From positions 36,845-100,844 of the IMG/VR virus record IMGVR_UViG_3300009130_000012: DNA of 64,000 nucleotides. One strand, 5' to 3'. A model generated the notes under the pieces. That model was not told the DNA's origin. It saw nothing but the letters and a program-made list of their open reading frames with translations, and searched no databases. A program made the translations under genes and the position numbers. This document shows positions 1 through 64,000 of this stretch, piece after piece. Numbering within the stretch: position 1 is the first letter of the stretch; the number at the start of each line of letters is the position of its first letter. This DNA comes from a virus.

Positions 1-96
1 CTTTTCTTCATTAGGTAATTCATATTTAGAATAAACTTCAGCAAATCTACCAGTAAAGTTTCTAATTACATCATTTATTTCTACACCAATAATCAT
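1..96 (-). CDS. Partial CDS, N-terminus of a possible HAD-like phosphatase
   Basis: An open frame starts with ATG at 94-96 on the minus strand and runs off the window at base 1, giving 32 residues. The start reads MIIGVEINDVIRNF, which resembles the first HAD motif (DxDGV-RDF) seen in phage 5'-nucleotidase-like proteins. The two aspartates expected in that motif are Glu and Asn here, so the similarity may be only structural or the enzyme may be inactive. The gene follows the phoH operon and begins directly after the terminator hairpin at 100-137. With only 32 residues the family call is weak. Confidence 0.4.
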   Translation of the reverse strand, partial: MIIGVEINDVIRNFTGRFAEVYSKYELPNEEK

Positions 97-99
97 AAA

Positions 100-137
100 A
101 AAAGTCTTATATTTAATATAATAAACATAAGACTTTT
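100..137 (-). terminator. Rho-independent terminator after phoH
   Basis: An 11-bp perfect inverted repeat (arms 100-110 and 127-137, reading AAAAGTCTTAT on the plus strand) closes a 16-base loop. On the minus strand the second arm runs into seven T residues. It lies 23 bases beyond the phoH stop and probably ends the glycosylation/phoH operon. The next minus-strand gene starts at 96, inside the T tract, so some read-through or a separate promoter would be needed. Confidence 0.7.
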
Positions 138-159
138 AATTTTAAATAATATTATAGTA

Positions 160-882
160 TTATTTGTATCTTTTTAAAATTTCAGTGATTATTGGGTTTC
201 TAACTATATCAGCTTCAGTAAATTTATGAATAGCTACTTTATCTAAATTTGTTAATCTGTGAATCATATCGAACAATCCACTATCCTCAACGTTTTTATA
301 TTTATCTGATTGGTCAATATCCCCAGTAATTATAAATTTACTATATTCACCAATTCTAGTTAATAGAGTTTTCATTTCTAAAGGTGTAGCATTTTGAGAT
401 TCGTCCATAATTAATATTGCGTTATCTATCGTTTTACCTCTAATAAACGATAGTGGTTGAAACTCTATTATTTCTTTCTCCATCAATTCAATTCTCTTCT
501 CTTTACCGACAATCTTATCAATGTTGTCTAATAAAGGTAACATATAAGGCATTAATTTTTCTTGTAACGTACCAGGTATGAAACCTAATGATTTACCAGT
601 TTCTACCGCTGGTCTACTAATCCATATCTTTTCGTATTTAGTGGTTTTTTGTTTAACTAATTTAAGTGCTTGACCTACAGCTAAATATGTCTTACCACAC
701 CCTGCGGCACCAGAACATATAGTAATTTCATTATCTTTAATTTTTTGTATGAAATCTATTTGACTATCATTCTTAGCTTTAATACTTATATTAGATGTCA
801 TAATATTACTAATTAAGTCTTTTGGACTAAAAAAATCTTCATAACTTAAATCTTTTTTACTGACATTTCTTCTTTTACTCAT
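160..882 (-). CDS. phoH: PhoH-like ATPase
   Basis: This 240-residue protein is a PhoH-family P-loop NTPase, a very common auxiliary gene of large marine and freshwater phages. Walker A is GAAGCGKT (residues 58-65). Walker B is ILIMDE (156-161), followed by SQNATPLEM and the sensor region FIITGDIDQSD (about 183-193), all diagnostic of PhoH. The length matches the short phage form without extra RNA-binding domains. It is the last gene of the operon and overlaps the upstream gene by 4 bases. Its role in phages is unsettled; RNA handling or phosphate stress are the usual proposals. Confidence 0.93.
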   Translation of the reverse strand: MSKRRNVSKKDLSYEDFFSPKDLISNIMTSNISIKAKNDSQIDFIQKIKDNEITICSGAAGCGKTYLAVGQALKLVKQKTTKYEKIWISRPAVETGKSLGFIPGTLQEKLMPYMLPLLDNIDKIVGKEKRIELMEKEIIEFQPLSFIRGKTIDNAILIMDESQNATPLEMKTLLTRIGEYSKFIITGDIDQSDKYKNVEDSGLFDMIHRLTNLDKVAIHKFTEADIVRNPIITEILKRYK

Positions 883-1763
883 GTTTTTGCTTCTTTATTT
901 TCATAACGCTTATCCAAGTCATGGTCAATGAACGATTCAATAACATTCCTACCGTCTATAATAGGTTTCGCTAAAAACTTAACTACGTAATGTGATTTAT
1001 AATCTACTATAGAGTGAAAACGGGATATTTCATAAGTATACTCCAATAAATCTGAAACACCTTTGTCCTCGTTAGTAATAAAACTTATATTCTCGATATC
1101 TAGCATATCCACCATTCTTGGTCTAGACTTAGCTTTTTCAATCTCTTTAATTAAAAACTTTGTCCTTTTGTCATAAATATCTTCGTAACGACTAATATAT
1201 AACTCCAGAAGAACATTTTTTTCCTCATTTTCTCTAACTACCAGAAACTCAGTATAGTCTTCTATCCTAAATTTAGGTAAAAATTGTCCTCGACTAACAC
1301 CAATACGTCTATTCGATTTAGACATCTGATTAACTTCAGTTAAAGTATATTCTTCTTTAGTTAAATCCATATCATTAAACCCTAACTCAATGCGTTCATT
1401 ATTAATCCACATTTTAAGTGGAAATAATTCATTATCAGTCATATCAATATCTAGACCACTTAATTCACGAATTAAAGTAGTATTAGTAGTTTCTAAAATA
1501 GGGTAACCTTCATCATCGTAGCCAATGATTTTACTATTTTTAAGTTTAGTATGGTATAAAATTTTATACATTCTCCAACGTAACTCTTTTACTTGTTGGG
1601 TTACTTCACCTCGCATCAAATCGTCAGCTAATTTACCTTCATTAATGTTTAAAGTTAATGATATTCCATCACCAAAATCTTCGTTAGGTGTTAACACTTT
1701 TTTTTCGGTCAAATATAATGAGACCATTAATCCAGTTATAAATTTTCTTAATTTACTTAACAT
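879..1763 (-). CDS. Conserved phage protein of unknown function
   Basis: The 294-residue product is not recognised. It is charged and soluble-looking, with an N-terminal hydrophobic helix-like stretch (about residues 8-18, FITGLMVSLYL) and a basic/acidic alternating middle part containing EVTQQVKELRWRMYKIL (about 53-69). No catalytic motif is evident. It overlaps phoH by 4 bases and the upstream glycosyltransferase gene by 11 bases, so it is co-transcribed and probably translationally coupled with them. It could be a virion or assembly protein. Confidence 0.8.
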   Translation of the reverse strand: MLSKLRKFITGLMVSLYLTEKKVLTPNEDFGDGISLTLNINEGKLADDLMRGEVTQQVKELRWRMYKILYHTKLKNSKIIGYDDEGYPILETTNTTLIRELSGLDIDMTDNELFPLKMWINNERIELGFNDMDLTKEEYTLTEVNQMSKSNRRIGVSRGQFLPKFRIEDYTEFLVVRENEEKNVLLELYISRYEDIYDKRTKFLIKEIEKAKSRPRMVDMLDIENISFITNEDKGVSDLLEYTYEISRFHSIVDYKSHYVVKFLAKPIIDGRNVIESFIDHDLDKRYENKEAKT

Positions 1764-2478
1764 GTAATTTCATTTGTTTATATTTAGCAGTACATTTACC
1801 CATCCACCATTGCATTTCTGAAAAACTACTCAGTCCAGTACCATATATTTTTTTAGCCATACCACCTAATATTAAATCTATCAAAATATCTTGCATACCA
1901 ACTACCGATTGGAAGTCACCAAACTTAGTTCTTTTAGGTGTTGTTATTACTTTATCACCATACCTACCCTTTATTAAGTGCAACGTATCAGTATCATCGC
2001 AAGTCAATAAAAAAGAACTGTCAATAGTATCTAACTCAGTGAAAAGTAAATTAATGTCAAAATACTGCCCCCAAGACTTATATTCCTGTGGGAAAGACTT
2101 AAAAGTCCTAACGCTGACAGTGGTATAATCTGAGGGTAATTCATTATGTAATCTTTTCACCTCATCTTGGACGTACTGTACTGGGTTTAGGTCATTTATA
2201 ATGTCGATATACTTTTTTTGCATCTCAACATCTACATCCTCCTTATTATTGTCAGTCGGATTATGCGTATTCATATAGTCATGTATGAATTTACAATCGC
2301 TAATAGTGCGATTAGATGTGCTATTAAATGTATTAGTAAATAGGTCACTAAATTGACACCTAACACCACCTCCGCTATTAGGTACGTCCCATCTAAGTGT
2401 AATATCACCATATTCTGCAATAGCTGATATAATACACTTTAATCTATTAGATATTCCTCCGAATGGTATTACTATCAT
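1753..2478 (-). CDS. Fucosyltransferase/NodZ-like glycosyltransferase
   Basis: The 241-residue protein has the motif order of the GT11/NodZ/O-fucosyltransferase group. An N-terminal GGISNR loop (residues 7-12) is followed by VSVRTF (121-126), in the place of the H-x-R nucleotide-sugar motif, then FLLTCDDTD (156-164), and DLILGG with a GTGLSSFSE segment (201-221). The expected His of the H-x-R motif is Val/Ser here, so donor specificity cannot be assumed. It probably transfers a sugar from a GDP-sugar-like donor. It overlaps the DUF1792-like gene by 4 bases in the glycosylation operon. The family is inferred from motifs only. Confidence 0.65.
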   Translation of the reverse strand: MIVIPFGGISNRLKCIISAIAEYGDITLRWDVPNSGGGVRCQFSDLFTNTFNSTSNRTISDCKFIHDYMNTHNPTDNNKEDVDVEMQKKYIDIINDLNPVQYVQDEVKRLHNELPSDYTTVSVRTFKSFPQEYKSWGQYFDINLLFTELDTIDSSFLLTCDDTDTLHLIKGRYGDKVITTPKRTKFGDFQSVVGMQDILIDLILGGMAKKIYGTGLSSFSEMQWWMGKCTAKYKQMKLHVK

Positions 2479-3152
2479 AGTTCAATCTTTTTATATTCTC
2501 TATGGTAACTTCTAATATTATTACCTATAAATGGGTCCCATATTGAGCCGAAGTCAATCATCCAACACTTATTGCCAATCACGTCATATAATTCATCTAC
2601 TATCGCATTAGTCATCATAGATGCTGATAACCCAAAAACTACATTATCGTATTTTTCAGTCATCGCAATCATATCATTTTTAATCCTATCTTTTTCTAAG
2701 TAACAATTTACTTTAGGTATCTCAATAAAATCGATATACTTAATCGGTAAATCTCGCTTACTAGCTTCAGAAACAATTACAAAATTCATATTCCCTAATG
2801 TGTCGGTAAGTTCATTAATATCTTCTCTAATAACTAAATCTTCCCAAACTATAGCATTCACCCAATTAACGTCAATTTCGTTAGTTTTAAGGTAGTTTTG
2901 TATCAATGGTAGATTTCTTTGTATCTGACCATGAGTTGTGGGCCATACGGCTTTATAATAACCTTTATTATTTTTAAGGGCTTTTTGTAAATCACTGGAC
3001 ATTTCTGGGAAATATCTATGACCGTCACAATTCTGACCGTTAACTCCTACTGTACAAAACCATTCACCATCACCCCATCTGGTAAATGAAAAATATTCAC
3101 CATTTTTTAGTTTATTTATATAAAACTGAGCGTTATTATCTTCTTTAATCAT
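2475..3152 (-). CDS. GT-D fold (DUF1792-like) glycosyltransferase
   Basis: The 225-residue protein carries the hallmark FSFTRWGDGEW (residues 21-31), matching the R-x-GDGE motif of GT-D/DUF1792 glycosyltransferases. Its C-terminus has DFGSIWDPF and then a basic RSYH segment, which also matches this family. Members of the family extend O-linked glycans on bacterial surface proteins. It overlaps both neighbours by 4 bases. In this operon it is probably one step in assembling a short glycan. Confidence 0.75.
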   Translation of the reverse strand: MIKEDNNAQFYINKLKNGEYFSFTRWGDGEWFCTVGVNGQNCDGHRYFPEMSSDLQKALKNNKGYYKAVWPTTHGQIQRNLPLIQNYLKTNEIDVNWVNAIVWEDLVIREDINELTDTLGNMNFVIVSEASKRDLPIKYIDFIEIPKVNCYLEKDRIKNDMIAMTEKYDNVVFGLSASMMTNAIVDELYDVIGNKCWMIDFGSIWDPFIGNNIRSYHREYKKIEL

Positions 3153-3589
3153 AAGTCTAATTTCATTTTAATAGAATTAGTGTTATTATATAATTCAGAA
3201 CTAACTTCTACAAACCCTAATTTATTATAGATATGTTTAGCTCTAATATTAGTCTCTAAGACTTCCAAATATACTCTTCTTACATTAAATTCAACCATTA
3301 ATTTATTAAAAAGTTTAGGGTAGAATTTTTGACTATATCCATTATCCCTAAATTCGGTTGCTATGTCCATACCAACATATGGTTCATTAGATTCCCAATT
3401 AGAAGTTCTAATATACCCTATCCTTTCATCGTCAACTAACATTATAAAAAAAGGGTCATTTAAAGTATTAAACCATTTGATGTTATCTTCAAGTGTATAC
3501 TTAGTGTTATCATGTAGAAAATCCACACTTTCATTGCGTACCCTATTAAAGAATTTTATGTCATTAATATTCATTAATCTTATTTCCAT
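3149..3589 (-). CDS. GNAT-family N-acetyltransferase
   Basis: A 146-residue single-domain GNAT protein. The acetyl-CoA pyrophosphate loop is RDNGYSQ (residues 81-87), and the C-terminal signature is LEVLETN then AKHIYNKLGFVEV (about 108-129). The length is typical. Placed between an aminotransferase and glycosyltransferases, the likely substrate is the amino group that the DegT enzyme puts on a nucleotide sugar, as in bacterial N-acetylated dideoxy-sugar pathways. That substrate is an inference from the neighbours. It overlaps the upstream gene by 10 bases. Confidence 0.85.
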   Translation of the reverse strand: MEIRLMNINDIKFFNRVRNESVDFLHDNTKYTLEDNIKWFNTLNDPFFIMLVDDERIGYIRTSNWESNEPYVGMDIATEFRDNGYSQKFYPKLFNKLMVEFNVRRVYLEVLETNIRAKHIYNKLGFVEVSSELYNNTNSIKMKLDL

Positions 3590-4377
3590 AATTCAATCGA
3601 TTTATCTATTAATTGATTATAATCGTTAAACCCATAAATATTAGCCCCCGATAATAGTTTTAACCAAGAACCTGTTTTCCATACACCTCTATTAGTCGAA
3701 TTACAGTTAGGATGATTGTATATTAATAAATCACCACCAAAATATGCTGGTATTACACAATCACCCGCTGGTGATATATGATGTTCTGAATTAGCCAGTA
3801 TTTTAAATTGTAATTCGTTATAAGATTTATAATCACCTTTATTGAATAATTCCTCAATAGTAAGTACTTCTTTATGTTTATCCAATATCCTATTGTCTCC
3901 AATATCCACAGTTTTCTGTAATGTATCTTTAGTCATATTACTATTTTCATAGAACGGTTTAATATAAATTATCTGATAATCAGTTTTAAACATATCGATT
4001 AATTTATCTAACGTATCTGCATCAAAATAGTTAAATAATCCTCTCTGCCATTCTATCGAGTTTTTATTATGGATGGTTAATATAGGTTTATCAAAAAGTA
4101 ACTCATCATTCTTAAAATATTCTTTAAGTTTAGGAGGAGTCCACATCTCATTAGTAAACCTAGGATTATTAAATGAATAACAATTAAGTTGCTCAGAAAA
4201 TAAAGTACCATCATGTTTATCCGTCTCAGTATGGTTAGGTGAGAAATAAAATAAAGGTTCTGTACCTAACCTACTCTCAGTGCTACTTAATAAACCCTTT
4301 TCAAATAAAGCATAAGCTTTAGGTAAATAATACATTAATATAAATCCAAATTCTTTATGAGTGTTTAGATTATACAT
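3580..4377 (-). CDS. Probable glycosyltransferase (GT-B-like C-terminal half)
   Basis: The 265-residue product is not closely recognised, but its C-terminal half has the layout of a GT-B nucleotide-sugar-binding domain. The segment ILANSEHHISPAGD is followed by PAYFGGDLLIYNHP (about residues 195-223), resembling the 'sentry' region of heptosyl- and O-GlcNAc-type transferases. A hydrophobic strand QIIYIKPFY precedes it. It lies 1 base from one glycosyltransferase gene and overlaps the GNAT gene by 10 bases. The context supports a role in glycan synthesis; it could instead be a non-catalytic partner. Confidence 0.55.
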   Translation of the reverse strand: MYNLNTHKEFGFILMYYLPKAYALFEKGLLSSTESRLGTEPLFYFSPNHTETDKHDGTLFSEQLNCYSFNNPRFTNEMWTPPKLKEYFKNDELLFDKPILTIHNKNSIEWQRGLFNYFDADTLDKLIDMFKTDYQIIYIKPFYENSNMTKDTLQKTVDIGDNRILDKHKEVLTIEELFNKGDYKSYNELQFKILANSEHHISPAGDCVIPAYFGGDLLIYNHPNCNSTNRGVWKTGSWLKLLSGANIYGFNDYNQLIDKSIELWK

Positions 4378-4378
4378 A

Positions 4379-5053
4379 TTACTTAATAGGTTTAATTAAA
4401 GTAATACCGTTTTTATTACCGTAAACCAAATCACGTCTAACCTCTAAAAAAATAGTGTTATATTTATCAGTAATGTCGTTAAATTTAGGTTCAATTAACT
4501 TTAAAAATGTAACTTGACACGACCCGAACCCCGCATAACACTTATCTTTTTGTAACTGGAATAATCTACCGTGTTTGTTAATAGTGTTTTCAACAATAGA
4601 ATTATTTAATAATCCGTTAGAAATACTAGCATGACCATTATTAAAATATGATGCGGTATAATTAGCATCTTCTGAGTTCATTTTATTTAAAAATGGGGTA
4701 ATGATATCATCAATATTAGGAATATAATCGTCCTCAATCAAAAAACTATGTGTATAGTCTTTATATGTATCGGTGATAGCTTGTTCCCATGCACCATAAG
4801 AACCATGAATATTCTCCCTAACAATTAACTTCACAGGTATTTTACTTACTTTCTTGAAGTCATTTATTTCAGACGCTAACTGATTATCCATAGCCGAATT
4901 ACCCTTATTTATAATAAATGTACATCCTGTTATATTTTTAGCTGTGGTTAGATAATCTATATGTTCTTTTAAATAAGAAAGAGCAGGTACCCCATTAGGG
5001 TATGACCTCCTCTTACCAGTGTAAAATGCTACTACGTAATTAATACTAGTCAT
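4379..5053 (-). CDS. GT-A type glycosyltransferase
   Basis: The ATG at 5051-5053 is chosen because it overlaps the stop of the DegT gene as TAATG; a TTG two codons upstream is less likely. The 224-residue product has the nucleotide-binding segment NIHGSYGAWEQA (about 81-92) and an acidic LIEDDYIP (about 105-112) that fits the metal-binding DxD site of GT-A enzymes. It lies 1 base from the next glycosyltransferase gene. Donor and acceptor cannot be told from the sequence. Confidence 0.7.
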   Translation of the reverse strand: MTSINYVVAFYTGKRRSYPNGVPALSYLKEHIDYLTTAKNITGCTFIINKGNSAMDNQLASEINDFKKVSKIPVKLIVRENIHGSYGAWEQAITDTYKDYTHSFLIEDDYIPNIDDIITPFLNKMNSEDANYTASYFNNGHASISNGLLNNSIVENTINKHGRLFQLQKDKCYAGFGSCQVTFLKLIEPKFNDITDKYNTIFLEVRRDLVYGNKNGITLIKPIK

Positions 5054-6240
5054 TACCAACCCTTTTTAATTACATCTACAATATATTGTCTATCCTCTTC
5101 GGATACCCACCATCCAACGGGAATTGCAGTCAATCTTCCTTTAATTGAATCTAGACTAGGTAAATCACTCCTAAAATCAACTAAACAACTATGAATATCA
5201 TTTCTCTCGTGAACCTGTGACGTGGCAATACCATGTTTCTTCATGTGTTCCGTGAATTTATCTTTATCATCAACCAATAATGAGTAAATCCAGTAAGCCG
5301 ATTCCATCCTATCATCACGTTTTAATAACGTAACACCATGTACGTCTTTAAGTGCTTCGTCATAGAATTTACCATTAGATTTGTGTTTATTTATGACATT
5401 TTCTTCCACCTCAGCTAAATTAGCCATACCAATGGATGCGTTAACGTCATTCATATGAAATTTAAAACCCCATTCTGGAATATCAGCTTCACATCTGAAA
5501 TCTTTTCTATCGGACTCCCTATCAATACCATACCATCTTAATAATTTAGCACGTCTATATAGTTCGGCGTGTGGTAACACTAACGCACCTCCATCTACAG
5601 AAGTAAGGTGTTTAATCGCTTGGAAACTAAAAGTACAAATATTACCGTGAGTCCCAATTTTTTTACCATTAAATTTACTACCCAACGCATGTGCACAATC
5701 TTCGATAATCGCTGGTTTAAATCCGAAATTTCTATAAGCTTTATTCTGAATCTCTTTTAGTCTATCTAAATCTAACGGATAACCACCCCAGTGCACTACA
5801 AAAATAACTTTAGTTTTAGGGGTGATTTTTCTAGCTAAATCATCTAAATCCATGTTAAGTGTATTTGGGTCAATATCCACCCACTTAATTTTTAGATTGT
5901 TAGCTAAAATAGGAAAATTAGTGGCTGTGCAAGTTAATGGCGTAGCTAACACTTCATCACCATCTACTAACCCATCCCAATTAGATTGGATACTACCTAA
6001 CCCATCGAAAGTTCTTCGATTAGTTGCTGGGGTTTTTAACATATGTAATGCTAAATGTTCTGCAGATGTGGCGGCATTAGTTGTTGCAACATAATCATTA
6101 CCAAAAAAATCCTTTAATTTATCCTCGAATTGGTCTACTATTGTTCCTTGACCAATAAACCCAGATTCTAATACCTTTGCAGACACTTCTGTAGCTTTGT
6201 CTGACATATAAACCTTAAAAAGTGGTATGTTCTTTTTCAT
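5053..6240 (-). CDS. DegT/DnrJ/EryC1-type PLP-dependent sugar aminotransferase
   Basis: The 395-residue protein has full family length. The N-terminal IPLFKVYMSD is typical. EDCAHALGSKF (180-190) holds the PLP-contacting Asp181, and FSFQAIKHLTSVDGG (204-218) holds the Schiff-base Lys210. These enzymes aminate a keto-sugar nucleotide; the downstream GNAT may then acetylate the amine. No sugar dehydratase is visible in the window, so the keto-sugar must come from the host or from elsewhere in the genome. Its stop overlaps the start of the next gene. Confidence 0.9.
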   Translation of the reverse strand: MKKNIPLFKVYMSDKATEVSAKVLESGFIGQGTIVDQFEDKLKDFFGNDYVATTNAATSAEHLALHMLKTPATNRRTFDGLGSIQSNWDGLVDGDEVLATPLTCTATNFPILANNLKIKWVDIDPNTLNMDLDDLARKITPKTKVIFVVHWGGYPLDLDRLKEIQNKAYRNFGFKPAIIEDCAHALGSKFNGKKIGTHGNICTFSFQAIKHLTSVDGGALVLPHAELYRRAKLLRWYGIDRESDRKDFRCEADIPEWGFKFHMNDVNASIGMANLAEVEENVINKHKSNGKFYDEALKDVHGVTLLKRDDRMESAYWIYSLLVDDKDKFTEHMKKHGIATSQVHERNDIHSCLVDFRSDLPSLDSIKGRLTAIPVGWWVSEEDRQYIVDVIKKGW

Positions 6241-6246
6241 ATCTAT

Positions 6247-7902
6247 TTATTTATTATAAGTTTTAATATAAAGTTCTTTGTATTTTAATACATTTTTATT
6301 ATTATCGAAGATACTCATATCTTTAGGTACTTCCATAGTTTCTTTAGATAACATCTTACCTTCTTTATCTACTTGATAGATAATACCAGGTCTACCACAT
6401 AAGAACCCTTCTATTGTAGTTCTACCTAATAGTATACCCGCAGTTTTATCACATTTATAATAGAATTCTTCTATATTTTCCGTAGGTGGAAAATATCTAA
6501 CATTATCATAAGTATTTGAGAATTCAATACCATACCCCAATGTATCTTTACCTAATAACCAAATCTCTTGTTCATCCGAATTACTAGTATTTATTAAATC
6601 TAATATACTTTCTTTTCTTAAATAATCCATAGTACCAGCGAATAAAATAACTTCCTTATCGGTACCTTTATCTAAGCTCTTATTGGTAAATCTACCCTTA
6701 TCGAAAAAGTTGTAAATAGTTTCCACGTTATTTTCAGACACATTAAAGTTATCAACAATATAATCCTTAATTGATGGTCTAATCGCAACATATTGTTTAA
6801 TATTATTGTGAATTACAGGATTTTCTAAATCAATCACTTCAGAACGTACAATATTTAAAATAGGTGTCTTAGGATATAATTGAAGTAATCTCTGAGTAAT
6901 TGGAGTATGATTAGCATGTATTACGTCAAAATTCACATTACTTACTTGGTATAACATTCCTTGTTTAGAAACTTCCACTTTACCTCCTCTATTAATAGTC
7001 CATTTACCATCACCTAATTTAAACCCAGGTGGTTCATTAATACTACAGGTTTTAATACCATAACGCTTCGCAATTGTTGCGAATTTAGACCCTACGTTAG
7101 ATACTACCGTAACCTCACAATTATTTTTGCTTAATTCTTTAGCTAGTTCCATAGTAGATATCTCAGAACCAGTCAGTCCATTAAAATTTAAGCAGCCAAT
7201 TAACAGCTTTAATTTCTTGTTAGAGAAGTCTTCTGATATTTTTCTAGGTAACACATTACTATATCTATTAACAAAATCCTTTCTATTTTCATCCCACTGT
7301 TCATTAGTGGCACCTATAGACATATGATTAATTTTAACGTCGGTACATACACCTACCTTAACACCAGCTAAATGATTGGAAAAGCTAAAGTCTACATCGT
7401 AAAAGTGAAACCCTTTTACATCTTCGTTAAACTTCTTCTTAATTCTACCAGTGTGTACTGAAAAAAACACTCCGTCAACTAATGTAACCTCTTCTAAGTT
7501 AGACCCTAAATCTTCACTATATTCAGACAACCAAGTCTTTCCGTTTTGTGTATGATAAACTCTACCGTACATTTTAGATGGTGTTTCCCACCATTTACCA
7601 GATTCGGGCATTTCCTTACTACCAGCCACTCCGATAACACCATAATCTGGATTACGTTTAAAATGTTTAATTAATTTATTAACCCAGTTATTTTTTTTAA
7701 ACTCAATATCGTCATGCATAAAAATGACTATCTCATTTTCAGCCTCACTTAATGCTTTGTTGTATAACTCAGTTAACCCATATTTACCTTTATTTTCATA
7801 ATGTAAAAACTGAATTTTATTTTCGGGTAGTCCACCAGACCTAATTACGTAATTTTTAAAATTACTATCTGGATTTATTGATGAGCAAACTATTGTTATC
7901 AT
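6247..7902 (-). CDS. Two-domain glycosyltransferase (GT2-like plus GT4-like)
   Basis: The 551-residue protein looks like a fusion. Residues 1-220 form a GT-A domain with ELYNKALSEAENEIVIFMHDD (broken here as ELYNKA and IVIFMHDD, about 45-65) supplying the metal site. From about residue 230 a GT-B domain begins (LKLLIGCLNFNGLTGSE), continues with VILFAGTMDYLRKES, and ends with TIEGFLCGRPGIIY, resembling the GT4 donor-binding end. Two transferases in one chain may add consecutive sugars. It is the first gene of the operon, downstream of a late-type element and a terminator. Confidence in both domains is good; their specificities are unknown. Confidence 0.82.
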   Translation of the reverse strand: MITIVCSSINPDSNFKNYVIRSGGLPENKIQFLHYENKGKYGLTELYNKALSEAENEIVIFMHDDIEFKKNNWVNKLIKHFKRNPDYGVIGVAGSKEMPESGKWWETPSKMYGRVYHTQNGKTWLSEYSEDLGSNLEEVTLVDGVFFSVHTGRIKKKFNEDVKGFHFYDVDFSFSNHLAGVKVGVCTDVKINHMSIGATNEQWDENRKDFVNRYSNVLPRKISEDFSNKKLKLLIGCLNFNGLTGSEISTMELAKELSKNNCEVTVVSNVGSKFATIAKRYGIKTCSINEPPGFKLGDGKWTINRGGKVEVSKQGMLYQVSNVNFDVIHANHTPITQRLLQLYPKTPILNIVRSEVIDLENPVIHNNIKQYVAIRPSIKDYIVDNFNVSENNVETIYNFFDKGRFTNKSLDKGTDKEVILFAGTMDYLRKESILDLINTSNSDEQEIWLLGKDTLGYGIEFSNTYDNVRYFPPTENIEEFYYKCDKTAGILLGRTTIEGFLCGRPGIIYQVDKEGKMLSKETMEVPKDMSIFDNNKNVLKYKELYIKTYNK

Positions 7903-7928
7903 AATTATAATATATTAATAACGAAAAA

Positions 7929-7939
7929 GTTTATAAATA
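7929..7939 (-). promoter_or_regulatory. Late-type promoter element upstream of the glycosylation operon
   Basis: On the minus strand this reads TATTTATAAAC, the same element found before the sheath, tube, neck and fibre units. It sits about 27 bases before the ATG at 7902 and immediately after the U tract of the dUTPase terminator. The shared motif is seen directly; promoter activity is inferred. Confidence 0.5.
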
Positions 7940-7958
7940 AAAAACCCACCGAAGTGGG
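7940..7958 (-). terminator. Terminator with UUCG tetraloop after dut
   Basis: On the minus strand the sequence CCCAC-TTCG-GTGGG forms a 5-bp G/C stem (7945-7949 with 7954-7958) capped by the very stable UUCG tetraloop and followed by TTTTTTATTT. It ends the dUTPase operon and isolates it from the glycosylation operon that starts at 7902. Confidence 0.88.
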
Positions 7959-7980
7959 CCAAAAAAAGAATAAATATAAA

Positions 7981-8535
7981 TTAACTTACACCAGTTGAAC
8001 CAAATCCACCAGAACCTCTATCTGTGTCTAGACTAATCTCATCCACCTTCTTTAATATTAATACATTGTCGTTAGTTACTGGTGATAATACAGCTTGTGC
8101 AATCCTATCTCCATGATTAACGGTAAATTCATCTTTACTTAAATTAACTAAGATAACTTTTAATTCTCCTCGGTAAAGATTATCTACAGTTCCTGGAGTA
8201 TTTAATACTGTAACACCGTTCTTAGCAGCTAATCCACTACGAGGTCTAACTTGTAATTCGAAATTAGGAGGTAACTCAAAATATAATCCAGTTGGTACTA
8301 AAGCTCTTTCTAATGAGCCTAATGTGATTGATTCACTTAAATTAGCTCTTAAATCAAATCCAGAATCACCTTCTTTAGCATATTTAGGGTCTTCATTATC
8401 AGATTCGTTTTTAAACTTAACATCTAATTTAAATGCTCCTGCATTACCTAAGTTTAACGAATCCATTTCTTTAACCACATCATCTACAGACATTTCTCCA
8501 GAGATGATTTTTTCTGCAATTTCATTATTTTTCAT
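7981..8535 (-). CDS. dut: dUTP diphosphatase (trimeric dUTPase)
   Basis: All five trimeric dUTPase motifs are present in order: DSGFDLRA (57-64), PRSGLAAKNG (98-107), NTPGTVDNLYRGE (112-124, with the catalytic Asp), GDRIAQAV (142-149) and the C-terminal RGSGGFGSTG (173-182). It hydrolyses dUTP to dUMP and so keeps uracil out of phage DNA. The ATG at 8533-8535 is preferred, giving 184 residues; an ATG at 8560-8562 and a TTG at 8572-8574 also exist in frame. About 40 residues precede the fold, longer than usual. The gene overlaps the HD-like gene by 11 bases and shares its promoter. Confidence 0.96.
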   Translation of the reverse strand: MKNNEIAEKIISGEMSVDDVVKEMDSLNLGNAGAFKLDVKFKNESDNEDPKYAKEGDSGFDLRANLSESITLGSLERALVPTGLYFELPPNFELQVRPRSGLAAKNGVTVLNTPGTVDNLYRGELKVILVNLSKDEFTVNHGDRIAQAVLSPVTNDNVLILKKVDEISLDTDRGSGGFGSTGVS

Positions 8536-9067
8536 ACTCAAACATAGTTCTTTTAATAGCATCTCTAATTGCAATAGTTAATGCACTATCATAATGTTTC
8601 TCAGCATCATCCAACGATACTAATGTAGAGAATTCTTCATCTGTTAACGAAATACCGTTATCTATAACAAATTTAGCTGATTTACTACCCATACCCATAG
8701 ATACATCTGATTTAGCATACTTAAATAACTGTCCTTTCTGAATCAACCAGTCTTGTGTTTCTGGTTCATACATCATATGCTTACTAATCTGATAAATCAA
8801 ACTTACTTTGGCTAAAGTGTTTTTATTTATTTTGGCTGGATGACCGTCATCAATAGCTTCGTTTAGCTTAATCGCCATCGTAGTGAACTTAGTAATAAAT
8901 TGCACTAACCCACCTTCGTAGCAACCAAATTTAATACTAGCTGGAGACTTAACGAGTTTATCACCCATTTTTATGATAATATCATCATTAATAGCTCCGT
9001 AAGACATAGCTAATTTAACAAAGGTTCTAGCCGACTTACTTATTTGTTCTTTAGTTAATACTTCCAT
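8525..9067 (-). CDS. HD-domain phosphohydrolase homologue lacking the metal ligands
   Basis: The 180-residue protein follows the block order of small HD-domain hydrolases common in Bacteroidota and their phages. In those the blocks read FHxAYEGGLxEHSLN, LLHDLCK, GHGEKS, LTxEEFxAIRWH and HLADLEA. Here they read FGCYEGGLVQFIT (47-59), LIYQISK (90-96), GMGSKSA (125-131), LTDEEFSTLVSLDD (141-154) and IAIRDAIKRT (165-174). Every His/Asp metal ligand I can align is replaced, so it is probably a pseudoenzyme, perhaps a regulator or a subunit. It is the first gene of an operon with dUTPase, pointing to nucleotide metabolism. The alignment is from memory of the family. Confidence 0.7.
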   Translation of the reverse strand: MEVLTKEQISKSARTFVKLAMSYGAINDDIIIKMGDKLVKSPASIKFGCYEGGLVQFITKFTTMAIKLNEAIDDGHPAKINKNTLAKVSLIYQISKHMMYEPETQDWLIQKGQLFKYAKSDVSMGMGSKSAKFVIDNGISLTDEEFSTLVSLDDAEKHYDSALTIAIRDAIKRTMFEYEK

Positions 9068-9084
9068 ATTTATATCGTTTATTA

Positions 9085-9115
9085 CAAATATACTATCTTA
9101 AACAATATGGAACAA
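9085..9115 (-). promoter_or_regulatory. Bacteroidota-type promoter for the HD-like/dut operon
   Basis: On the minus strand TTG (9113-9115) is followed by exactly 20 bases and then TATATTTG (9085-9092). This matches the Bacteroidota housekeeping sigma consensus TTG-N17-23-TAnnTTTG. It lies 18 bases before the ATG at 9067. Two other promoters in the window have the same 20-base spacer. Confidence 0.75.
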
Positions 9116-10330
9116 CTATTTTTTTAATGATTTGTAAAATTCTGCTCTATCGGTAGTAACTTTACTCAACTCATACTTATCTTTAACAGTATTATGTAAG
9201 TTTTCACTCAACATTGTCACTAATTCTGGGTTTTCAATTAACTTCTTAGCGTATTTAGCCCATAATTTATTATCTTTACCATTGGGTATCAAAAATGCAT
9301 TACCTTTTTCATTAATAGTACCACCTCTTTCATAAGCGTTAACTAAATCAATTTTATATGGTCCTACTTCTGAAGCGATTAATGCTTTTTTATGGAATCC
9401 AGACTCAACAACTTTTAATTGAGACTTCATGCAGTTAAATTTATTATTAAATAAGGGAGCTAAAGATACGTCGAATAAATTATAGTTTGTTGCGTATGAA
9501 TTAACTGGTTTTGTCCAGACTCTCCTGTATGGCATATCACCAGCGTTAGGATAATCCTGTTGATTAAAGGATAATAAGTATTGCCTATAAGCTGGGTCAA
9601 CTGTTTTGTATTTATCTGTAAAAATAGTTTCGTACTCAAACCATACTGTTTCTTGTGGCATTAGGTTTCTTTGGGTTTTCTCTCCTGTTTCTGGATTTAT
9701 ATTAGTAACTCTACCTCTTGTGTCGAAACCACATAATACCATTTTCATTTTGTCACTACAATCAGATTTTAGTTTATTAACCATACCGTCTAATAACTTA
9801 ATATCATACTTGTGAGACGACCCACCTAACCAACCAAATCTAAGTTTATCACTATCGGTTGGGTTTGGTACATATTGTGGTTCGTTAATATCAATAGCGT
9901 TAGGTAAGACCACAACGTTTTTATTATATTTTTTAATTTCTTGAGCGAATACCTCGGTTGTTGTAGTCACGTAATCAGCTTTCTTCAAATTATTAACTAT
10001 TTTGTTACCTAATTTACTTTCTTTAATTAGATGATATGCTGGATGTTTCATATCTGGTGACCAATAGTCGTCAACATCCATAATAGTAATAACACCAGAT
10101 TTATTAAGTTTATCAAAAATATCATCCATTAATGGGTAGTCAACAATTGTTTTATGAAAATGAACGATATCGTAGTTAACTAATTCATTTACATCAATAC
10201 CTTCATTAGTAAACTTTATATCAACAAAAAATTCTTTTGGGAATAATTCTTGTAATTTGGTGTGTGGTTTAATTGTTCTAAACCATCCTACACCAGCTCT
10301 ATCACTAGCAATTGCTAAAATTTTAATCAT
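9116..10330 (-). CDS. GT4-like glycosyltransferase
   Basis: A 404-residue GT-B protein. The N-terminal ILAIASDRAGVGWFRTI gives the first nucleotide-fold strand and loop, TIMDVDDYW is near residue 95, and VVVLPNAIDI ends the N-terminal domain. RFGWLGGSSHKYD starts the C-terminal domain. FDVSLAPLFNNKFN, then KVVESGFHKKALIASE, carries the E-x7-E donor motif near the C-terminus. It is a separate unit from the main glycosylation operon, between the terminator at 10386 and the dut promoter. It probably adds a sugar to the same glycan or to another virion target. Confidence 0.85.
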   Translation of the reverse strand: MIKILAIASDRAGVGWFRTIKPHTKLQELFPKEFFVDIKFTNEGIDVNELVNYDIVHFHKTIVDYPLMDDIFDKLNKSGVITIMDVDDYWSPDMKHPAYHLIKESKLGNKIVNNLKKADYVTTTTEVFAQEIKKYNKNVVVLPNAIDINEPQYVPNPTDSDKLRFGWLGGSSHKYDIKLLDGMVNKLKSDCSDKMKMVLCGFDTRGRVTNINPETGEKTQRNLMPQETVWFEYETIFTDKYKTVDPAYRQYLLSFNQQDYPNAGDMPYRRVWTKPVNSYATNYNLFDVSLAPLFNNKFNCMKSQLKVVESGFHKKALIASEVGPYKIDLVNAYERGGTINEKGNAFLIPNGKDNKLWAKYAKKLIENPELVTMLSENLHNTVKDKYELSKVTTDRAEFYKSLKK

Positions 10331-10385
10331 AATAAAAACTTTTATACTTATATTATACTCTATGTTAAAACTTTTTTAAATAAAA

Positions 10386-10407
10386 AACCCCATAAAAATA
10401 TGGGGTT
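10386..10407 (-). terminator. Terminator of the small structural-type operon
   Basis: Arms AACCCCATA (10386-10394) and TATGGGGTT (10399-10407) form a 9-bp stem with a 4-base loop. The minus-strand product runs into TTTTTT after the stem. It ends the minus-strand operon 12634-10438. Confidence 0.85.
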
Positions 10408-10437
10408 AAAAAACAAACTATGAAAAAATAGATTTAC

Positions 10438-10929
10438 CTATTTACGCTTTACTTTTTTTACTACTTGTTCAGCAACATTTTTTATTACTTGTCCAGAAAA
10501 TAATTTTAACATTTCTTCTCTAACAATTTCTCTAATTTTTTCTTCTGAAACACCTACCAAACCACTTTCATTGATAACTTGTTGTGGCGCTTGTTGAGTA
10601 GATTCTGATGTAACACCAGCTTGTTTAGCTATTTCTGCCGCAACAGCATCGTCATTAGCTACACCACCATTTTGGTTAACTATAATTTGTTTATTTAAAA
10701 ATGATTCCATAATTTCAGCTGGTAATCCAGATTTTTTAATAGCTTCTTCTTTAAATTTTTGTGTACCCATAACTGACTTAGATTGGTACATACTTTTAGG
10801 TATTTCTTTATCCGAGCTAGAAGCTACATTACCTCTAGTCTTTGGGTTTACGGTACCTTCTTTAGCCATGATTTTCATAGCACCACCTAACGCCCCTGTT
10901 AATTTACTTAAATCTACTGGTCCTTCCAT
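10438..10929 (-). CDS. Hypothetical protein with C-terminal coiled coil
   Basis: The 163-residue product is not recognised. It is polar and low in complexity in the middle (Gln/Ala/Ser-rich, about 105-120), with a basic amphipathic helix at the end (EEKIREIVREEMLKLF, then VAEQVVKKVKRK) likely to form a coiled coil. It is the last of five tightly packed genes under a late-type element, so a virion or assembly role (scaffold, head decoration) is plausible but unproven. Confidence 0.75.
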   Translation of the reverse strand: MEGPVDLSKLTGALGGAMKIMAKEGTVNPKTRGNVASSSDKEIPKSMYQSKSVMGTQKFKEEAIKKSGLPAEIMESFLNKQIIVNQNGGVANDDAVAAEIAKQAGVTSESTQQAPQQVINESGLVGVSEEKIREIVREEMLKLFSGQVIKNVAEQVVKKVKRK

Positions 10930-10930
10930 A

Positions 10931-11410
10931 TTAATTTTGTTCTAATTCTTCTTCGTCTTCAACATCACGTTTAAGTAATGATTGATTTTTTTTAATAATA
11001 TCATCAAAGTTTATAATTTTGTAAACAGTGCTCATACTTTTATCACCGTTTTCATTCCATTTTGGAAAGTCTTGACTTAAGTCAGAAATTGGACTATATA
11101 TTTTAAAGTTAGTCGGTTCCATCTTAATAATCTTATCTAAAATAAAGAATTTCCAAGCTGGTTTTTTAGTTTTAGTATCACCAAAAGGTTGGAATGCTCT
11201 AATGACACGGTTATCAGCTTTTGTTAAACCATACGCATAAATATCTATGGTTCGTTTACCAGTATTCTGACCATCACCAGAATCATACCATATATTAATC
11301 CTTTGTCGGTTATTCATTATGTCGATAACCTTATTAGGAGTCATAACACCTTCGGTGATAAGCTCACTTTCACTTATAATATTATTTAATATTTTTTCTA
11401 GTTTAATCAT
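10931..11410 (-). CDS. WYL-like domain protein
   Basis: The 159-residue protein appears to contain a WYL-type small beta-barrel. NIWYDSGDG (about 39-47) is followed by RTIDIYAYGLTKADNRVIRA (53-72) and PAWKFFILDKIIKMEPT (84-100), matching the pattern 'RxIxPYGLxxxxNxxLRAY...WRxFxLDRI'. WYL domains bind ligands or nucleic acid and occur in T4-like marine phages without a settled role. The N-terminus is a short helix and the C-terminus is acidic. Its start overlaps the upstream stop (TAATG), so it is coupled to the operon. Confidence 0.6.
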   Translation of the reverse strand: MIKLEKILNNIISESELITEGVMTPNKVIDIMNNRQRINIWYDSGDGQNTGKRTIDIYAYGLTKADNRVIRAFQPFGDTKTKKPAWKFFILDKIIKMEPTNFKIYSPISDLSQDFPKWNENGDKSMSTVYKIINFDDIIKKNQSLLKRDVEDEEELEQN

Positions 11411-11706
11411 TAAAATGTAACTTCACCAATATTAGCACTTGTATCTGGAGCTTCATATCCTTTATCGCTATTATATTGGTTTCTAGCTTTTAATGTAATT
11501 CTTTCAATCTCATCAGTTTCAGTACCCCCATTATAAGTGTCTAAATAAGCTTCAGTACCCCTACCTTTATTATCACCATCACTTTTAGCGTTAGGGTGAT
11601 TAGCACTATAACCGTTAGAATCATCTGAACTGTTATATTCGTTTCTAGCTATTAATTGTCGTCTAGCTAAAATTGCTGCTTCTTCTAATTTACTTTGTGT
11701 TGCCAT
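11410..11706 (-). CDS. Small acidic protein with an internal duplication
   Basis: The 98-residue product is unrecognised. It holds two similar segments, ARNEYNSSDDSNGYSA (about 20-35) and ARNQYNSDKGYEA (about 74-86), so it is built from a duplicated ARNxYNS unit. The composition (Asn, Ser, Asp, Gly) suggests a flexible virion or decoration protein. It lies in the five-gene minus-strand operon, 11 bases after the next upstream gene. Confidence 0.7.
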   Translation of the reverse strand: MATQSKLEEAAILARRQLIARNEYNSSDDSNGYSANHPNAKSDGDNKGRGTEAYLDTYNGGTETDEIERITLKARNQYNSDKGYEAPDTSANIGEVTF

Positions 11707-11717
11707 ATTTTTAAAGT

Positions 11718-12212
11718 TTATTTTTTATCTAGTTTTTCTATTAGGTTAACAATACGCTTTCTAGTTTGTTCGTATGTAACCTCATCATTATAAATATCCC
11801 TTCCTTTTGAAGATTTGTGTACTTTTGGTATTCTAACTTTAGTTGGGTTAACGTTTTGGTCTTTTGTATGAGTCTTAATATAAGCGTTTTCCATACCAGC
11901 ATCTTTCTTAGCTCGTTTAACGTTATTTATTGCCTCTCTAGCGACTTTAAGTGCATTATCGACCCATTTTTGCATTCTATCACCACCATTTAATTTATAC
12001 TCATCATCTGATTTATCACCGTCATAATCGTCAAAGTAATTTTTGATGCGTTTCATTTGTTGGTACGATACTTTGTCACCATCTAATAAATCAGACAAAC
12101 GTTTATACCCTGCAGTGTCTATACTACCATCAAACTTTTCTTTAATTCCTTTTAAATCATTGTAAAGTCCTTCTGGTATTTTAAATTTTCTATCTTTTAA
12201 ATCTTTATTCAT
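11718..12212 (-). CDS. Conserved hypothetical, helical basic protein
   Basis: This 164-residue protein is rich in Lys and Asp and mostly helical by eye. Notable segments are YKRLSDLLDGDKVSYQQMKR (about 36-55), DRMQKWVDNALKVAREAIN (78-96) and a basic C-terminal helix ending in NLIEKLDKK. No catalytic motif is seen. Its start codon overlaps the stop of the first operon gene. A role in head assembly or DNA packaging is possible from the operon context only. Confidence 0.72.
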   Translation of the reverse strand: MNKDLKDRKFKIPEGLYNDLKGIKEKFDGSIDTAGYKRLSDLLDGDKVSYQQMKRIKNYFDDYDGDKSDDEYKLNGGDRMQKWVDNALKVAREAINNVKRAKKDAGMENAYIKTHTKDQNVNPTKVRIPKVHKSSKGRDIYNDEVTYEQTRKRIVNLIEKLDKK

Positions 12213-12634
12213 TACGATTCTTTAATTTTTTTAATTAATTCATCAATAATCGCATCCGCACCCATCTTTTCAATTTCGGTACTAAGAGATTTAACAATTT
12301 TATTTATTTTACTACTAATATCATCTTTATCTAAAATATCAGAATTTTTAGCTCGGTCTCTTAATACATTTTCGATAGTATCTTTAAGGCTTTCACCAAC
12401 TCTAACTAAACCTCTAGAATAACCAGTTCCACCATAACCATACATATCTCTATGTTGTGACGTTTCTTTTTCAAATTCATCAGTTGTTTGAGTTGTCATG
12501 GTAGTAATTTCACTATCATTGGATAGGTTTTTATCATCACCATCAATCATATTACCTTCAGCATCAACTAACTCTTCAATTTCTTCTTTATGGTTATATT
12601 TTAATAAGTCTTTTTTCTTAATTACCTTTTTCAT
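12212..12634 (-). CDS. Hypothetical protein, first gene of the structural-type operon
   Basis: The 140-residue product starts with a basic stretch (MKKVIKKKDLLKY), has a Thr/Ser-rich linker (EITTMTTQTTDEFEK) and a YGYGGTGYSRGL segment (about 66-77), and ends in an amphipathic helical region (about 85-140). It is not recognised. It begins 10 bases from a minus-strand late-type element and faces a divergent fibre gene. Virion association is inferred. Confidence 0.72.
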   Translation of the reverse strand: MKKVIKKKDLLKYNHKEEIEELVDAEGNMIDGDDKNLSNDSEITTMTTQTTDEFEKETSQHRDMYGYGGTGYSRGLVRVGESLKDTIENVLRDRAKNSDILDKDDISSKINKIVKSLSTEIEKMGADAIIDELIKKIKES

Positions 12635-12644
12635 GATAAAAGTA

Positions 12645-12659
12645 CTTTATTAATAAATA
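12645..12659 (-). promoter_or_regulatory. Late-type element, minus strand of a divergent pair
   Basis: The minus strand reads TATTTATTAATAAAG, identical to the plus-strand element at 23957. It lies just upstream of the 12634 gene and back to back with the plus-strand element at 12678. Confidence 0.55.
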
Positions 12660-12677
12660 TAATAATAAGTAACAATA

Positions 12678-12692
12678 TATTTATATTAAAAG
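12678..12692 (+). promoter_or_regulatory. Late-type element upstream of fibre cluster 1
   Basis: Reads TATTTATATTAAAAG, ending 7 bases before the ATG at 12700. It is the plus-strand half of a divergent regulatory region of only 65 bases. Confidence 0.55.
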
Positions 12693-12699
12693 AAATAAG

Positions 12700-14664
12700 A
12701 TGGGATTCATCACTAAATTAGATTATTCAGACAATAGACAGATACGTCAAAGGGTAGAAACTCAAACTCAACTTTCTGGTGGTACTACATTCGGAGTTCC
12801 TTATACTGAGTTAGTTAGAGGTGTTGATGATTCTACTACTGGGGTGACATCTACTAGTAGTGGTGTGACATCTACTTTTTCTGGTAACACTGGTACTACT
12901 ATATTCTTTTTTGGTGATACTAGAATGGAATTAGCTGGTGCTGATTTAGAACCCATAACACCTAGTAATAGTGGGGACACTCAAAATGCTGGTGTCACAT
13001 ATACTGGTGATACCACGACTATAGTGAATAATAATCAAGTGTTTTTGACGTATACTGGAATTGGTTACAATTTAATAGTAACTAATTTTGAAGAGGTTTC
13101 TGCTGGGAATTATACTGGGGAAACAACAAGTGATTTAACTTTTTATAGTGGTAATACTGCAGATTACACTGGTAGTACTGTATGGTTAACTTCTGAAGAT
13201 TCAGCAAGAGTAAAAGGTGTGTTATATGCTAACGTATTAAGTGCCACTACTATAGTAGGGACAACAATTAGTGGAGTTACTGATAATTTTACTACTGGTT
13301 CAACACTTGTTGGTTCTACTGCGTATTTTAATAGAACTGATAGTCTTAGTGCTTACACTCTTGATTTGTCGTCATTAGTTGTAAATGATAATTTTACTAC
13401 TGGTTCAACACTTGTTGGTAATACGTTGTATTTTAATAGAACTGATAGTCTTTCAGCGTATACTGCTGATTTATCATCACTGGGTGGAGTTTCGTATGGT
13501 GTGTGTGCTGTATATAACTCTGGTGGTACACCAACTTATTATTCTGATTTAAGTGCAGCTATAACTGCTGCTAGTGCTGGAGATACTGTACAAATTTATT
13601 CAGACATTACAGAAACAGGAGCAGTTACTATAACTTGTAAAAACGGTGTTAACATTAACTTCAACGGATTTACTTATACGTTAAACAACGCAGGTACAGA
13701 TAACGCTTTTTCAGTACCTGCTGGTGTGTCAATGGAAATGTTTAACGGTAAGGTTTTAAGGTCAGGTGGAACAGGTTCGGTTTCTAACAGTTTAGCAATT
13801 CACACAACAGGAGCGGGAACATTCAAGGCTAATAACATGGTCTTTGAAAGTGATTTTGGAACTGCTGGACATGTTGGAAATTCTGCGAGAAGTTTTTACG
13901 GTGGAGTTTTTTACAGTTCGGATAGAGGTTTTTATTTAAGTAACGGAAACCTTTATAACGCAATTTGCAACGGTGGAACTAATGCAGGCTTGCAAATACA
14001 AAATAATGGAAAGGCTTATAGTTGTGAAGGTTACTCAAGTAGTAGTTATGGTATTTTCAATAATACTAGTAATGCTTATTTTTGCGTAGGTCGCTCAGAT
14101 GGAAATTACGGTTTTTGGGGTGCTGGTGGAAATTCTCACGATTGTAAAGGTTACTCAACTGCTAACATAGGTACTTACATATCTGCTAGCGGCTCTTTTT
14201 CCAATATTTACGGTTTTTCTTCATCTTCTTATGGTGTGAGAATATTGGGTAATGGCGTAGGGGTTATAGGTTATTCAACGGCTTCTCAAGGGGTTTACTA
14301 TTCTAACGGAGGTGGAAGTAGCCATGTAATCCAAGATGTAAAAGCTTCTTCAACAGCTGCTGCTGGTATGTATATTTTATTAAATGCTGGTAAGGTTGAG
14401 TTTTCTAATTTAGATGTAGGTTCAAGATGGAATGATGTTTCGGGACATGGAATAATAGTTAGTGGTTCTGATAATGATATAATTTTAAATGGAGGTAGTA
14501 TAAGGGTTGAAAATGCTTCAGCTAATTGTTTGTATAATAATGTAGCTAAAAGTTGTTATTTTAATAACCTTAGTTTTGTAAATTCAACAACGGCAGTTAA
14601 TGCTAATATTACAAACTTACAAACTAATACATCTGATGATTACGGTAATATTTTAGTAGGATAA
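12700..14664 (+). CDS. Tail fibre/spike with repeat blocks and beta-helix body
   Basis: This 654-residue protein has four visible parts. Residues 1-195 are a Thr/Ser/Gly-rich shaft. Residues about 195-263 hold two near-identical 35-residue blocks (period 105 bases from 13282), each with the core RTDSLSAYT. From about 265 a beta-helix domain starts with YYSDLSAAITAASAGDTVQI and runs through many short Asn/Gly/Ser rungs, with clear tandem rungs such as YSSSSYG. The end reads SDDYGNILVG, a cap shared with four other fibres. The body is a pectate-lyase-like right-handed helix fold of the kind used to bind or cleave surface polysaccharide. No catalytic residues can be assigned. Confidence 0.85.
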   Translation: MGFITKLDYSDNRQIRQRVETQTQLSGGTTFGVPYTELVRGVDDSTTGVTSTSSGVTSTFSGNTGTTIFFFGDTRMELAGADLEPITPSNSGDTQNAGVTYTGDTTTIVNNNQVFLTYTGIGYNLIVTNFEEVSAGNYTGETTSDLTFYSGNTADYTGSTVWLTSEDSARVKGVLYANVLSATTIVGTTISGVTDNFTTGSTLVGSTAYFNRTDSLSAYTLDLSSLVVNDNFTTGSTLVGNTLYFNRTDSLSAYTADLSSLGGVSYGVCAVYNSGGTPTYYSDLSAAITAASAGDTVQIYSDITETGAVTITCKNGVNINFNGFTYTLNNAGTDNAFSVPAGVSMEMFNGKVLRSGGTGSVSNSLAIHTTGAGTFKANNMVFESDFGTAGHVGNSARSFYGGVFYSSDRGFYLSNGNLYNAICNGGTNAGLQIQNNGKAYSCEGYSSSSYGIFNNTSNAYFCVGRSDGNYGFWGAGGNSHDCKGYSTANIGTYISASGSFSNIYGFSSSSYGVRILGNGVGVIGYSTASQGVYYSNGGGSSHVIQDVKASSTAAAGMYILLNAGKVEFSNLDVGSRWNDVSGHGIIVSGSDNDIILNGGSIRVENASANCLYNNVAKSCYFNNLSFVNSTTAVNANITNLQTNTSDDYGNILVG

Positions 14665-14683
14665 TAAATAAAAAATAAATAAA

Positions 14684-14872
14684 ATGACAAAAATATTAAA
14701 TCAAATAGTAGTACAAAATAATGTAGAAGGTATTGAAAAACGTATTATTATTCAATACACTAATGATGTTACAGAAGAAAGTTCACAAGTTATAGTTGAT
14801 TACAACTCATTAACAGCAGAAGAAAAAGCTACTTACGATGCTTTCATTATATTAAATAATTCTAAAATATAA
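14684..14872 (+). CDS. Small hypothetical protein in fibre cluster
   Basis: A 62-residue ORF starting 20 bases after the fibre gene and ending 6 bases before the next. It reads as a simple beta-rich N-terminal half (KRIIIQYTN) and a helical end (LTAEEKATYDAFIILN). It is unrecognised. Its position suggests a fibre chaperone or accessory protein, but the sequence does not show it. Confidence 0.65.
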   Translation: MTKILNQIVVQNNVEGIEKRIIIQYTNDVTEESSQVIVDYNSLTAEEKATYDAFIILNNSKI

Positions 14873-14878
14873 TAGAAT

Positions 14879-15460
14879 ATGGCAATAACAACAGTAAATA
14901 GTGGAGTTAACCAAAAAAAAGGTATTACATATACTCATATAACAGATTCGTCAGTTGACTGGACTGGTGTTACTAATGATACCTATTTCTATGATAAAGC
15001 TACTGATTTACCATATTATAAGAATTCTGGTGGTACAGTAATATCAGTATTTGAAGGTGGTGCTCCTTCTTTAAATAACGGAGAAGTATTTGTGGGTAAT
15101 GCATCTAATGAAGCTACTTCTGTAGCGATGAGTGGAGATGTTGCCATTACTAACGCTGGTGTTACCACAATACAGTCTGACGCTGTTACTTATGATAAGA
15201 TGCAAGATACTACTCAAGCAGCTTTATTAGGTAACGATAACCCAGCTGGAGGTACAGTTAATGAAATTCCAATAGTTGACCAATATTTAGCAACTGGTAC
15301 AGTAACAGCTTTATTAGAAAATACTTCTAACTGGGATGTAAACGGAAATTACACAGGAGCATCAATAACAGCAACATACCAAGGTCAATCACACTATGAT
15401 GGTAACTATTGGTTTACTGCAGTAGCTGATAACGTTTGGATAAGATTAATTAGAGGATAA
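14879..15460 (+). CDS. Short tail fibre protein with anchor module
   Basis: The 193-residue protein begins with the N-terminal module shared by the fibres at 43757, 46644 and 48860: ITDSSVDWTGVTNDTYFYD and then LPYYKNSGGTVISVFE (residues 21-58). The middle is a short repeat (GEVFVGNASNEATSVAMSG) common in phage fibre shafts. The end is Tyr/Trp-rich (QSHYDGNYWFTA). The shared N-terminus probably attaches the fibre to a common baseplate or fibre partner, with the remaining 130 residues forming a short shaft and tip. Confidence 0.75.
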   Translation: MAITTVNSGVNQKKGITYTHITDSSVDWTGVTNDTYFYDKATDLPYYKNSGGTVISVFEGGAPSLNNGEVFVGNASNEATSVAMSGDVAITNAGVTTIQSDAVTYDKMQDTTQAALLGNDNPAGGTVNEIPIVDQYLATGTVTALLENTSNWDVNGNYTGASITATYQGQSHYDGNYWFTAVADNVWIRLIRG

Positions 15461-15464
15461 AATT

Positions 15465-17087
15465 ATGGCAGTATTATTAAGAAATAGTGGAGGTCAAGTT
15501 GTTACAAGTTCAGTAGAAAGGGAGAAGTATGTTAGAAATCCCGAATATTTAGATTTACCTACTTTAGTTAATGGGGATGAAAAAATATACTTGTTAGCAA
15601 AAATTTATGAAAATGCTAATTACTTTAGTTTATATGCTACAGGTAATTTTCAAATTGATTGGGGTGATGGACAAGGTGTTCAAACATATACATCAGGTAC
15701 TTATGCTGATTACGAAATAGATTGGAATAACATATCTTCAAGTACTGTAACGACTTATGGATACAGACAAGCCATTATAACAATAGAGCCACAAGCAGGT
15801 GCGAGTTTAACAACTTTTAAATGTGGTATTGGAGCTAATACTAATGACCCTTCTAATTATAACCCTCATATAGTTGATTGTAAAATGGCAGGGCAGAACT
15901 TTACAAGTTTTTATCAGACATTTAGCACTAATTATGGATTAGAACAATTTGAATTTGTTGGAACAGCTCCTAATTTAACTAATGTGCGTCTTATGTTTAA
16001 ATCAAACCCATTTTTGAAAAAGATAGTAAGTTTAGACACTTCAAATGTTACAAATTTTGATGACTTTTTATCATCTTGTGGTGAATTAATAGAAGTACCA
16101 AAATTTGATTTATCAAGTGCTACTAATGTTAATAATATGTTTGAAAACAATAGTAAAATCACATACCTTGAACCTTATGATTTAGATAATGATGCACCTA
16201 ACTTAACGAGTATAATTAATATGTTTGATGGGTTACCACTTGTAAATGTTCCAATAACAAGTGCAAGTAATATCACAAGTTTTTATAGTGCATTTAATGG
16301 AAATAAATTTAAAACATTCAATGTGCCTTGCCCTGCGGCTACTAATACATCTTATATGTTTTATCTAAATAGTGAATTGGAATCAGTTGGAACATCTTTT
16401 CCAAATACAATTACAAGCTCAAATTTTATGTTTGCTAATTGTTCAAAATTAAAAAATATAACACCTTTTGATACTTCAAATATTACAAATTGTTCTTATA
16501 TGTTTTATGGTACAAATTCATTAAAAGATGTGTCTTGGGCAAACTTTACTTCAGCTACAAATACTACTGAGTTATATCAAGCATCAAGAATTGAAAAGAT
16601 AGGTACAATTAATACTTCAGTTACTGTAACAAGTAGTGAAATGTTTTACAATAACAAATATATTATAAACCCCTCATCAATGGATAATGTAAGAGTAAGT
16701 AGGTTGTATAGAATGTTTAGAAGTTGTGTGAATTTAGAGAGAGTTCCATTAATGGATGTTAGTGCTGTAACTGATATCAGGCAATCATTTGGAGCTTGTT
16801 ATAAAATAACTTCATTTCCAGCTTTTGATTTTAGTGGTGTAACTTTATCTGACACTAATACTTTTAGTAATTGTTATAGTTTAAGAGAAAGTAATATTTA
16901 TGGATTAACCAAAACACATAGTTATAATGGGTGTCAATTAGATAGAGATGCTATTGTGAATATCTTTAATAACTTAGGAACAGCAGTATCACAAACTATT
17001 TATGTTCAAAGTAATCCTGGTTCAGCTAATTTAACTGCAGGTGATATAGCAATAGCAACGGGTAAAGGTTGGACAGTAGTAAATTAA
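15465..17087 (+). CDS. BspA-like leucine-rich-repeat fibre protein
   Basis: The 540-residue protein has a PKD-like segment with the signature IDWGDGQG near residue 64. From about residue 165 to 500 it carries BspA/DUF285-type repeats of roughly 22-26 residues with the core FDTSNITNxSYMFxxxxxLK. The C-terminal NLTAGDIAIATGKGWTV is typical of this fibre type. BspA-like repeats mediate protein or glycan binding at surfaces. It starts 4 bases after the short fibre gene and may be its receptor-binding partner. Confidence 0.85.
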   Translation: MAVLLRNSGGQVVTSSVEREKYVRNPEYLDLPTLVNGDEKIYLLAKIYENANYFSLYATGNFQIDWGDGQGVQTYTSGTYADYEIDWNNISSSTVTTYGYRQAIITIEPQAGASLTTFKCGIGANTNDPSNYNPHIVDCKMAGQNFTSFYQTFSTNYGLEQFEFVGTAPNLTNVRLMFKSNPFLKKIVSLDTSNVTNFDDFLSSCGELIEVPKFDLSSATNVNNMFENNSKITYLEPYDLDNDAPNLTSIINMFDGLPLVNVPITSASNITSFYSAFNGNKFKTFNVPCPAATNTSYMFYLNSELESVGTSFPNTITSSNFMFANCSKLKNITPFDTSNITNCSYMFYGTNSLKDVSWANFTSATNTTELYQASRIEKIGTINTSVTVTSSEMFYNNKYIINPSSMDNVRVSRLYRMFRSCVNLERVPLMDVSAVTDIRQSFGACYKITSFPAFDFSGVTLSDTNTFSNCYSLRESNIYGLTKTHSYNGCQLDRDAIVNIFNNLGTAVSQTIYVQSNPGSANLTAGDIAIATGKGWTVVN

Positions 17088-17097
17088 ATAAAAGATT

Positions 17098-17271
17098 ATG
17101 TTTTATAAATACATACAAGAAGAAGATATATGGGCTACAGGAAGTAAAATAAGTTTTCCTGACGGTGTGGTTTTATCTTCTGATAACAGAGTAGAAAAGA
17201 ACGGTTGGAAGTGGTATGATACACCTCCAGCTGAATATAATAAATGGTTAGAACAACAACAAAATATTTAA
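17098..17271 (+). CDS. Small protein, possible fibre accessory
   Basis: A 57-residue ORF from ATG at 17098 to TAA at 17269-17271, filling the gap between two fibre genes with 10 and 3 bases to spare. It reads MFYKYIQEEDIWATG at the start and GWKWYDTPPAEYNKWLEQQ near the end. The Trp/Tyr-rich 'WYDTPPxEYxxWL' pattern recalls small proteins found next to tail fibres. Spacing and the absence of overlap argue that it is a real gene. The function is not known. Confidence 0.65.
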   Translation: MFYKYIQEEDIWATGSKISFPDGVVLSSDNRVEKNGWKWYDTPPAEYNKWLEQQQNI

Positions 17272-17274
17272 GAT

Positions 17275-17784
17275 ATGAGTGCAACACCAAATGTAAATCT
17301 GTTAAAGATAAAAGGAAATAAATTTGATGCTACCGCCGCACCTACAGCTACTGATGATAGCGCATCTGGGTATTATGTAGGTTCGATTTGGGTTGATGTC
17401 ACAAATGATAGAGTTTATGTATGTGTTGATAACACAGCTACAAGTGCTATTTGGAAACTTATTAGTAAATTGTCAGTACAAGAAACCACCTCTACAGCTA
17501 CATTTACAATAGATGCAGACAAACAAAGTGAGGGAGTATTAACAGCAATGGCAGTAGCCACAACTATAGCGGCTCCAACGGGTAGCCCGTCTCAAGGTCA
17601 AAATTTAATTTTTAGATTTAAAGATGATGGAACATCAAGAACATTGACTTGGAATGCTATATTTAGAGTGATAGGAGTAACTCTACCAACTGCAACAACA
17701 GCAAGTAAAACACTTTACGTTGGTTGTAAGTATAATTCAACAGATACTAAATGGGATGTTGTTGCGGTAAAAGAAGAAGTGTAA
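17275..17784 (+). CDS. Short fibre protein with C-terminal jelly-roll-like module
   Basis: The 169-residue protein starts with a shaft-like segment (SGYYVGSIWVDVTNDRVYVC, about 31-50) typical of phage fibres. Its second half, from TATFTIDADKQSE to the end, is a paralogue of the last 100 residues of the large fibre at 48860-50839: both have TIAAPTGxPxxGQN/GWQ, FRxKDxGTxRT and KTLYVGCKY-type strands. The two genes lie 31 kb apart, so this module has been copied between the clusters. Confidence 0.72.
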   Translation: MSATPNVNLLKIKGNKFDATAAPTATDDSASGYYVGSIWVDVTNDRVYVCVDNTATSAIWKLISKLSVQETTSTATFTIDADKQSEGVLTAMAVATTIAAPTGSPSQGQNLIFRFKDDGTSRTLTWNAIFRVIGVTLPTATTASKTLYVGCKYNSTDTKWDVVAVKEEV

Positions 17785-17799
17785 AATAATAAAATAAAA

Positions 17800-18081
17800 A
17801 TGATTACGATTATAAGTAAAATTGAATTAGAAGGTACGAATAACCTAAAATATACAGATGTTGGTTATACATCTGATGAAATTATAATTACTCAGATTAA
17901 TGAAAATTATGATAGTACATTAGGTAAGTTTCTGGGTGAAAACAGAACTAAGTTAGAAATAGGAGGGGTATCAATTAGTACATTTTTTGTGTCTAATACC
18001 TACGTAAATGAAGCGAGAGCAACGTTAGAAGATACATCTGAATTAAGTCTAATTGAGATAACAGATATAAATCAATTATAA
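17800..18081 (+). CDS. Small hypothetical protein in fibre cluster
   Basis: The 93-residue product is unrecognised. It is beta-rich and polar, with short strands such as KIELEGTNNLKYTDV and IGGVSISTFFVSN. It sits 15 bases after one fibre gene and 1 base before the next. It may be a fibre tip or assembly factor. Confidence 0.65.
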   Translation: MITIISKIELEGTNNLKYTDVGYTSDEIIITQINENYDSTLGKFLGENRTKLEIGGVSISTFFVSNTYVNEARATLEDTSELSLIEITDINQL

Positions 18082-18082
18082 T

Positions 18083-18751
18083 ATGGCAGCACCTGTAAGT
18101 GTAAATAGTTTTAATGCAAACCCAACTCCTGGTAATAATTTTTATCAGTTTAGTTATAACGTTGCGGCTGGTAGTGATAGATTGTTAATCATTCAATTAA
18201 CAATGGCTAACACCGTTAATTATGCGGGTTGTACGTATGATGGAGTCGCAATGACACAATTATATAATAATAATAGAAGTGGATTGAGTCAGCGTATGGC
18301 TTTCTTTTATATTCTTAACCCTAATACGGGAAACAACACTTTAAGAATTAATTTTAGTGCTAACCAATGGAACCCTATTTCTATTCACGTAAGAAATTTC
18401 ACAGGAAGTGGAGGAATTGGAAACAATGGTAGAACAGGGGGGGTAACAACGCCAAATACTCAAACTTTAACGGTGTCTCAAGATAGTAGAGTTATGGGAA
18501 CGGCGTGTTCTTCTAATGTAATAAGTACTATTCAGTTACCGCAAGGGGATAACAGAAGTTTTGCCACTCATAATACCAATAGGCAAGTAGGCACAGGTGC
18601 TATTTCTGCTTCTTCTGGTTTGGCTGCTGGAACATATAATATTAGAACTACGGCTACTTTTGGAAGTATAACTAATGATAGGGTAGAAATATTAGGCTTA
18701 GGTGCTACACCCCCTAGCAGTGATAATGGTGATTTCTTTTTAGTGATGTAA
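18083..18751 (+). CDS. Probable receptor-binding jelly-roll protein
   Basis: The 222-residue protein follows the pattern of secreted or fibre beta-sandwich domains of about 200 residues that read 'AGSDRLLIIQLTMAN...CTYDGVAMTQL...FFYILNP' (about 30-80), then a stretch of beta strands ending in SITNDRVEILGL. This resembles carbohydrate-binding-like domains found in Bacteroidota surface proteins and phage fibres. No signal peptide or linker is seen, so the whole protein may be one fibre tip. The base composition is slightly richer in G/C than the neighbours. Confidence 0.6.
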   Translation: MAAPVSVNSFNANPTPGNNFYQFSYNVAAGSDRLLIIQLTMANTVNYAGCTYDGVAMTQLYNNNRSGLSQRMAFFYILNPNTGNNTLRINFSANQWNPISIHVRNFTGSGGIGNNGRTGGVTTPNTQTLTVSQDSRVMGTACSSNVISTIQLPQGDNRSFATHNTNRQVGTGAISASSGLAAGTYNIRTTATFGSITNDRVEILGLGATPPSSDNGDFFLVM

Positions 18752-18799
18752 AAACGAATTTAGATTAAAAAATCACATAAATTTTTATAAAAAATAAAC

Positions 18800-18814
18800 T
18801 ATTTATATAAAAAC
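18800..18814 (+). promoter_or_regulatory. Late-type element
   Basis: Reads TATTTATATAAAAAC, ending 10 bases before the ATG at 18825, and opens a new transcription unit within fibre cluster 1. Confidence 0.55.
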
Positions 18815-18824
18815 ATTTTTAAAA

Positions 18825-19322
18825 ATGAGTAAAGTTCAATTAAAAGCCGAAGATTTAAAACCAGAGTCGTTAAGTGCAACTGGTAGACAAATGTATGGAT
18901 TAGATGAATATGTTTATATTAAATCATTTAAATATGATGACAATAATAACATCCAAGTAAATTTCTATGTATTAGTTAAAATAGATGAAGATAATTTTGA
19001 TTTAATCGCAAATGTTTCTACACCAGATTACAAATATTCTATTGCTGACGGTAAATCATTTACTGATGTTTATGGTTATAACGTTTACGCTGTTGATGGT
19101 AGTGGTAATACCATTTATGAGGATGTTGAGGTGATGTCGGTAGACGAATCTGGTAATACAATAACAAATATTGTTAGTCAACCAAAGAAGAGAACTAATG
19201 ATTTTACTAGAAACTTTACCGCATTTTCAACTTTAATTATTCCATTAATTTTTGCCGATATAAAAAACTATTTAGGATACCATGCTAATGAAAATGGTGT
19301 ACTAGACCAAATCCCAGAATAA
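18825..19322 (+). CDS. Hypothetical virion-associated protein
   Basis: The 165-residue product is unrecognised. It has beta-type strands in the middle (NIQVNFYVLVKIDEDNFDLI, about 46-65) and a C-terminal segment with a hydrophobic stretch (STLIIPLIFADIKNYLGY). It is the first gene of a unit under a late-type element and is followed by the large lectin-like protein. The start is set by ATG at 18825; no Shine-Dalgarno is present. Confidence 0.7.
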   Translation: MSKVQLKAEDLKPESLSATGRQMYGLDEYVYIKSFKYDDNNNIQVNFYVLVKIDEDNFDLIANVSTPDYKYSIADGKSFTDVYGYNVYAVDGSGNTIYEDVEVMSVDESGNTITNIVSQPKKRTNDFTRNFTAFSTLIIPLIFADIKNYLGYHANENGVLDQIPE

Positions 19323-19347
19323 TAATAGAATATAATGTCTATACTTA

Positions 19348-21066
19348 GTGAGCAATATAAAAGAACATAGATTTAATAATTTAGACTCTAGGTTATCTAA
19401 CTTAGATTACTGGGATTTTCATATCTCTTATGATTTAAGGACTGATTGTTGCTCAGAAGCTATAGATTCATTAAAAACACCATTATCTATCGATTTTAAT
19501 GTCAGCAGTATTTACTCTGGTAATACTATTACTAGTTTAAACTCTTGGACGGGAGCGACTAATAGTGGTGTTACGTTATTTGATATTGGACTAACTGGTG
19601 TAGATAATGGTCTAATATTAATTAATAAAATTAGCGGAGACACTTCTAACAGTCAAACAGTAAATGCTCTTACTGGTTCTACTTTAACATTATCTTCTGG
19701 TGATACTAAAATGTTTTTCACACAAGTTAGTGGAAATACAGGTTCTTATGTATACCCCATAGATATTATTACTCCAGATACTGCAACCACATTTAATGGT
19801 GTATATAGTAGATTATGCGGCGGATTTTATCAAGGATTTTATAAACTACAAGAATATGATTATGAAGTGTTACCGACTAGGATGGAAAAGGGTTGGACTT
19901 CAGAATTTTGGTTACGTAGAGGTGATAATTGTAGCGGTACTACTAGTGGTACAACACTAAATGATACTTACCCAGAAAATAAAGGATTATTCTTCTATAT
20001 GGGTACTAGAGCAGAAGATAAATTCTGGAACTGTTTTGAAGGATTAAACACAGGGGTTACCTCTGGATGTACAAGTGGAGCTACTAGTGGATGTACTATT
20101 ATTAAAGAGTCAGACGTTACTACATCGTCTGGAGTTCCTTTATGTCCTTCTGGTAATACCATTGATGTTACTACAGATAATGGATTTTTAATATATGATA
20201 GAACTGAAGGTGGGTATTTAGCTTGCAATTTTACTGGTGATAGTATTACAATTTCTGAACCAATAGAGATAAAAGTAGATGATAGAAATCCGTTCTTAAT
20301 ATATCATAGAGCGGATTGTAATGATAGTTGTGGTAGTTGTAGTGGTACTGGATGTACAACTGGAACTTTAGCTTGTGACGACGATAACATATCTATTATA
20401 CAACAAGAATTGAATCCTATGGTTAGTGTAATCGACAACGCTATTGGATTTAGAATTAAAGACGATGGTAGTATAGGTGTTAGGCTTTTAACCTCTACTG
20501 GTTCGTGTATTGATGATATTTATGTAACTGGAACAACGATTAATGAAGCTTACTCTAATGTTGGGTTAATTAATGACGAATGGAATCATGTAGTTATTAA
20601 ATATATTGCCAACACTAGGTTAGATGATTGTGAATTACAAGTTGCTGATGCTAGAACGGGTAGATTATATTTTTATGTAAATGGATACCTTAAATTCACT
20701 ATTAATGATTTCCCAGAATTTATACCTAAACCAATCCAAAATTATAAAGAAAAGGTTCAAGGGGTTGGTTATAATATGAGTATTGGTGGTGGTACACAGG
20801 GATTGATTGAAAGTGTTACTTTTGACGGTCCTGACCCGTTAGATTCTGGTAGTGTAATTGAGAAAAATTTCGCTGGAACATTTATTGGTGACATATCTCA
20901 ATTTAAATTTCATACGACACCATTAAACTTATGTCAAATTAGGTCTCAGTTTGATTCGGATTCGTCTAGATATGACGTTAAGAAAAACGATACTTATTTA
21001 ATTTTGCAAGAAAACGATGGTTACATCTTTCAAGAGAATGGTATTGAAATTGAATGGCCCATTTAA
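19348..21066 (+). CDS. Large virion protein with LamG/ConA-like domain; 5' end possibly frameshifted
   Basis: The main frame (572 residues) can only start at GTG 19348. An ATG at 19335 in another frame encodes MSILSEQYK, and a +1 shift at the AAAA run 19359-19362 joins it smoothly to EHRFNNLDSRLSNLDYW. Residues about 160-200 (YEVLPTRMEKGWTSEFWLRR) and 405-480 (EWNHVVIKY, RLYFYVNGYL) look like a laminin-G/concanavalin-A-like lectin domain, interrupted by a Cys-rich insert (GCTSGATSGCT and CNDSCGSCSGTGC). The protein probably sits on the tail and binds glycans. The N-terminal reading is uncertain. Confidence 0.75.
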   Translation: MSNIKEHRFNNLDSRLSNLDYWDFHISYDLRTDCCSEAIDSLKTPLSIDFNVSSIYSGNTITSLNSWTGATNSGVTLFDIGLTGVDNGLILINKISGDTSNSQTVNALTGSTLTLSSGDTKMFFTQVSGNTGSYVYPIDIITPDTATTFNGVYSRLCGGFYQGFYKLQEYDYEVLPTRMEKGWTSEFWLRRGDNCSGTTSGTTLNDTYPENKGLFFYMGTRAEDKFWNCFEGLNTGVTSGCTSGATSGCTIIKESDVTTSSGVPLCPSGNTIDVTTDNGFLIYDRTEGGYLACNFTGDSITISEPIEIKVDDRNPFLIYHRADCNDSCGSCSGTGCTTGTLACDDDNISIIQQELNPMVSVIDNAIGFRIKDDGSIGVRLLTSTGSCIDDIYVTGTTINEAYSNVGLINDEWNHVVIKYIANTRLDDCELQVADARTGRLYFYVNGYLKFTINDFPEFIPKPIQNYKEKVQGVGYNMSIGGGTQGLIESVTFDGPDPLDSGSVIEKNFAGTFIGDISQFKFHTTPLNLCQIRSQFDSDSSRYDVKKNDTYLILQENDGYIFQENGIEIEWPI

Positions 21067-21067
21067 G

Positions 21068-21109
21068 AATTCTTTTTAATAGTTAAAACTATTTATTATA
21101 AAAAGAATT
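21068..21109 (+). repeat. Inverted repeat overlapping a late-type element
   Basis: Perfect 11-base arms AATTCTTTTTA (21068-21078) and TAAAAAGAATT (21099-21109) enclose a second small dyad ATAGT/ACTAT (21079-21083 and 21088-21092). The right half overlaps the late-type element TATTTATTATAAAAAG at 21090-21105. The start codon follows at 21112. In read-through RNA the hairpin would hide the start region; RNA begun at the element would lack the left arm. Confidence 0.55.
21090..21105 (+). promoter_or_regulatory. Late-type element
   Basis: Reads TATTTATTATAAAAAG, identical over 16 bases to the element upstream of the tail sheath gene (50984-50999). It ends 6 bases before the ATG at 21112. Confidence 0.55.
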
Positions 21110-21111
21110 TC

Positions 21112-23157
21112 ATGTCTGTAAATAATAACAATAGAAAGATTACACAATTACCTAAAATTACGACATCGGGAATGACTGATGACGATATTTTTGTGTTTGT
21201 TAATAGCGGTGCCACTAGTCAAGGTACATTGGGGGATATAGCTAGTTATTTTGCCACCAATACTGATACATTTTCAACTGGAGGTACTTATAATCAAACT
21301 GGCTCTACTATTACAATCGATAATAATCAAGGCGGTAGTTTCGATATTACTGGTATAACTACAAGTATTAATGGTGATAACGGTATTACAATACAAGATG
21401 GTGATACGGTAGAGTTGGGTGGTAGATTAAAGTCTGGTCTTACCACAATACAAGGTTTTAGTGGAGGTACATCTATATTACAGTTAGGAGACTCTTCAAA
21501 TAGAATAGGTACTTTATTTGGATTCGGAAACTTTATTAGCTTTACCGCTGGAGATGTAGCTGATGATACTGCTACACTTACTTTACTTACAGCTCAAGCT
21601 GGGATAATAACTGGTAAAAATGGTTACGTTGAAATAGGTACTAATGATGCTACTTTAGGTCAAAGTACTAGATTTAAGGTTGACCACGGTATCACGACAT
21701 TTACTGACACTATACCTAATTCTGCTGGAATACAATATGGTGCCGATTACTCTAATAACTATACTGATTTATCACTTATTACTAAAGGTGATGTTAAAAC
21801 TGGTAATATACTTTATGTAGATAATGTTAATGGTAACGATAGTACTGGGGAAAAGGGTAGTTTAGTTAATAAATATGCTACCATTTCCGCTGCTGAAAGC
21901 GGTGCGACAAGTGGTGATACCATTGTAGTAATGACGATGCAAAATGAAGAAGCTAATCTAGGTAAGAACCAGATTACTTATCATTTTTTACCTGGTACTG
22001 GTATAAAAAACACAACAACAACTGGTAGAATATTCAACGATAATGGAAAAACTGATAGTGGAGCAAACCCACTTTTCTTTAAAATAACTGGTTGGGCTGA
22101 TTTTACTTCAAGAACGGACCAATCAGCATTATGGGGGGGTACTCTGTATCTTTACGAAGGGTCTTCCGCTGAGTTTGAATTTAATAGTTCAACTATTTTA
22201 AACTTAGATGGTTCAAAGGCAGATTCTGGATATCATTTTTGGGCGCAAGCGGAATATATAAACGGTGCTGGGGCGGGTAAGTTAGCCACACTTAAAGGTA
22301 GGGTGTCTAGAGATGTGATAGGCGGTCATTATTTCTTGGGTGCTCATTCGGCAATTGCTAATATAGACGTTGGGGGTAATGTAGATGTATCCGCTATTTT
22401 TGTTAGTGCACAAGGTTGTGAATTAGTTGACGTTAATGTAGACCAAAAAGTAACATTAGGTTATTCTACAACACACAGTTTTAAATTTTTTCTAAACGTT
22501 GATGGGGTTCCCTTTTTCACTGGTAATATTGATACTATAGAAGGTACTAATATGATTAATGTTAGTGCTAAAATGGTTGAGTGGCAAAATGACGGGACTA
22601 ACCAAAATGGTATATGGGGTATTTTTAAAATATATGAGTATTATGATAACACAAACACACATATACGTAATAATGTTAATATTAATATTGATGAAATTTT
22701 AGTTAAAGATGGAACACAGACAGTTCAAAGACCATTTATAGTTTCAAGTAATATGGGTAACGATACTGAAACTGTAGTTAAATTTAATAACTGTAAAATA
22801 ACTATTGAAGATGGGTTTCCATTTACTGGTATTGCTTCTAGTTCACAAAAAGATAAATATAATATAATGTTTCAAGATTGTTCGATTGATTATCAAAGTA
22901 CTGGATTTACTTCTGGTTACACAATATTTGATACGTCATATGCTATGCCTCATTTTGATAATACTAGATTTAAAGTTTCTGACACATCTTATGAAATAGT
23001 TGGTAGTACTGTTGATAAAGAAATCGCAGTTTATGGTGGAGGTTTGTTTACTAATGGTGTCGTACCAGATGATATAGTAAATATTAATACTGAATTAGCT
23101 ATGTCTGCTGATACAACTAACGTATTTAGTGGATTAAATAATATAAAAATAATATAA
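21112..23157 (+). CDS. Tail spike with beta-helix-like body
   Basis: The 681-residue protein starts with a head segment shared in style with other phage spikes (KITQLPKITTSGMTDDDIFV). It then has a shaft block (GDNGITIQDGDTVELGGRL, about 82-101) that recurs in the 37572 fibre, and a linker QYGADYSNNYTDLSLITKGD (about 208-227), also found there. The body starts at ILYVDNVNGNDSTGEKG (about 232-248), a classic entry into a pectate-lyase-like beta-helix (YATISAAESGATSGDTIVV). The C-terminus (NTELAMSADTTNVFSG) resembles a trimerisation cap. It probably binds or degrades host polysaccharide. Confidence 0.82.
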   Translation: MSVNNNNRKITQLPKITTSGMTDDDIFVFVNSGATSQGTLGDIASYFATNTDTFSTGGTYNQTGSTITIDNNQGGSFDITGITTSINGDNGITIQDGDTVELGGRLKSGLTTIQGFSGGTSILQLGDSSNRIGTLFGFGNFISFTAGDVADDTATLTLLTAQAGIITGKNGYVEIGTNDATLGQSTRFKVDHGITTFTDTIPNSAGIQYGADYSNNYTDLSLITKGDVKTGNILYVDNVNGNDSTGEKGSLVNKYATISAAESGATSGDTIVVMTMQNEEANLGKNQITYHFLPGTGIKNTTTTGRIFNDNGKTDSGANPLFFKITGWADFTSRTDQSALWGGTLYLYEGSSAEFEFNSSTILNLDGSKADSGYHFWAQAEYINGAGAGKLATLKGRVSRDVIGGHYFLGAHSAIANIDVGGNVDVSAIFVSAQGCELVDVNVDQKVTLGYSTTHSFKFFLNVDGVPFFTGNIDTIEGTNMINVSAKMVEWQNDGTNQNGIWGIFKIYEYYDNTNTHIRNNVNINIDEILVKDGTQTVQRPFIVSSNMGNDTETVVKFNNCKITIEDGFPFTGIASSSQKDKYNIMFQDCSIDYQSTGFTSGYTIFDTSYAMPHFDNTRFKVSDTSYEIVGSTVDKEIAVYGGGLFTNGVVPDDIVNINTELAMSADTTNVFSGLNNIKII

Positions 23158-23178
23158 TAACATAGTAAAAACAATAAA

Positions 23179-23688
23179 ATGACAAAACCAGATTTAACAT
23201 TAGTTGATATATCACACATTGATATGTCTAAATTTATTATCAAAGACCAATATTTTGGATATATTTATCCATTTTTAACAGAGCAAACAATATTAGAATC
23301 ATTATTAGCTGAAATAGTTTATTACAGGTTAAATGATTGTTTTTTTAATTTATTTGTTGAGGCTTGGAATTCTAGATTTTGGGTTCAGCGTGGATATGAC
23401 GGTGCAACATTTTTAAAAAACAAAAAACATACCGCAGTTGGTAACTTTCTACATGATTACGGTTATAGAATGGGTATGGGGGGCTACGAAATAGATAAAA
23501 TATATAAATATATATTAACTGTAACTGGTTATAATAATATTGACCCTATTATTAGATATATTGGTGTTAGAAGTGCATGGACTTTTTTCTTTAAATGGAA
23601 GCATATACATAACAATAATGTTTTCCCAATAACAGAAAATATGGAAATTTGTTTAGATTATTCCGAAAATTATTTAAAAAATAAGTGA
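23179..23688 (+). CDS. DUF1353-like protein
   Basis: The 169-residue protein has the core of the DUF1353 family: an Ala/His-Asp segment TAVGNFLHDYGYRMGM (85-100, HD at 92-93), then a helix with acidic residue (GYEIDKIYKYILTVTGY, 102-118) and a membrane-like segment (IRYIGVRSAWTFFFKWK, 125-141). DUF1353 proteins are common in tailed phages, often near tail or lysis genes, with unknown function. The 'LHDYLYR' helix may be a metal-binding hydrolase site. It follows a spike gene by 21 bases in the same strand. Confidence 0.6.
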   Translation: MTKPDLTLVDISHIDMSKFIIKDQYFGYIYPFLTEQTILESLLAEIVYYRLNDCFFNLFVEAWNSRFWVQRGYDGATFLKNKKHTAVGNFLHDYGYRMGMGGYEIDKIYKYILTVTGYNNIDPIIRYIGVRSAWTFFFKWKHIHNNNVFPITENMEICLDYSENYLKNK

Positions 23689-23725
23689 TGATAAGTATAT
23701 TATTATTATATAAAAAATAACACTT

Positions 23726-23917
23726 ATGGAAATGAATCAACAACAAGCATTAGAAATATTAGTTAATGCGGTAAAAGTAGCTCAGAAAAGGGGGGCTTTT
23801 GAATTGGAAGAGGCACCTATTATTGCACAAGCAGTTGGTGTGTTTATGCCTCCTCAGCAACCACAAACGGAAGGTGAAGGTGAGGTTACTGAAGCTAAAG
23901 AAGAAGATGTAAAATAA
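23726..23917 (+). CDS. Small acidic protein before a terminator
   Basis: A 63-residue product with an amphipathic helix (QALEILVNAVKVAQKRGAFE, 7-26), a Pro/Gln hinge (MPPQQPQTEGEGE) and an acidic tail. It is not recognised. It is the last gene of its unit; the terminator begins within its stop codon. It may be a chaperone or a regulatory peptide. Confidence 0.7.
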   Translation: MEMNQQQALEILVNAVKVAQKRGAFELEEAPIIAQAVGVFMPPQQPQTEGEGEVTEAKEEDVK

Positions 23918-23943
23918 AAAGAGGGTACTAACCCTCTTTTTTT
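23916..23943 (+). terminator. Rho-independent terminator
   Basis: Arms AAAAAGAGGGT (23916-23926) and ACCCTCTTTTT (23931-23941) form an 11-bp stem with a 4-base loop and a T tract. It is followed 14 bases later by a late-type element, so one unit ends and the next begins here. Confidence 0.9.
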
Positions 23944-23956
23944 CTTTTAGCCATTA

Positions 23957-23971
23957 TATTTATTAATAAAG
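23957..23971 (+). promoter_or_regulatory. Late-type element
   Basis: Reads TATTTATTAATAAAG, 7 bases before the ATG at 23979 and directly after a terminator. Confidence 0.55.
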
Positions 23972-23978
23972 AATATTC

Positions 23979-25997
23979 ATGGCTAATAAGTTAATATTAA
24001 GAAAACAAAAAAGCCCATATACTGGTGATTTTGCAGATACTACTAAATCTAAAACATTATCTATTTCTGAATTAGATAATAATCAGATATATCTTAAGGG
24101 GTTAAATATAATTACTGGTTCCACATCTGGAACTGATATAATACTAGATAAACTTAATGGTGACCAAATAACTATCGACCTATCGGCATTTTCTGGTGGG
24201 ACAAGTGGTGGCACAGTAGATGTAGATTACGGTAATATTATTTTCGTATCTGAAGTTGGCGATACTGGTAGCACTAGGTCAGAAATAATTGGTAATATAA
24301 ACAAACCTGTTGACCTTAATTGGGCTAGTGTAATTGCACAGAGTGGTGACACAATACATGTTAAGGCTGGGGTGTATAATTATGACCCATCAATAGCCAC
24401 TGGAAACACCCTTAGCGTTACTGGCGTAAATCATTACTTCGAGGCAGGGGCTAAGGTATATAATAATACAAACAGGGCGTTATTTGTTAAAGACCCAAGT
24501 ATTAACTATGGTGCAGCTACTGAGGGTAATGTATACGGAAGTGGGTCTTTTTACACCACAAACAATTATACGTATTCTCATATATTCTACGATGGTTCAT
24601 TTGATACAGATTTTTCTACCATGTCTGTTTTTGAATTTGACGAATGTACTTCTGTATCTACAGGAGATATGTTTTATGTTGGCGTTAGTGGAGCACCAAG
24701 AGGTATTATAATTAAGGGTAAAAATAGGATTGTTAGTTATAGTGGAAGCTGTATGTATTTTAATACTACTTCAGCTACGAAAATTACAGTGGATTGTCCT
24801 CAAATTATTAGTGAAGCACCTGGTAAAAGAACTATAATAACTGGAACGGGTGGTGGAAGTGCTGGTGATTTAATAATCAATAGTAATATTATTAGTTCAT
24901 ATGGGACTGGTGGAGTCGAATCATCAATAAGTATTGTTGGTAGTGCTGGTAGAGTAATATGTAACGCCTCTTATATTAAAAGTATTAGTGCTTTTGGGGT
25001 ACCGACTAGGGTTTTGGATGTAACCGCTGGTAGAATAGACAGTGCGATGATTCAAGCTAATTTAATTAATTTAAACGCACATGTTGGTGATTTAAAATTA
25101 TACGCCCATTCAATAGCTAACGTTACCCTATGTGATAGATTTCTTATAGCGGGTATAATTGATGAAAGCTCGGTAGCTAACATATGTATGAGTAATATAT
25201 TATATGATACTACTGGAACTACCAGTACTAATACAAGTTATGGTACATTAAATTTAAGTACGGTTGATGTTGATGTTTATGGAACGGAGATTCCTAACAC
25301 CTACACAAGTTACACGTCTGGTTCTAAAGAGTATTTAATTAGTGGAATTAAGGGTAAAACTAACTTAATTGGTAATTGGGATAATGGAGATACTATAACG
25401 ACTAATAATACTAATATTTTAAATGTGAATAATAACGCACACATTAAAAATACAACAATTAATGTACATGGTGGTACATTAGAAGTATTAGGTAAAACAG
25501 ATGACACTCAAATTAACTATACTGGTGGAACAGTTATGATGAATGGAGCTACAATGGTTGTTAGTGACCAAAATAAACAAATTATCACTACCCCTAATTC
25601 GGGTACAACAATTAAAGTTTATAGTGGAGGTCTTAATACGAATAAATTTGGTCCATTTTCTGGTTCTACTGAACGTGTAAAAGTTGATGTATCTGGTACT
25701 GGTGCAGTAGTTACGGTTAATAGTGAAACATTTACTAGTACAACAGGAACAACTTCATCTGAATCAGCTGCAGAATTATTAGCTTTAATAAATGCTAGTG
25801 GCACTGTTAACGCAACCGCATCACAAGATACACTTGGTACTGACACATACATTTATATAGAGTCTGATATAATTGGTACTGCTTTGGTTTTAAGTTACGG
25901 AACAAACACTGCCTTTAATTCAACAATAAAACTTAACTCTAACCCGACTACTGAAATAGTGGGAGGTATGGTTATAATTGATTCACAAATAACTTAA
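23979..25997 (+). CDS. Tail spike with beta-helix body
   Basis: The 672-residue protein has an N-terminal anchor (LILRKQKSPYTGDF, then LSISELDNNQIYLKGLNI), a beta-helix entry at NWASVIAQSGDTIHVKAGVY (about 114-133), and many short rungs rich in Gly, Ser, Asn and Thr. The late part reads KVYSGGLNTNKFG, then VDVSGTGAVVTVNSETF. It lacks the end cap common to the other fibres and the shared N-terminal anchor, so it is a separate spike lineage. Polysaccharide binding or depolymerase activity is a family-based guess. Confidence 0.8.
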   Translation: MANKLILRKQKSPYTGDFADTTKSKTLSISELDNNQIYLKGLNIITGSTSGTDIILDKLNGDQITIDLSAFSGGTSGGTVDVDYGNIIFVSEVGDTGSTRSEIIGNINKPVDLNWASVIAQSGDTIHVKAGVYNYDPSIATGNTLSVTGVNHYFEAGAKVYNNTNRALFVKDPSINYGAATEGNVYGSGSFYTTNNYTYSHIFYDGSFDTDFSTMSVFEFDECTSVSTGDMFYVGVSGAPRGIIIKGKNRIVSYSGSCMYFNTTSATKITVDCPQIISEAPGKRTIITGTGGGSAGDLIINSNIISSYGTGGVESSISIVGSAGRVICNASYIKSISAFGVPTRVLDVTAGRIDSAMIQANLINLNAHVGDLKLYAHSIANVTLCDRFLIAGIIDESSVANICMSNILYDTTGTTSTNTSYGTLNLSTVDVDVYGTEIPNTYTSYTSGSKEYLISGIKGKTNLIGNWDNGDTITTNNTNILNVNNNAHIKNTTINVHGGTLEVLGKTDDTQINYTGGTVMMNGATMVVSDQNKQIITTPNSGTTIKVYSGGLNTNKFGPFSGSTERVKVDVSGTGAVVTVNSETFTSTTGTTSSESAAELLALINASGTVNATASQDTLGTDTYIYIESDIIGTALVLSYGTNTAFNSTIKLNSNPTTEIVGGMVIIDSQIT

Positions 25998-26036
25998 AAA
26001 CAATTAACACATGAAATTAAAATATAACTAATTATT

Positions 26037-27938
26037 ATGGCGATATACGATAAAAAAATAAAAGGGGGTAATGGTGTAAATTACACTAAAGAGGTTGATA
26101 ACTCTAGTGATTACTCTGGATTAACCAATGACACTTATTTTAAAAATTTAAGTGATGGATTAATTTATTATAAAAATACTTCGGGTGATGTTATAACACC
26201 TTTTGATGGACTTAATTTGGGTAATAGTGATTTAACATTAACAAATAATAGAACGGTTAATTTAACTGGTAGTTCGTTGACGTATAGTGACTCAGTTGGT
26301 AATACTAGTGTTGAGTCGTCATTGAGTTTAGGTACTGGTGATACATTGACATTTTCATCTCCACTTGGTGGTGCGGTATATTCTAAAGATGATGAAAATA
26401 TTAGTTATACTGGTGGTGGTGTTGGTGGAACATTCATATTTAATGTGGGTAGAGGTACTGCTCAAATGGATGTAACTCCATCAACAGGTTCAGTAGGTGG
26501 ATTCACATTAGGGGATGATAAAATAGGGACAAAAGGGTACGTGACTTATCAAACCAAAGGTGTAGTAGATGATAGTAGACTATCTGAAAATAATTTATAT
26601 TATTTTTATGTTGATTCTGGAGAGCTTAAAGGACGGTATAAGGATAACTTAGGTGTTGTAACCGATTTGACTATTGGTGCAAATATTGATTATAAGTTCG
26701 TTGTTAGAAGTAATGGTACTAATACATACTATGATGATTTTTATGTTGCTTTTAATAATTCAATATCTGGTGATATTATAGATGTGTATACTGACCAAAC
26801 AGTTGACTGTGGTTTAGGTACTGGTGCTTGGTCTTGGAATAAAGACATTACTGTAAACTTAAATGGGCATCATATTACTATAACAAATTTAGGTTATATC
26901 AGAGTTGAATCTAATGTTAATATTAAAATGACTAACGGCACTTTTGAAACTGAGAATAATTCAACAAACTTTTCAGCGTTTAACTTTTTTGGAACAACAG
27001 GTACAAGTACGTTTGAAGGTGATGGTGCTGTTAATGTTTTTTGTTATGTAGGTGGTTCTAATAGAGGTTCTTTTTATCAAAGAAGTACTGGTATAGTTAA
27101 AATATCAGGTGTTATAATGAAAGGTAACTATAGACTATGTGTTATAGGTGGTAGTGGTTGGGGTAGAATGTATCTTGATAAATGTATATTATACACTGAT
27201 GAAGCAACTAATAATGATGCTGTTTATGGTGATAATATAGAAGTTAGTAATTCTATTATATACGGAAAAGCATTTGCTGTTAGTGGTAGTTATGGTATAC
27301 CTTCAAGAGAAACTGTTAGAACGTTTATTAACTGTAATATAGTGTCTGATGGTGAATCAGCAATAGGTTCAAGGTCAGCAATATTTAGTAATTGCACTAT
27401 TACAACTAAAGATGATGAAGTTAGAATTGGGATTGGTGGAGAACAAGAATATTATAATTGTAAAATAGAAAGAACTGGTACTGTTGGTACCGCTTTTAAT
27501 ATAACTAATACGTCTAACGTAAGAATGTATAACACAGAAATCATATCTACTGGTGGTGGAGTTGTTACTAATTTACCTTTGGAGTTTTATCAATGTTATA
27601 TTAAAGCAAATAATGGTGATGGAATTCGACACACATCTACAATAAATGATTTAAACTTAATAGTTGAAAACTCTTATATAGAAGCTACGGGTGGTAACTG
27701 TATGTTTTTTGACAGAATAAGTGAAGGATTAACTTCAACAGTCACTAATAGCACCTTAATATGTAACACAACAAGCACTTATTGTCTTAATGCTAGAACG
27801 GGTTCTTATTATAAATTTTCAGGTAATTCATTTAAGAATACTGCTAACAGTGCTGACGTTTATAGTAGAGCAGGACTTATAACTGAAAATACACAAACAA
27901 CAACAACTGATACATTTGGAAATATAATTTTAGATTAA
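26037..27938 (+). CDS. Tail fibre/spike with diverged anchor and beta-helix body
   Basis: The 633-residue protein starts with a diverged copy of the shared anchor: GVNYTKEVDNSSDYSGLTND, then TYFKNLSDGLIYYKNTSGDV (about 13-52). A beta-helix starts near residue 235 (TYYDDFYVAFNNSISGDIID) and continues with Asn ladders such as NCNIVSDGESAIG. The end DTFGNIILD is the fibre cap seen in the 12700, 40905, 43757 and 46644 products. It is the last long gene of fibre cluster 1. Confidence 0.82.
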   Translation: MAIYDKKIKGGNGVNYTKEVDNSSDYSGLTNDTYFKNLSDGLIYYKNTSGDVITPFDGLNLGNSDLTLTNNRTVNLTGSSLTYSDSVGNTSVESSLSLGTGDTLTFSSPLGGAVYSKDDENISYTGGGVGGTFIFNVGRGTAQMDVTPSTGSVGGFTLGDDKIGTKGYVTYQTKGVVDDSRLSENNLYYFYVDSGELKGRYKDNLGVVTDLTIGANIDYKFVVRSNGTNTYYDDFYVAFNNSISGDIIDVYTDQTVDCGLGTGAWSWNKDITVNLNGHHITITNLGYIRVESNVNIKMTNGTFETENNSTNFSAFNFFGTTGTSTFEGDGAVNVFCYVGGSNRGSFYQRSTGIVKISGVIMKGNYRLCVIGGSGWGRMYLDKCILYTDEATNNDAVYGDNIEVSNSIIYGKAFAVSGSYGIPSRETVRTFINCNIVSDGESAIGSRSAIFSNCTITTKDDEVRIGIGGEQEYYNCKIERTGTVGTAFNITNTSNVRMYNTEIISTGGGVVTNLPLEFYQCYIKANNGDGIRHTSTINDLNLIVENSYIEATGGNCMFFDRISEGLTSTVTNSTLICNTTSTYCLNARTGSYYKFSGNSFKNTANSADVYSRAGLITENTQTTTTDTFGNIILD

Positions 27939-28001
27939 ATGAACGCAAATGTAACTATAACAGCTTCAGCAGATGAAGGAAACGGAAATAGAAGTATATA
28001 A
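27939..28001 (+). CDS. Tiny ORF or remnant after the last fibre of cluster 1
   Basis: An ATG directly abuts the fibre stop codon and opens a 20-residue frame (MNANVTITASADEGNGNRSI) ending at TAA 27999-28001. The stop overlaps another ATG at 28001 whose frame runs into the terminator. The MNAN start is shared with the 46215 protein. It may be the stump of a deleted fibre accessory gene. Confidence 0.3.
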   Translation: MNANVTITASADEGNGNRSI

Positions 28002-28055
28002 TGAGCGTTAAAAGTGAAATACGAAAGATAATTATAAGGATAGTTAGGTTGAATA

Positions 28056-28085
28056 AAAAAAAAACAGGGTTAACCCTGTTTTTTT
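28056..28085. terminator. Bidirectional terminator between converging units
   Basis: A perfect palindrome centred between 28070 and 28071 (AACAGGGTT/AACCCTGTT core) is flanked by an A run on the left and a T run on the right, so it can stop transcription from both sides. It separates fibre cluster 1 (plus) from the DNA polymerase gene (minus), whose stop is at 28089. Confidence 0.88.
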
Positions 28086-28088
28086 ATT

Positions 28089-31000
28089 TTAATTACTTAA
28101 ATTAGAAATATGTCTTTCTAATGCTGATGATTTATATTTTAAAATCTGTTCCATAGATAACATATTATATTTATCTGGTATAATACCAGTTTTCTCTATT
28201 TCTACAATTTCTAAGTATGATAATTCTTCCTCATTAATTGAATTAACTACGTCCATTGCATTTAACAAACCTATATCATTTGGTTTATTCATAGCCATTG
28301 GTGGTATCACCTCTTCAATTGGGATTACTTGCTCAGTTGGTGTATGTAATGTTGGGTTATTATCCACTTCCACATTTTGTGGTACACCATCATCTACAAT
28401 TAAAACCTCATCTTCGAACTCATTATAGTCTGGCACTAAATCTAAATACTTAGCTTTTTCTTCAGCCCATTGTTTAGCAGTTGTACTGTTTGGTAACTTA
28501 TTTACGGATGTCCAGAATTTAAGTTCTTTATCTTCCATAGTCATAAGTGCTTCATAGGTGTCTTGGTCACCTTCATCTAATGGTTCTCCAGCAACTAGCT
28601 TACACTGTTCTTCACTAAAGAATTCCCTTTCTTCTAGCATATATTCTTTAGTTTTTCTATCTTTTTTAACATCAATAATAATTCTATCCCTAATCTCCTT
28701 AGAGAAACATACTAATAGACCACTAATACGTTTATTGAATGCGGAAATATATCTAGGTAAGTTATAATCTTCAACTAATAAATCTGGATTCTTTTCTAAA
28801 TCTTCTTCTGAAATCATTTTACAATTTAATTGTATTGATTTTTCACCCGTTTTTTTATCAGTAACCGTTTTTAAGTCACCATGAGATTTAGATGTACCAG
28901 TATTATAATAGTAAATAACATCTCCAAGACCAGGTGTTAAATTGTTAACTAATATTAACTCCATATGTGCTTGTCTAGGCATAGGATTACCCGCTTTATT
29001 AACTTTTTTACAGTCCTCTATGTATTGACTGTTTGTTTTCTTAACCTTACTTTTAGATGCTAACTTAGCGATAGGAATTTTATAATTATATAACTTATCA
29101 ATATATTCGTAGTATAGTTCAATAAACTCATAACCGTTACCATCTAATAATAATCTAATACCTTTATCCATAAATTCTTCTAGATATGTTGGTAATGATT
29201 TAGATTTAACTGTATTACCTACAATCTTTAATTTAATTTTAGGGTCATTATTATCGTCATAACCTTTTAATATGTTGTTAGCATAGTTCTTACGCTTAAA
29301 GTTGATGGTTGATGTACAGATATCATCAATATCTAATCCCATACGACCAATCATATACTTTTCGTTAAAGTCGGCAACTACGGCATCGACACCAGTTAAT
29401 GTTTCACCAGCTTTCTTCATAGTTAACCTATGATTACCTTTAACTAAGTATTTAATTTCATTTACTGTTTCTGGAATTGCAAAGTTAGCTCCATCAGTGT
29501 CAAGTACTAATACTCTAAACCCGTAATTTTCGGTAAAATGTTTTACCATCAAACGTAAGTATTGTCTACCTCTACAAGTGGTTTCTTCAGCGCAAGCGAT
29601 ATCACCCCATGGAAATATATATGGTGCACCAAAAGAACCAAAGAATGAGTTAGCGAGTATCTTTAATGGTAATTGTTGTGTGTCGTAGAAATTAGACATA
29701 GCTTTATCACCTTTAGCCCCGTATTCATTTTTTAATGCTTTGTATTTATCCCTAGTTTCCGCAATATATAATAACATACCTTTCATTACACCAGAAATAT
29801 CTAAATCTGGGAATATGTCGTGAGTAAGTTCAATATTTGGGTATAGTGCAGCGTAATCTAATTTAACTACATCTTTAGCATATCCAGTTTCTAATAATCT
29901 AGATAAACCACCAGTAAATTCTCTTTTAGTTTCGTAATTAGGTATTGCTAAATTATTTTCATACGACCAAGCTAACATAATCGTTTTCCATAGTGCTGCA
30001 GTACCCATAGTTGTACTTCTCATATATGATGCTGGTACTAACTTAGCTAATAGGAAAGCTGCTTGATTAAATTCGAAATCTACTTTCTCTGTTTCCCAAA
30101 GGTCATCAATAAGGTAGCGCTCTACTATGAACGCTCCAGTTTTTTCCTCATATCCATCTTCAAGTCCTCTGTCTTTATTAATTTTATAGTAATCACCATT
30201 AGTTTCATTGAACGCATATTTATTTTCATCATCATGCCAAGTTGTGAAAATCTTATCACCAGGTACATATACACGATTTGGTTTGTTAGCACCTTGAAAC
30301 TTAGTAATGTATTTAAGAGACCAAGATTTAATCTCTGAGTTTATAGCTTGAGCTTTTCTAACTGAGTGAGCAATATCGATAATACTATACCCCCACATAT
30401 TAGTTTGTTGGTAATGTTCAGTATCAGCACCGAATTTTACTGTAGAATCACGTCTAGTTAATTTTTTGTCTTTATTTAATGTTTTAGCAATTTCTTTAAT
30501 ATCTAAACCTAATATTTCTGCTCTTTGTAAAATGAAATCCCAGTCAAAAAACTCGGAGTTATAACCAGCAATTATATCTGGTTTAAAATAGTCAATTATT
30601 TGAAAAAAATTAGTGATGACTTTTCTCTCCAACATCCTTTCCTCTTTTTTAGTATCTCCTTTTACTTCTAAGACCTTTTCAAAACCTTTATTAGTCTTTA
30701 TACCAATTTGGAATATTCTGTCTCTCTTAGGGTCTAATCCAGAGGTTTCAATATCGAAATGCATTCTATGTAAATCATCATAACTATCAAACCCTTTAAA
30801 TAACCGTTTACCAGATTGTACCATATATTGTTCAACTGGTGATAATGTCATGAATAATTTAGAGTCTATTTCTGGTGGTAAAGCATTTTTAAGTGGAATC
30901 CCCATAATCTTTTTAATGGAATCAGCACATTTAAAAACATCTAATCCACCTTCTTTAAAAAATGATAATAGTTTTTGGTACGGATTATTAGTGTAGAACA

Positions 31001-31328
31001 TATAAGTAAACCCGTTAGTTAACCTATCTGGTTCGAATCCATTAGCGTCGGTAGTTATAAGTTTTTTCCATTTAACACCAAATTCACGCATTGCACGTTT
31101 AAAATTTAGTCTATTACCTCCGTAAAGATATTTAAACGCTTCTGGTTTACAATAAATAAATGGTTTAAGACTTTTAGTCTCGATATGTTTTTTACCCCTA
31201 TTTGGGTCATTAATGATTAGTTTAATGTCGGTTGTGAAATATTCACCTTCTACACCCACGATATACTTTTGTGGGTCACGACCTTCGATGAAACGTGATA
31301 TTACATCACTAGGTACAAATTCTGTCAT
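28089..31328 (-). CDS. Family B DNA polymerase with 3'-5' exonuclease
   Basis: This 1079-residue protein is the replicative polymerase. Exo I is FDIETSGLD (191-199, Asp192/Glu194), Exo II is IIAGYNSEFFDWDF (252-265), and Exo III lies near YLIDD (405-409). Polymerase motif A is LDYAALYPNIE (490-500), motif B is PLKILANSFFGSFG (554-567), and motif C is VLVLDTDGAN (606-615, Asp610 and Asp612), with Gly replacing the more usual Ser. T4 gp43 is 898 residues; the extra length is mainly a C-terminal tail with a Pro/Glu-rich linker. It is transcribed alone from a host-type promoter with a tandem repeat in its leader. Confidence 0.96.
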   Translation of the reverse strand: MTEFVPSDVISRFIEGRDPQKYIVGVEGEYFTTDIKLIINDPNRGKKHIETKSLKPFIYCKPEAFKYLYGGNRLNFKRAMREFGVKWKKLITTDANGFEPDRLTNGFTYMFYTNNPYQKLLSFFKEGGLDVFKCADSIKKIMGIPLKNALPPEIDSKLFMTLSPVEQYMVQSGKRLFKGFDSYDDLHRMHFDIETSGLDPKRDRIFQIGIKTNKGFEKVLEVKGDTKKEERMLERKVITNFFQIIDYFKPDIIAGYNSEFFDWDFILQRAEILGLDIKEIAKTLNKDKKLTRRDSTVKFGADTEHYQQTNMWGYSIIDIAHSVRKAQAINSEIKSWSLKYITKFQGANKPNRVYVPGDKIFTTWHDDENKYAFNETNGDYYKINKDRGLEDGYEEKTGAFIVERYLIDDLWETEKVDFEFNQAAFLLAKLVPASYMRSTTMGTAALWKTIMLAWSYENNLAIPNYETKREFTGGLSRLLETGYAKDVVKLDYAALYPNIELTHDIFPDLDISGVMKGMLLYIAETRDKYKALKNEYGAKGDKAMSNFYDTQQLPLKILANSFFGSFGAPYIFPWGDIACAEETTCRGRQYLRLMVKHFTENYGFRVLVLDTDGANFAIPETVNEIKYLVKGNHRLTMKKAGETLTGVDAVVADFNEKYMIGRMGLDIDDICTSTINFKRKNYANNILKGYDDNNDPKIKLKIVGNTVKSKSLPTYLEEFMDKGIRLLLDGNGYEFIELYYEYIDKLYNYKIPIAKLASKSKVKKTNSQYIEDCKKVNKAGNPMPRQAHMELILVNNLTPGLGDVIYYYNTGTSKSHGDLKTVTDKKTGEKSIQLNCKMISEEDLEKNPDLLVEDYNLPRYISAFNKRISGLLVCFSKEIRDRIIIDVKKDRKTKEYMLEEREFFSEEQCKLVAGEPLDEGDQDTYEALMTMEDKELKFWTSVNKLPNSTTAKQWAEEKAKYLDLVPDYNEFEDEVLIVDDGVPQNVEVDNNPTLHTPTEQVIPIEEVIPPMAMNKPNDIGLLNAMDVVNSINEEELSYLEIVEIEKTGIIPDKYNMLSMEQILKYKSSALERHISNLSN

Positions 31329-31343
31329 AGAGTACGTTTAATT

Positions 31344-31369
31344 TTGTTACTAAAATCTTGTTACTAAAA
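31344..31369 (-). repeat. Tandem 12-base repeat in the polymerase leader
   Basis: TTGTTACTAAAA occurs at 31344-31355 and again at 31358-31369 with a period of 14 bases, between the polymerase promoter and its start codon at 31328. The transcript would contain two copies of UUUUAGUAACAA. It could be an operator or RNA-binding site; T4 polymerase is known to repress its own translation through its leader. Confidence 0.5.
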
Positions 31370-31370
31370 A

Positions 31371-31401
31371 CAAAACTACTACAAATTCAAACTCAACCCA
31401 A
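31371..31401 (-). promoter_or_regulatory. Bacteroidota-type promoter for DNA polymerase
   Basis: On the minus strand TTG (31399-31401), a 20-base spacer and TAGTTTTG (31371-31378) match TTG-N17-23-TAnnTTTG. It sits between the stop of the upstream gene (31402) and the polymerase ATG, leaving a leader of about 35 bases. Confidence 0.7.
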
Positions 31402-31773
31402 CTATTTTTTTATGTAACCGTCTTTTATATGAATATATAATTCGTCCCTAATAGGTGTTTTAAGTATCGTACCGTCATTAAATTTAATTACGAATTCACC
31501 TATAAAAGTACCAGATTTTTTAGTGTCTTTTTCATCCCATTCATAAGTAATAAAGTACTCTTCATAATCAGTATCACAATTACTTTCCTTTAACTTACAT
31601 GTTGCTGGTTTCATTGATATCCTCTTAGTACCATTTTCAGCGTCATACATATTAAAAAATATATCAGCATCTTGAATCATATCATGGAACTTACGATAAT
31701 CGTTTCTACCATCCTTTATCAATTCCATGATAAGGTGAGGTCTTGTACTTTTAGTTTTTATGAAAAAATCCAT
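31402..31773 (-). CDS. Putative tail/baseplate beta-sandwich protein (BppU-N-like)
   Basis: The 123-residue protein resembles the BppU N-terminal/DUF2479-type domain of phage baseplate proteins. ADIFFNMYDAENGTKRI (about 36-52) is followed by YEEYFITYEWDEKDTKKSGT (about 70-89) and GEFVIKFNDGTILKTPIRDE (about 91-110), fitting the pattern 'W..DT...G.y.geF.v.f.DG....P'. It follows a neck-like gene by 16 bases and shares its late-type promoter. It is probably a tail or neck component. Confidence 0.55.
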   Translation of the reverse strand: MDFFIKTKSTRPHLIMELIKDGRNDYRKFHDMIQDADIFFNMYDAENGTKRISMKPATCKLKESNCDTDYEEYFITYEWDEKDTKKSGTFIGEFVIKFNDGTILKTPIRDELYIHIKDGYIKK

Positions 31774-31789
31774 CTATATTACTTTTTAA

Positions 31790-32944
31790 TTATATCGCTT
31801 GCCAATCTAATGGTTGGAACCCTAAACCTTTATTTAAATTTTCAGCTTCATTAGCTTTTCTTTCTAAGTGTGTATCACTAGATAATTTTACTAAGTATTC
31901 AGAATACTCTTCAAATACTTTATCCTTTTCTTCTTTACCTTCAGACAATAAATTATCATAATCCATTGTTAAGTCAGAATTAGGTATGTTTAATGAACCA
32001 CTAAATTTACCTCTAACTCTACCCAACGCACTTTTAGATTCTGCAATTAATAATCTTCTAATATATACTTTAGATGGTTCATTAAAATCGGAGAAACTTA
32101 ATCTAGTTAATGGAACTTCACTAGGTATTTTAATAATATCTTTATTTTCTAATCTACAGTCATCAACATTTTCTGGATTAACATCATAATAGTGATACCA
32201 AACTTTACACCCGACTAAATTAATTGAGTTTGACGCTCCGCCAATACCTTGTCCAAATGACATTTTAGAACCAGGTGTGCTCATTAAATGTAATAATCTA
32301 GTTCCGTTAGGTCCAGCAGTTACTTTATAGATTAAATCACTTCTTAACATTCTGTTCTTTAAGTCCATATCGGTTTGACTTAATAAAACGTCAAATGCTG
32401 GTGCAATATAATAACCTCCGAAACCACCACTACTATTAATTCCAGCGGCACCACCTATTCCAGAACCTATACTTCCGTTACCACCAGCTAATCCAAAATC
32501 AAATCCACCATAGTTGGCTCTAAGTGCGTGGTCGATGGTTGGAGGTGTCATCCATAAGACCTCATTAACTTCTCTACCAGCTGGGATTGTATAAACCTGT
32601 TTTCCAGATTCTATATCAATATAATCCTTTTTAAGCTCCCAAGGACCTCTAGCTTGTAACCCAACTTGTTTAGAATAAGCATATGTGAATTGGTCTTGAA
32701 AATCTAACGAACGTGTTGATAATGCAAATGCAATATCAGATTTAGTAACGTCTTTACCGATAAGCGAACTCCATTGATTTTCAATCAACCAATTTTGTAA
32801 AAATGATGCGATATGTTCTATACTAATTTCTAAGTATGTACATAACATCTCATCTTCAAGTTCAACTTTTCTTAAAGGTGCACCTAAAGTATGTCTAACT
32901 TGTCTAAATAAACGTTCCTTATCTTCTTCGTTGATATTACACAT
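31790..32944 (-). CDS. Putative neck protein (T4 gp13-like)
   Basis: The 384-residue protein starts with a helical region (VRHTLGAPLRKVELEDEMLC, about 16-35) like the N-terminus of gp13 neck proteins ('LGaPvi.v.l.d'). It continues with KKDYIDIESGKQVYTIPAGR (about 104-123), the strand that leads to a beta domain in that family. A Gly-rich insertion of about 50 residues (from GLAGGNGSIGSGIGGAAG) follows, and the C-terminus is helical and charged. It begins just after a late-type element. The assignment rests on remembered patterns and the presence of gp14/gp15-like genes nearby. Confidence 0.5.
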   Translation of the reverse strand: MCNINEEDKERLFRQVRHTLGAPLRKVELEDEMLCTYLEISIEHIASFLQNWLIENQWSSLIGKDVTKSDIAFALSTRSLDFQDQFTYAYSKQVGLQARGPWELKKDYIDIESGKQVYTIPAGREVNEVLWMTPPTIDHALRANYGGFDFGLAGGNGSIGSGIGGAAGINSSGGFGGYYIAPAFDVLLSQTDMDLKNRMLRSDLIYKVTAGPNGTRLLHLMSTPGSKMSFGQGIGGASNSINLVGCKVWYHYYDVNPENVDDCRLENKDIIKIPSEVPLTRLSFSDFNEPSKVYIRRLLIAESKSALGRVRGKFSGSLNIPNSDLTMDYDNLLSEGKEEKDKVFEEYSEYLVKLSSDTHLERKANEAENLNKGLGFQPLDWQAI

Positions 32945-32950
32945 AATACA

Positions 32951-32966
32951 CTTTTTTATATAAATA
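32951..32966 (-). promoter_or_regulatory. Late-type element upstream of the neck gene
   Basis: On the minus strand this reads TATTTATATAAAAAAG, ending 6 bases before the ATG at 32944. It lies between the glutaredoxin stop (32972) and the neck gene. Confidence 0.55.
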
Positions 32967-32971
32967 GTTTG

Positions 32972-33229
32972 TTATGCGTCTTTGATTAGGTTAATTAAAT
33001 CATCTATTGTTTTATACGATTTATCTGGAGCATATAAATTATTCTTATATTTAACTACTGGTATATTATCCGAACCAGTTATATTAATTATTTGAGTTAG
33101 AAACTCTTCATTTTTATGTTTAGATAAGTCAACCCAGTCATAGTCATAACCTATAGTTATTAATGCCTTTTTGAGTTCGATACACCAGTCGCAATTAGGT
33201 ATTCCGTATATAACTAATAATTCTTTCAT
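32972..33229 (-). CDS. Glutaredoxin-like protein
   Basis: The 85-residue protein has the redox motif CDWC (13-16) in the loop IYGIPNCDWCIELKKAL and the cis-proline segment NIPVVKY (about 55-61). Its length is right for a phage glutaredoxin. Such proteins usually reduce ribonucleotide reductase; no reductase gene is in this window. The start overlaps the intein-like gene by 4 bases, so it is coupled to the SNF2 operon. Confidence 0.88.
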   Translation of the reverse strand: MKELLVIYGIPNCDWCIELKKALITIGYDYDWVDLSKHKNEEFLTQIINITGSDNIPVVKYKNNLYAPDKSYKTIDDLINLIKDA

Positions 33230-34080
33230 TTAATAGGTAAATAGTGTTTAGATATTAATATAGGTTCTTCACTTAATTTAGGTATAATTTTATAGTATAT
33301 GGATTTAGTGTCTAAAGGTGTTATACTTCTTATTTTTCTAACCATTTTAAACGGGTCTGATTTATATCTATTAACTTTATCATTCTTTTTAAATGGATTT
33401 ATAGGTAATATAAATTTACACGTATATCTAAATCTAGCACCAGCATTTTCAATATACATTGCCATACCGCCTAGAGAATTAATAACTTCTTTAAACTGTA
33501 ATATAATTATTGGGTCTGATGATGAATATGTTGTATATGAACTACCACCCATTAAATTACCTCTAGTATCCATCATACCTCTGATTAATTCTTCCCTACT
33601 TCTATAATCAGATATTAAATATTTTTCTGGAATTCTACCATCACCATTCAATTCTTTAAGTAATTTATAACTTTTATTACTAATTTCTGATTGTGAAATT
33701 AAACAACCTAATAAATAGGGGTCAGTTGGTAACTCATCTTTAACATACTTAGCTACTCCATTATTAAGCACTTGATACTGATGAATATTATTGTTATCTA
33801 TATAAACACCTTTTTTATAAAGTTCTTCTATATTAAAATCGGTAATAATACGATTCCTTTTAATGTTCATTGTGTTGAAGCCAGTGATTAAATCCCTACC
33901 ATGGTATTTTGTGAATGAATCGTCAGTAAAATTGACTTGGTATTCATAGTCATCTCCATCTACAATGATTTCTTTAATAGGTGTTAAATCCCCACGTTTA
34001 TCAAATATGAAGTTATCAGTATTAATTTCACTAACTGGTAACCAACCATAACCACTGGCTATTAAAACATCACCTACCAT
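33226..34080 (-). CDS. Free-standing intein-derived Hint/LAGLIDADG protein
   Basis: The 284-residue protein has the layout of an intein with a homing endonuclease. Residues 1-70 match the Hint N-terminus (VGDVLIASGYGWLPVSEI, then DKRGDLTPIKEI and a TKYHGRDL block B). LPTDPYLLGCLISQS (118-132) and ELIRGMMDTRGNL (163-175) are the two LAGLIDADG helices, the second being nearly canonical. The end (VRKIRSITPLDTKSIYYKI, then ILISKHYLPIK) matches the intein C-terminus. Cys1 is replaced by the initiating Met, and the C-terminal His-Asn is replaced by Ile-Lys, so it cannot self-splice in the usual way. Its ATG overlaps the SNF2 stop codon. Confidence 0.78.
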   Translation of the reverse strand: MVGDVLIASGYGWLPVSEINTDNFIFDKRGDLTPIKEIIVDGDDYEYQVNFTDDSFTKYHGRDLITGFNTMNIKRNRIITDFNIEELYKKGVYIDNNNIHQYQVLNNGVAKYVKDELPTDPYLLGCLISQSEISNKSYKLLKELNGDGRIPEKYLISDYRSREELIRGMMDTRGNLMGGSSYTTYSSSDPIIILQFKEVINSLGGMAMYIENAGARFRYTCKFILPINPFKKNDKVNRYKSDPFKMVRKIRSITPLDTKSIYYKIIPKLSEEPILISKHYLPIK

Positions 34081-35933
34081 TATTTACAATCAAGAATATC
34101 ATTAATTTTATTTACCTCATCATCATTTAATTGATTTTGAGTAAAAATATTATCATCTTGCTTATCACCAATAGCTTGAGCTATAATATCTGATTTAGAG
34201 AATAGCGAATCCCAAACACGCTCATCAACAGTGTTTTTAAAAATGTTGAAGTATATAAACACTTTTTGGTCTTGTCCTATCCTGTAACATCTATATATTG
34301 CTTGCATAACATTACCAGGAACCCAATCTAGTGAATTAAATATACATACAGTACCTTTAGTTAATGTGATACCAGCACCAGCCGAAATGATATTACCAAT
34401 AAACACCTTAATTTTATCATCATTCTGAAATCTATCCACAGATGCTTGTTTAGCGGTAGCCGACATATTACCGTTATGTATAACACATTCCTTACCGAAA
34501 TGTTGTTGTAATTGTAATAATTCTTCAGTAAAATTACAAAATATAACAACCTTTCTACCTTCAGAAATAGCGTTAGTAGCTGTTTCTATCGTGTTAGATA
34601 TATTTTCTAATGCCATATGTTGTCTAAGGATACCTAACTCAATCAAGTCTTTCTCTAAGTTAGCAGTTCGTTTACCTTCAACTTTACGCTTATTTATATA
34701 ATCATCCCATAAATTATGGTATTTATCCCAAGCAGTATCACTCATTTGGTGAAATACTGGGGTAATTAATTTATCTGGCATATCTAAAACATCCTCAGTT
34801 AATCTTCTAAGCATGTTATTTTTAGTTCGCTTATATAGTTCGTCTAAATTGGATGCGCCATCGGTTAGCCATATTTGTTTAGTTCTACCACTTTTTAATT
34901 TCTTAAAAAACTTTTTACCTTCACAGTACCTTTTAGCATAATGTACCCAATTATCTGCTAATGGTGATTTAACTAGCTTTAATAAATTAAAGAAGTCCAT
35001 AGGTCTGTTAGCAATTGGTGTTCCTGTTAATAACCAAGTTCTTTCCACACCATATTTATTACAAATTTCATTCATGATTTTACCACGAATACTATCTGGG
35101 TTTTTTAAGAAGTGCGCCTCATCACAAATAACCAAATCAAATTTAGAATCCACAAAATTACTACTAAATTCAAATTCCTCATTTTTACCTTTTGGTTTTA
35201 GAGTGTGGAAATTTTTAAGAATATCGTAGTTAATAATTGTAAATTTAGCTAACTTCCATTTCTTACCTTCGATAACGGTCACATCGTCTGTAAAACATTC
35301 AATTTCTCTTTTCCAGTTGTATTTAAGCGATGCTGGGCAAACAATTAATATTCTTTCAGCACCAGTTTCTAACGCCGATATAATGGCTTGAATCGTTTTT
35401 CCTAACCCCATAAGGTCCCCTAAAATAGCGCCTTTTCTACTAACTAAGAATTTAATACCTTCTTTTTGATGGTCATATGGTGTTCTATCTAACTTGTCTA
35501 GTTTGACGTATTTGTCAAAATCAACCTCAACATTAGGCTCTTCATAGTATGGGTCATCCAATAATTGTGTTTTGGGTAACCAATACATTTTAGATTTTTC
35601 TTGATTACGTTTAATTTTACCGTAAACATGCACAGCTTTTTCGGTTTCAGCTAAAATGTATTCAATCATGATTTTTTGAGGTACGAAAGATACGTCTTCA
35701 CTCTTCTTTAATTCCTCACCCAAATATTCTGTAATTTCTATAATTTTATCAACCTTAATTGGGTCTCTTTGATGATTATTTATAATGTAATCTACTTGAG
35801 TTGTTGTAAAACTAGTTGACCTATTTTTTTCCCTAGCTAATTTTAATCTATATATGTATGGATTCTTACCTACGTAATTATCCAAAATAGTATATACTTT
35901 TAAGTCTTGTAATTCATTTAAATTAAAACTCAT
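34080..35933 (-). CDS. SNF2-family (UvsW/SMARCAL1-like) DNA helicase
   Basis: The 617-residue protein is an SF2 ATPase of SNF2 type. Walker A is GDLMGLGKT (172-180), motif Ia is ILIVCPASLKYNW (195-207), motif II is CDEAHFLKN (270-278), motif III is WLLTGTPI, and the C-terminal lobe has VFIGNIISAGAGITLT and MQAIYRCYRIGQDQ (motif VI). These enzymes remodel forks and recombination intermediates. It opens an operon that continues with the intein-like protein and glutaredoxin and is preceded by a late-type element, so it may act in late replication or recombination-dependent packaging. Confidence 0.92.
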   Translation of the reverse strand: MSFNLNELQDLKVYTILDNYVGKNPYIYRLKLAREKNRSTSFTTTQVDYIINNHQRDPIKVDKIIEITEYLGEELKKSEDVSFVPQKIMIEYILAETEKAVHVYGKIKRNQEKSKMYWLPKTQLLDDPYYEEPNVEVDFDKYVKLDKLDRTPYDHQKEGIKFLVSRKGAILGDLMGLGKTIQAIISALETGAERILIVCPASLKYNWKREIECFTDDVTVIEGKKWKLAKFTIINYDILKNFHTLKPKGKNEEFEFSSNFVDSKFDLVICDEAHFLKNPDSIRGKIMNEICNKYGVERTWLLTGTPIANRPMDFFNLLKLVKSPLADNWVHYAKRYCEGKKFFKKLKSGRTKQIWLTDGASNLDELYKRTKNNMLRRLTEDVLDMPDKLITPVFHQMSDTAWDKYHNLWDDYINKRKVEGKRTANLEKDLIELGILRQHMALENISNTIETATNAISEGRKVVIFCNFTEELLQLQQHFGKECVIHNGNMSATAKQASVDRFQNDDKIKVFIGNIISAGAGITLTKGTVCIFNSLDWVPGNVMQAIYRCYRIGQDQKVFIYFNIFKNTVDERVWDSLFSKSDIIAQAIGDKQDDNIFTQNQLNDDEVNKINDILDCK

Positions 35934-35942
35934 TGGTTAGGG

Positions 35943-35955
35943 CTTTATATAAATA
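35943..35955 (-). promoter_or_regulatory. Late-type element upstream of the SNF2 operon
   Basis: The minus strand reads TATTTATATAAAG, ending 9 bases before the ATG at 35933. It is back to back with the plus-strand element at 35994, in an 80-base divergent region. Confidence 0.5.
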
Positions 35956-35993
35956 ATATAGTAAAAAACTCAAAATTTTCAAGACTCAGACCC

Positions 35994-36009
35994 TATTTAT
36001 ATAATAAAA
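35994..36009 (+). promoter_or_regulatory. Late-type element upstream of the neck/fibre unit
   Basis: Reads TATTTATATAATAAAA, ending 4 bases before the ATG at 36014. The same 16 bases occur at 46173-46188. Confidence 0.55.
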
Positions 36010-36013
36010 TTTA

Positions 36014-36529
36014 ATGAGTACTCACAAAATTCCTATAAACCGTAATAACAAATTCTTTTCAGAAGAAGACTTCCAATTGGAACAGGATTTTGGTATGGAA
36101 TATATGAGTGATATCAATCAGACGGTTATATTATTTCGTGTTGACAAACAAAGGTCATTGAATGATGATTTATATGGGGAGGCTAAGAAAGATGAAATTA
36201 AATTTTTTCCACCAGTAGAAATACAAGGTGTTGTTGAGATTGAAGACCCAGAGAATGGTAGTTATAACAATAATGGTTCTAGTAGATTACTAGAGTCTGG
36301 TAATTTGAATTTAAGCGTTTATCAAAAACATTTAGATGAAATGGATGTTGATATTAACTATGGTGATTATTTGGGTTATGCAATTAATGAGACTACTGTT
36401 AGATATTTTTCAGTATCTAATGACGGTAAAGTTAATTACAATAATGCTAATATGATTGGTGGATATAAATCGGCTTATAGAGTAATTAGTGCAGTAATTG
36501 TTGATGATAATGAATTTAGAGGCTTTTAA
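36014..36529 (+). CDS. Putative neck protein (T4 gp14-like)
   Basis: The 171-residue protein has the pattern of gp14-type neck proteins from T4-like phages: a strand NQTVILFRVDK (36-46), the segment DDLYGEAKKDEIKFFPPVEI (50-69), and a late strand-rich part (YGDYLGYAINETTVRYF). It is followed 2 bases later by a gp15-like gene, the same order as in T4. It probably joins the head and tail. The identification is from remembered family patterns. Confidence 0.5.
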   Translation: MSTHKIPINRNNKFFSEEDFQLEQDFGMEYMSDINQTVILFRVDKQRSLNDDLYGEAKKDEIKFFPPVEIQGVVEIEDPENGSYNNNGSSRLLESGNLNLSVYQKHLDEMDVDINYGDYLGYAINETTVRYFSVSNDGKVNYNNANMIGGYKSAYRVISAVIVDDNEFRGF

Positions 36530-36531
36530 TT

Positions 36532-37575
36532 ATGGCTACACCTAAAGGATATAGAAAAAAATTAAATCTTAATAACCCTAAAATTGGTAGGGAGCGTCGC
36601 AAGGAAATCCTTGATGAGGCAACAGTTAATACTACAAATTTACCAAAGGGGGTTATGATTGAGGATATGGATTCTGAATTTATAGAATTCGCTAATAGTG
36701 ATATGTCTATAACTATAGACGGTCAAAAGGTTCCAGTAATATTTTTATCCTTACAGAGATGGACGGAATTTGCTAAGAGTTGGCAAACTATGGATGAATT
36801 TAATAACCTTAAATTACCATTCATAACGATAGTTAGAAATCCAGATATACAACAAGGTGAAAATCAAAGCGGTTATTTTAATATACCTGGTCGTCAGAAT
36901 TTTACATACTTAAGAGTCCCTAATAACAAATATGGTAAGGATGGTTCTCAAGGTATTGATATTTACAAAATACCTCAACCAGTCGCTGTAGATGTTACTT
37001 ATGAGGTTAGGTTTTTCTCTAATAAAATGAGAGATTTAAATGAAACTCATAGAATTATACAGAAGTTATTTCAATCTAGACAACATTATATCACACCTAA
37101 TGGTCATTATATGCCATTACACTTAGAAAATGTGTCTGATGAAAGTGAAATAAATGACATAAACTCTAGGCGTTATTATGTGCAAATGTTTGAAATGAAA
37201 CTATTGGGTTACATTTTAGACGAGAATGATTTTGAAGTTAGTCCAGCTATCACTAGAATATTACTTATGAATGAGATAGCGACTAAACAACAACCTAGAT
37301 TTAGGGTTAAAACGAATAAATTAGATAAAACTATTAATATTACAATTGTATCCAAACCTAACTCTACCGATGAAGTAGAATTCACTTCTCAGTATGATTC
37401 TAGATATGACGAAATACAATTAATTTCTAATGTTAATGATGTCACAATGTTTGTTAACGAAATTCAAGTAACTTCATTTCCAATCATGGTAAAACAAGGT
37501 GATAGAATAAGATTAGTGATAGATAAAAATCCAGCATTAACTGGTAGATTTATATTAAAAGGAGTAATAATATGA
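36532..37575 (+). CDS. Putative tail-sheath stabiliser (T4 gp15-like)
   Basis: The 347-residue protein has a central domain with VPVIFLSLQRWTEF (68-81), LPFITIVRNPDI (94-105), VTYEVRFFSNKMRDLNETH (152-170) and YITPNGHYMPLHL (180-192). This fits the gp15 tail terminator family ('P.I.I', then 'Y.v.ff....~dLn..ii'). A C-terminal strand-rich domain of about 100 residues is added. It overlaps the next fibre gene by 4 bases, tying fibre expression to neck proteins. Confidence 0.5.
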   Translation: MATPKGYRKKLNLNNPKIGRERRKEILDEATVNTTNLPKGVMIEDMDSEFIEFANSDMSITIDGQKVPVIFLSLQRWTEFAKSWQTMDEFNNLKLPFITIVRNPDIQQGENQSGYFNIPGRQNFTYLRVPNNKYGKDGSQGIDIYKIPQPVAVDVTYEVRFFSNKMRDLNETHRIIQKLFQSRQHYITPNGHYMPLHLENVSDESEINDINSRRYYVQMFEMKLLGYILDENDFEVSPAITRILLMNEIATKQQPRFRVKTNKLDKTINITIVSKPNSTDEVEFTSQYDSRYDEIQLISNVNDVTMFVNEIQVTSFPIMVKQGDRIRLVIDKNPALTGRFILKGVII

Positions 37576-40500
37576 GCAGTTACGGTAAGTCAAGTGCAAA
37601 TGTAAATAAAACAATAGTATTAGAAACTATAGAATCTGGTTTTGATGGTACTTTAACTGGCTGTACTTCTATTGTTACTAATTTAGTACAAAGTTGTACT
37701 GGTAATACTTCTATTACTATGGGTACTGACTTAATTAGTACTAATGACCCAATACAATTAGGTTCATTAAGTGCAAGTACTATCTTTAGTGGCGGTACTA
37801 ATCTTATCGATTTAATAGATAATAGAGACACGTATTTAAGTGGTTCTACATTATCTGGAAGCACTTTAATTCTTACTAGAAATGACGGATTTAATGTAAT
37901 TCAAGATTTATCATCAGTTAATAGTGGTGATACATTTGTAACTGGTGCTACCTATTTAGCATCAAATGATACTATTACATTAAGTAGGAATGATGATGTA
38001 GATATAGATATAACTGGTGTTACAGATACCTTTGTTACTGGTGGTACACTGACTGGTAGTGCTATTTTAGTATTAGACAGGAACGATAGTTTATCTGCTA
38101 TTACAGTAGATTTAAATCCGTTATTAGATGATACTAATTCATTTGTTACTGGTAGTACATTTAGTGATGATACGTTAAGTCTAACACTTAATAATGGTGA
38201 TACTGTAGAAACTGTAATTAATGAATTTAATAATTTAACAGTTTCTGGAGATGCTTCAGTTGGTGGTACATTAACTGCAAGTACTGTAAACGCTAATACT
38301 TACTTAAGTGGTGGTACTAATATTTTAGATATAGTAAATGCTAATGATACGTTTGTTACTGGTGGTACACTTGTAGATAAAACATTGGTATTAGATAGAA
38401 ATGATTCACTTTCTGCAGTAACAGTAGATTTAAGTGGGTTAACTACTAACGCAGACAACGGTCTTACACTTACGACTGGTGGAACTATAGAATTAGGCGG
38501 TACTATTAAAAATAATAGCACTAAATTCTTAAATGAGAATCCTTTGAATTTTAAGTTAATTAGATGGGGGGATGCCGATGGTTCTGGTAGTAGATTTAAT
38601 GCTATGGGTAGAGTTGATACCCTTACTAATGCTGGTAGAATGTACTTGGATGCAGTAATGCCAACACAAAGTGCTCTTTTTGAATACAAAAGTAGAAGTT
38701 TTAGTAATCGTTTATATGCGAAAAAAGCTGGTAATGTCGATATGGATTTTAATCCTAGTTCAACATTTAGTGGTATTACACATACACAAAGTGAAACGGC
38801 TAGTTCTTACTTTAGAAAAATATATTTAACTGATGACGATGGTACTGGTCATACTGAATATAATCAAACTACTTCACTACATCAATTAGATGCTGCTGAT
38901 GCTAATAATTATACTGGTCGTTTAACCGTTACTCCTGGGTTAACAAGTATATTTTCACAAGATGCTAGTGGTCTTGCTGGTTATTTCTTTTCACCATCAT
39001 TATTATTTTTAACAAATAAAGATTCTGCTGGACTTTTAGCGTCTGGTAATAATGTTCAATTACAAAGTGATTCAAATAATTACATTTGGTTGAATGAGTT
39101 AATCACTAATGATAATATACTTAAAGATGCTACCACAAATAAAAGAGGTCTTAGATATACAAACTTTGGTGAAATTGATGTTAGTGGTACAAGTGCGAAT
39201 TATTCTACACTTGTTGGTACATCGTTAGTACCTAAGAAATATGTTGATGATGAAATCTCGTCTATAGTAGATAATAACGATTTTACTACTGGTTCAACAT
39301 TAGTTGGTAATATAGCGTACTTTGATAGGACAGATAACCTTTCTGCTTATACATTAGATTTAACTAGTCTATCGGCTTCACTTTCTGCTGATACATATAC
39401 TGATAGTGGTTCCGTTAGTTATGTAAATGAAGATGGTACACTTACATTAACGCTTAATGATACTAGTACTGTTGTTATTACTGGATTTACTGATGTACAA
39501 ACAACTGGTAGTACCCTTGTTGGTTCTACAGCTACATTTACTAAAAATGACGGTAGTACATTTGATTTAGATTTATCAGCATTAGATGTTAACGATACCT
39601 TTATTACTGGTATTACATTTAATCCAAGTAATTATCAAATTACAGCTACTCGTAATGATGGATTTAGTACGTCTCCAATTGATTTAAGCATACTCTCAGC
39701 TGATGTAACAATCACTGGTGGTACATATGATATAGATAGTGGTGTAGTTACCTTTACTAATAACTCTGGTGGGACGTTTGATGTTTCTGGGTTTACTTCT
39801 GGAATGACGGATAGTTATACTACTTCTGCTAATATTAGTGGTAATAGTATTACATTTGATAATAATATCAATGGTTCTAATTTCTATAATGTAGATTTAA
39901 CACCAGTATTAAGCGGTATTACACTTAGTGGTGGTAATGGTATTACAATAGGAACTGGTAATACAATTGATTTAGGTGGTTTATTGACCGAATCGGTTAC
40001 AATCTTATCTGGTGACACTACTAATTCATTAGATATCGGTGGTAATACAGCTGGTGCTAACTTAATTCAAACTAGAATCAATGCACAGTCGTTCCAAGCC
40101 AATATGCAAACCACTTATGCTGGTGGTGGTGTTGGTACCTATGTTAACTCTAATCCAGGTTATTGGTCGGTGACTAATAATATTGCTGGAACTAGCACAT
40201 CAATACATTCAGTAGGTCCAGGTGCTTTATTGTCAACATTTAATGATGCTGGTAATAATAGAACTAGACAAATATCAGTTGGTAATACTGAGATTAAAAT
40301 AAATGCTCAGAACAGTACTACAAATGATGCTAACGTAATGGACATGGATGAAACTGAAATCAGTATTTATTCAGTTAGTGGTGGTACTAATGAACTATTT
40401 AGACTTAAGTTTGACCTTACAGGTGAGACAGCACAATTTATTGATAATAGAGCTAATACTAGGGGTATTGAGTATGATAGAGATATCTCAAGTGGTTATA

Positions 40501-40841
40501 CTGATAACTCATTAATTACTAAGAGAGACCTTGATAATAGAACAAATAGGTATACTCAAACTGGTATTACAGGTACAAGTGTAGTTGATTCAATTAGTAC
40601 AGGTACTACTGAAGCAGCTACATGGCATTATAGTGTTAATGATGGTTCTAATTTAAGAGCAGGTACTGTTGTGGCTGGTTGGTTAGGTAGTAATGTAGTT
40701 TACACTGAAACATCTACAACTGACATAGGTGATACTAGTTCGGTAACATTTGATGTAAATGAAAGTGGTGGATATATTAGACTTGTAGCTACAGCTACTA
40801 GTGGAACATGGATAGTTAAAGTTAACAGATTATTGATTTAA
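37572..40841 (+). CDS. Very long tail fibre with repeated shaft blocks
   Basis: This 1089-residue protein is the longest fibre. Residues 40-290 and 580-770 are tandem shaft blocks of 30-40 residues with the core TGGTLxGxxLVLDRNDSLSA, each ending in VDLS-type strands. A block DNGLTLTTGGTIELGGTIK (about 295-313) and a variant at about 800 match the 21112 spike. ANTRGIEYDRDISSGYTDNS (broken as GIEYDRD and YTDNSLITKRDL) recurs in that spike too. Its start overlaps the gp15-like gene. The protein is probably a trimeric fibre made of stacked beta-prism repeats. Confidence 0.85.
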   Translation: MSSYGKSSANVNKTIVLETIESGFDGTLTGCTSIVTNLVQSCTGNTSITMGTDLISTNDPIQLGSLSASTIFSGGTNLIDLIDNRDTYLSGSTLSGSTLILTRNDGFNVIQDLSSVNSGDTFVTGATYLASNDTITLSRNDDVDIDITGVTDTFVTGGTLTGSAILVLDRNDSLSAITVDLNPLLDDTNSFVTGSTFSDDTLSLTLNNGDTVETVINEFNNLTVSGDASVGGTLTASTVNANTYLSGGTNILDIVNANDTFVTGGTLVDKTLVLDRNDSLSAVTVDLSGLTTNADNGLTLTTGGTIELGGTIKNNSTKFLNENPLNFKLIRWGDADGSGSRFNAMGRVDTLTNAGRMYLDAVMPTQSALFEYKSRSFSNRLYAKKAGNVDMDFNPSSTFSGITHTQSETASSYFRKIYLTDDDGTGHTEYNQTTSLHQLDAADANNYTGRLTVTPGLTSIFSQDASGLAGYFFSPSLLFLTNKDSAGLLASGNNVQLQSDSNNYIWLNELITNDNILKDATTNKRGLRYTNFGEIDVSGTSANYSTLVGTSLVPKKYVDDEISSIVDNNDFTTGSTLVGNIAYFDRTDNLSAYTLDLTSLSASLSADTYTDSGSVSYVNEDGTLTLTLNDTSTVVITGFTDVQTTGSTLVGSTATFTKNDGSTFDLDLSALDVNDTFITGITFNPSNYQITATRNDGFSTSPIDLSILSADVTITGGTYDIDSGVVTFTNNSGGTFDVSGFTSGMTDSYTTSANISGNSITFDNNINGSNFYNVDLTPVLSGITLSGGNGITIGTGNTIDLGGLLTESVTILSGDTTNSLDIGGNTAGANLIQTRINAQSFQANMQTTYAGGGVGTYVNSNPGYWSVTNNIAGTSTSIHSVGPGALLSTFNDAGNNRTRQISVGNTEIKINAQNSTTNDANVMDMDETEISIYSVSGGTNELFRLKFDLTGETAQFIDNRANTRGIEYDRDISSGYTDNSLITKRDLDNRTNRYTQTGITGTSVVDSISTGTTEAATWHYSVNDGSNLRAGTVVAGWLGSNVVYTETSTTDIGDTSSVTFDVNESGGYIRLVATATSGTWIVKVNRLLI

Positions 40842-40855
40842 TCTGAAAACTATAA

Positions 40856-40870
40856 TATTTATAAATAAAC
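40856..40870 (+). promoter_or_regulatory. Late-type element
   Basis: Reads TATTTATAAATAAAC, 34 bases before the ATG at 40905. A GGAGG at 40876-40880 lies too far from the start to act as its Shine-Dalgarno. Confidence 0.5.
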
Positions 40871-40904
40871 ATATTGGAGGACATACTCTGGAAAGTGAAA
40901 GATT

Positions 40905-43739
40905 ATGGCAAACGAATTTAAGGTAAAAAATGGGATTATTGTTAATGGTGCGTATAGTGGTGGTACATTAACTGCTGACACTATCAATTCAAATGGTATT
41001 ATCACATCTGGTGGTACCGATTTATTGGATATTTTTACTAATGATTATACAACTGGTACTACTATCGTTGGAAATACTCTTTACTTTGATAGGACGGATT
41101 CTCTTTCAGCATATACTGCTGATTTATCATCACTTGGTGGTGCTACTGAATTAAATGATTTAACTGACGTAACAACAGCATTACCTAGTACTCCTACTGA
41201 GGCTGATGATGGTAAAATACTGTTTTATGACCACGATATTAGTCAATGGACTACAGATGATGCCGTAACTCATGGAACTGTGGTTATAAATGCTAAAAAA
41301 GATAGTGCTGGTACAATCGCAAAAGGATTACCAGTTTACTTAGTAGGATTTGATTCTGATTTACATACAGTAGAATTGGCAAACGCAAATAGTGGTTCTA
41401 CAATGCCAGTAATAGGGTTTGCTTCGGAACAGTTAGATAATAGTAATTCTAAACATGTAACCACTTTTGGAAAACTTACTGGTATAGATACATCATCTAC
41501 TGTTAGTACATTGAATCCTAATGGAGAAACATGGGCTGTTAATGATGCCTTATATATATCTACAACTACAGGAGGGTTAACAAAAGTTAGACCTACAGGT
41601 GGTAGTTCATTAATTCAGCGTATAGCTAAAGTTTTAAAAGTAAGTGCTACTGGTGGGCAAATATTTGTTTTTAATACCGCAAGAACGTCAGGGTTGCCTA
41701 ATCTTACTACTGATAATGTTTGGGTAGGAGATGTTAATGGTATTCCTCAAGAAGTAAATAAAAGTACTTTAGGTGGTAATACGCTGTATTCTGCTGATGA
41801 TTCATTAACTGGTAATAGACTTTTTAATTTAGATAGTAAGTCATTAACTATAACTGGAGGTACTACTAATAATGCTACTCCGATTAATTTTGAATTTGGG
41901 GGATTTTGGCAAGGATATACACGTTGGGGTGATGAAGGTGATTTACAAATCAAATCAAATAATAATAAACACCCGTTAAAAGTATTTAAGAAAACAGATA
42001 CTACGAATCCAACTTTACAAGTTAATTCTAGTGGGGGTGGTTTATTAACCGAATTATGGTCGTATCAAGATATAGGTGGTAGTACAACTAAAATTGACAT
42101 TAATAACACGTCTATTAGACATTATTTTGGGGGTGGTGAATATCACAGAATACAATTAGGTGGTGCTGGTTCGGGAGTATACTATTGGCAAAGTGGATTT
42201 GGTTCATTAGGTGGATTTGTAGTTGGTGGAAATTCTGTTATAGGTACAGAAAATATTTCTTTACAAGGTTCAACTCTTGTTAGTGATAAGTTTGAGATTC
42301 AAACTACAACAGATGGATTCTTGATGCCACGTTTGACAACGGCTCAAATGAATGCCATCTCATCTCCAGATACACACTTGGTTATATTCAATACAGACCT
42401 TAATGCTTTATATAGGTACAATGGTTCTGCATGGGTGGCTATGGCTGCTGGTTACGGTTTGGTGGGGGTAGTAAGAGATTCTGACAATGGAAATCCTACT
42501 TTCTATTCTGATTTACAATCGGCTTTAGATACATGTAAGGCATCTGGAAGTTATAATACTGTAACCTTGTATGGTAACCATACCACCACTACTGGAATTG
42601 TTATAGATAATACTTTTGACTATAAGTATTTAACGATAAACTTTAATGGTTTTAAGCTAGAAAACACACAATCAGATGCTACTCATACTCTTGAGGTTAA
42701 AAATCTAGTTCTAGGAGCCACTACAGTTTTATTAAATGGAAGCTTAATAAGAGAAAATGGAACAACAGGAAAATGTTTAAATCATAGTAGTACTACAAGA
42801 CATGTTCAAATGTCTAAAATGTATCTATATAATGAAAATTATCTAACACTAAATTTTGGGTCAAGTGTAGATACTGCATTTGACTTTGGTGGAAGCATTT
42901 TTGAAAGTGGTCCAAGTGCTACAATAGAGCCTTTAAGATTATCGTATTCTAATTTTAGAAACTTTACTGTTATAAGCAATTCTTCTCAATCTGCTTTATT
43001 TATGACTAATAGTGCCAATGTTACAGATTTTACTGCAATAAATACAAGTACTGGCGGTGGTGTAGTTACTCAAACTAGTTGTGTCGCATCAAACTTTTAC
43101 GTTGAAACTGTTAGCGGAAATGCTGTAGGTGGTGGTATTTTTAGTAATTTTGTTGCTAAGAGCGTAAGCGGAATAGCAGTAAATAGTCCAACCGAAGCAC
43201 ATGATTTTGTAGCAACAACTGGAGATAATAGAGCAGTTAATATTAGTGCTGGAGAGAATTTTTCAAATTTTAGAGCAGAAAATAACTCTTCTACGAATGC
43301 TTGTGTTTATTTGACTAATACAAATGAATGTGTTCAAGCTTATGCTAAAAATAAAGGAAGTGGTGTAGCTTTTCAAGTTTTTAGAAATCAAGCAAATAGG
43401 GCTTTTTCTTACAACAAAATAACAGCGATAAGTGAAGGTGGAATAGGTGCTTCAGTATCATCTAATCCAGGATTTAAAATATTATTTTCAGATTGTGAGT
43501 TTGTATCAAAGTGGGACAATGTTGGAGGTCATTCTGTTCAAATAGGTGGAAATGATACGGTTTTAACAAACTGCTCCCTTAGAGTTAGGAATGCTGGAGC
43601 TAATAATATTACAGCATCATCATCAATATCTGCTAAAGTAGTTAACTCTACATTTGATGGTGCGACTACACCAATAAACTCAAACGTAACTTTATCAAAT
43701 ACGTTTACTAGTGACCCATATGGAAATATAACTATATAG
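40905..43739 (+). CDS. Large modular tail fibre with beta-helix body and cap
   Basis: The 944-residue protein is a compendium of the modules in this region. A shaft block with RTDSLSAYTADLSSLGG (about 61-77) is followed by INAKKDSAGTIAKGLPVYLV (about 128-147, shared with the 48860 fibre). Next come NTLYSADDSLTGNRLFNLDS (about 294-313) and a trimerisation-like block MPRLTTAQMNAISSPDTHLV (about 470-489). A beta-helix begins at TFYSDLQSALDTCKASGSYN (about 527-546), and the end DPYGNITI is the shared cap. The start follows a late-type element. Confidence 0.87.
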   Translation: MANEFKVKNGIIVNGAYSGGTLTADTINSNGIITSGGTDLLDIFTNDYTTGTTIVGNTLYFDRTDSLSAYTADLSSLGGATELNDLTDVTTALPSTPTEADDGKILFYDHDISQWTTDDAVTHGTVVINAKKDSAGTIAKGLPVYLVGFDSDLHTVELANANSGSTMPVIGFASEQLDNSNSKHVTTFGKLTGIDTSSTVSTLNPNGETWAVNDALYISTTTGGLTKVRPTGGSSLIQRIAKVLKVSATGGQIFVFNTARTSGLPNLTTDNVWVGDVNGIPQEVNKSTLGGNTLYSADDSLTGNRLFNLDSKSLTITGGTTNNATPINFEFGGFWQGYTRWGDEGDLQIKSNNNKHPLKVFKKTDTTNPTLQVNSSGGGLLTELWSYQDIGGSTTKIDINNTSIRHYFGGGEYHRIQLGGAGSGVYYWQSGFGSLGGFVVGGNSVIGTENISLQGSTLVSDKFEIQTTTDGFLMPRLTTAQMNAISSPDTHLVIFNTDLNALYRYNGSAWVAMAAGYGLVGVVRDSDNGNPTFYSDLQSALDTCKASGSYNTVTLYGNHTTTTGIVIDNTFDYKYLTINFNGFKLENTQSDATHTLEVKNLVLGATTVLLNGSLIRENGTTGKCLNHSSTTRHVQMSKMYLYNENYLTLNFGSSVDTAFDFGGSIFESGPSATIEPLRLSYSNFRNFTVISNSSQSALFMTNSANVTDFTAINTSTGGGVVTQTSCVASNFYVETVSGNAVGGGIFSNFVAKSVSGIAVNSPTEAHDFVATTGDNRAVNISAGENFSNFRAENNSSTNACVYLTNTNECVQAYAKNKGSGVAFQVFRNQANRAFSYNKITAISEGGIGASVSSNPGFKILFSDCEFVSKWDNVGGHSVQIGGNDTVLTNCSLRVRNAGANNITASSSISAKVVNSTFDGATTPINSNVTLSNTFTSDPYGNITI

Positions 43740-43756
43740 AATAAAAAAGAATAATA

Positions 43757-46063
43757 ATGGCAATACAAAATATAAATTTTAACCCAAAACCTGAAAAGGG
43801 TGTTAGTTATTCAGCTATTACTGATAGCAGTGTCGATTGGACTGGTATCACTAATAATACTTATTTCTATGATAAGGCTACAGATTTACCATATTATAAG
43901 AATTCTAGTGGTACGGTTATATCTTTGTTTGAATCTGGTGGTGGTGGTGGTGGAAACACACTTTATTCAGCAGACGGAACATTAACGGGGGATAGAATAG
44001 TTGATTTAGGAAGTAATAACTTAACTTTCAGTGGAACGGGTTTAACAAAAATAATTAACGGTTCAAAGGAAGTTGGTATTAGTTCTTGGAATACCCACGC
44101 ATATTGGGCTATCAATAACGGTAATACTGCTTGGAGTTTAATTAGTGCAAATGCTTCTACTACTTTTAATGCTAACGAATTTGGAATTGCAAACGGTTCA
44201 ATAGTACCTGTTAGAATTTACAACGGTTCGAGCGTTGCCTTGGGTAACGTCAATAAAGCCAGTTTAAACACCGCTTACTCAGTACAAACCAACGGCGACA
44301 CTTTAATAGGCGGCGACTTACACGCTACAAACGGGGGTAACATTTTACAATTTGATTTTAACAACTACCCAAAAGTTAAAATTGGCACAGCGGCTCAAGA
44401 GTGGTGGCTAATTGAGGGCGACGGTACGGGTTCTGTATTTGACAATGGCGACCTATATTTTTATGATTCTACAAATAGTGATAGAAGAATTACTTTTAAA
44501 CAAAATAACGGAGGAACTATTATAGGTAATAATAAAACTTTAATAGGTACTGAGGACATTTCCTTACAAGGCGAAACACTTATATCAGAAAAATTAGAAC
44601 TATCAACAACAACGGATGGTTTATTAATGCCTCGTTTGACAACTGCTCAAATGAACGCTATTTCTTCACCAGATACACATCTATTAATATTTAATACTGA
44701 TTTAAACGCTCTGTATAGATATAATGGAACTGCATGGGTTGCAATTTCTGCGGGTTATGGAGTTATTGAAGTTATAACGGATTCGGACGCTGGGGTTCCA
44801 ACTTATTTCGCTGATTTACAATCGGCTTTAGAAACTTGTAAAACAAGCGGAAGTAATAACGTTATTAAATTACATTCTGACATTTCTCTGTCGGCTCAAA
44901 TTGATATTAATACCGCAGGAAGTGGAACGGGTAATGCTTATCAGTTTAAAAGTTTATTGATTGATGGAAATGGATTTGAAATAACTTTTGATGATGTTGG
45001 AACTACAAATGCTTTTGACATTAATTTAACGTCTGCATCTGAATTAATTTTTAATAATTTAAAAGTAAATAGAACTAGCGGAACGGGTACTCACTACGCT
45101 TTAAAAATAGATGGTAATAGTAACCAAAAGTTATCTATGAGTAATTGTTATTTTTACTCTAATAATGGTGGTGCTGCATATATTCAAGACATAACTGGTG
45201 AAATGTTTTCATTAGGTGGTTCAAGGTTTGAAAGTGATGGAAGTATTGATACTTTAACTTTTAGAAGTTTTAATATGTTCTTTAGAGATTTTATAACCAT
45301 TTCTAACGGTACTGGGGATGCTGTGTTAAATTGGAGTAATGGTAACATTACTGATTTTTATTGTGAAAATACAAGTACGGGAAAAGCTTACGACTCAAAT
45401 GCGAATGCTGTTGCTACTTTCTTTGTTGCAAAAAGTAATAGCGGTTTATGTGTTGATGCAGCTGTTTCTTCTTGTGTTGTTTCAAACTTTTACGCCGTTT
45501 CTGCAAGTGGTGTAGGTTTTCAAGGTTTTAACGCTACAAATTTTTACATTAAAACGGGCGACAATATAGGTTTATTAGCTGGTGCTTATGCTAATTTAAA
45601 AAATGGTTATGTTGAAAATAACTCGACTAGTGCAGCAATGGACACAAATACTATTGAGTATTGCCATAATATTACATTTTTGAATTTGGGTTCTGGTTAT
45701 GGTGCTGATATAACAAACACAATTAATTATAACAACAAAATAACAAATTGTACTTTTATTTCTGAAGGTGGTATCGGTGGATTTTTAGATACGATTGCAA
45801 CAAATATTTATAACTCGACATTTATATCAAGGTACAATAACGCTGCTGGACACGCTTGCGAAGTTGATATGAATGATAATATTTTAATGGGTTGTACTTT
45901 TATTGTTGAGAATAGTTCTGCTAATGGTCTTTATTCAAATACGGCTGTTACTGCAAAAGTTGCTAACTGTAATTTTGACGGAGCTACAACTGCAATAAAT
46001 TCAAATGTAACTTTATCAAATGCAAATACTTCTGATGCGTTTGGAAACATACTAATCGGATAA
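43757..46063 (+). CDS. Modular tail fibre with beta-helix body
   Basis: The 768-residue protein has the shared anchor (ITDSSVDWTGITNNTYFYD, 21-39), a poly-Gly linker, NTLYSADGTLTGDRIVDLGS (about 71-90), the block MPRLTTAQMNAISSPDTHLL (about 296-315), a beta-helix (TYFADLQSALETCKTSGSNN, about 353-372) and the cap SDAFGNILIG. A segment of about 270 bases (44200-44470) has markedly more G/C and different codon choice than its surroundings, as if it came from another genome. It follows the 40905 fibre by 17 bases. Confidence 0.87.
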   Translation: MAIQNINFNPKPEKGVSYSAITDSSVDWTGITNNTYFYDKATDLPYYKNSSGTVISLFESGGGGGGNTLYSADGTLTGDRIVDLGSNNLTFSGTGLTKIINGSKEVGISSWNTHAYWAINNGNTAWSLISANASTTFNANEFGIANGSIVPVRIYNGSSVALGNVNKASLNTAYSVQTNGDTLIGGDLHATNGGNILQFDFNNYPKVKIGTAAQEWWLIEGDGTGSVFDNGDLYFYDSTNSDRRITFKQNNGGTIIGNNKTLIGTEDISLQGETLISEKLELSTTTDGLLMPRLTTAQMNAISSPDTHLLIFNTDLNALYRYNGTAWVAISAGYGVIEVITDSDAGVPTYFADLQSALETCKTSGSNNVIKLHSDISLSAQIDINTAGSGTGNAYQFKSLLIDGNGFEITFDDVGTTNAFDINLTSASELIFNNLKVNRTSGTGTHYALKIDGNSNQKLSMSNCYFYSNNGGAAYIQDITGEMFSLGGSRFESDGSIDTLTFRSFNMFFRDFITISNGTGDAVLNWSNGNITDFYCENTSTGKAYDSNANAVATFFVAKSNSGLCVDAAVSSCVVSNFYAVSASGVGFQGFNATNFYIKTGDNIGLLAGAYANLKNGYVENNSTSAAMDTNTIEYCHNITFLNLGSGYGADITNTINYNNKITNCTFISEGGIGGFLDTIATNIYNSTFISRYNNAAGHACEVDMNDNILMGCTFIVENSSANGLYSNTAVTAKVANCNFDGATTAINSNVTLSNANTSDAFGNILIG

Positions 46064-46073
46064 TAATTAAACT

Positions 46074-46172
46074 ATGGTAGTTAATAATTTAAATACAGGA
46101 ATATAAAAAACTTTAGGTGTTGATTTATGGGCAGCTACAATAGATACTCAAGGTAATTTAGTACAATTGTAA
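46074..46172 (+). pseudogene. Small ORF interrupted by an in-frame TAA
   Basis: From ATG 46074 the frame reads MVVNNLNTGI, then TAA at 46104-46106, then KTLGVDLWAATIDTQGNLVQ(L) and a second TAA at 46170-46172, 33 codons in all. The part after the first stop looks like genuine protein and stays in frame, so a single substitution may have broken a small fibre accessory gene. Read-through is the alternative. Confidence 0.4.
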
Positions 46173-46188
46173 TATTTATATAATAAAA
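46173..46188 (+). promoter_or_regulatory. Late-type element
   Basis: Reads TATTTATATAATAAAA, 26 bases before the ATG at 46215 and identical to the element at 35994. Confidence 0.5.
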
Positions 46189-46214
46189 TAATAACTATAA
46201 TAAATTAAATTAAA

Positions 46215-46631
46215 ATGAACGCAAACATTTATGAGTGGGGTACAGACCCTAAAACTGGTCTTAAAAGAAGGTTAATTAGGGATACCTCATTAGTGCAAGA
46301 GGAAATGGATACTAATCCAAAGCCAAAAGTAGTAGTGCATTTAAGGCTACAAACATATGTTGAAAGTGACGGGATTATTACTGTTGTTACTGATGAAACA
46401 GCAGGTTATGAAGTTATAAAAGGAGAAATTTCAACTGACGTTAATGGGCTTGTTTTACCTAAACGTATTATTGACCCAAGTACTGGAGAGATAACTACAC
46501 CAATTGACCCAGAAACTGATGAGCCATATCCAAGAGATAATGGTTATGATAATATTATCATATTATCGTCATTACCAATTTCTTTTGATGAAGTTTTAGA
46601 TAAAGGAATTAAAGAATATTACAATATATAA
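46215..46631 (+). CDS. Hypothetical protein between fibres
   Basis: The 138-residue protein is unrecognised. It starts MNANIYEWGTDPKTGLKRRL, has a beta-like strand pair (PKVVVHLRLQTYVESDGIIT) and an acidic, Pro-rich C-terminal half (ITTPIDPETDEPYPRDNGYD). It sits 12 bases before a fibre gene and may be a fibre-assembly or tip protein. Confidence 0.65.
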   Translation: MNANIYEWGTDPKTGLKRRLIRDTSLVQEEMDTNPKPKVVVHLRLQTYVESDGIITVVTDETAGYEVIKGEISTDVNGLVLPKRIIDPSTGEITTPIDPETDEPYPRDNGYDNIIILSSLPISFDEVLDKGIKEYYNI

Positions 46632-46643
46632 TTTTTACAAACA

Positions 46644-48839
46644 ATGGCAGTAACTGTTTTAAATTCGGGGATAAATCAAGAAAAAGGTGTTACTTATACA
46701 GTAACAACTGACAGTAGCGTTGACTGGACAGGTGTTACTAATGACACTTATTTCTATGATTTAGGTGATGGTCTTGTACATTACAAAGATTCTACTGGAA
46801 CCGTTTTAAATATGTTTGTCTCTGGTGGTGGCGGTGGTTCTTCAATATATACTTCTGACGATACAATAGGTACAGGAAGGGTTGTAACCTTAACAGATAC
46901 CTTAACATTTGTAGGGGCTACAAATCAAGATGGATTACATGTTGATTATGGCTCTAGTTCAACATCATCCTATTCTAAAAAAGGTTTAAAGTTGACTTCT
47001 ACTGACGGCTACGAGTCAAGCTGGAACGCCCGCACAGGGTCATGGACATTTAGGGGAAATAATCCATTAACAGTACAAGGTAATAGCACAACAAATGATG
47101 TTTTCCAAGTAGCTTGGAATGGTGGAGGACTTTGGAAAGGAGGTACAATTACTTTAGGGCAAAACACTTATGGAAAAACTGAAATTTTAGAGGGCGGTGT
47201 AATTAGAATAACCGATATAACAGGCGTTGGAGTGCAACACTATATTTCGAGAGGGGCAAACAATCAACTTTCATATTTTTACGGACAAGGATTTCCAGGT
47301 TCTGCTGGAATGTTATTTGGTGGAACTTCAAAGGTTGGAACTGAAGACATTTCTTTACAGGGAGATACTCTTGTGTCTAAAAAATTAGAGTTATCCACTA
47401 CAGATGATGGTTTCTTAATGCCTCGTTTGACAACCGCTCAGAAAAATGCAATAAGTTCACCAGACACAAACTTAATGGTGTTTGATACGGACTTAAGTAG
47501 TTTGCAAAGATATAATGGTTCAGCATGGGTAGCTGTAGCGGCTGGTACTGGTATTGTTCAACTTAATCAAGAAGGTAGTAGTGGTGACCCAGTATTTTAC
47601 ACTGATGTTCAATCAGCTTTAAATGCAGCTAATACATCTGGTGGTGATATTACTATTACTTTACATGATAATATAACAACAACTACTGCTATTTCTACAA
47701 ATGCAACAGCAAATATTGATAATATAACTTTTGATTTAAATGGTTTTACTATAACGAATACTGCTAATGATTCAAGTGCTGTAATATTTAATAAATTACA
47801 AAATAATATAATTACAATAATAAATGGCTCTATAATAAAAACTACTGGTACTGGACATGCTTTACATTTTTCAAGTGGTATTGGGGATTTGTATATGTCT
47901 AATTGTTATGTGTATAGTGAAGCAGGTTCAGCTTTAAGGATAGATGCGTCAATAACACCAATTAATATATGGGAGTTAGGAAATTCTACCTTTAAAACTA
48001 ATACTGGCTATGGTGTTTACTTATCTGATGCGTTAGGGGGTATTTCATTAACAAACTTTATTTCTATTAGTACAGGTTCTGGAATGGCGTGTTTTTTAAA
48101 TGCTGGTGGAGATGTTACTAATTTTAAAGCTATAGCAGAAGGAACAGGAGCAGCTTTAAGAGTTAGGGCTAATGTAACATCAGCAACTAATTTTTATGCT
48201 GAATCTAATAGTGGGAATTGTATTTTATTAGAATCACTTAATCCAATGGTTAAAGATTTTACGGCTATAAGTGTATCTGGTTATGCTGTATTTTCTTCTG
48301 CTTCTGCATATAAAATAGAAAACTTTTATTGTAAAACTACTAGTGGAACAAGAACTATACAAGCCCTAGCTAATTCAATATTAATTAATGGTGATGTTTT
48401 CAGTGATAGCACTGATTGTGCCTTTATTGCTGATGCTGAAAGAGTTGAAAATGTAAACTTTACTACTAACTCAGGAAATTATGCTGTACTATCAAGATTT
48501 ACTACTAATTGGATTAATTGTACATTTAGGAATAAAGATGGTGTAGCTTTTTATAATTATAATTCTTCTACTAGTAAATTAAAAAAATGTACGTTTATAA
48601 GTGAAAAAACTTCTGGAGGTTCAGCGCATGCTGCCAATATTGTTGATGGAGCATCTGTAATTACTTTTGTTAATTGTGATTTTGAAGTTGCGGATTCAAC
48701 GGTTAATTGCATAAAGGCTGATGCAGCTATGGATATGAAAGTGGCTAATTGTTCTTTTGATGGTTCAGCAACACCTCTTAGTTCAAATATAACTTTAAAT
48801 CATTTAGAAAGTGACGCTTTTGGTAACGTTACCACATAA
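46644..48839 (+). CDS. Modular tail fibre with beta-helix body
   Basis: The 731-residue protein repeats the layout of the 43757 fibre: the anchor VTTDSSVDWTGVTNDTYFYD (20-39), a Gly-rich linker, a block SIYTSDDTIGTGRVVTLTD (about 71-89), LSTTDDGFLMPRLTTAQKNA (about 251-270), a beta-helix from VFYTDVQSALNAANTSGGDI (about 314-333) and the cap SDAFGNVTT. The central sector differs almost completely from its neighbours, consistent with exchange of the receptor-binding part. It starts 12 bases after the previous gene. Confidence 0.87.
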   Translation: MAVTVLNSGINQEKGVTYTVTTDSSVDWTGVTNDTYFYDLGDGLVHYKDSTGTVLNMFVSGGGGGSSIYTSDDTIGTGRVVTLTDTLTFVGATNQDGLHVDYGSSSTSSYSKKGLKLTSTDGYESSWNARTGSWTFRGNNPLTVQGNSTTNDVFQVAWNGGGLWKGGTITLGQNTYGKTEILEGGVIRITDITGVGVQHYISRGANNQLSYFYGQGFPGSAGMLFGGTSKVGTEDISLQGDTLVSKKLELSTTDDGFLMPRLTTAQKNAISSPDTNLMVFDTDLSSLQRYNGSAWVAVAAGTGIVQLNQEGSSGDPVFYTDVQSALNAANTSGGDITITLHDNITTTTAISTNATANIDNITFDLNGFTITNTANDSSAVIFNKLQNNIITIINGSIIKTTGTGHALHFSSGIGDLYMSNCYVYSEAGSALRIDASITPINIWELGNSTFKTNTGYGVYLSDALGGISLTNFISISTGSGMACFLNAGGDVTNFKAIAEGTGAALRVRANVTSATNFYAESNSGNCILLESLNPMVKDFTAISVSGYAVFSSASAYKIENFYCKTTSGTRTIQALANSILINGDVFSDSTDCAFIADAERVENVNFTTNSGNYAVLSRFTTNWINCTFRNKDGVAFYNYNSSTSKLKKCTFISEKTSGGSAHAANIVDGASVITFVNCDFEVADSTVNCIKADAAMDMKVANCSFDGSATPLSSNITLNHLESDAFGNVTT

Positions 48840-48859
48840 TTATAATAATAAAATAAACT

Positions 48860-50839
48860 ATGGCAATAACTACAACTAAATTACCAAATACTGCAATAGG
48901 TATAACGTACTCAGTAATAACTGACTCATCTTCTGATTGGGCCTCGGTAAGTAATGACGTATACTTTTTTGATAAAGATACGGATTTACCATATTATAAG
49001 AATTCTAGTGGTACAGTTGTATCTGTATTTGAAGAAGGTGGTGGTAGTAGTGATGTTGTTGAGTTATCGGTTCAAAAAGATTCTTCTGGAACAATAAATA
49101 AAGGTCAAGTTGTTATATTATCAGATTACGATGTTGGTGCTGATGTTACTACTGTTGAGTTGGCTGATAATAGTTCTGGTACAACAATGCCTGCAATAGG
49201 TATTGCAACTAGTAGTATTGGTATAGCTAGTACTGGTACGGTGGTTGTGTTTGGTAAAGCTACTGGATTAGATACTTCTTTATTATCATTAGGTGATGTT
49301 TATGTAAGTACCTCTGGAAACTTAACTAATACAAAACCTACTGGAACATCAATAGTTCAAAGAATAGGTAAGGTAACTAGAGTTAGTTCTACTGTTGGTG
49401 AGATAATAGTATTTGGTAGTGGTATGGATAATGTTAATTCTAGTACTGCTGATTATATAAGAACTTCTATAGTTGGTGGTGGAGTTTCAGCTTCATATGC
49501 TACTGCTGACCAAGTGGTACCAATGACAGTTCAATCAGAAAATAGTAACACTGATAAGTTTACTATGACTAGTAATGGTATTAGGGTTAATCAAGCTGGT
49601 AGATATAGAGTTAATTGTGGTACTACTATCGCTAGTACAAGTACTCAAAGAGCTAACCCTATTATGAAGATAACGGTTAATAATAATATAGCTCAAGATG
49701 CCAATGGTCAAGATTATCAGAGTTCTGAACACTACGCTAGAAACGCAGGTAGTGCAAATACCTCTACATCCTCTTTGGATATAGTACTTGATTTAGCCGT
49801 TAATGATATTGTTAGAATAATACTAGCAGAAGGTAGTGTTGCTGGAGATACAGGTGTTAACATTAATTCTACTGGTACATTTCTTGAGCTTAGTGAAATG
49901 GTAGCTGGTGTTGTTACACCAGTAACTGGAACTACTAAAGTTCTTGTTAAAGGTGGAATTAGTGCTAATCAAACAGTGGGTAATACAACACCAATAGTAG
50001 AATTTGTTACAACAGGAACTACTTCGGGTGTAGAAATTGATGTAAATGGTGAATGGGATAATACTAATCATAAATTCACTGTGGGGCCAAGTGGTGCTGG
50101 TACTTATTTTGTGCAAGGTCAAGTATTTTTAAACAATTCGAGTTCTTGGTCAACAATGTTTTTATATAAAAATGGTTCACTTTATGCGCCATTTGCAGGT
50201 TTTGGGACAGCAAATTCGTGGGACAATTTAGATGGTACTATCCCTATTGATTTAGTTGTTGGGGATTATATAGATATTAGAGTATTTTCATCAGCAAATG
50301 GTACTATTGATTTTAATAGTTGGGGTGATAGGCAATCATTTACTATAACTAAAGTTAGTGGTTTTCCACCACCAGGTGGTACAGATATTAATGCGGTACA
50401 TACTAATGTTAGTGGTGAGATTATTGCGTTAACTGAAAAAACATCGGTAGCTAATACTGATGAAGTTATTATAGAAGAGTCGGATGGTACTAAGAAGAGT
50501 ATGAAGCGTAGAAACTTTGTTGCTCCTATTACAACGTCTGTAGCTTCTACCGCAACATTAACTGTTGATGCTGATGCGACAGATATGGCTATTATTACAG
50601 CGCAAGCGGCTACATTAACAATAGCGGCACCAACTGGTACTCCTGGCGAAGGTTGGCAATTATTTTTTAGAATTAAAGATAACGGTACGGCTAGAACTAT
50701 TAACTTAAATGCTATATTTAGAGATTTCACTGGTAATTTTCCTAGTTCTACTACGGCAAGTAAAGAATTGTATTTTGGGTGTAAGTATGATGCTGTTTCG
50801 ACTAAGTGGGATATATTAGCTTGGAGGGTATTACCATAA
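48860..50839 (+). CDS. Tail fibre with two C1q/TNF-like heads
   Basis: The 659-residue protein starts with the shared anchor (DSSSDWASVSNDVYFFD, then LPYYKNSSGTVVSVFE) and the KDSSGTINKGQVVILSDYD block found in the 40905 fibre. Two domains follow that look like C1q/TNF jelly rolls: one around GIRVNQAGRYRVNCGTT and LDLAVNDIVRIILAEG (about 235-320), the other around FTVGPSGAGTYFVQGQVFLN (about 405-424). The last 100 residues are a paralogue of the 17275 protein. Trimeric C1q-like heads are known receptor-binding units in phage fibres. Confidence 0.83.
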   Translation: MAITTTKLPNTAIGITYSVITDSSSDWASVSNDVYFFDKDTDLPYYKNSSGTVVSVFEEGGGSSDVVELSVQKDSSGTINKGQVVILSDYDVGADVTTVELADNSSGTTMPAIGIATSSIGIASTGTVVVFGKATGLDTSLLSLGDVYVSTSGNLTNTKPTGTSIVQRIGKVTRVSSTVGEIIVFGSGMDNVNSSTADYIRTSIVGGGVSASYATADQVVPMTVQSENSNTDKFTMTSNGIRVNQAGRYRVNCGTTIASTSTQRANPIMKITVNNNIAQDANGQDYQSSEHYARNAGSANTSTSSLDIVLDLAVNDIVRIILAEGSVAGDTGVNINSTGTFLELSEMVAGVVTPVTGTTKVLVKGGISANQTVGNTTPIVEFVTTGTTSGVEIDVNGEWDNTNHKFTVGPSGAGTYFVQGQVFLNNSSSWSTMFLYKNGSLYAPFAGFGTANSWDNLDGTIPIDLVVGDYIDIRVFSSANGTIDFNSWGDRQSFTITKVSGFPPPGGTDINAVHTNVSGEIIALTEKTSVANTDEVIIEESDGTKKSMKRRNFVAPITTSVASTATLTVDADATDMAIITAQAATLTIAAPTGTPGEGWQLFFRIKDNGTARTINLNAIFRDFTGNFPSSTTASKELYFGCKYDAVSTKWDILAWRVLP

Positions 50840-50983
50840 ATAATTTATAACCTGTTATACTTATTGTAAAAATAAACGGTTATATTATTTATTAATTTAG
50901 AAGAATAATTGTAGTTTCTTAAATATTAAATATTTAATCCCTAATAAATATCATCTTAATTGATTTTTGGTGATTTACAATCA

Positions 50984-50999
50984 TATTTATTATAAAAAG
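50984..50999 (+). promoter_or_regulatory. Late-type element upstream of the sheath gene
   Basis: Reads TATTTATTATAAAAAG, 30 bases before the ATG at 51030. The 190-base gap from the last fibre stop (50839) contains nothing else I can support. Confidence 0.6.
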
Positions 51000-51029
51000 A
51001 ATATAATAATTTTTTAACTATAATAGATT

Positions 51030-53816
51030 ATGGCATCAAACAAACAAGTATTTGTAAGCCCTGGTGTTTATACAAGTGAATTAGATTTAACATTTGTAAG
51101 CAGACAGGTAGGTGTTACTACAGCTGGTATTGTAGGGGAGACGGTAAAGGGTCCTGCTTTCCAACCAATCTTTGTAAGTAACTATGACGAATTTAAGGCT
51201 TTCTTCGGAAGTCAAAACCCAGAAAAATTTGCTGGTAACGGTATGCCTAAGTATGAAGCACCGTATATCGCAAAATCTTATTTAAGTGAAACTAATCAGT
51301 TGTTTGTAACTAGAGTTTTAGGATTTACTGGTTATGAAGCTGGACAATCTTGGGCTATTACATTAGACGCAGCATTAGATAGTTCTACTGTAGGTGCAAC
51401 TGGTGGTGGTACCACTGACGCATCTTTAATTTCATTTACTGCCGATACTGATGGTAATATAACTAGTTTAACTAGTACTGACCCATTAGTACAAGCATTA
51501 TATGATGATGGTTCTTTAGTGACTGATTTAGCGTTTTTAGGAAGTGCTAGTACTGGAGATACGGCTACAATTGGTAATACTTTCCTAAAAACTTCAGAAA
51601 CTGGAACTAACTTTAGTGGTACATCTTTAGATTTAGTTGTAACTACAGAGGTTCCTACTACTGGTGGTACTGGTGTTGCGAGTGGAGTTACAGTACATTA
51701 CTCTGGTACTTCATACTCAGAAGTTGAGGATAAAGTTGTTGCAGTATTACGTTCTAGAGGTCAGTACGATGGTAATGAGCAAGTAATTTTCGAATTCAGT
51801 GGTTCTAACGAAGTTAATATTTCCACTAGCAATGTGGCTGCACAAACAAATCCTTTAGCGGCATTTACACTATCTGGTACATCTAACGTACAAGGATTAG
51901 TTTCTTATGACGTATCTTTAGATAAGGGTAAGAAAAATTACATCACTAGAGTATTAGGTGTTAGTGAAAAAGATAGTAATTCAGCATTATTTGTTGAAGA
52001 ATTGTATCAAGCTATGTTTGATAAATACAATGGTGAAGGTAAGGTTAGAGGTATTAACTTAGAATTAGTTGAGTATGATTTATCATTTGATGATTATACT
52101 TCAGAGTATACTAATGCAATTACTCCATATATTGTTTCTGAATTAAGAGGTTCTGAAGTTCTTAAACTTTTCAGATTACACACTATTTCTGACGGTAATT
52201 ATGCTAATAGAGAATTTAAAATATCTATTGCTAATATTCAACCAGATGATAAAGAATTTGATGTTGTTGTTAGAGCATTTAGTGATACTGATGCAAACCC
52301 AGTTATCTTAGAAAGATTTTCAAGATGTACTATGGACCCAACATCAAATAACTACATTGCTAGAAGAATTGGTACTGTTGATGGTGATTATCCAGCAATT
52401 TCTAACTATATTTTAGTAGAATTAGATACTGATAATGATACTTCAGATGCGTTCCCAGCTGGTTTCACTGGATATCCAGTAAGAGACTACGATGCTAATA
52501 GTAATACTGGTGTACAAGCACCATCAATCATTTATAAAACTTCATACGCTTCAACGGAGAAGAAAAGAAAGTTCTTCTTAGGTCTATCTAACACTGAAGG
52601 TATTGACCAAGATTTATTTGATTATAAAGGTGTTGACTCTTCTGGTGATGCGTTTACTGGATTAACTAAAGGATTCCATATGGATTCTGGTGCAACTTCA
52701 GTAACTATTGGAAGTGAGACTTTCGATTTCGAGGTTGGTAGTGCAGAATTTAGAACTGATTTAGGAGTTGAGGGTACTGATTACGATAAGACAAACTCAC
52801 GTAAATTTACTTTCGCACCATATGGTGGATTTGACGGATGGGATATTTACAGAGACCAAAGAACTAATGAAGATACTTATGCTATTAGTGGAACTAAAGG
52901 TGCGTTATCTTTTGGTAAGTTCGACGCTAGAGCATTGAGTAATGGTGAAGAAGGAAACAATTCTGATTATTATGCTTATTTAGAAGCAATTAGAACTTTC
53001 TCTAACCCAGAATCAGTTAATATAAACGTATTAACAACTCCAGGTATTAACACATTAGACAACTCTAACTTAGTTGAGGAGACTATTGACATGATTGAAA
53101 CTGAAAGAGCAGATGCACTTTATATTGTAACTACTCCAGATTCAGAAAATGGTCAAGTTCTTGATATTGATGATTTAGTAGATAGATTAGATGGACAGTA
53201 TGATTCAAACTATACTGCTACTTACTTCCCATGGGTTCAGTACAACGATACTGAAAACAACCAATACATTTGGTTACCACCAACAAAAGATGTTTTAAGA
53301 AACATTGCGTTAACTGATAACATCGCATTCCCTTGGTATGCTATTGCTGGTGTGAATAGAGGTCAAGTAGACGCTGTTAAACCTAGAATAAACTTAACTT
53401 TACCACAAAGAGAAGATTTATATTCTGGTAGAATTAACCCTATCGCTAACTTCTCAACTGAAGGTACGGTTATTTGGGGTAACAAAACGTTACAAGAGAA
53501 AGAAAGTGCTCTTGATAGAATCAACGTTAGAAGACTATTATTAAGAACTAGAAAATTAATTTCTGCAGTTTCTATCAGATTATTATTCGAACAGAATGAT
53601 GATATTGTAAGAAACGAGTTCTTAAGTCTTGTTAACCCAATTCTTGAGAGTATCAGACAAGAAAGAGGTATTACTGAGTTCAAAGTTAGACTTAATGAGA
53701 ACGCTGATAGAAATACACTTTCTGGAACTATATTCTTAGTACCAACTGATGCATTAGAAAGAATCGAAATTGAGTTCACAGTTACAAATGCTGGTGCCTC
53801 TTTTGATAACATTTAA
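51030..53816 (+). CDS. Contractile tail sheath protein (T4 gp18-like)
   Basis: The 928-residue protein opens with FVSPGVYTSELDLTFVSRQV and GIVGETVKGPAFQPIFVSNY, the classic start of phage sheath subunits. It ends with the conserved C-terminal core: INVRRLLLRTRKLISAVSIR, then LFEQNDDIVRNEFLSLVNPI and ERGITEFKVRLNENADR. It is longer than T4 gp18 (659 residues) because of a beta-rich insertion at about residues 110-300, which probably decorates the outside of the tail. It has its own late-type element and a strong terminator. Confidence 0.95.
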   Translation: MASNKQVFVSPGVYTSELDLTFVSRQVGVTTAGIVGETVKGPAFQPIFVSNYDEFKAFFGSQNPEKFAGNGMPKYEAPYIAKSYLSETNQLFVTRVLGFTGYEAGQSWAITLDAALDSSTVGATGGGTTDASLISFTADTDGNITSLTSTDPLVQALYDDGSLVTDLAFLGSASTGDTATIGNTFLKTSETGTNFSGTSLDLVVTTEVPTTGGTGVASGVTVHYSGTSYSEVEDKVVAVLRSRGQYDGNEQVIFEFSGSNEVNISTSNVAAQTNPLAAFTLSGTSNVQGLVSYDVSLDKGKKNYITRVLGVSEKDSNSALFVEELYQAMFDKYNGEGKVRGINLELVEYDLSFDDYTSEYTNAITPYIVSELRGSEVLKLFRLHTISDGNYANREFKISIANIQPDDKEFDVVVRAFSDTDANPVILERFSRCTMDPTSNNYIARRIGTVDGDYPAISNYILVELDTDNDTSDAFPAGFTGYPVRDYDANSNTGVQAPSIIYKTSYASTEKKRKFFLGLSNTEGIDQDLFDYKGVDSSGDAFTGLTKGFHMDSGATSVTIGSETFDFEVGSAEFRTDLGVEGTDYDKTNSRKFTFAPYGGFDGWDIYRDQRTNEDTYAISGTKGALSFGKFDARALSNGEEGNNSDYYAYLEAIRTFSNPESVNINVLTTPGINTLDNSNLVEETIDMIETERADALYIVTTPDSENGQVLDIDDLVDRLDGQYDSNYTATYFPWVQYNDTENNQYIWLPPTKDVLRNIALTDNIAFPWYAIAGVNRGQVDAVKPRINLTLPQREDLYSGRINPIANFSTEGTVIWGNKTLQEKESALDRINVRRLLLRTRKLISAVSIRLLFEQNDDIVRNEFLSLVNPILESIRQERGITEFKVRLNENADRNTLSGTIFLVPTDALERIEIEFTVTNAGASFDNI

Positions 53817-53849
53817 TAAGGCTATAACCTTATAATATGTAAAAATAAG

Positions 53850-53877
53850 CCCTCAGACTAATAATCTGAGGGTTTTT
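53850..53877 (+). terminator. Terminator after the sheath gene
   Basis: Arms CCCTCAGA (53850-53857) and TCTGAGGG (53865-53872) form an 8-bp stem with a 7-base loop, followed by TTTTT on the plus strand. The minus side is also A/T-rich, so it may stop the converging nuclease transcript too. Confidence 0.88.
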
Positions 53878-53879
53878 AT

Positions 53880-54368
53880 TTATGCATCAAAATCTTCTAT
53901 GATTTGTTTTACTTTAAAGAATCTACTATACTTATCTCTAGGTATTAAATAACCTTTAGTGTTACTTCCGATATCTCCAGAAAAAGAAGTTTCTCTAAAA
54001 TTATTATACCTTATCAAATTTTTTAGTTCAGATATTTTAATGAACCAAGTTTGTTTTAAATATGGGTAATATGTTACAAACCAATCAGCTTTACTAGCCA
54101 TAATACCAGATGGTTTACCTCTACATTCATATTCTATAAACATATTTCCAGTATCATTATTTGGTTTACAATAAACATCAGTTTTAATTTCGTAAGTATT
54201 AACCGTACCAGTTTGGTTAAAAAGTACTACTAAGTCGAAGTTAATGTCTTTATTTTCAAATAATACCTTACCACCTATACTTTCTAAGTAACGTTTAATT
54301 ACTTCTTCTCCACGCTCACCTACTGTAATGTCAGTATTAAAATTATAATCAGATTTTTCTTTCTGCAT
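53880..54368 (-). CDS. PD-(D/E)xK family nuclease-like protein
   Basis: The 162-residue protein has the core of a restriction-endonuclease-fold nuclease: an N-terminal helix with GERGEEVIKRYL (about 17-28), DINFDLVVLF (about 42-51), YEIKTD (about 59-64, the E-x-K), and the helix segment IEYECRGKPSGIMASKADWF (about 78-97) that is common in phage versions. Possible roles are junction resolution or DNA repair. It is on the minus strand inside the late sheath-tube region, so it looks like an inserted gene. Confidence 0.72.
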   Translation of the reverse strand: MQKEKSDYNFNTDITVGERGEEVIKRYLESIGGKVLFENKDINFDLVVLFNQTGTVNTYEIKTDVYCKPNNDTGNMFIEYECRGKPSGIMASKADWFVTYYPYLKQTWFIKISELKNLIRYNNFRETSFSGDIGSNTKGYLIPRDKYSRFFKVKQIIEDFDA

Positions 54369-54403
54369 ATCATAAAGTTACTATAATATGCATGTTAAAA
54401 CAA

Positions 54404-54751
54404 TTATAATAAAGTATACTCTTTTGTTATATATTTAACACCCTCTGGTGGATAAGTTAAAATTATATATTTGTCGGTAAATAATGCTGTTTTAATATGT
54501 AATGGATTATCTAAAAATTCTACATAGTTATTACTAACTATGGTTTTATATGTAATAGTGGTAAATATTCCATTAATACTAATCATGAATGTACTGTCTA
54601 ATTTGTTAATAATTATATGGTCTGTATGATTACCATTTTTATATTTAAAAAACATAGTGTGTTCACTTAACTCATTGTTACTTAATGATGTTAAAGATAT
54701 TAGTAACATCAATAATAAGATTTTACCAGTTTTACAGAATAGATTGTTCAT
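54404..54751 (-). CDS. Exported or lipid-associated small protein of unknown function
   Basis: The 115-residue product starts with a signal-peptide-like sequence: a basic start (MNNLFCKTGK) and the hydrophobic core ILLLMLLISLTSLS (11-24). The rest is beta-rich and polar (FKYKNGNHTDHIIINKL). It may act in the periplasm or envelope, for example in superinfection exclusion or lysis. It sits 35 bases upstream of the nuclease gene on the same strand. Confidence 0.68.
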   Translation of the reverse strand: MNNLFCKTGKILLLMLLISLTSLSNNELSEHTMFFKYKNGNHTDHIIINKLDSTFMISINGIFTTITYKTIVSNNYVEFLDNPLHIKTALFTDKYIILTYPPEGVKYITKEYTLL

Positions 54752-54814
54752 TTAACAGATTATTTTGTAATATTATATTTTTTTTACATTACAACTAGAT
54801 ATTTATTAATTATA

Positions 54815-54919
54815 ATGAGTAAAATAATATTACATATTACTAAATTAGGATTAGATATTACTATCATACTAGTTTCTAGCGTATTTTACATTACATCTGC
54901 AATATACGCAATTTTATAA
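54815..54919 (+). CDS. Predicted single-pass membrane peptide
   Basis: A 34-residue ORF from ATG 54815 to TAA 54917-54919 encodes MSKIILHITKLGLDITIILV followed by SSVFYITSAIYAIL, almost entirely one membrane span. A late-type-like element TATTTATTAATTATAA (54800-54815) runs straight into the ATG. Its size and single span fit a small holin-like or membrane-modulating peptide. With so short a frame in A/T-rich DNA it may be fortuitous. Confidence 0.35.
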   Translation: MSKIILHITKLGLDITIILVSSVFYITSAIYAIL

Positions 54920-54976
54920 TAACCACAAAATATTTTAAAATTTATTTAGAAAGTAGATTTTTTTAATACATCTTCA

Positions 54977-54991
54977 TATTTATATATAAAG
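54977..54991 (+). promoter_or_regulatory. Late-type element upstream of the tail tube gene
   Basis: Reads TATTTATATATAAAG, 31 bases before the ATG at 55023. Confidence 0.58.
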
Positions 54992-55022
54992 ATAGAATAA
55001 ATATTTTTAATTAATAATAGAT

Positions 55023-55508
55023 ATGTCATTACTACAGAAAATGCCATTGGTTGCGGAACCAAAAAAGAAGAATAGATGGTTATTTAGATTCCCTTCGGAT
55101 TTAGGTATCCAAGAATGGTGGTTATCTAGCGCATCTAGACCTTCATTAACTCAAAACGAAGTTGAGATTCCTTTCTTAAATACTTCTACTTATGTATTAG
55201 GTAGATTTAACTGGGAACCAATTGATGTAACGTTTAGAGACCCAATTGGTCCTTCAGCTACTCAGTCATTAATGGAGTGGGTACGTTTGCATTCAGAATC
55301 AGTTACTGGTAGACAAGGTTATGCTCAAGGGTACAAAAGAAACATTGAAATTGAAATGTTAGACCCAACTGGTGTTGTTGTTGAAAAGTGGGTGTTAGAA
55401 GCTACAATGTTAACTAACGTAGTATTTGGAGACCTTTCTTTTGATGATGACGGTATTGCTGAAATTACAGCAACGTTAAGATTCGATAGAGCAATTAACA
55501 TATTCTAA
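55023..55508 (+). CDS. Tail tube protein (T4 gp19-like)
   Basis: The 161-residue protein matches gp19 in length (163 in T4) and pattern: KNRWLFRFPSDLGI (17-30), WWLSSASRPSLTQNEVEIPF (32-51), VTFRDPIGPSATQSLMEWVR (69-88) and the late strand NVVFGDLSFDDDGIAEITAT (132-151). Gp19 subunits stack into the inner tube of contractile tails. It is transcribed alone from a late-type element and followed by a strong bidirectional terminator. Confidence 0.95.
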   Translation: MSLLQKMPLVAEPKKKNRWLFRFPSDLGIQEWWLSSASRPSLTQNEVEIPFLNTSTYVLGRFNWEPIDVTFRDPIGPSATQSLMEWVRLHSESVTGRQGYAQGYKRNIEIEMLDPTGVVVEKWVLEATMLTNVVFGDLSFDDDGIAEITATLRFDRAINIF

Positions 55509-55533
55509 AAAAACTTGCGATTTTCAATCATAC

Positions 55534-55569
55534 AAAAATCCCTATACTCTAATCGGTATAGGGATTTTT
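55534..55569. terminator. Bidirectional terminator between the tube and chaperone genes
   Basis: Arms AAAAATCCCTATA (55534-55546) and TATAGGGATTTTT (55557-55569) form a 13-bp stem with a 10-base loop, flanked by A and T runs so both directions can stop. It separates the plus-strand tube gene from the minus-strand chaperone genes. Confidence 0.9.
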
Positions 55570-55574
55570 AATTT

Positions 55575-55841
55575 CTATTGTGAACTATTCTGTCCAGACT
55601 TGGAAAATGATTTAGCTTTATTACCGCTAATTTTACCTTTAGCTTTTTCTTGAGCTTGTTCTATAGCTTCTTTTTCTTCCTCTATTTCATTGTGTTTATA
55701 GATTAAGAAATTACGTCTTCTATGAACTGCCATATCCATGACTACATTATAGTCTAAACCTAAATGTACTGTACACATATAAATTTCTCGTTCTAAGTGA
55801 GCCTTATAATTAAAGTTCAGCCCAAAAAAATGTTGGTCCAA
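55575..55841 (-). CDS. Frameshift product tail of the gp26-like chaperone
   Basis: This frame has no good start of its own (TTG at 55841, or ATG at 55778 within the coding region). It reads FFGLNFNYKAHLER and then EIYMCTVHLGLDYNVVMDMA, followed by a basic VHRRRNFLIYKH and an acidic coiled segment. A Cys/Leu-Gly helix followed by a basic RRxFLI helix is typical of the second half of phage tail assembly chaperones. A +1 (or -2) shift at the T7 run of the gene above (plus-strand bases 55824-55830) joins it to the 55810-56817 product. It could also be a separate small gene. Confidence 0.6.
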   Translation of the reverse strand: MDQHFFGLNFNYKAHLEREIYMCTVHLGLDYNVVMDMAVHRRRNFLIYKHNEIEEEKEAIEQAQEKAKGKISGNKAKSFSKSGQNSSQ

Positions 55842-56817
55842 GCGGAAGAAACGTGGCTAGGGAGCCTCCCCCTGGTCTCGGAACTTCTATTGACAAATCA
55901 ACATCACAATTGTTATCATCGTAGAATTTTCTAAATTCTCTTGATTCAAACATTGGCATGGTATCAATCATATCACTAAGTTGTCTTTTATCAGTAACAC
56001 CATCGATTGATACAATTTGTCTTTTTAACTGAGAAGTCACAGCTTTATCAATCATTATTCCTTTTTTCTTATTTTCTTCAGATTCTTCAGCTAATTCATC
56101 AACATCCTTAACCGTAAGTAATCTATACTTGAATATTCTACCTTTTTTACTTTTAAATGTAAAAACACCATTTTCGTCTGGTTCAATATTTAAATATTCA
56201 ATTTTAAGTGACGCTAAGTCAACAGTGTGTTCAAATTGTTCACCAGTATCTGGGTCTATGAAATATGCTAAATAATCATGACCATATCCAGTACCACGTA
56301 ACCATATTAATAATGCATTTCTATCACCAACACATAAATCTTCGTAACTTATTCTATTATCTAATATTTTTCTATTAAATAAGTAAGATAAAAACTCTCC
56401 AGACTCTAACATACCAGGTGAAGTTAAAATATCCTCATCCTTAGTGGTCATATAAGCCATTTTAAGCATGCCGTTATCAATTCCGTATAGTTTACCATTA
56501 GAAGGTAATTTAACCATCTCAAACGGTGCGTTATAATCCTTCTCAACTTCATTGGATGGTCGAGTTTTATTCAACGTCACGATATTACTTTGTGTATCTT
56601 GAGATTCCTCAGATACCATGGGTTCATTACTAGATGGTGCAGTATCTTTGTTACCATACTTAGCATTTCTTTCCTCTAGTTGTTTTTGTGTACGTTCACG
56701 CATTTCTTCAAGAGCTTTTCTATGTTCTTCATTAACTGCATTATCTATACCATAATCATAATTCGCATCGGAATTTAGATTATTTTTAAAAACATCTGGT
56801 TTTTTTTGTTCTTCCAT
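55810..56817 (-). CDS. Baseplate hub/tail assembly chaperone (T4 gp26-like)
   Basis: The 335-residue protein has a charged, coiled N-terminus (residues 1-85) and a core with VKLPSNGKLYGIDNGMLKMA (about 97-116), YMTTKDEDILTSPGMLESGE (about 117-136), DNRISYEDLCVGDRNALLIW (about 147-166) and LRGTGYGHDYLAYF. This order ('LPSxGxxY', 'mTxxEEdiLtsp', 'dLxxGDrnxLL', 'RxxgYGxdY') is the gp26-like hub/chaperone pattern. It lies between tube and tape measure, the usual place for a chaperone, but on the opposite strand. The frame ends at PTFFWAEL just past a T7 run, where a shift extends it into the 55575-55841 frame. Confidence 0.72.
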   Translation of the reverse strand: MEEQKKPDVFKNNLNSDANYDYGIDNAVNEEHRKALEEMRERTQKQLEERNAKYGNKDTAPSSNEPMVSEESQDTQSNIVTLNKTRPSNEVEKDYNAPFEMVKLPSNGKLYGIDNGMLKMAYMTTKDEDILTSPGMLESGEFLSYLFNRKILDNRISYEDLCVGDRNALLIWLRGTGYGHDYLAYFIDPDTGEQFEHTVDLASLKIEYLNIEPDENGVFTFKSKKGRIFKYRLLTVKDVDELAEESEENKKKGIMIDKAVTSQLKRQIVSIDGVTDKRQLSDMIDTMPMFESREFRKFYDDNNCDVDLSIEVPRPGGGSLATFLPLGPTFFWAEL

Positions 56818-56892
56818 TATAATGTGTTTATATATTTAATATACTAAATAACTAGAATAATTCAATATTTTTTATTAAATTAATTGGTAAGC

Positions 56893-56907
56893 TATTTATA
56901 ATAAAAG
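56893..56907 (+). promoter_or_regulatory. Late-type element upstream of the tape measure unit
   Basis: Reads TATTTATAATAAAAG, 10 bases before the ATG at 56918. Confidence 0.55.
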
Positions 56908-56917
56908 ATTGATTCTA

Positions 56918-58498
56918 ATGAAAATCAAAAAGAAATTTTTAACACTTAATGAAGCTATTGGTTCGCCAGATAAATTGGTGGTTGATGATAAGATAAAAAT
57001 CACTTTAGAAGATGGTAGAAACTTAGTATTAGTGATTACTAACATCAAAGGTGATGAATTAACATTAACAGATGGTAAAAGTCGTGTATATAAATTAAAT
57101 AAGAATCAATTAGTTAATGATAATACCACTATAGAATACTCAGTATATAGAAGTGGTAAAAAATCAATGAAAACTAAAACTCTTAAAAATAAAATTAGTT
57201 CCGTTACTTCAGATAATGATGAGGCTAATGTTGCTAAGGAAGATGAATTGTCTAAAGCTGAAAAAGAGACTGATAAAGAAGAGTTAACTAAAGAACAAGA
57301 AAGAGCTATTTTAAGTTTTTTTGGTGCAGCTAGTAGTCTTAGAAAAGGCGAAACTATCGTATTAAAAAATGGTAGTACTGAATTAGAATTATTATTAGAT
57401 ACTAAATTGCATGGTAATGCGGTGTCTATGGATTATGTGGCACACAGCGGTAATTTAGGTGAACATGAAAATGATATAGTTAATGCTATGGATATTATAT
57501 TTTACCCAAAAAGTACTAAATATAAGGATAATAAATATGAATTCATAGTTAATATAGAATTTAGTGATAAACCAAGTAAAAAAATAGGTTTAGGACCAAT
57601 AGAAGATTATCATATTGAAACAGGTGCTAAATTACAAAGTGAAGATAAATTTATTGATGATTTATTTAATATCGGCATCGGTAATAACTTTGTATTATAT
57701 GGTGAACCAGATGATTCTAGTTTTAAGAAAACCTCAGAATTATATTTTAATGTAATTACCAAAGATTTAAAAAATGGTAGGATAGAGGTTAAATATTTTA
57801 GAGGTACTAATGTTAAACCAGAAGATGGTAAAACGTTAGATAAAATTGCCAATAAAAGTTCATATTTAACTAGAAACTCATTTGAATTGATTGGAGATAA
57901 ATTTGGTGAACTAACTTTTTTTACTAAAGATGATAATATAAATATTAATGTTACAACTGATATTGATAAAATCAATAAATCTAAAAATGAGATTTCCGAT
58001 ACTTCATTCTATAAATTATCACCAGATAAACAAAAAGAAATATTCTTTAATAATTTACAAGTAAGACAATCTTATTTGAGAAGACCTACTTTATTAGGTA
58101 GAATATTTGGTAGAAAAGCAGTTGGGTTAATTCCAGCTATGCAAAAAGCGGATAGAGATAAGTTTGGTGATGGAGCTAAAAAATTTAAATCTAATAGAAA
58201 AGTTGCATTTAGTTTCGTGGGTGATATTGAAGACCCTTTTTATGATAATAGATTTATTGGTAAATATGAAAGTGGTGGTGAATTTGGTGGTGGTGTAATT
58301 AAACACCAACATAAAGATAGAAACAAAAATAAAATAAATTATCGTTCAACTTTACATATTAAAGATGTTGAGGATAACGAAGAGGATACCTATAACGTAT
58401 TAGTTATCACTGAGAAGGTTAATGAAACTCGTGGTACTAGTACTCAATACAAAAGATATATGTCCGTAATTAAAATAGAAAACTTTAATATTTCTTAA
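56918..58498 (+). CDS. Large hypothetical virion or assembly protein
   Basis: The ATG at 56918 gives MKIKKKFLTLNEAIG; an in-frame TTG at 56909 is less likely. The 526-residue product is charged and beta-rich, with an N-terminal small domain (GRNLVLVITNIKGDELTLTD), an acidic linker (about 105-125), a central part with KYEFIVNIEFSDKPSKKIGL, and a basic C-terminal third (RRPTLLGRIFGRKAVGLIPA). It is unrecognised. It is transcribed with the tape measure, from which it is separated by 4 bases, so it probably sits in the tail tip or helps to assemble it. Confidence 0.75.
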   Translation: MKIKKKFLTLNEAIGSPDKLVVDDKIKITLEDGRNLVLVITNIKGDELTLTDGKSRVYKLNKNQLVNDNTTIEYSVYRSGKKSMKTKTLKNKISSVTSDNDEANVAKEDELSKAEKETDKEELTKEQERAILSFFGAASSLRKGETIVLKNGSTELELLLDTKLHGNAVSMDYVAHSGNLGEHENDIVNAMDIIFYPKSTKYKDNKYEFIVNIEFSDKPSKKIGLGPIEDYHIETGAKLQSEDKFIDDLFNIGIGNNFVLYGEPDDSSFKKTSELYFNVITKDLKNGRIEVKYFRGTNVKPEDGKTLDKIANKSSYLTRNSFELIGDKFGELTFFTKDDNININVTTDIDKINKSKNEISDTSFYKLSPDKQKEIFFNNLQVRQSYLRRPTLLGRIFGRKAVGLIPAMQKADRDKFGDGAKKFKSNRKVAFSFVGDIEDPFYDNRFIGKYESGGEFGGGVIKHQHKDRNKNKINYRSTLHIKDVEDNEEDTYNVLVITEKVNETRGTSTQYKRYMSVIKIENFNIS

Positions 58499-58502
58499 TT
58501 AG

Positions 58503-60998
58503 ATGGCTAAAGGATTTACAAAAAAAGAATTAGAAGCGATGTTATCTTCTCAACTACAGGTTGAGAAGAGTTTACGTAATGTTAATGAATTGCTTAAAGA
58601 ACAAGCTGAACTAACTCGTCAGATTAATCACTTTAATAAAGTAAATGAAAGTCTTACTGAAGAAATATCTAAAAACGAAAAAGAAATTAATGACCTTAAA
58701 AGTAAGGTATCTTTAACTGCTGAAGAAGAAGACCGTTTAGCATTAGTAAAAGAAAATAAAAAGGTTAATGAAGACCAATTAAAGACTAATAAAGATATGC
58801 TTAAGTCTTTAAAATCTCAAAAAAATATTAACCAACAAATATTAACTACCGATACACTTAGACGTGCGGTAACTAATGATATACTTAAAGGTACTGTTAA
58901 TTTAGGTAAGTCATTATGGAAAAATAGGGGCTATTATGATGAGCAATTAAAAGCACTTAAAAAAACTGAGCTTAGTGTTGGTATCATAGGTAAACAAACT
59001 AAAGAGTTTAGAAATACTTTAACTACTGCAGCTATGACTACTAACATGATGGGTGCTAATGTTAGTGATTTAGCTGAATTACAAGCTGGATTTAGTGAAG
59101 GTATTGGTAGAGCAACTAGATTAACTGAAGATGGTGCTATCGCTATGGCGGCATTATCTGAAGGTACAGTATTAGGTAAGGAAGGGGCGATAGAACTTAC
59201 TACCCAAATGGATAAGTTTAATATTAGTGCTGAAGCTACTAAAGACTTCATGGATGAAACATTAAACGCCGCTCTTAGAATGGGTGTTAATTCAGCAAAA
59301 GCCACTAAAAACTTAACTAAGTCATTAAGATTAGCTCAAACATATCGTTTTAGAAACGGTGTTAAAGACGCTACCGAAATGGCGGTACAAGCAGCTAAAT
59401 TTAATTTTGAGCTAGAAGGTGCTGCTAAAATGGCTGAAGGGTTACTTAATCCAGAAGGTGCTGTTGATATGGCTGCTAAATTACAAGTATTAGGTGGTGC
59501 ATGGGCTAATTTAGCTGACCCGTTCCAATTAATGTTCCAAGCTAGAAATGATATGAAAGGTTTACAAGATAGTATCATTAATGCAACTAAAGGGATAGCA
59601 ACATTTAATAGAGAAACTGGTGAGATTGAAATGTCAGCATTAGAAATGCATAGATTAAGAGAAATTGCTAATGCTACAGGTATGGAGTTCGAAAATCTTA
59701 ATAACACTGCTAGACAGATGGCTAAATCTTTAGAGATTGAAGGTAGAATTAATGCAAATGTTGATGATGACTTAATGGATTTTATTAGTACTACAGCTCA
59801 ATTCGATAAAGATAAGGGCGAATTCTATATTAATATTGCTGGTCAAAAGAAATTTGTAAATCAACTTACTAAAGAAAATAACAAAAGTATTAAAGCGATG
59901 AAAGAACAGAAGACTACGGCTGAAGAAAATGCTAAAGCTTCTAAAACTTTCGACGAAACTTGGAATAATTTAAAGAATACATTTAAAACCGCATTATTAC
60001 CAGCATTTAGTGCTTTAGATACAGAATTAAATAAAGGTATGCAAGAATTTATTGGTTATCTTAAAAAAGAGGATTTCTTAAAAAAGATGGTTGATATTGG
60101 TAAATTCTTAGGTGGTGCAGTAACAGAAATAGGGGAATTCATAAGTAAAGACCCAGTTGGAGCGATTACTAAAGCTTTAGGTGCTTTCGGATTATTTAAA
60201 TTTGCACAGTGGTTTACTAATGGTTTATGGTTAGCTAAAGGTTTTAAAGCTGGAGCTGGTGGTTCTGGAGGTGGTGGAGGTATGTTCGACTCACTATTAG
60301 GTAGTAGTAGGGGTAGTAAAACATCTAAAATGTCTAAAGCTAGATATGCTAGAAGATTTGGTGAAAAAGCTGCAGCTAAAAACTTCGGGGCTTTTGGAAA
60401 GTTCGGTAAATTCTCTAAGATTGGTAAATTTGCTAAAGGTGGTGGTGCATTAGCAGCATTAGGTGCTGGAATGGATTTAATTGGTAACCTTGGTGATGAC
60501 CAATTAAGTTTAGGTGATTCACTACTAAAAACTTTAGACCAGAATAAAGGTATGGCTATGGGTGCTGCAATTGGTAGTATTATACCTGGCGTTGGTACAG
60601 CTATTGGTGCTGGAATAGGTGGATTAGCCGACTTATTTATGGGTGAAATCGGAGATTATGGTCCAGTAGGTGGTGTAGGTCAAGTACATCAAGACTTTGT
60701 TATGCGTCCTGGTCAACCAGCTACACCGTTTACATCTAAAGATACTTTAATAGGATTAAAAGATGGAGGACCTATAGAAAAATCTTTTGGTAAAGTAAAT
60801 GGTGGTGGAGTCGCTTCAGAAACAAAAGTTAAAGTTGACCCAATTAAGATTGAAGGTACTATTAAACTAGAAGGTTCTGGTGGTACTTCAGCCGAAATAG
60901 ATTTAAATAATACTAAACTAATGAATGAGGTTTCTAGAATGGTTCAAGAAACTATAGCTAAGAATATAAATGGTGGTAGATTAAGTCCTAATGTTTAG
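58503..60998 (+). CDS. Tail tape measure protein
   Basis: The 831-residue protein has a long N-terminal coiled coil (about 15-130), then an Ala/Gly/Met-rich helical body (TTAAMTTNMMGANVSDLAEL and similar), a hydrophobic Gly-rich stretch GMAMGAAIGSIIPGVGTAIG (about 702-721) and a C-terminal part with VMRPGQPATPFTSKDTLIGL, a segment often found near the end of tape measure proteins. It sets tail length and may help DNA pass the inner membrane. It converges with the HTH gene; the stop codons overlap. Confidence 0.9.
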   Translation: MAKGFTKKELEAMLSSQLQVEKSLRNVNELLKEQAELTRQINHFNKVNESLTEEISKNEKEINDLKSKVSLTAEEEDRLALVKENKKVNEDQLKTNKDMLKSLKSQKNINQQILTTDTLRRAVTNDILKGTVNLGKSLWKNRGYYDEQLKALKKTELSVGIIGKQTKEFRNTLTTAAMTTNMMGANVSDLAELQAGFSEGIGRATRLTEDGAIAMAALSEGTVLGKEGAIELTTQMDKFNISAEATKDFMDETLNAALRMGVNSAKATKNLTKSLRLAQTYRFRNGVKDATEMAVQAAKFNFELEGAAKMAEGLLNPEGAVDMAAKLQVLGGAWANLADPFQLMFQARNDMKGLQDSIINATKGIATFNRETGEIEMSALEMHRLREIANATGMEFENLNNTARQMAKSLEIEGRINANVDDDLMDFISTTAQFDKDKGEFYINIAGQKKFVNQLTKENNKSIKAMKEQKTTAEENAKASKTFDETWNNLKNTFKTALLPAFSALDTELNKGMQEFIGYLKKEDFLKKMVDIGKFLGGAVTEIGEFISKDPVGAITKALGAFGLFKFAQWFTNGLWLAKGFKAGAGGSGGGGGMFDSLLGSSRGSKTSKMSKARYARRFGEKAAAKNFGAFGKFGKFSKIGKFAKGGGALAALGAGMDLIGNLGDDQLSLGDSLLKTLDQNKGMAMGAAIGSIIPGVGTAIGAGIGGLADLFMGEIGDYGPVGGVGQVHQDFVMRPGQPATPFTSKDTLIGLKDGGPIEKSFGKVNGGGVASETKVKVDPIKIEGTIKLEGSGGTSAEIDLNNTKLMNEVSRMVQETIAKNINGGRLSPNV

Positions 60999-61543
60999 TA
61001 ATCGTCGATTATTGAGTAGTTTCCAGATTCAAATTCTACTTCAATTTCATTAATAGCATAATCGGATAACTTATTATTATCAAGTAACGAGATATACTTT
61101 TCTATAGCGTTTACTTTTTCTTCATAGAATATATTATCCGTATCATTTTCAATATTGGTTCTGAACATACTTTCGTAAGTCGATTTTAGTCTATCGGTTA
61201 AATTAACCGAGTATATCTGAACTTCTCCGTTAAATAAGAATGATTCTAAATTTGAAAGATTTACTTCGACAATTCTTGATGTACCGTTAAAACTTTTGTT
61301 CTCGATATTATAAATCGAATTAAATTCAATGTTGATAAGTCCTTTATCTTTTAAAGATGACATTAATCTTTGTAATTTTCTAGTATCGAATGATAATGCC
61401 TTACAGATTGTGTCATTTCTTTGAATAAACTTCTGATTATTTAATGTGAATGACTTTAGGTAAGATAGTAATAATTTCTCTCCGTCTTTAAGTTTATCAG
61501 TTGATAGAATCCTAGTATCGATTCTAATAAATTGTTTATTCAT
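60995..61543 (-). CDS. Winged-helix DNA-binding protein, possible replication initiator or regulator
   Basis: The ATG at 61543 is preferred over the GTG at 61579. The 182-residue protein has an N-terminal winged-helix pattern like RepA-N and related initiators: FIRIDTRILSTDKLKDGEKL (5-24), LLLSYLKSF, then IQRNDTICKALSFDTRKLQR (about 39-58) and LMSSLKDKGLINIEF (about 59-73). The C-terminus is acidic and helical. It has a host-type promoter and lies beside four iteron-like repeats and an A/T-rich tract, so it may bind them. A transcription-factor role is equally possible. Confidence 0.68.
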   Translation of the reverse strand: MNKQFIRIDTRILSTDKLKDGEKLLLSYLKSFTLNNQKFIQRNDTICKALSFDTRKLQRLMSSLKDKGLINIEFNSIYNIENKSFNGTSRIVEVNLSNLESFLFNGEVQIYSVNLTDRLKSTYESMFRTNIENDTDNIFYEEKVNAIEKYISLLDNNKLSDYAINEIEVEFESGNYSIIDDY

Positions 61544-61555
61544 AAAATTTAGTTT

Positions 61556-61580
61556 GAAAAAGAGGTGGTATAAAACCACC
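61556..61580 (-). promoter_or_regulatory. Attenuator-like hairpin in the winged-helix gene leader
   Basis: On the minus strand GGTGGT (61575-61580) and ACCACC (61564-61569) form a 6-bp stem with a 5-base loop followed by TCTTTTTC. It is inside the transcribed leader, 20 bases before the ATG at 61543, so it looks like an intrinsic terminator placed ahead of the gene. Confidence 0.5.
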
Positions 61581-61611
61581 CCTAATTAGTAACACAATAA
61601 AACGATTTACA

Positions 61612-61642
61612 CAAATTTACTTCATTTAATATACCAAACCAA
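61612..61642 (-). promoter_or_regulatory. Bacteroidota-type promoter for the winged-helix gene
   Basis: On the minus strand TTG (61640-61642), a 20-base spacer and TAAATTTG (61612-61619) match TTG-N17-23-TAnnTTTG. The spacer length equals that of the dut and polymerase promoters. Confidence 0.75.
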
Positions 61643-61674
61643 CTTTTTTTAACTTTTTTACACTTTATAGATAC

Positions 61675-61758
61675 GACAAATATATCATAGCCAGGTCATG
61701 ACAAAAATGACGTCAACTAACGACAAAAATGTCATGTCCAGGTCATGACAAATATGTC
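61675..61758. repeat. Four iteron-like repeats with dyad symmetry
   Basis: GACAAATATATC (61675-61686), GACAAAAATGAC (61700-61711), GACAAAAATGTC (61722-61733) and GACAAATATGTC (61747-61758) start 25, 22 and 25 bases apart. The last two are dyads (GACA-N4-TGTC), and the last extends to the perfect palindrome CATGACA-AATA-TGTCATG (61744-61761). A second shared block CCAGGTCATGACA precedes the second and fourth copies. The array lies upstream of the winged-helix gene promoter and next to an A/T-rich tract. Confidence 0.75.
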
Positions 61759-61763
61759 ATGAG

Positions 61764-61843
61764 TATATTAGATATTTATTAGAATAATAATTAGAATAAT
61801 ATTATATATAATAATTAATATTATAATTATATTAATAATATAA
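61764..61843. other. Extremely A/T-rich segment, possible unwinding element
   Basis: These 80 bases contain three G and no C. They lie directly beside the iteron-like array. Such a tract resembles a DNA unwinding element. Bases 61844-61870 after it hold nothing I can assign. Confidence 0.5.
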
Positions 61844-61870
61844 GGGATTTTTGAAAATTGAATTCTTAGA

Positions 61871-61885
61871 TATTTATTAATAAAC
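61871..61885 (+). promoter_or_regulatory. Late-type element upstream of the large baseplate gene
   Basis: Reads TATTTATTAATAAAC, 8 bases before the ATG at 61894. Confidence 0.55.
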
Positions 61886-61893
61886 AATTTAGT

Positions 61894-64000
61894 ATGCCTA
61901 ACGATATTAATAGTCTTTCACCAGATATTAGAGATGTAATTTTAAATAGAAATTTACGTCTACCAGAATATATTGAAGGATATAATTATGATAATTATGC
62001 TAGTGGTGTAAATGGTCAAGGTATTGGAGAACCTGCTGATGTAGGCAATGTATTAGCTGTTAAAGAGTTAGTTGACGCTACTAATATAGGTGTATATTAC
62101 AGGACTTTACAAACTGTAGGTAATCAGTATCAACCTTTAGAAAATGAAGAGGTTAATATTATAGTAAACACTAGTTCAAGTAGTAGTGATGGTGAATACG
62201 GTATATCTAATAGTACTGATTTTGGTAATGAAAATAATGAATTATCAAATGGATATAGATTTGATAATCTAAGAGCTAATTTCTATTCAATAGAAAATTT
62301 ACAAAGAGTATCTATAAATCAAAATCCATTGGTTAGAACTCGTAGAGTTGGTAGTTATTTAGATGAATATGGAAATATCAACCTAGGAGGTTATTCGGTT
62401 GAACCTATCAACGTACTTGGTAGTTTAGCTGGAGGTGGTTTATTATCTGATGGTCAAGGCGGAGTAGATACTTCATTTGATATTAGGTCAAGTATACTAG
62501 GTAGGACTTTAACTGCGGTAGGTGCATTAGATGATACACCTTTAGGGGTAATCGGAGGACAAGCATTAGCTAGTCAATTTTTCAATAATGTTGCTAACAA
62601 CGCACAACAGGAAGTATTAGGTAAAATTAACGACCCTTTAAGTATCCTTAAGGGTGATTTATTTGTTGAAGAATATAGAATTACTTCAACAAATACATTT
62701 TTAGATATCGGTACAGATTTATTAGGATTTAATATCCCAATTTCAACTTTACCTAAAGATATATTTTTTGGTGATAATAACGTACTTGGTGGAAATATAG
62801 CTAGAGCTAATTCAATTATTGAAAGAACTGGTTCTGGACAAAATAAACAACGTAATAGACAATTAAACGAAAATAGATTTAGAGCGGGGTTTACAGATAT
62901 TAATTCAGATATTAGTTCTTGGTATGTTTACATGACTGATGAGGGTGATATAACCACATTAGAGGAGAGAATTTTAGATTCATTTAGTCCAAACAACGTA
63001 TTATTACCAATTGCCGAGAATTTCGGGGTTAATGGTGGTTTAGGTTCAAGTCCTAAAACTTTTGATAATATCAAGGAAAATTTCGATAATCTTTACAGAA
63101 CGAATTCAAATTCCGATGGTTATGGACTATCTTGGGATGAACCAAATGATGAAGGTAGATTAGATACTGATGCATTATTACAATCTAATTCTATCGGTTT
63201 AGCACCCAACCCTAATTCATTACTATTAAAAACTAAAGCACTTTTTGATACTGGATTCATAAAAACTTTAGATGCAAAAAAATTTAAACTTGATTCAATT
63301 AGTGAAGTTCAAACTGCTGGTTTTAAAGAAGGTTCTACTTTGTTCATATCCAAAGGTAGTGCTGTGCGTAATCCAGATACTGGAGAATTCTGTAGAGTTT
63401 GGACTAAAAAAGATGGGTACGATACAGTATCTGATTTACAGAAGAATAGTGGGCTATTAAATAGATATGAAAATAGTAGCCCTGCATTATCGGTATTACA
63501 AGATAATGGGTTTGTTAAAATATCACCTCAAATAGGTGATAAAAAGGAAGATATAAAAAAATATATGTTTTCTATTGAAAATCTAGCTTGGAGTGGTTCT
63601 AATTTATTAAAAAGTTTACCAGACTGTGAAGTAGGTCCAGGTGACCCAGTAACCAAAACTAACGGTAGAATTATGTGGTTCCCACCATATGAATTGTCAT
63701 TCAATGATAATACTTCAGTTAAATGGGAAAGTCACGATTTTATAGGTAGAGGTGAGCCAGTTTACACTTATACCAATTCTGAAAGAAGCGGTAACTTATC
63801 ATTTAAAATGATTGTTGACACTCCAGATAATGTTAATGCTTTAGCTAAAACTTCATTAAATGATGAGGTTAGACAGCAATTAGTCGCTATGTTCTCTGGC
63901 TGTATTGATGATATCCCATTGAATATCCAACAAATGATGAGTGAGGATGAAAAACGAGCTAAAATGGTTAGTGACGCTAAAAAACCAACTACTAAAAATG
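61894..64000 (+). CDS. Large baseplate/tail protein, partial at the window end
   Basis: From ATG 61894 the frame stays open to the window end (702 codons). The start is MPNDINSLSPDIRDVILNRN. The middle is polar with Gly/Asn-rich parts. Near the end of the visible part RIMWFPPYELSFNDN is followed by FIGRGEPVYTYTNSERSGNL and SFKMIVDTP. This 'FPPYxLsFxdN...FIGRgEpvYTY.NxeR.gxLsFkmivD' pattern is typical of large tail or baseplate proteins next to the tape measure in Bacteroidota phages and recalls tube-initiator or hub proteins. The missing C-terminus may hold further domains. Confidence 0.75.
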   Translation, partial: MPNDINSLSPDIRDVILNRNLRLPEYIEGYNYDNYASGVNGQGIGEPADVGNVLAVKELVDATNIGVYYRTLQTVGNQYQPLENEEVNIIVNTSSSSSDGEYGISNSTDFGNENNELSNGYRFDNLRANFYSIENLQRVSINQNPLVRTRRVGSYLDEYGNINLGGYSVEPINVLGSLAGGGLLSDGQGGVDTSFDIRSSILGRTLTAVGALDDTPLGVIGGQALASQFFNNVANNAQQEVLGKINDPLSILKGDLFVEEYRITSTNTFLDIGTDLLGFNIPISTLPKDIFFGDNNVLGGNIARANSIIERTGSGQNKQRNRQLNENRFRAGFTDINSDISSWYVYMTDEGDITTLEERILDSFSPNNVLLPIAENFGVNGGLGSSPKTFDNIKENFDNLYRTNSNSDGYGLSWDEPNDEGRLDTDALLQSNSIGLAPNPNSLLLKTKALFDTGFIKTLDAKKFKLDSISEVQTAGFKEGSTLFISKGSAVRNPDTGEFCRVWTKKDGYDTVSDLQKNSGLLNRYENSSPALSVLQDNGFVKISPQIGDKKEDIKKYMFSIENLAWSGSNLLKSLPDCEVGPGDPVTKTNGRIMWFPPYELSFNDNTSVKWESHDFIGRGEPVYTYTNSERSGNLSFKMIVDTPDNVNALAKTSLNDEVRQQLVAMFSGCIDDIPLNIQQMMSEDEKRAKMVSDAKKPTTKN

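Follow-up and report, generated by a model that had tools for sequence, protein, structure and literature searches.

The long tail fibre of phage T4 consists of end-to-end segments encoded by consecutive genes (gp34-gp35-gp36-gp37), with the first N-terminus on the baseplate and the receptor tip on the last protein (PMC3004832). Branched Klebsiella and Ackermannviridae phages are the precedent for receptor-binding proteins (RBPs) displayed in parallel (PMC6872550, PMC11414711, PMC9700779). Domain shuffling of phage RBPs is documented as recent (at least 70% identity) tail fibre and spike mosaicism, at times across phage families (PMC10684548). It has long been asked how phages can acquire new receptor-binding parts and still keep the tail intact.

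We analysed a 64,000-nucleotide stretch (the window) of a 100.8-kb viral contig; its fibre genes, named here by their start positions, are listed in Table 1. Contractile-tail genes in the window (sheath, 51030-53813, phrog_23, E 1e-53; tube, 55023, phrog_4542; tape measure, 58503, phrog_167) mark the source as an uncultured contractile-tailed (T4-like) phage. The system that we propose from sequence would resemble the T4 long tail fibre in having consecutive-gene segments arranged end to end. Unlike in T4, the segments would be beta-helices with a standard joint between a C-terminal tail (C-tail) and an N-terminal block (ANCHOR), and segment number varies by locus. Pfam and PHROGs scans of the fibre proteins gave no match to T4 fibre families (gp34, gp36 and gp37 homologues) or, at the level of sequence families, to the T4gp10-like branching domain, and no gp35-like hinge protein was recognised. 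In branched RBP systems (Klebsiella, Ackermannviridae, phiKp24), too, a phage has many RBPs, docking elements are short and conserved, and bodies are exchanged (PMC6872550, PMC11414711, PMC9700779). Their links are N-terminal (T4gp10-like/XD domains, N-terminal peptides), whereas the candidate link here runs from one C-terminus to the next N-terminus.

Table 1. Fibre genes of the window and their blocks; roles are proposed.
Feature	Position	Strand	Content
Candidate starter 1 (12700)	12700..14664	+	own N-terminus, two SHAFT, beta-helix, CAP, C-tail; without ANCHOR
12700 SHAFT units	13285-13371 and 13390-13476	+	
12700 beta-helix	about 13489-14439	+	
12700 C-tail	14635-14661	+	DDYGNILVG
Candidate tip 1 (14879)	14879..15460	+	ANCHOR 14879-15058, then 130-aa C-terminal part; without CAP
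17275	17275..17784	+	phrog_3030 C-terminal domain 17476-17778, common to 17275 and 48860
21112	21112..23157	+	fibre-like; DNGITI unit 21265-21432 in common with 37572
26037	26037..27938	+	diverged ANCHOR 26037-26210, beta-helix, CAP, C-tail DTFGNIILD 27909-27935
37572	37572..40841	+	shaft protein, SHAFT x8; N-terminus related to G005 starter
Candidate starter 2 (40905)	40905..43739	+	SHAFT, KDS, MPR, beta-helix, CAP, C-tail; without ANCHOR
40905 KDS unit	41280-41708	+	
40905 MPR unit	42288-42437	+	
40905 beta-helix	42447-43472	+	
40905 CAP	43515-43730	+	
40905 C-tail	43713-43736	+	DPYGNITI
Joint unit	43651..43912	+	40905 C-tail end, 17-bp gap, 43757 ANCHOR
Candidate middle segment (43757)	43757..46063	+	ANCHOR 43757-43936, linker, MPR 44591-44740, beta-helix, CAP
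43757 C-tail	46034-46060	+	DAFGNILIG
46215	46215..46631	+	138-aa protein; possible fibre-assembly factor
Candidate middle segment (46644)	46644..48839	+	ANCHOR 46644-46823, linker, MPR 47382-47531, beta-helix 47541-48638, CAP
46644 C-tail	48813-48836	+	DAFGNVTT
Candidate tip 2 (48860)	48860..50839	+	ANCHOR 48860-49036, KDS 49058-49438, middle region; without CAP
48860 phrog_3030 C-terminal domain	50531-50830	+	

At least one shared block was found in each of ten proteins spread over two clusters, five of which are tailspike-like beta-helix proteins; the whole contig carries five ANCHORs and five helix/CAP proteins. All ORFs named in the initial annotation are present at their coordinates, and every named block was located in the ORFs claimed to carry it. 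ANCHOR is 45-71% identical among 14879, 43757, 46644 and 48860 (E 1e-14 to 1e-25) and is diverged yet recognisable in 26037 (E about 1e-10). SHAFT (RTDSLSAYT) occurs twice in 12700, once in 40905 and eight times in 37572. The DNGITI units of 21112 and 37572 are 46% identical over 59 aa (E 7e-6), and the KDS units of 40905 and 48860 are 43% identical over 144 aa (E 4e-21). The MPRLTTAQ (MPR) unit is present in 40905, 43757 and 46644, and these three share a helix entry and DxxGN end cap with 12700 and 26037. Block similarities are far above the chance level (mean identity 20%, 95th percentile 27% for random 60-aa fibre windows). Beyond the blocks listed earlier, 17275 and 48860 have a C-terminal domain in common (55%, E 4e-31). 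No block in common with other fibre proteins was found in 23979 or in 15465, a DUF285/BspA-like repeat protein. The earlier statement that central parts differ almost completely does not hold for 40905, 43757 and 46644, whose centres are homologous (34-37% over 529-716 aa, E 1e-74 to 1e-104). The only unalignable part among these three is the ANCHOR-MPR linker (46644 aa 60-247), which is predicted to lack structure.

Low-complexity sequence, set beforehand as the explanation that would undo the shared blocks, was ruled out: a right-handed beta-helix is predicted with confidence for the end-cap family, and small folded units are predicted for ANCHOR and MPR. The AF2 monomer model of 46644 from MPR to the end has a right-handed parallel beta-helix body (pLDDT 89.6). 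Foldseek matches to this body include the HK620, CBA120 TSP3 and P22 tailspikes, which share its right-handed beta-helix fold, as well as other beta-helix proteins; the likeness to these tailspikes is at fold level only (E about 2e-3, TM 0.3, 10-11% identity). PDB sequence searches with 46644 and 48860 gave no match, and the ANCHOR profile returned a single weak PDB match, to an antifreeze protein (E 0.025), which we take as chance. The ANCHOR and MPR models are both ordered strand-helix-three strands; profile comparison gives no support for a single sequence family (p 0.1). Tail residues T, D, G and N are within the top ten conserved of 485 alignment columns. The C-tail has low confidence in the 46644 monomer model, as expected if it is a docking peptide.

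We propose that the two clusters probably encode tail-fibre segments made of exchangeable modules and joined end to end, in gene order, via tail and ANCHOR. The [DE]xxGN C-tail would be the peptide that docks onto the ANCHOR at the N-terminus of the next-encoded protein, so that segments would assemble as 40905>43757>46644>48860. The fibre would start with 40905 (own virion-side N-terminus and tail, without ANCHOR), be extended by 43757 and 46644 (ANCHOR and tail each) and end with 48860 (ANCHOR, without tail); 12700>14879 would be a two-part version. The modules in play would be SHAFT, KDS, MPR, beta-helix, CAP, phrog_3030 and other tips, and receptor binding presumably resides in the helices and terminal tips. 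Such a fibre would, we infer, be closer to T4 gp34-36-37 than to a set of parallel spikes.

Newly found here are a tail-then-ANCHOR rule and the covariation of the tail with the N-terminus of the next gene's product, which is stronger than that of either with the protein to which it belongs. Among previously unseen loci, fetched by ANCHOR alone, the gene upstream of an ANCHOR gene ends in [DE]xxG[ND] in 36 of 49 assessable cases, compared with 6 of 232 control genes (Fisher 3e-28, uncorrected for ancestry). Tailed helix/CAP genes have an ANCHOR gene behind them in 53 cases and lack one in 8; for tailless helix/CAP genes the counts are 0 and 4. Across 55 joints, the tail covaries with the first 20 aa of the next protein (rho 0.60), less with its own CAP (rho 0.48) and hardly with the next protein's body (rho 0.02). 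Tail against the next protein's first 20 aa gives rho 0.65 in 44 non-redundant joints (Mantel p<0.0005), 0.32 (p 0.01) in the non-QGN group and 0.15 in 15 close-spaced joints. Part of this covariation stems from common descent and DNA linkage. In three phages whose upstream bodies all differ, as do their downstream bodies, the tail (N/P)FTSDPYGNITI stands ahead of ANCHORs of the NINFNPKPEKG type. A second class of ANCHOR (GIQ.TKV), spotted post hoc, follows TEVIYA-like C-termini in 9 of 10 cases, as against 0 of 61 for class A.

The initial annotation offered, as one of two readings, several receptor specificities presented at once, as would result if ANCHOR docked every fibre to one site on the baseplate or another tail protein. 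One genome with many fibre genes, combining a single N-terminal domain with differing C-termini, fits such parallel RBPs. So do the tandem tailless ANCHOR genes of L128, L178 and L100, for which an end-to-end model needs a hub or alternative tips. However, ANCHOR is absent from the starters, and one ANCHOR family is preceded by fourteen starter N-termini that are mutually unrelated by blastp, which argues against docking on a phage-specific baseplate. In addition, the ANCHOR class goes with the kind of C-terminus upstream of it, and most other tested ANCHOR carriers have no recognisable sheath, so that no common baseplate is evident. We consider parallel docking doubtful, and the block grammar points to end-to-end segments over parallel spikes. 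Exceptions to this grammar are 26037, which has ANCHOR and tail though its upstream gene is tailless and no ANCHOR gene lies behind it, and L093, L097, L165 and L167, which also terminate on a tail.

Some ANCHOR proteins, at about 180-215 aa, are short and lie directly behind a helix gene, as might an assembly chaperone or cap that acts through the tail to fold the helix trimer encoded upstream and is not itself a fibre segment. This role is very unlikely for the family, many members of which are 450-1050 aa long and themselves bear helices, KDS or phrog_3030 modules. The small separate 46215-type gene is a better chaperone candidate; its 138-aa product has no Pfam match, and its relatives adjoin helix/CAP genes in four other phages (G003, L097, L108, L164).

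Identity profiles show module transfer between this phage and others, one of them of a different virion type (G003; portal phrog_11226, TMP phrog_1533). First, 46644 aa ~248-731 is 77-91% identical in G002/L101, G001/L100 and G003/L103, where the N-termini ahead of it are unrelated. In both G001 and G002, identity to 46644 per 25 aa climbs at the MPR unit, from 12-24% to 92-96%; in one of the three carriers of this body the jump lies at the helix entry, not at the MPRLTTAQ unit. The body DNA is 82-85% identical over 1.4-1.7 kb, compared with 60% for the G002 sheath. Second, 48860 aa 69-350 is 86% identical in G002 (DNA 88.5%, 872 bp), behind a different linker of ~440 aa. These comparisons show that swap junctions fall at module borders: behind ANCHOR, at either the MPRLTTAQ unit or the helix entry, and ahead of the final ~30 residues. 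Relative to the described shuffling (PMC10684548), the exchange points here coincide with a repeated block set and a joint that spans two genes. Although assemblers are known to trip on conserved blocks, it is extremely improbable that the mosaics are metagenome assembly errors: the shared modules are 9-23% apart in amino acids and thus not identical reads, and a given architecture turns up in more than one sample (L102/L103; L104/L137; L116/L118).

The suggestion that fibres recombine through shared blocks is thus strongly supported as exchange between phages; recent exchange inside the genome was not seen, internal copies being only 67-85% alike in DNA. A sibling contig (L010) is 99.8% identical over 7.3 kb, with 16 differences; 6 of these lie no more than 75 bp from 46644, though in a stretch that is also the contig end.

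The joint unit recurs in L100 and L093 as a single DNA unit between differing bodies, non-coding gap included (largely 72-96% identity per 25-bp window). This is also what a mere homology arm would look like, with borders kept for recombination and no protein contact. We regard that reading as unlikely, as covariation is still 0.54 in 40 joints with gaps >150 bp, some enclosing another gene, the second joint is class-specific, and contigs without ANCHOR have helix/CAP proteins with altered or absent DxxGN tails (except L097). With a standard protein joint, any body with the right ends would be insertable, which would account for the shuffling.

A defined joint travelling as a unit would explain body exchange across unrelated phages and would allow the make-up and order of a fibre to be read from its sequence alone. 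Tail and ANCHOR form a directly testable candidate interacting pair in an environmental group. It is about an even call whether they constitute a standardised plug-and-socket system, in which a C-terminal peptide and its cognate ANCHOR, with at least two orthogonal specificities, would build variable-length fibres across unrelated phage types, following gene order and using parts that can be freely exchanged. Such a system was not found in named phage records: a search of 50,697 of them gave no ANCHOR relative. A viral contig search with 12700 gave no relative, yet L100 holds one at 54%; 12700 and G005:39950 have their first 175 aa in common at 46%. Two pointers suggest a possible Bacteroidota host: the sheath match to a Flavobacterium phage (35% over 276 aa) and one Flavobacteriales MAG contig that carries ANCHOR.

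Every shared block named in the initial annotation was confirmed by comparing the proteins all against all, by motif positions and by profile HMMs, and at least one block is common to ten proteins (named by window start coordinate: 12700, 14879, 17275, 21112, 26037, 37572, 40905, 43757, 46644 and 48860). The claim that their centres differ almost completely fails for 40905, 43757 and 46644, which, judged by sequence, are paralogues across their C-terminal 500–700 residues (34–37% identical). A right-handed beta-helix is predicted with high confidence for the 46644 body (pLDDT 89.6); its resemblance to tailspikes is confined to the fold (E about 2e-3, TM about 0.3). Structure prediction also suggests small folded units for the N-terminal ANCHOR (aa 20–56) and the MPRLTTAQ (MPR) unit (aa 261–299), with no structure predicted for the linker between them.

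Block maps over all loci place, ahead of the ANCHOR gene, a gene whose protein ends in a short C-terminal DxxGN tail. We scored this prediction only on previously unseen loci, from 78 loci fetched by ANCHOR alone and one MAG locus. A DxxGN-type tail is encoded upstream of 36 of the 49 assessable ANCHOR genes versus 6 of 232 control genes (Fisher 3e-28, a statistic that ignores shared ancestry, so that p values overstate the independence of the loci). Proteins with a beta-helix body and end cap (helix/CAP) are followed by an ANCHOR gene in 53 of 61 cases when they carry a tail and in 0 of 4 when they do not. The ten searched ANCHOR-less helix contigs have altered or missing tails wherever the gene end is visible, except L097; the related sequences all come from metagenomic contigs, often fragments, so an ANCHOR-less contig need not mean an ANCHOR-less phage.

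The two sides of this joint covary. Tail distances correlate with those of the next protein's first 20 residues across 55 joints (rho 0.60) and across 44 non-redundant joints (rho 0.65, Mantel p<0.0005), compared with 0.48 for the tail and its own CAP and 0.02 for the tail and the next protein's body. Controlling for helix, CAP, ANCHOR core and body leaves a partial correlation of 0.52. Joints with gaps above 150 bp still covary (0.54), whereas values drop to 0.32 (p 0.01) in the non-QGN subset and to 0.15 in the 15 short-gap joints. The tail TSDPYGNITI precedes NINFNPKPEKG-type ANCHORs in the window and in two other loci (L093 and L100) amid different upstream and downstream bodies, a natural experiment that illustrates tail/ANCHOR pairing. 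A second ANCHOR class, GIQ.TKV, noticed after the fact on related loci, follows a TEVIYA-like C-terminus in 9 of 10 cases and never a DxxGN tail; none of 61 main-class ANCHORs lies behind a TEVIYA end.

Module exchange and the joint statistics are shown from sequence; from them we infer, as the most likely mode of working, that these fibres assemble from segments end to end. A chain would start with a protein having its own virion-side N-terminus and a C-terminal tail, continue through proteins carrying both ANCHOR and tail, and end with a protein carrying ANCHOR only. The window chains would be 40905 > 43757 > 46644 > 48860 and 12700 > 14879. 26037 is an exception, with both ANCHOR and tail and neither partner adjacent; the whole contig encodes five ANCHORs and five helix/CAP proteins. 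ANCHOR is unlikely to be a classical virion anchor. Tail-bearing genes without ANCHOR have 14 blastp-unrelated N-termini followed by one ANCHOR family, and a recognisable sheath occurs in 2 of the 25 ANCHOR-carrier records searched. Sharing of this kind would be surprising for a domain that docks onto a phage-specific baseplate, but expected for one that docks onto the shared C-terminal tail.

The T4 long tail fibre likewise consists of consecutive segments, gp34 (baseplate-attached), gp35 (hinge), gp36 and gp37 (PMC3004832), although we found no homology to it in the window fibre proteins scanned. In the branched systems of Klebsiella phages and Ackermannviridae, receptor-binding proteins (RBPs) are linked by gp10-like domains and peptides at their N-termini (PMC6872550, PMC11414711); none of these was matched in the window fibre proteins scanned. 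Because recent RBP domain shuffling has already been well documented (PMC10684548), shuffling by itself is no novelty. A limited literature search found no precedent for the two-gene joint and its classes, which, within that search, are the new part. A search of 50,697 named phage records gave no ANCHOR match.

Block exchange by recombination, also proposed initially, is borne out between phages, at the level of sequence, most clearly by the 46644 body, which lies behind unalignable upstream residues in three other viral contigs (G001, G002 and G003). From about residue 248 onward, 46644 is 77–91% identical to their proteins. Against G001 and G002, the 25-residue identity profile rises from 12–24% to 92–96% at the MPRLTTAQ unit (the G001 contig starts only 23 residues upstream of this switch). 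The G002 homologue has a 43757-like N-terminal part instead; the G003 homologue has an MPR unit of the 43757 kind and switches at helix entry. Portal, terminase and tape measure of the G003 phage all differ from the window's. Sheath identity between G002 and the window is 60%, so the G002 helix (77–80%) was most likely exchanged, not inherited. Residues 69–350 of 48860 match part of a G002 protein (86% identity; DNA 88.5% over 872 bp) that has about 440 other residues between ANCHOR and that part. The 26037 helix recurs (56–63%) at the C-terminus of long chain-starter proteins in G002 and G005, and the phrog_3030 domain is joined to ANCHOR in L164, to the KDS unit in L090 and L092, and to another N-terminus in 17275. 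Assembly error is an unlikely source of these mosaics, given the sequence divergence between copies of a shared module and the reappearance of the same architectures in samples taken independently.

Coordinates of phage genes and recurrent small genes (ORFs are mechanical calls)
Feature	Sequence	Position	Strand
Sheath	window	51030	
Tube	window	55023	
Tape measure	window	58503	
Family B DNA polymerase	window	28089-31328	-
GNAT acetyltransferase	window	3149	-
DegT aminotransferase	window	5053	-
GT2/GT4 glycosyltransferase	window	6247	-
Weak GT4 match	window	9116	-
138-140-aa protein	window	46215-46631	
138-140-aa protein	L164	5576-5998	
138-140-aa protein	L097	11885-12295	
138-140-aa protein	G003	20378-20794	
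About 95-107-aa gene (example)	L165	5679-5975	
About 95-107-aa gene (example)	L196	5709-5999	

The window spans positions 36845–100844 of an IMG/VR virus contig of 100.8 kb. Its sheath, tube and tape measure genes identify the window phage as contractile-tailed and T4-like. At least 80 viral-contig relatives of the sheath family are 42–65% identical, with one sibling exception at 100%. An inverted repeat at 28055–28088 (94% over 34 bp) lies in the gap separating 26037 from the DNA polymerase gene and is possibly a bidirectional terminator. A sugar-gene cluster lies near a 12700-type fibre gene in the window (1753–10330, minus strand) and in G005 (about 15–34 kb, assigned from N-terminal sequence only); possible uses are glycosylation of Thr/Ser-rich fibres or host surface sugars. 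The fibre cluster also contains a DUF285/BspA-like repeat protein (15465–17087), with a relative (L065 401–2020, 30%) close to another phage's sheath gene.

The 138–140-aa protein, whose family was not recognised, recurs directly behind helix/CAP genes, including in phages without ANCHOR, and is a candidate fibre-assembly factor. At many ANCHOR loci, the about 95–107-aa gene sits between the CAP and ANCHOR genes, a few bases upstream of the latter. In L100 (10608–12971), an ANCHOR gene lies on either side of a GT25 glycosyltransferase gene. The ANCHOR DNA of the two is 89% identical over 190 bp, their C-terminal parts differ, and the pair looks like duplicated sockets with alternative tips. 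T-E-[DN]-I-S-L-Q-G-x-T-L-[IV], just ahead of each MPR unit (window 40905–48836), resembles the tail T-x-D-x-x-G-N-I and, short as the motif is, may be a version of the joint inside the protein. L132 (9947–12889) encodes a helix/CAP protein that combines three MPR units with an apparent N-terminal signal peptide; this may be a secreted, and possibly cellular, protein that also uses the module. The sibling contig L010 is 99.8% identical to the window with 16 differences, 6 of which fall within 75 bp of the 46644 helix at the contig end (L010 1–75; window 48293–48367).
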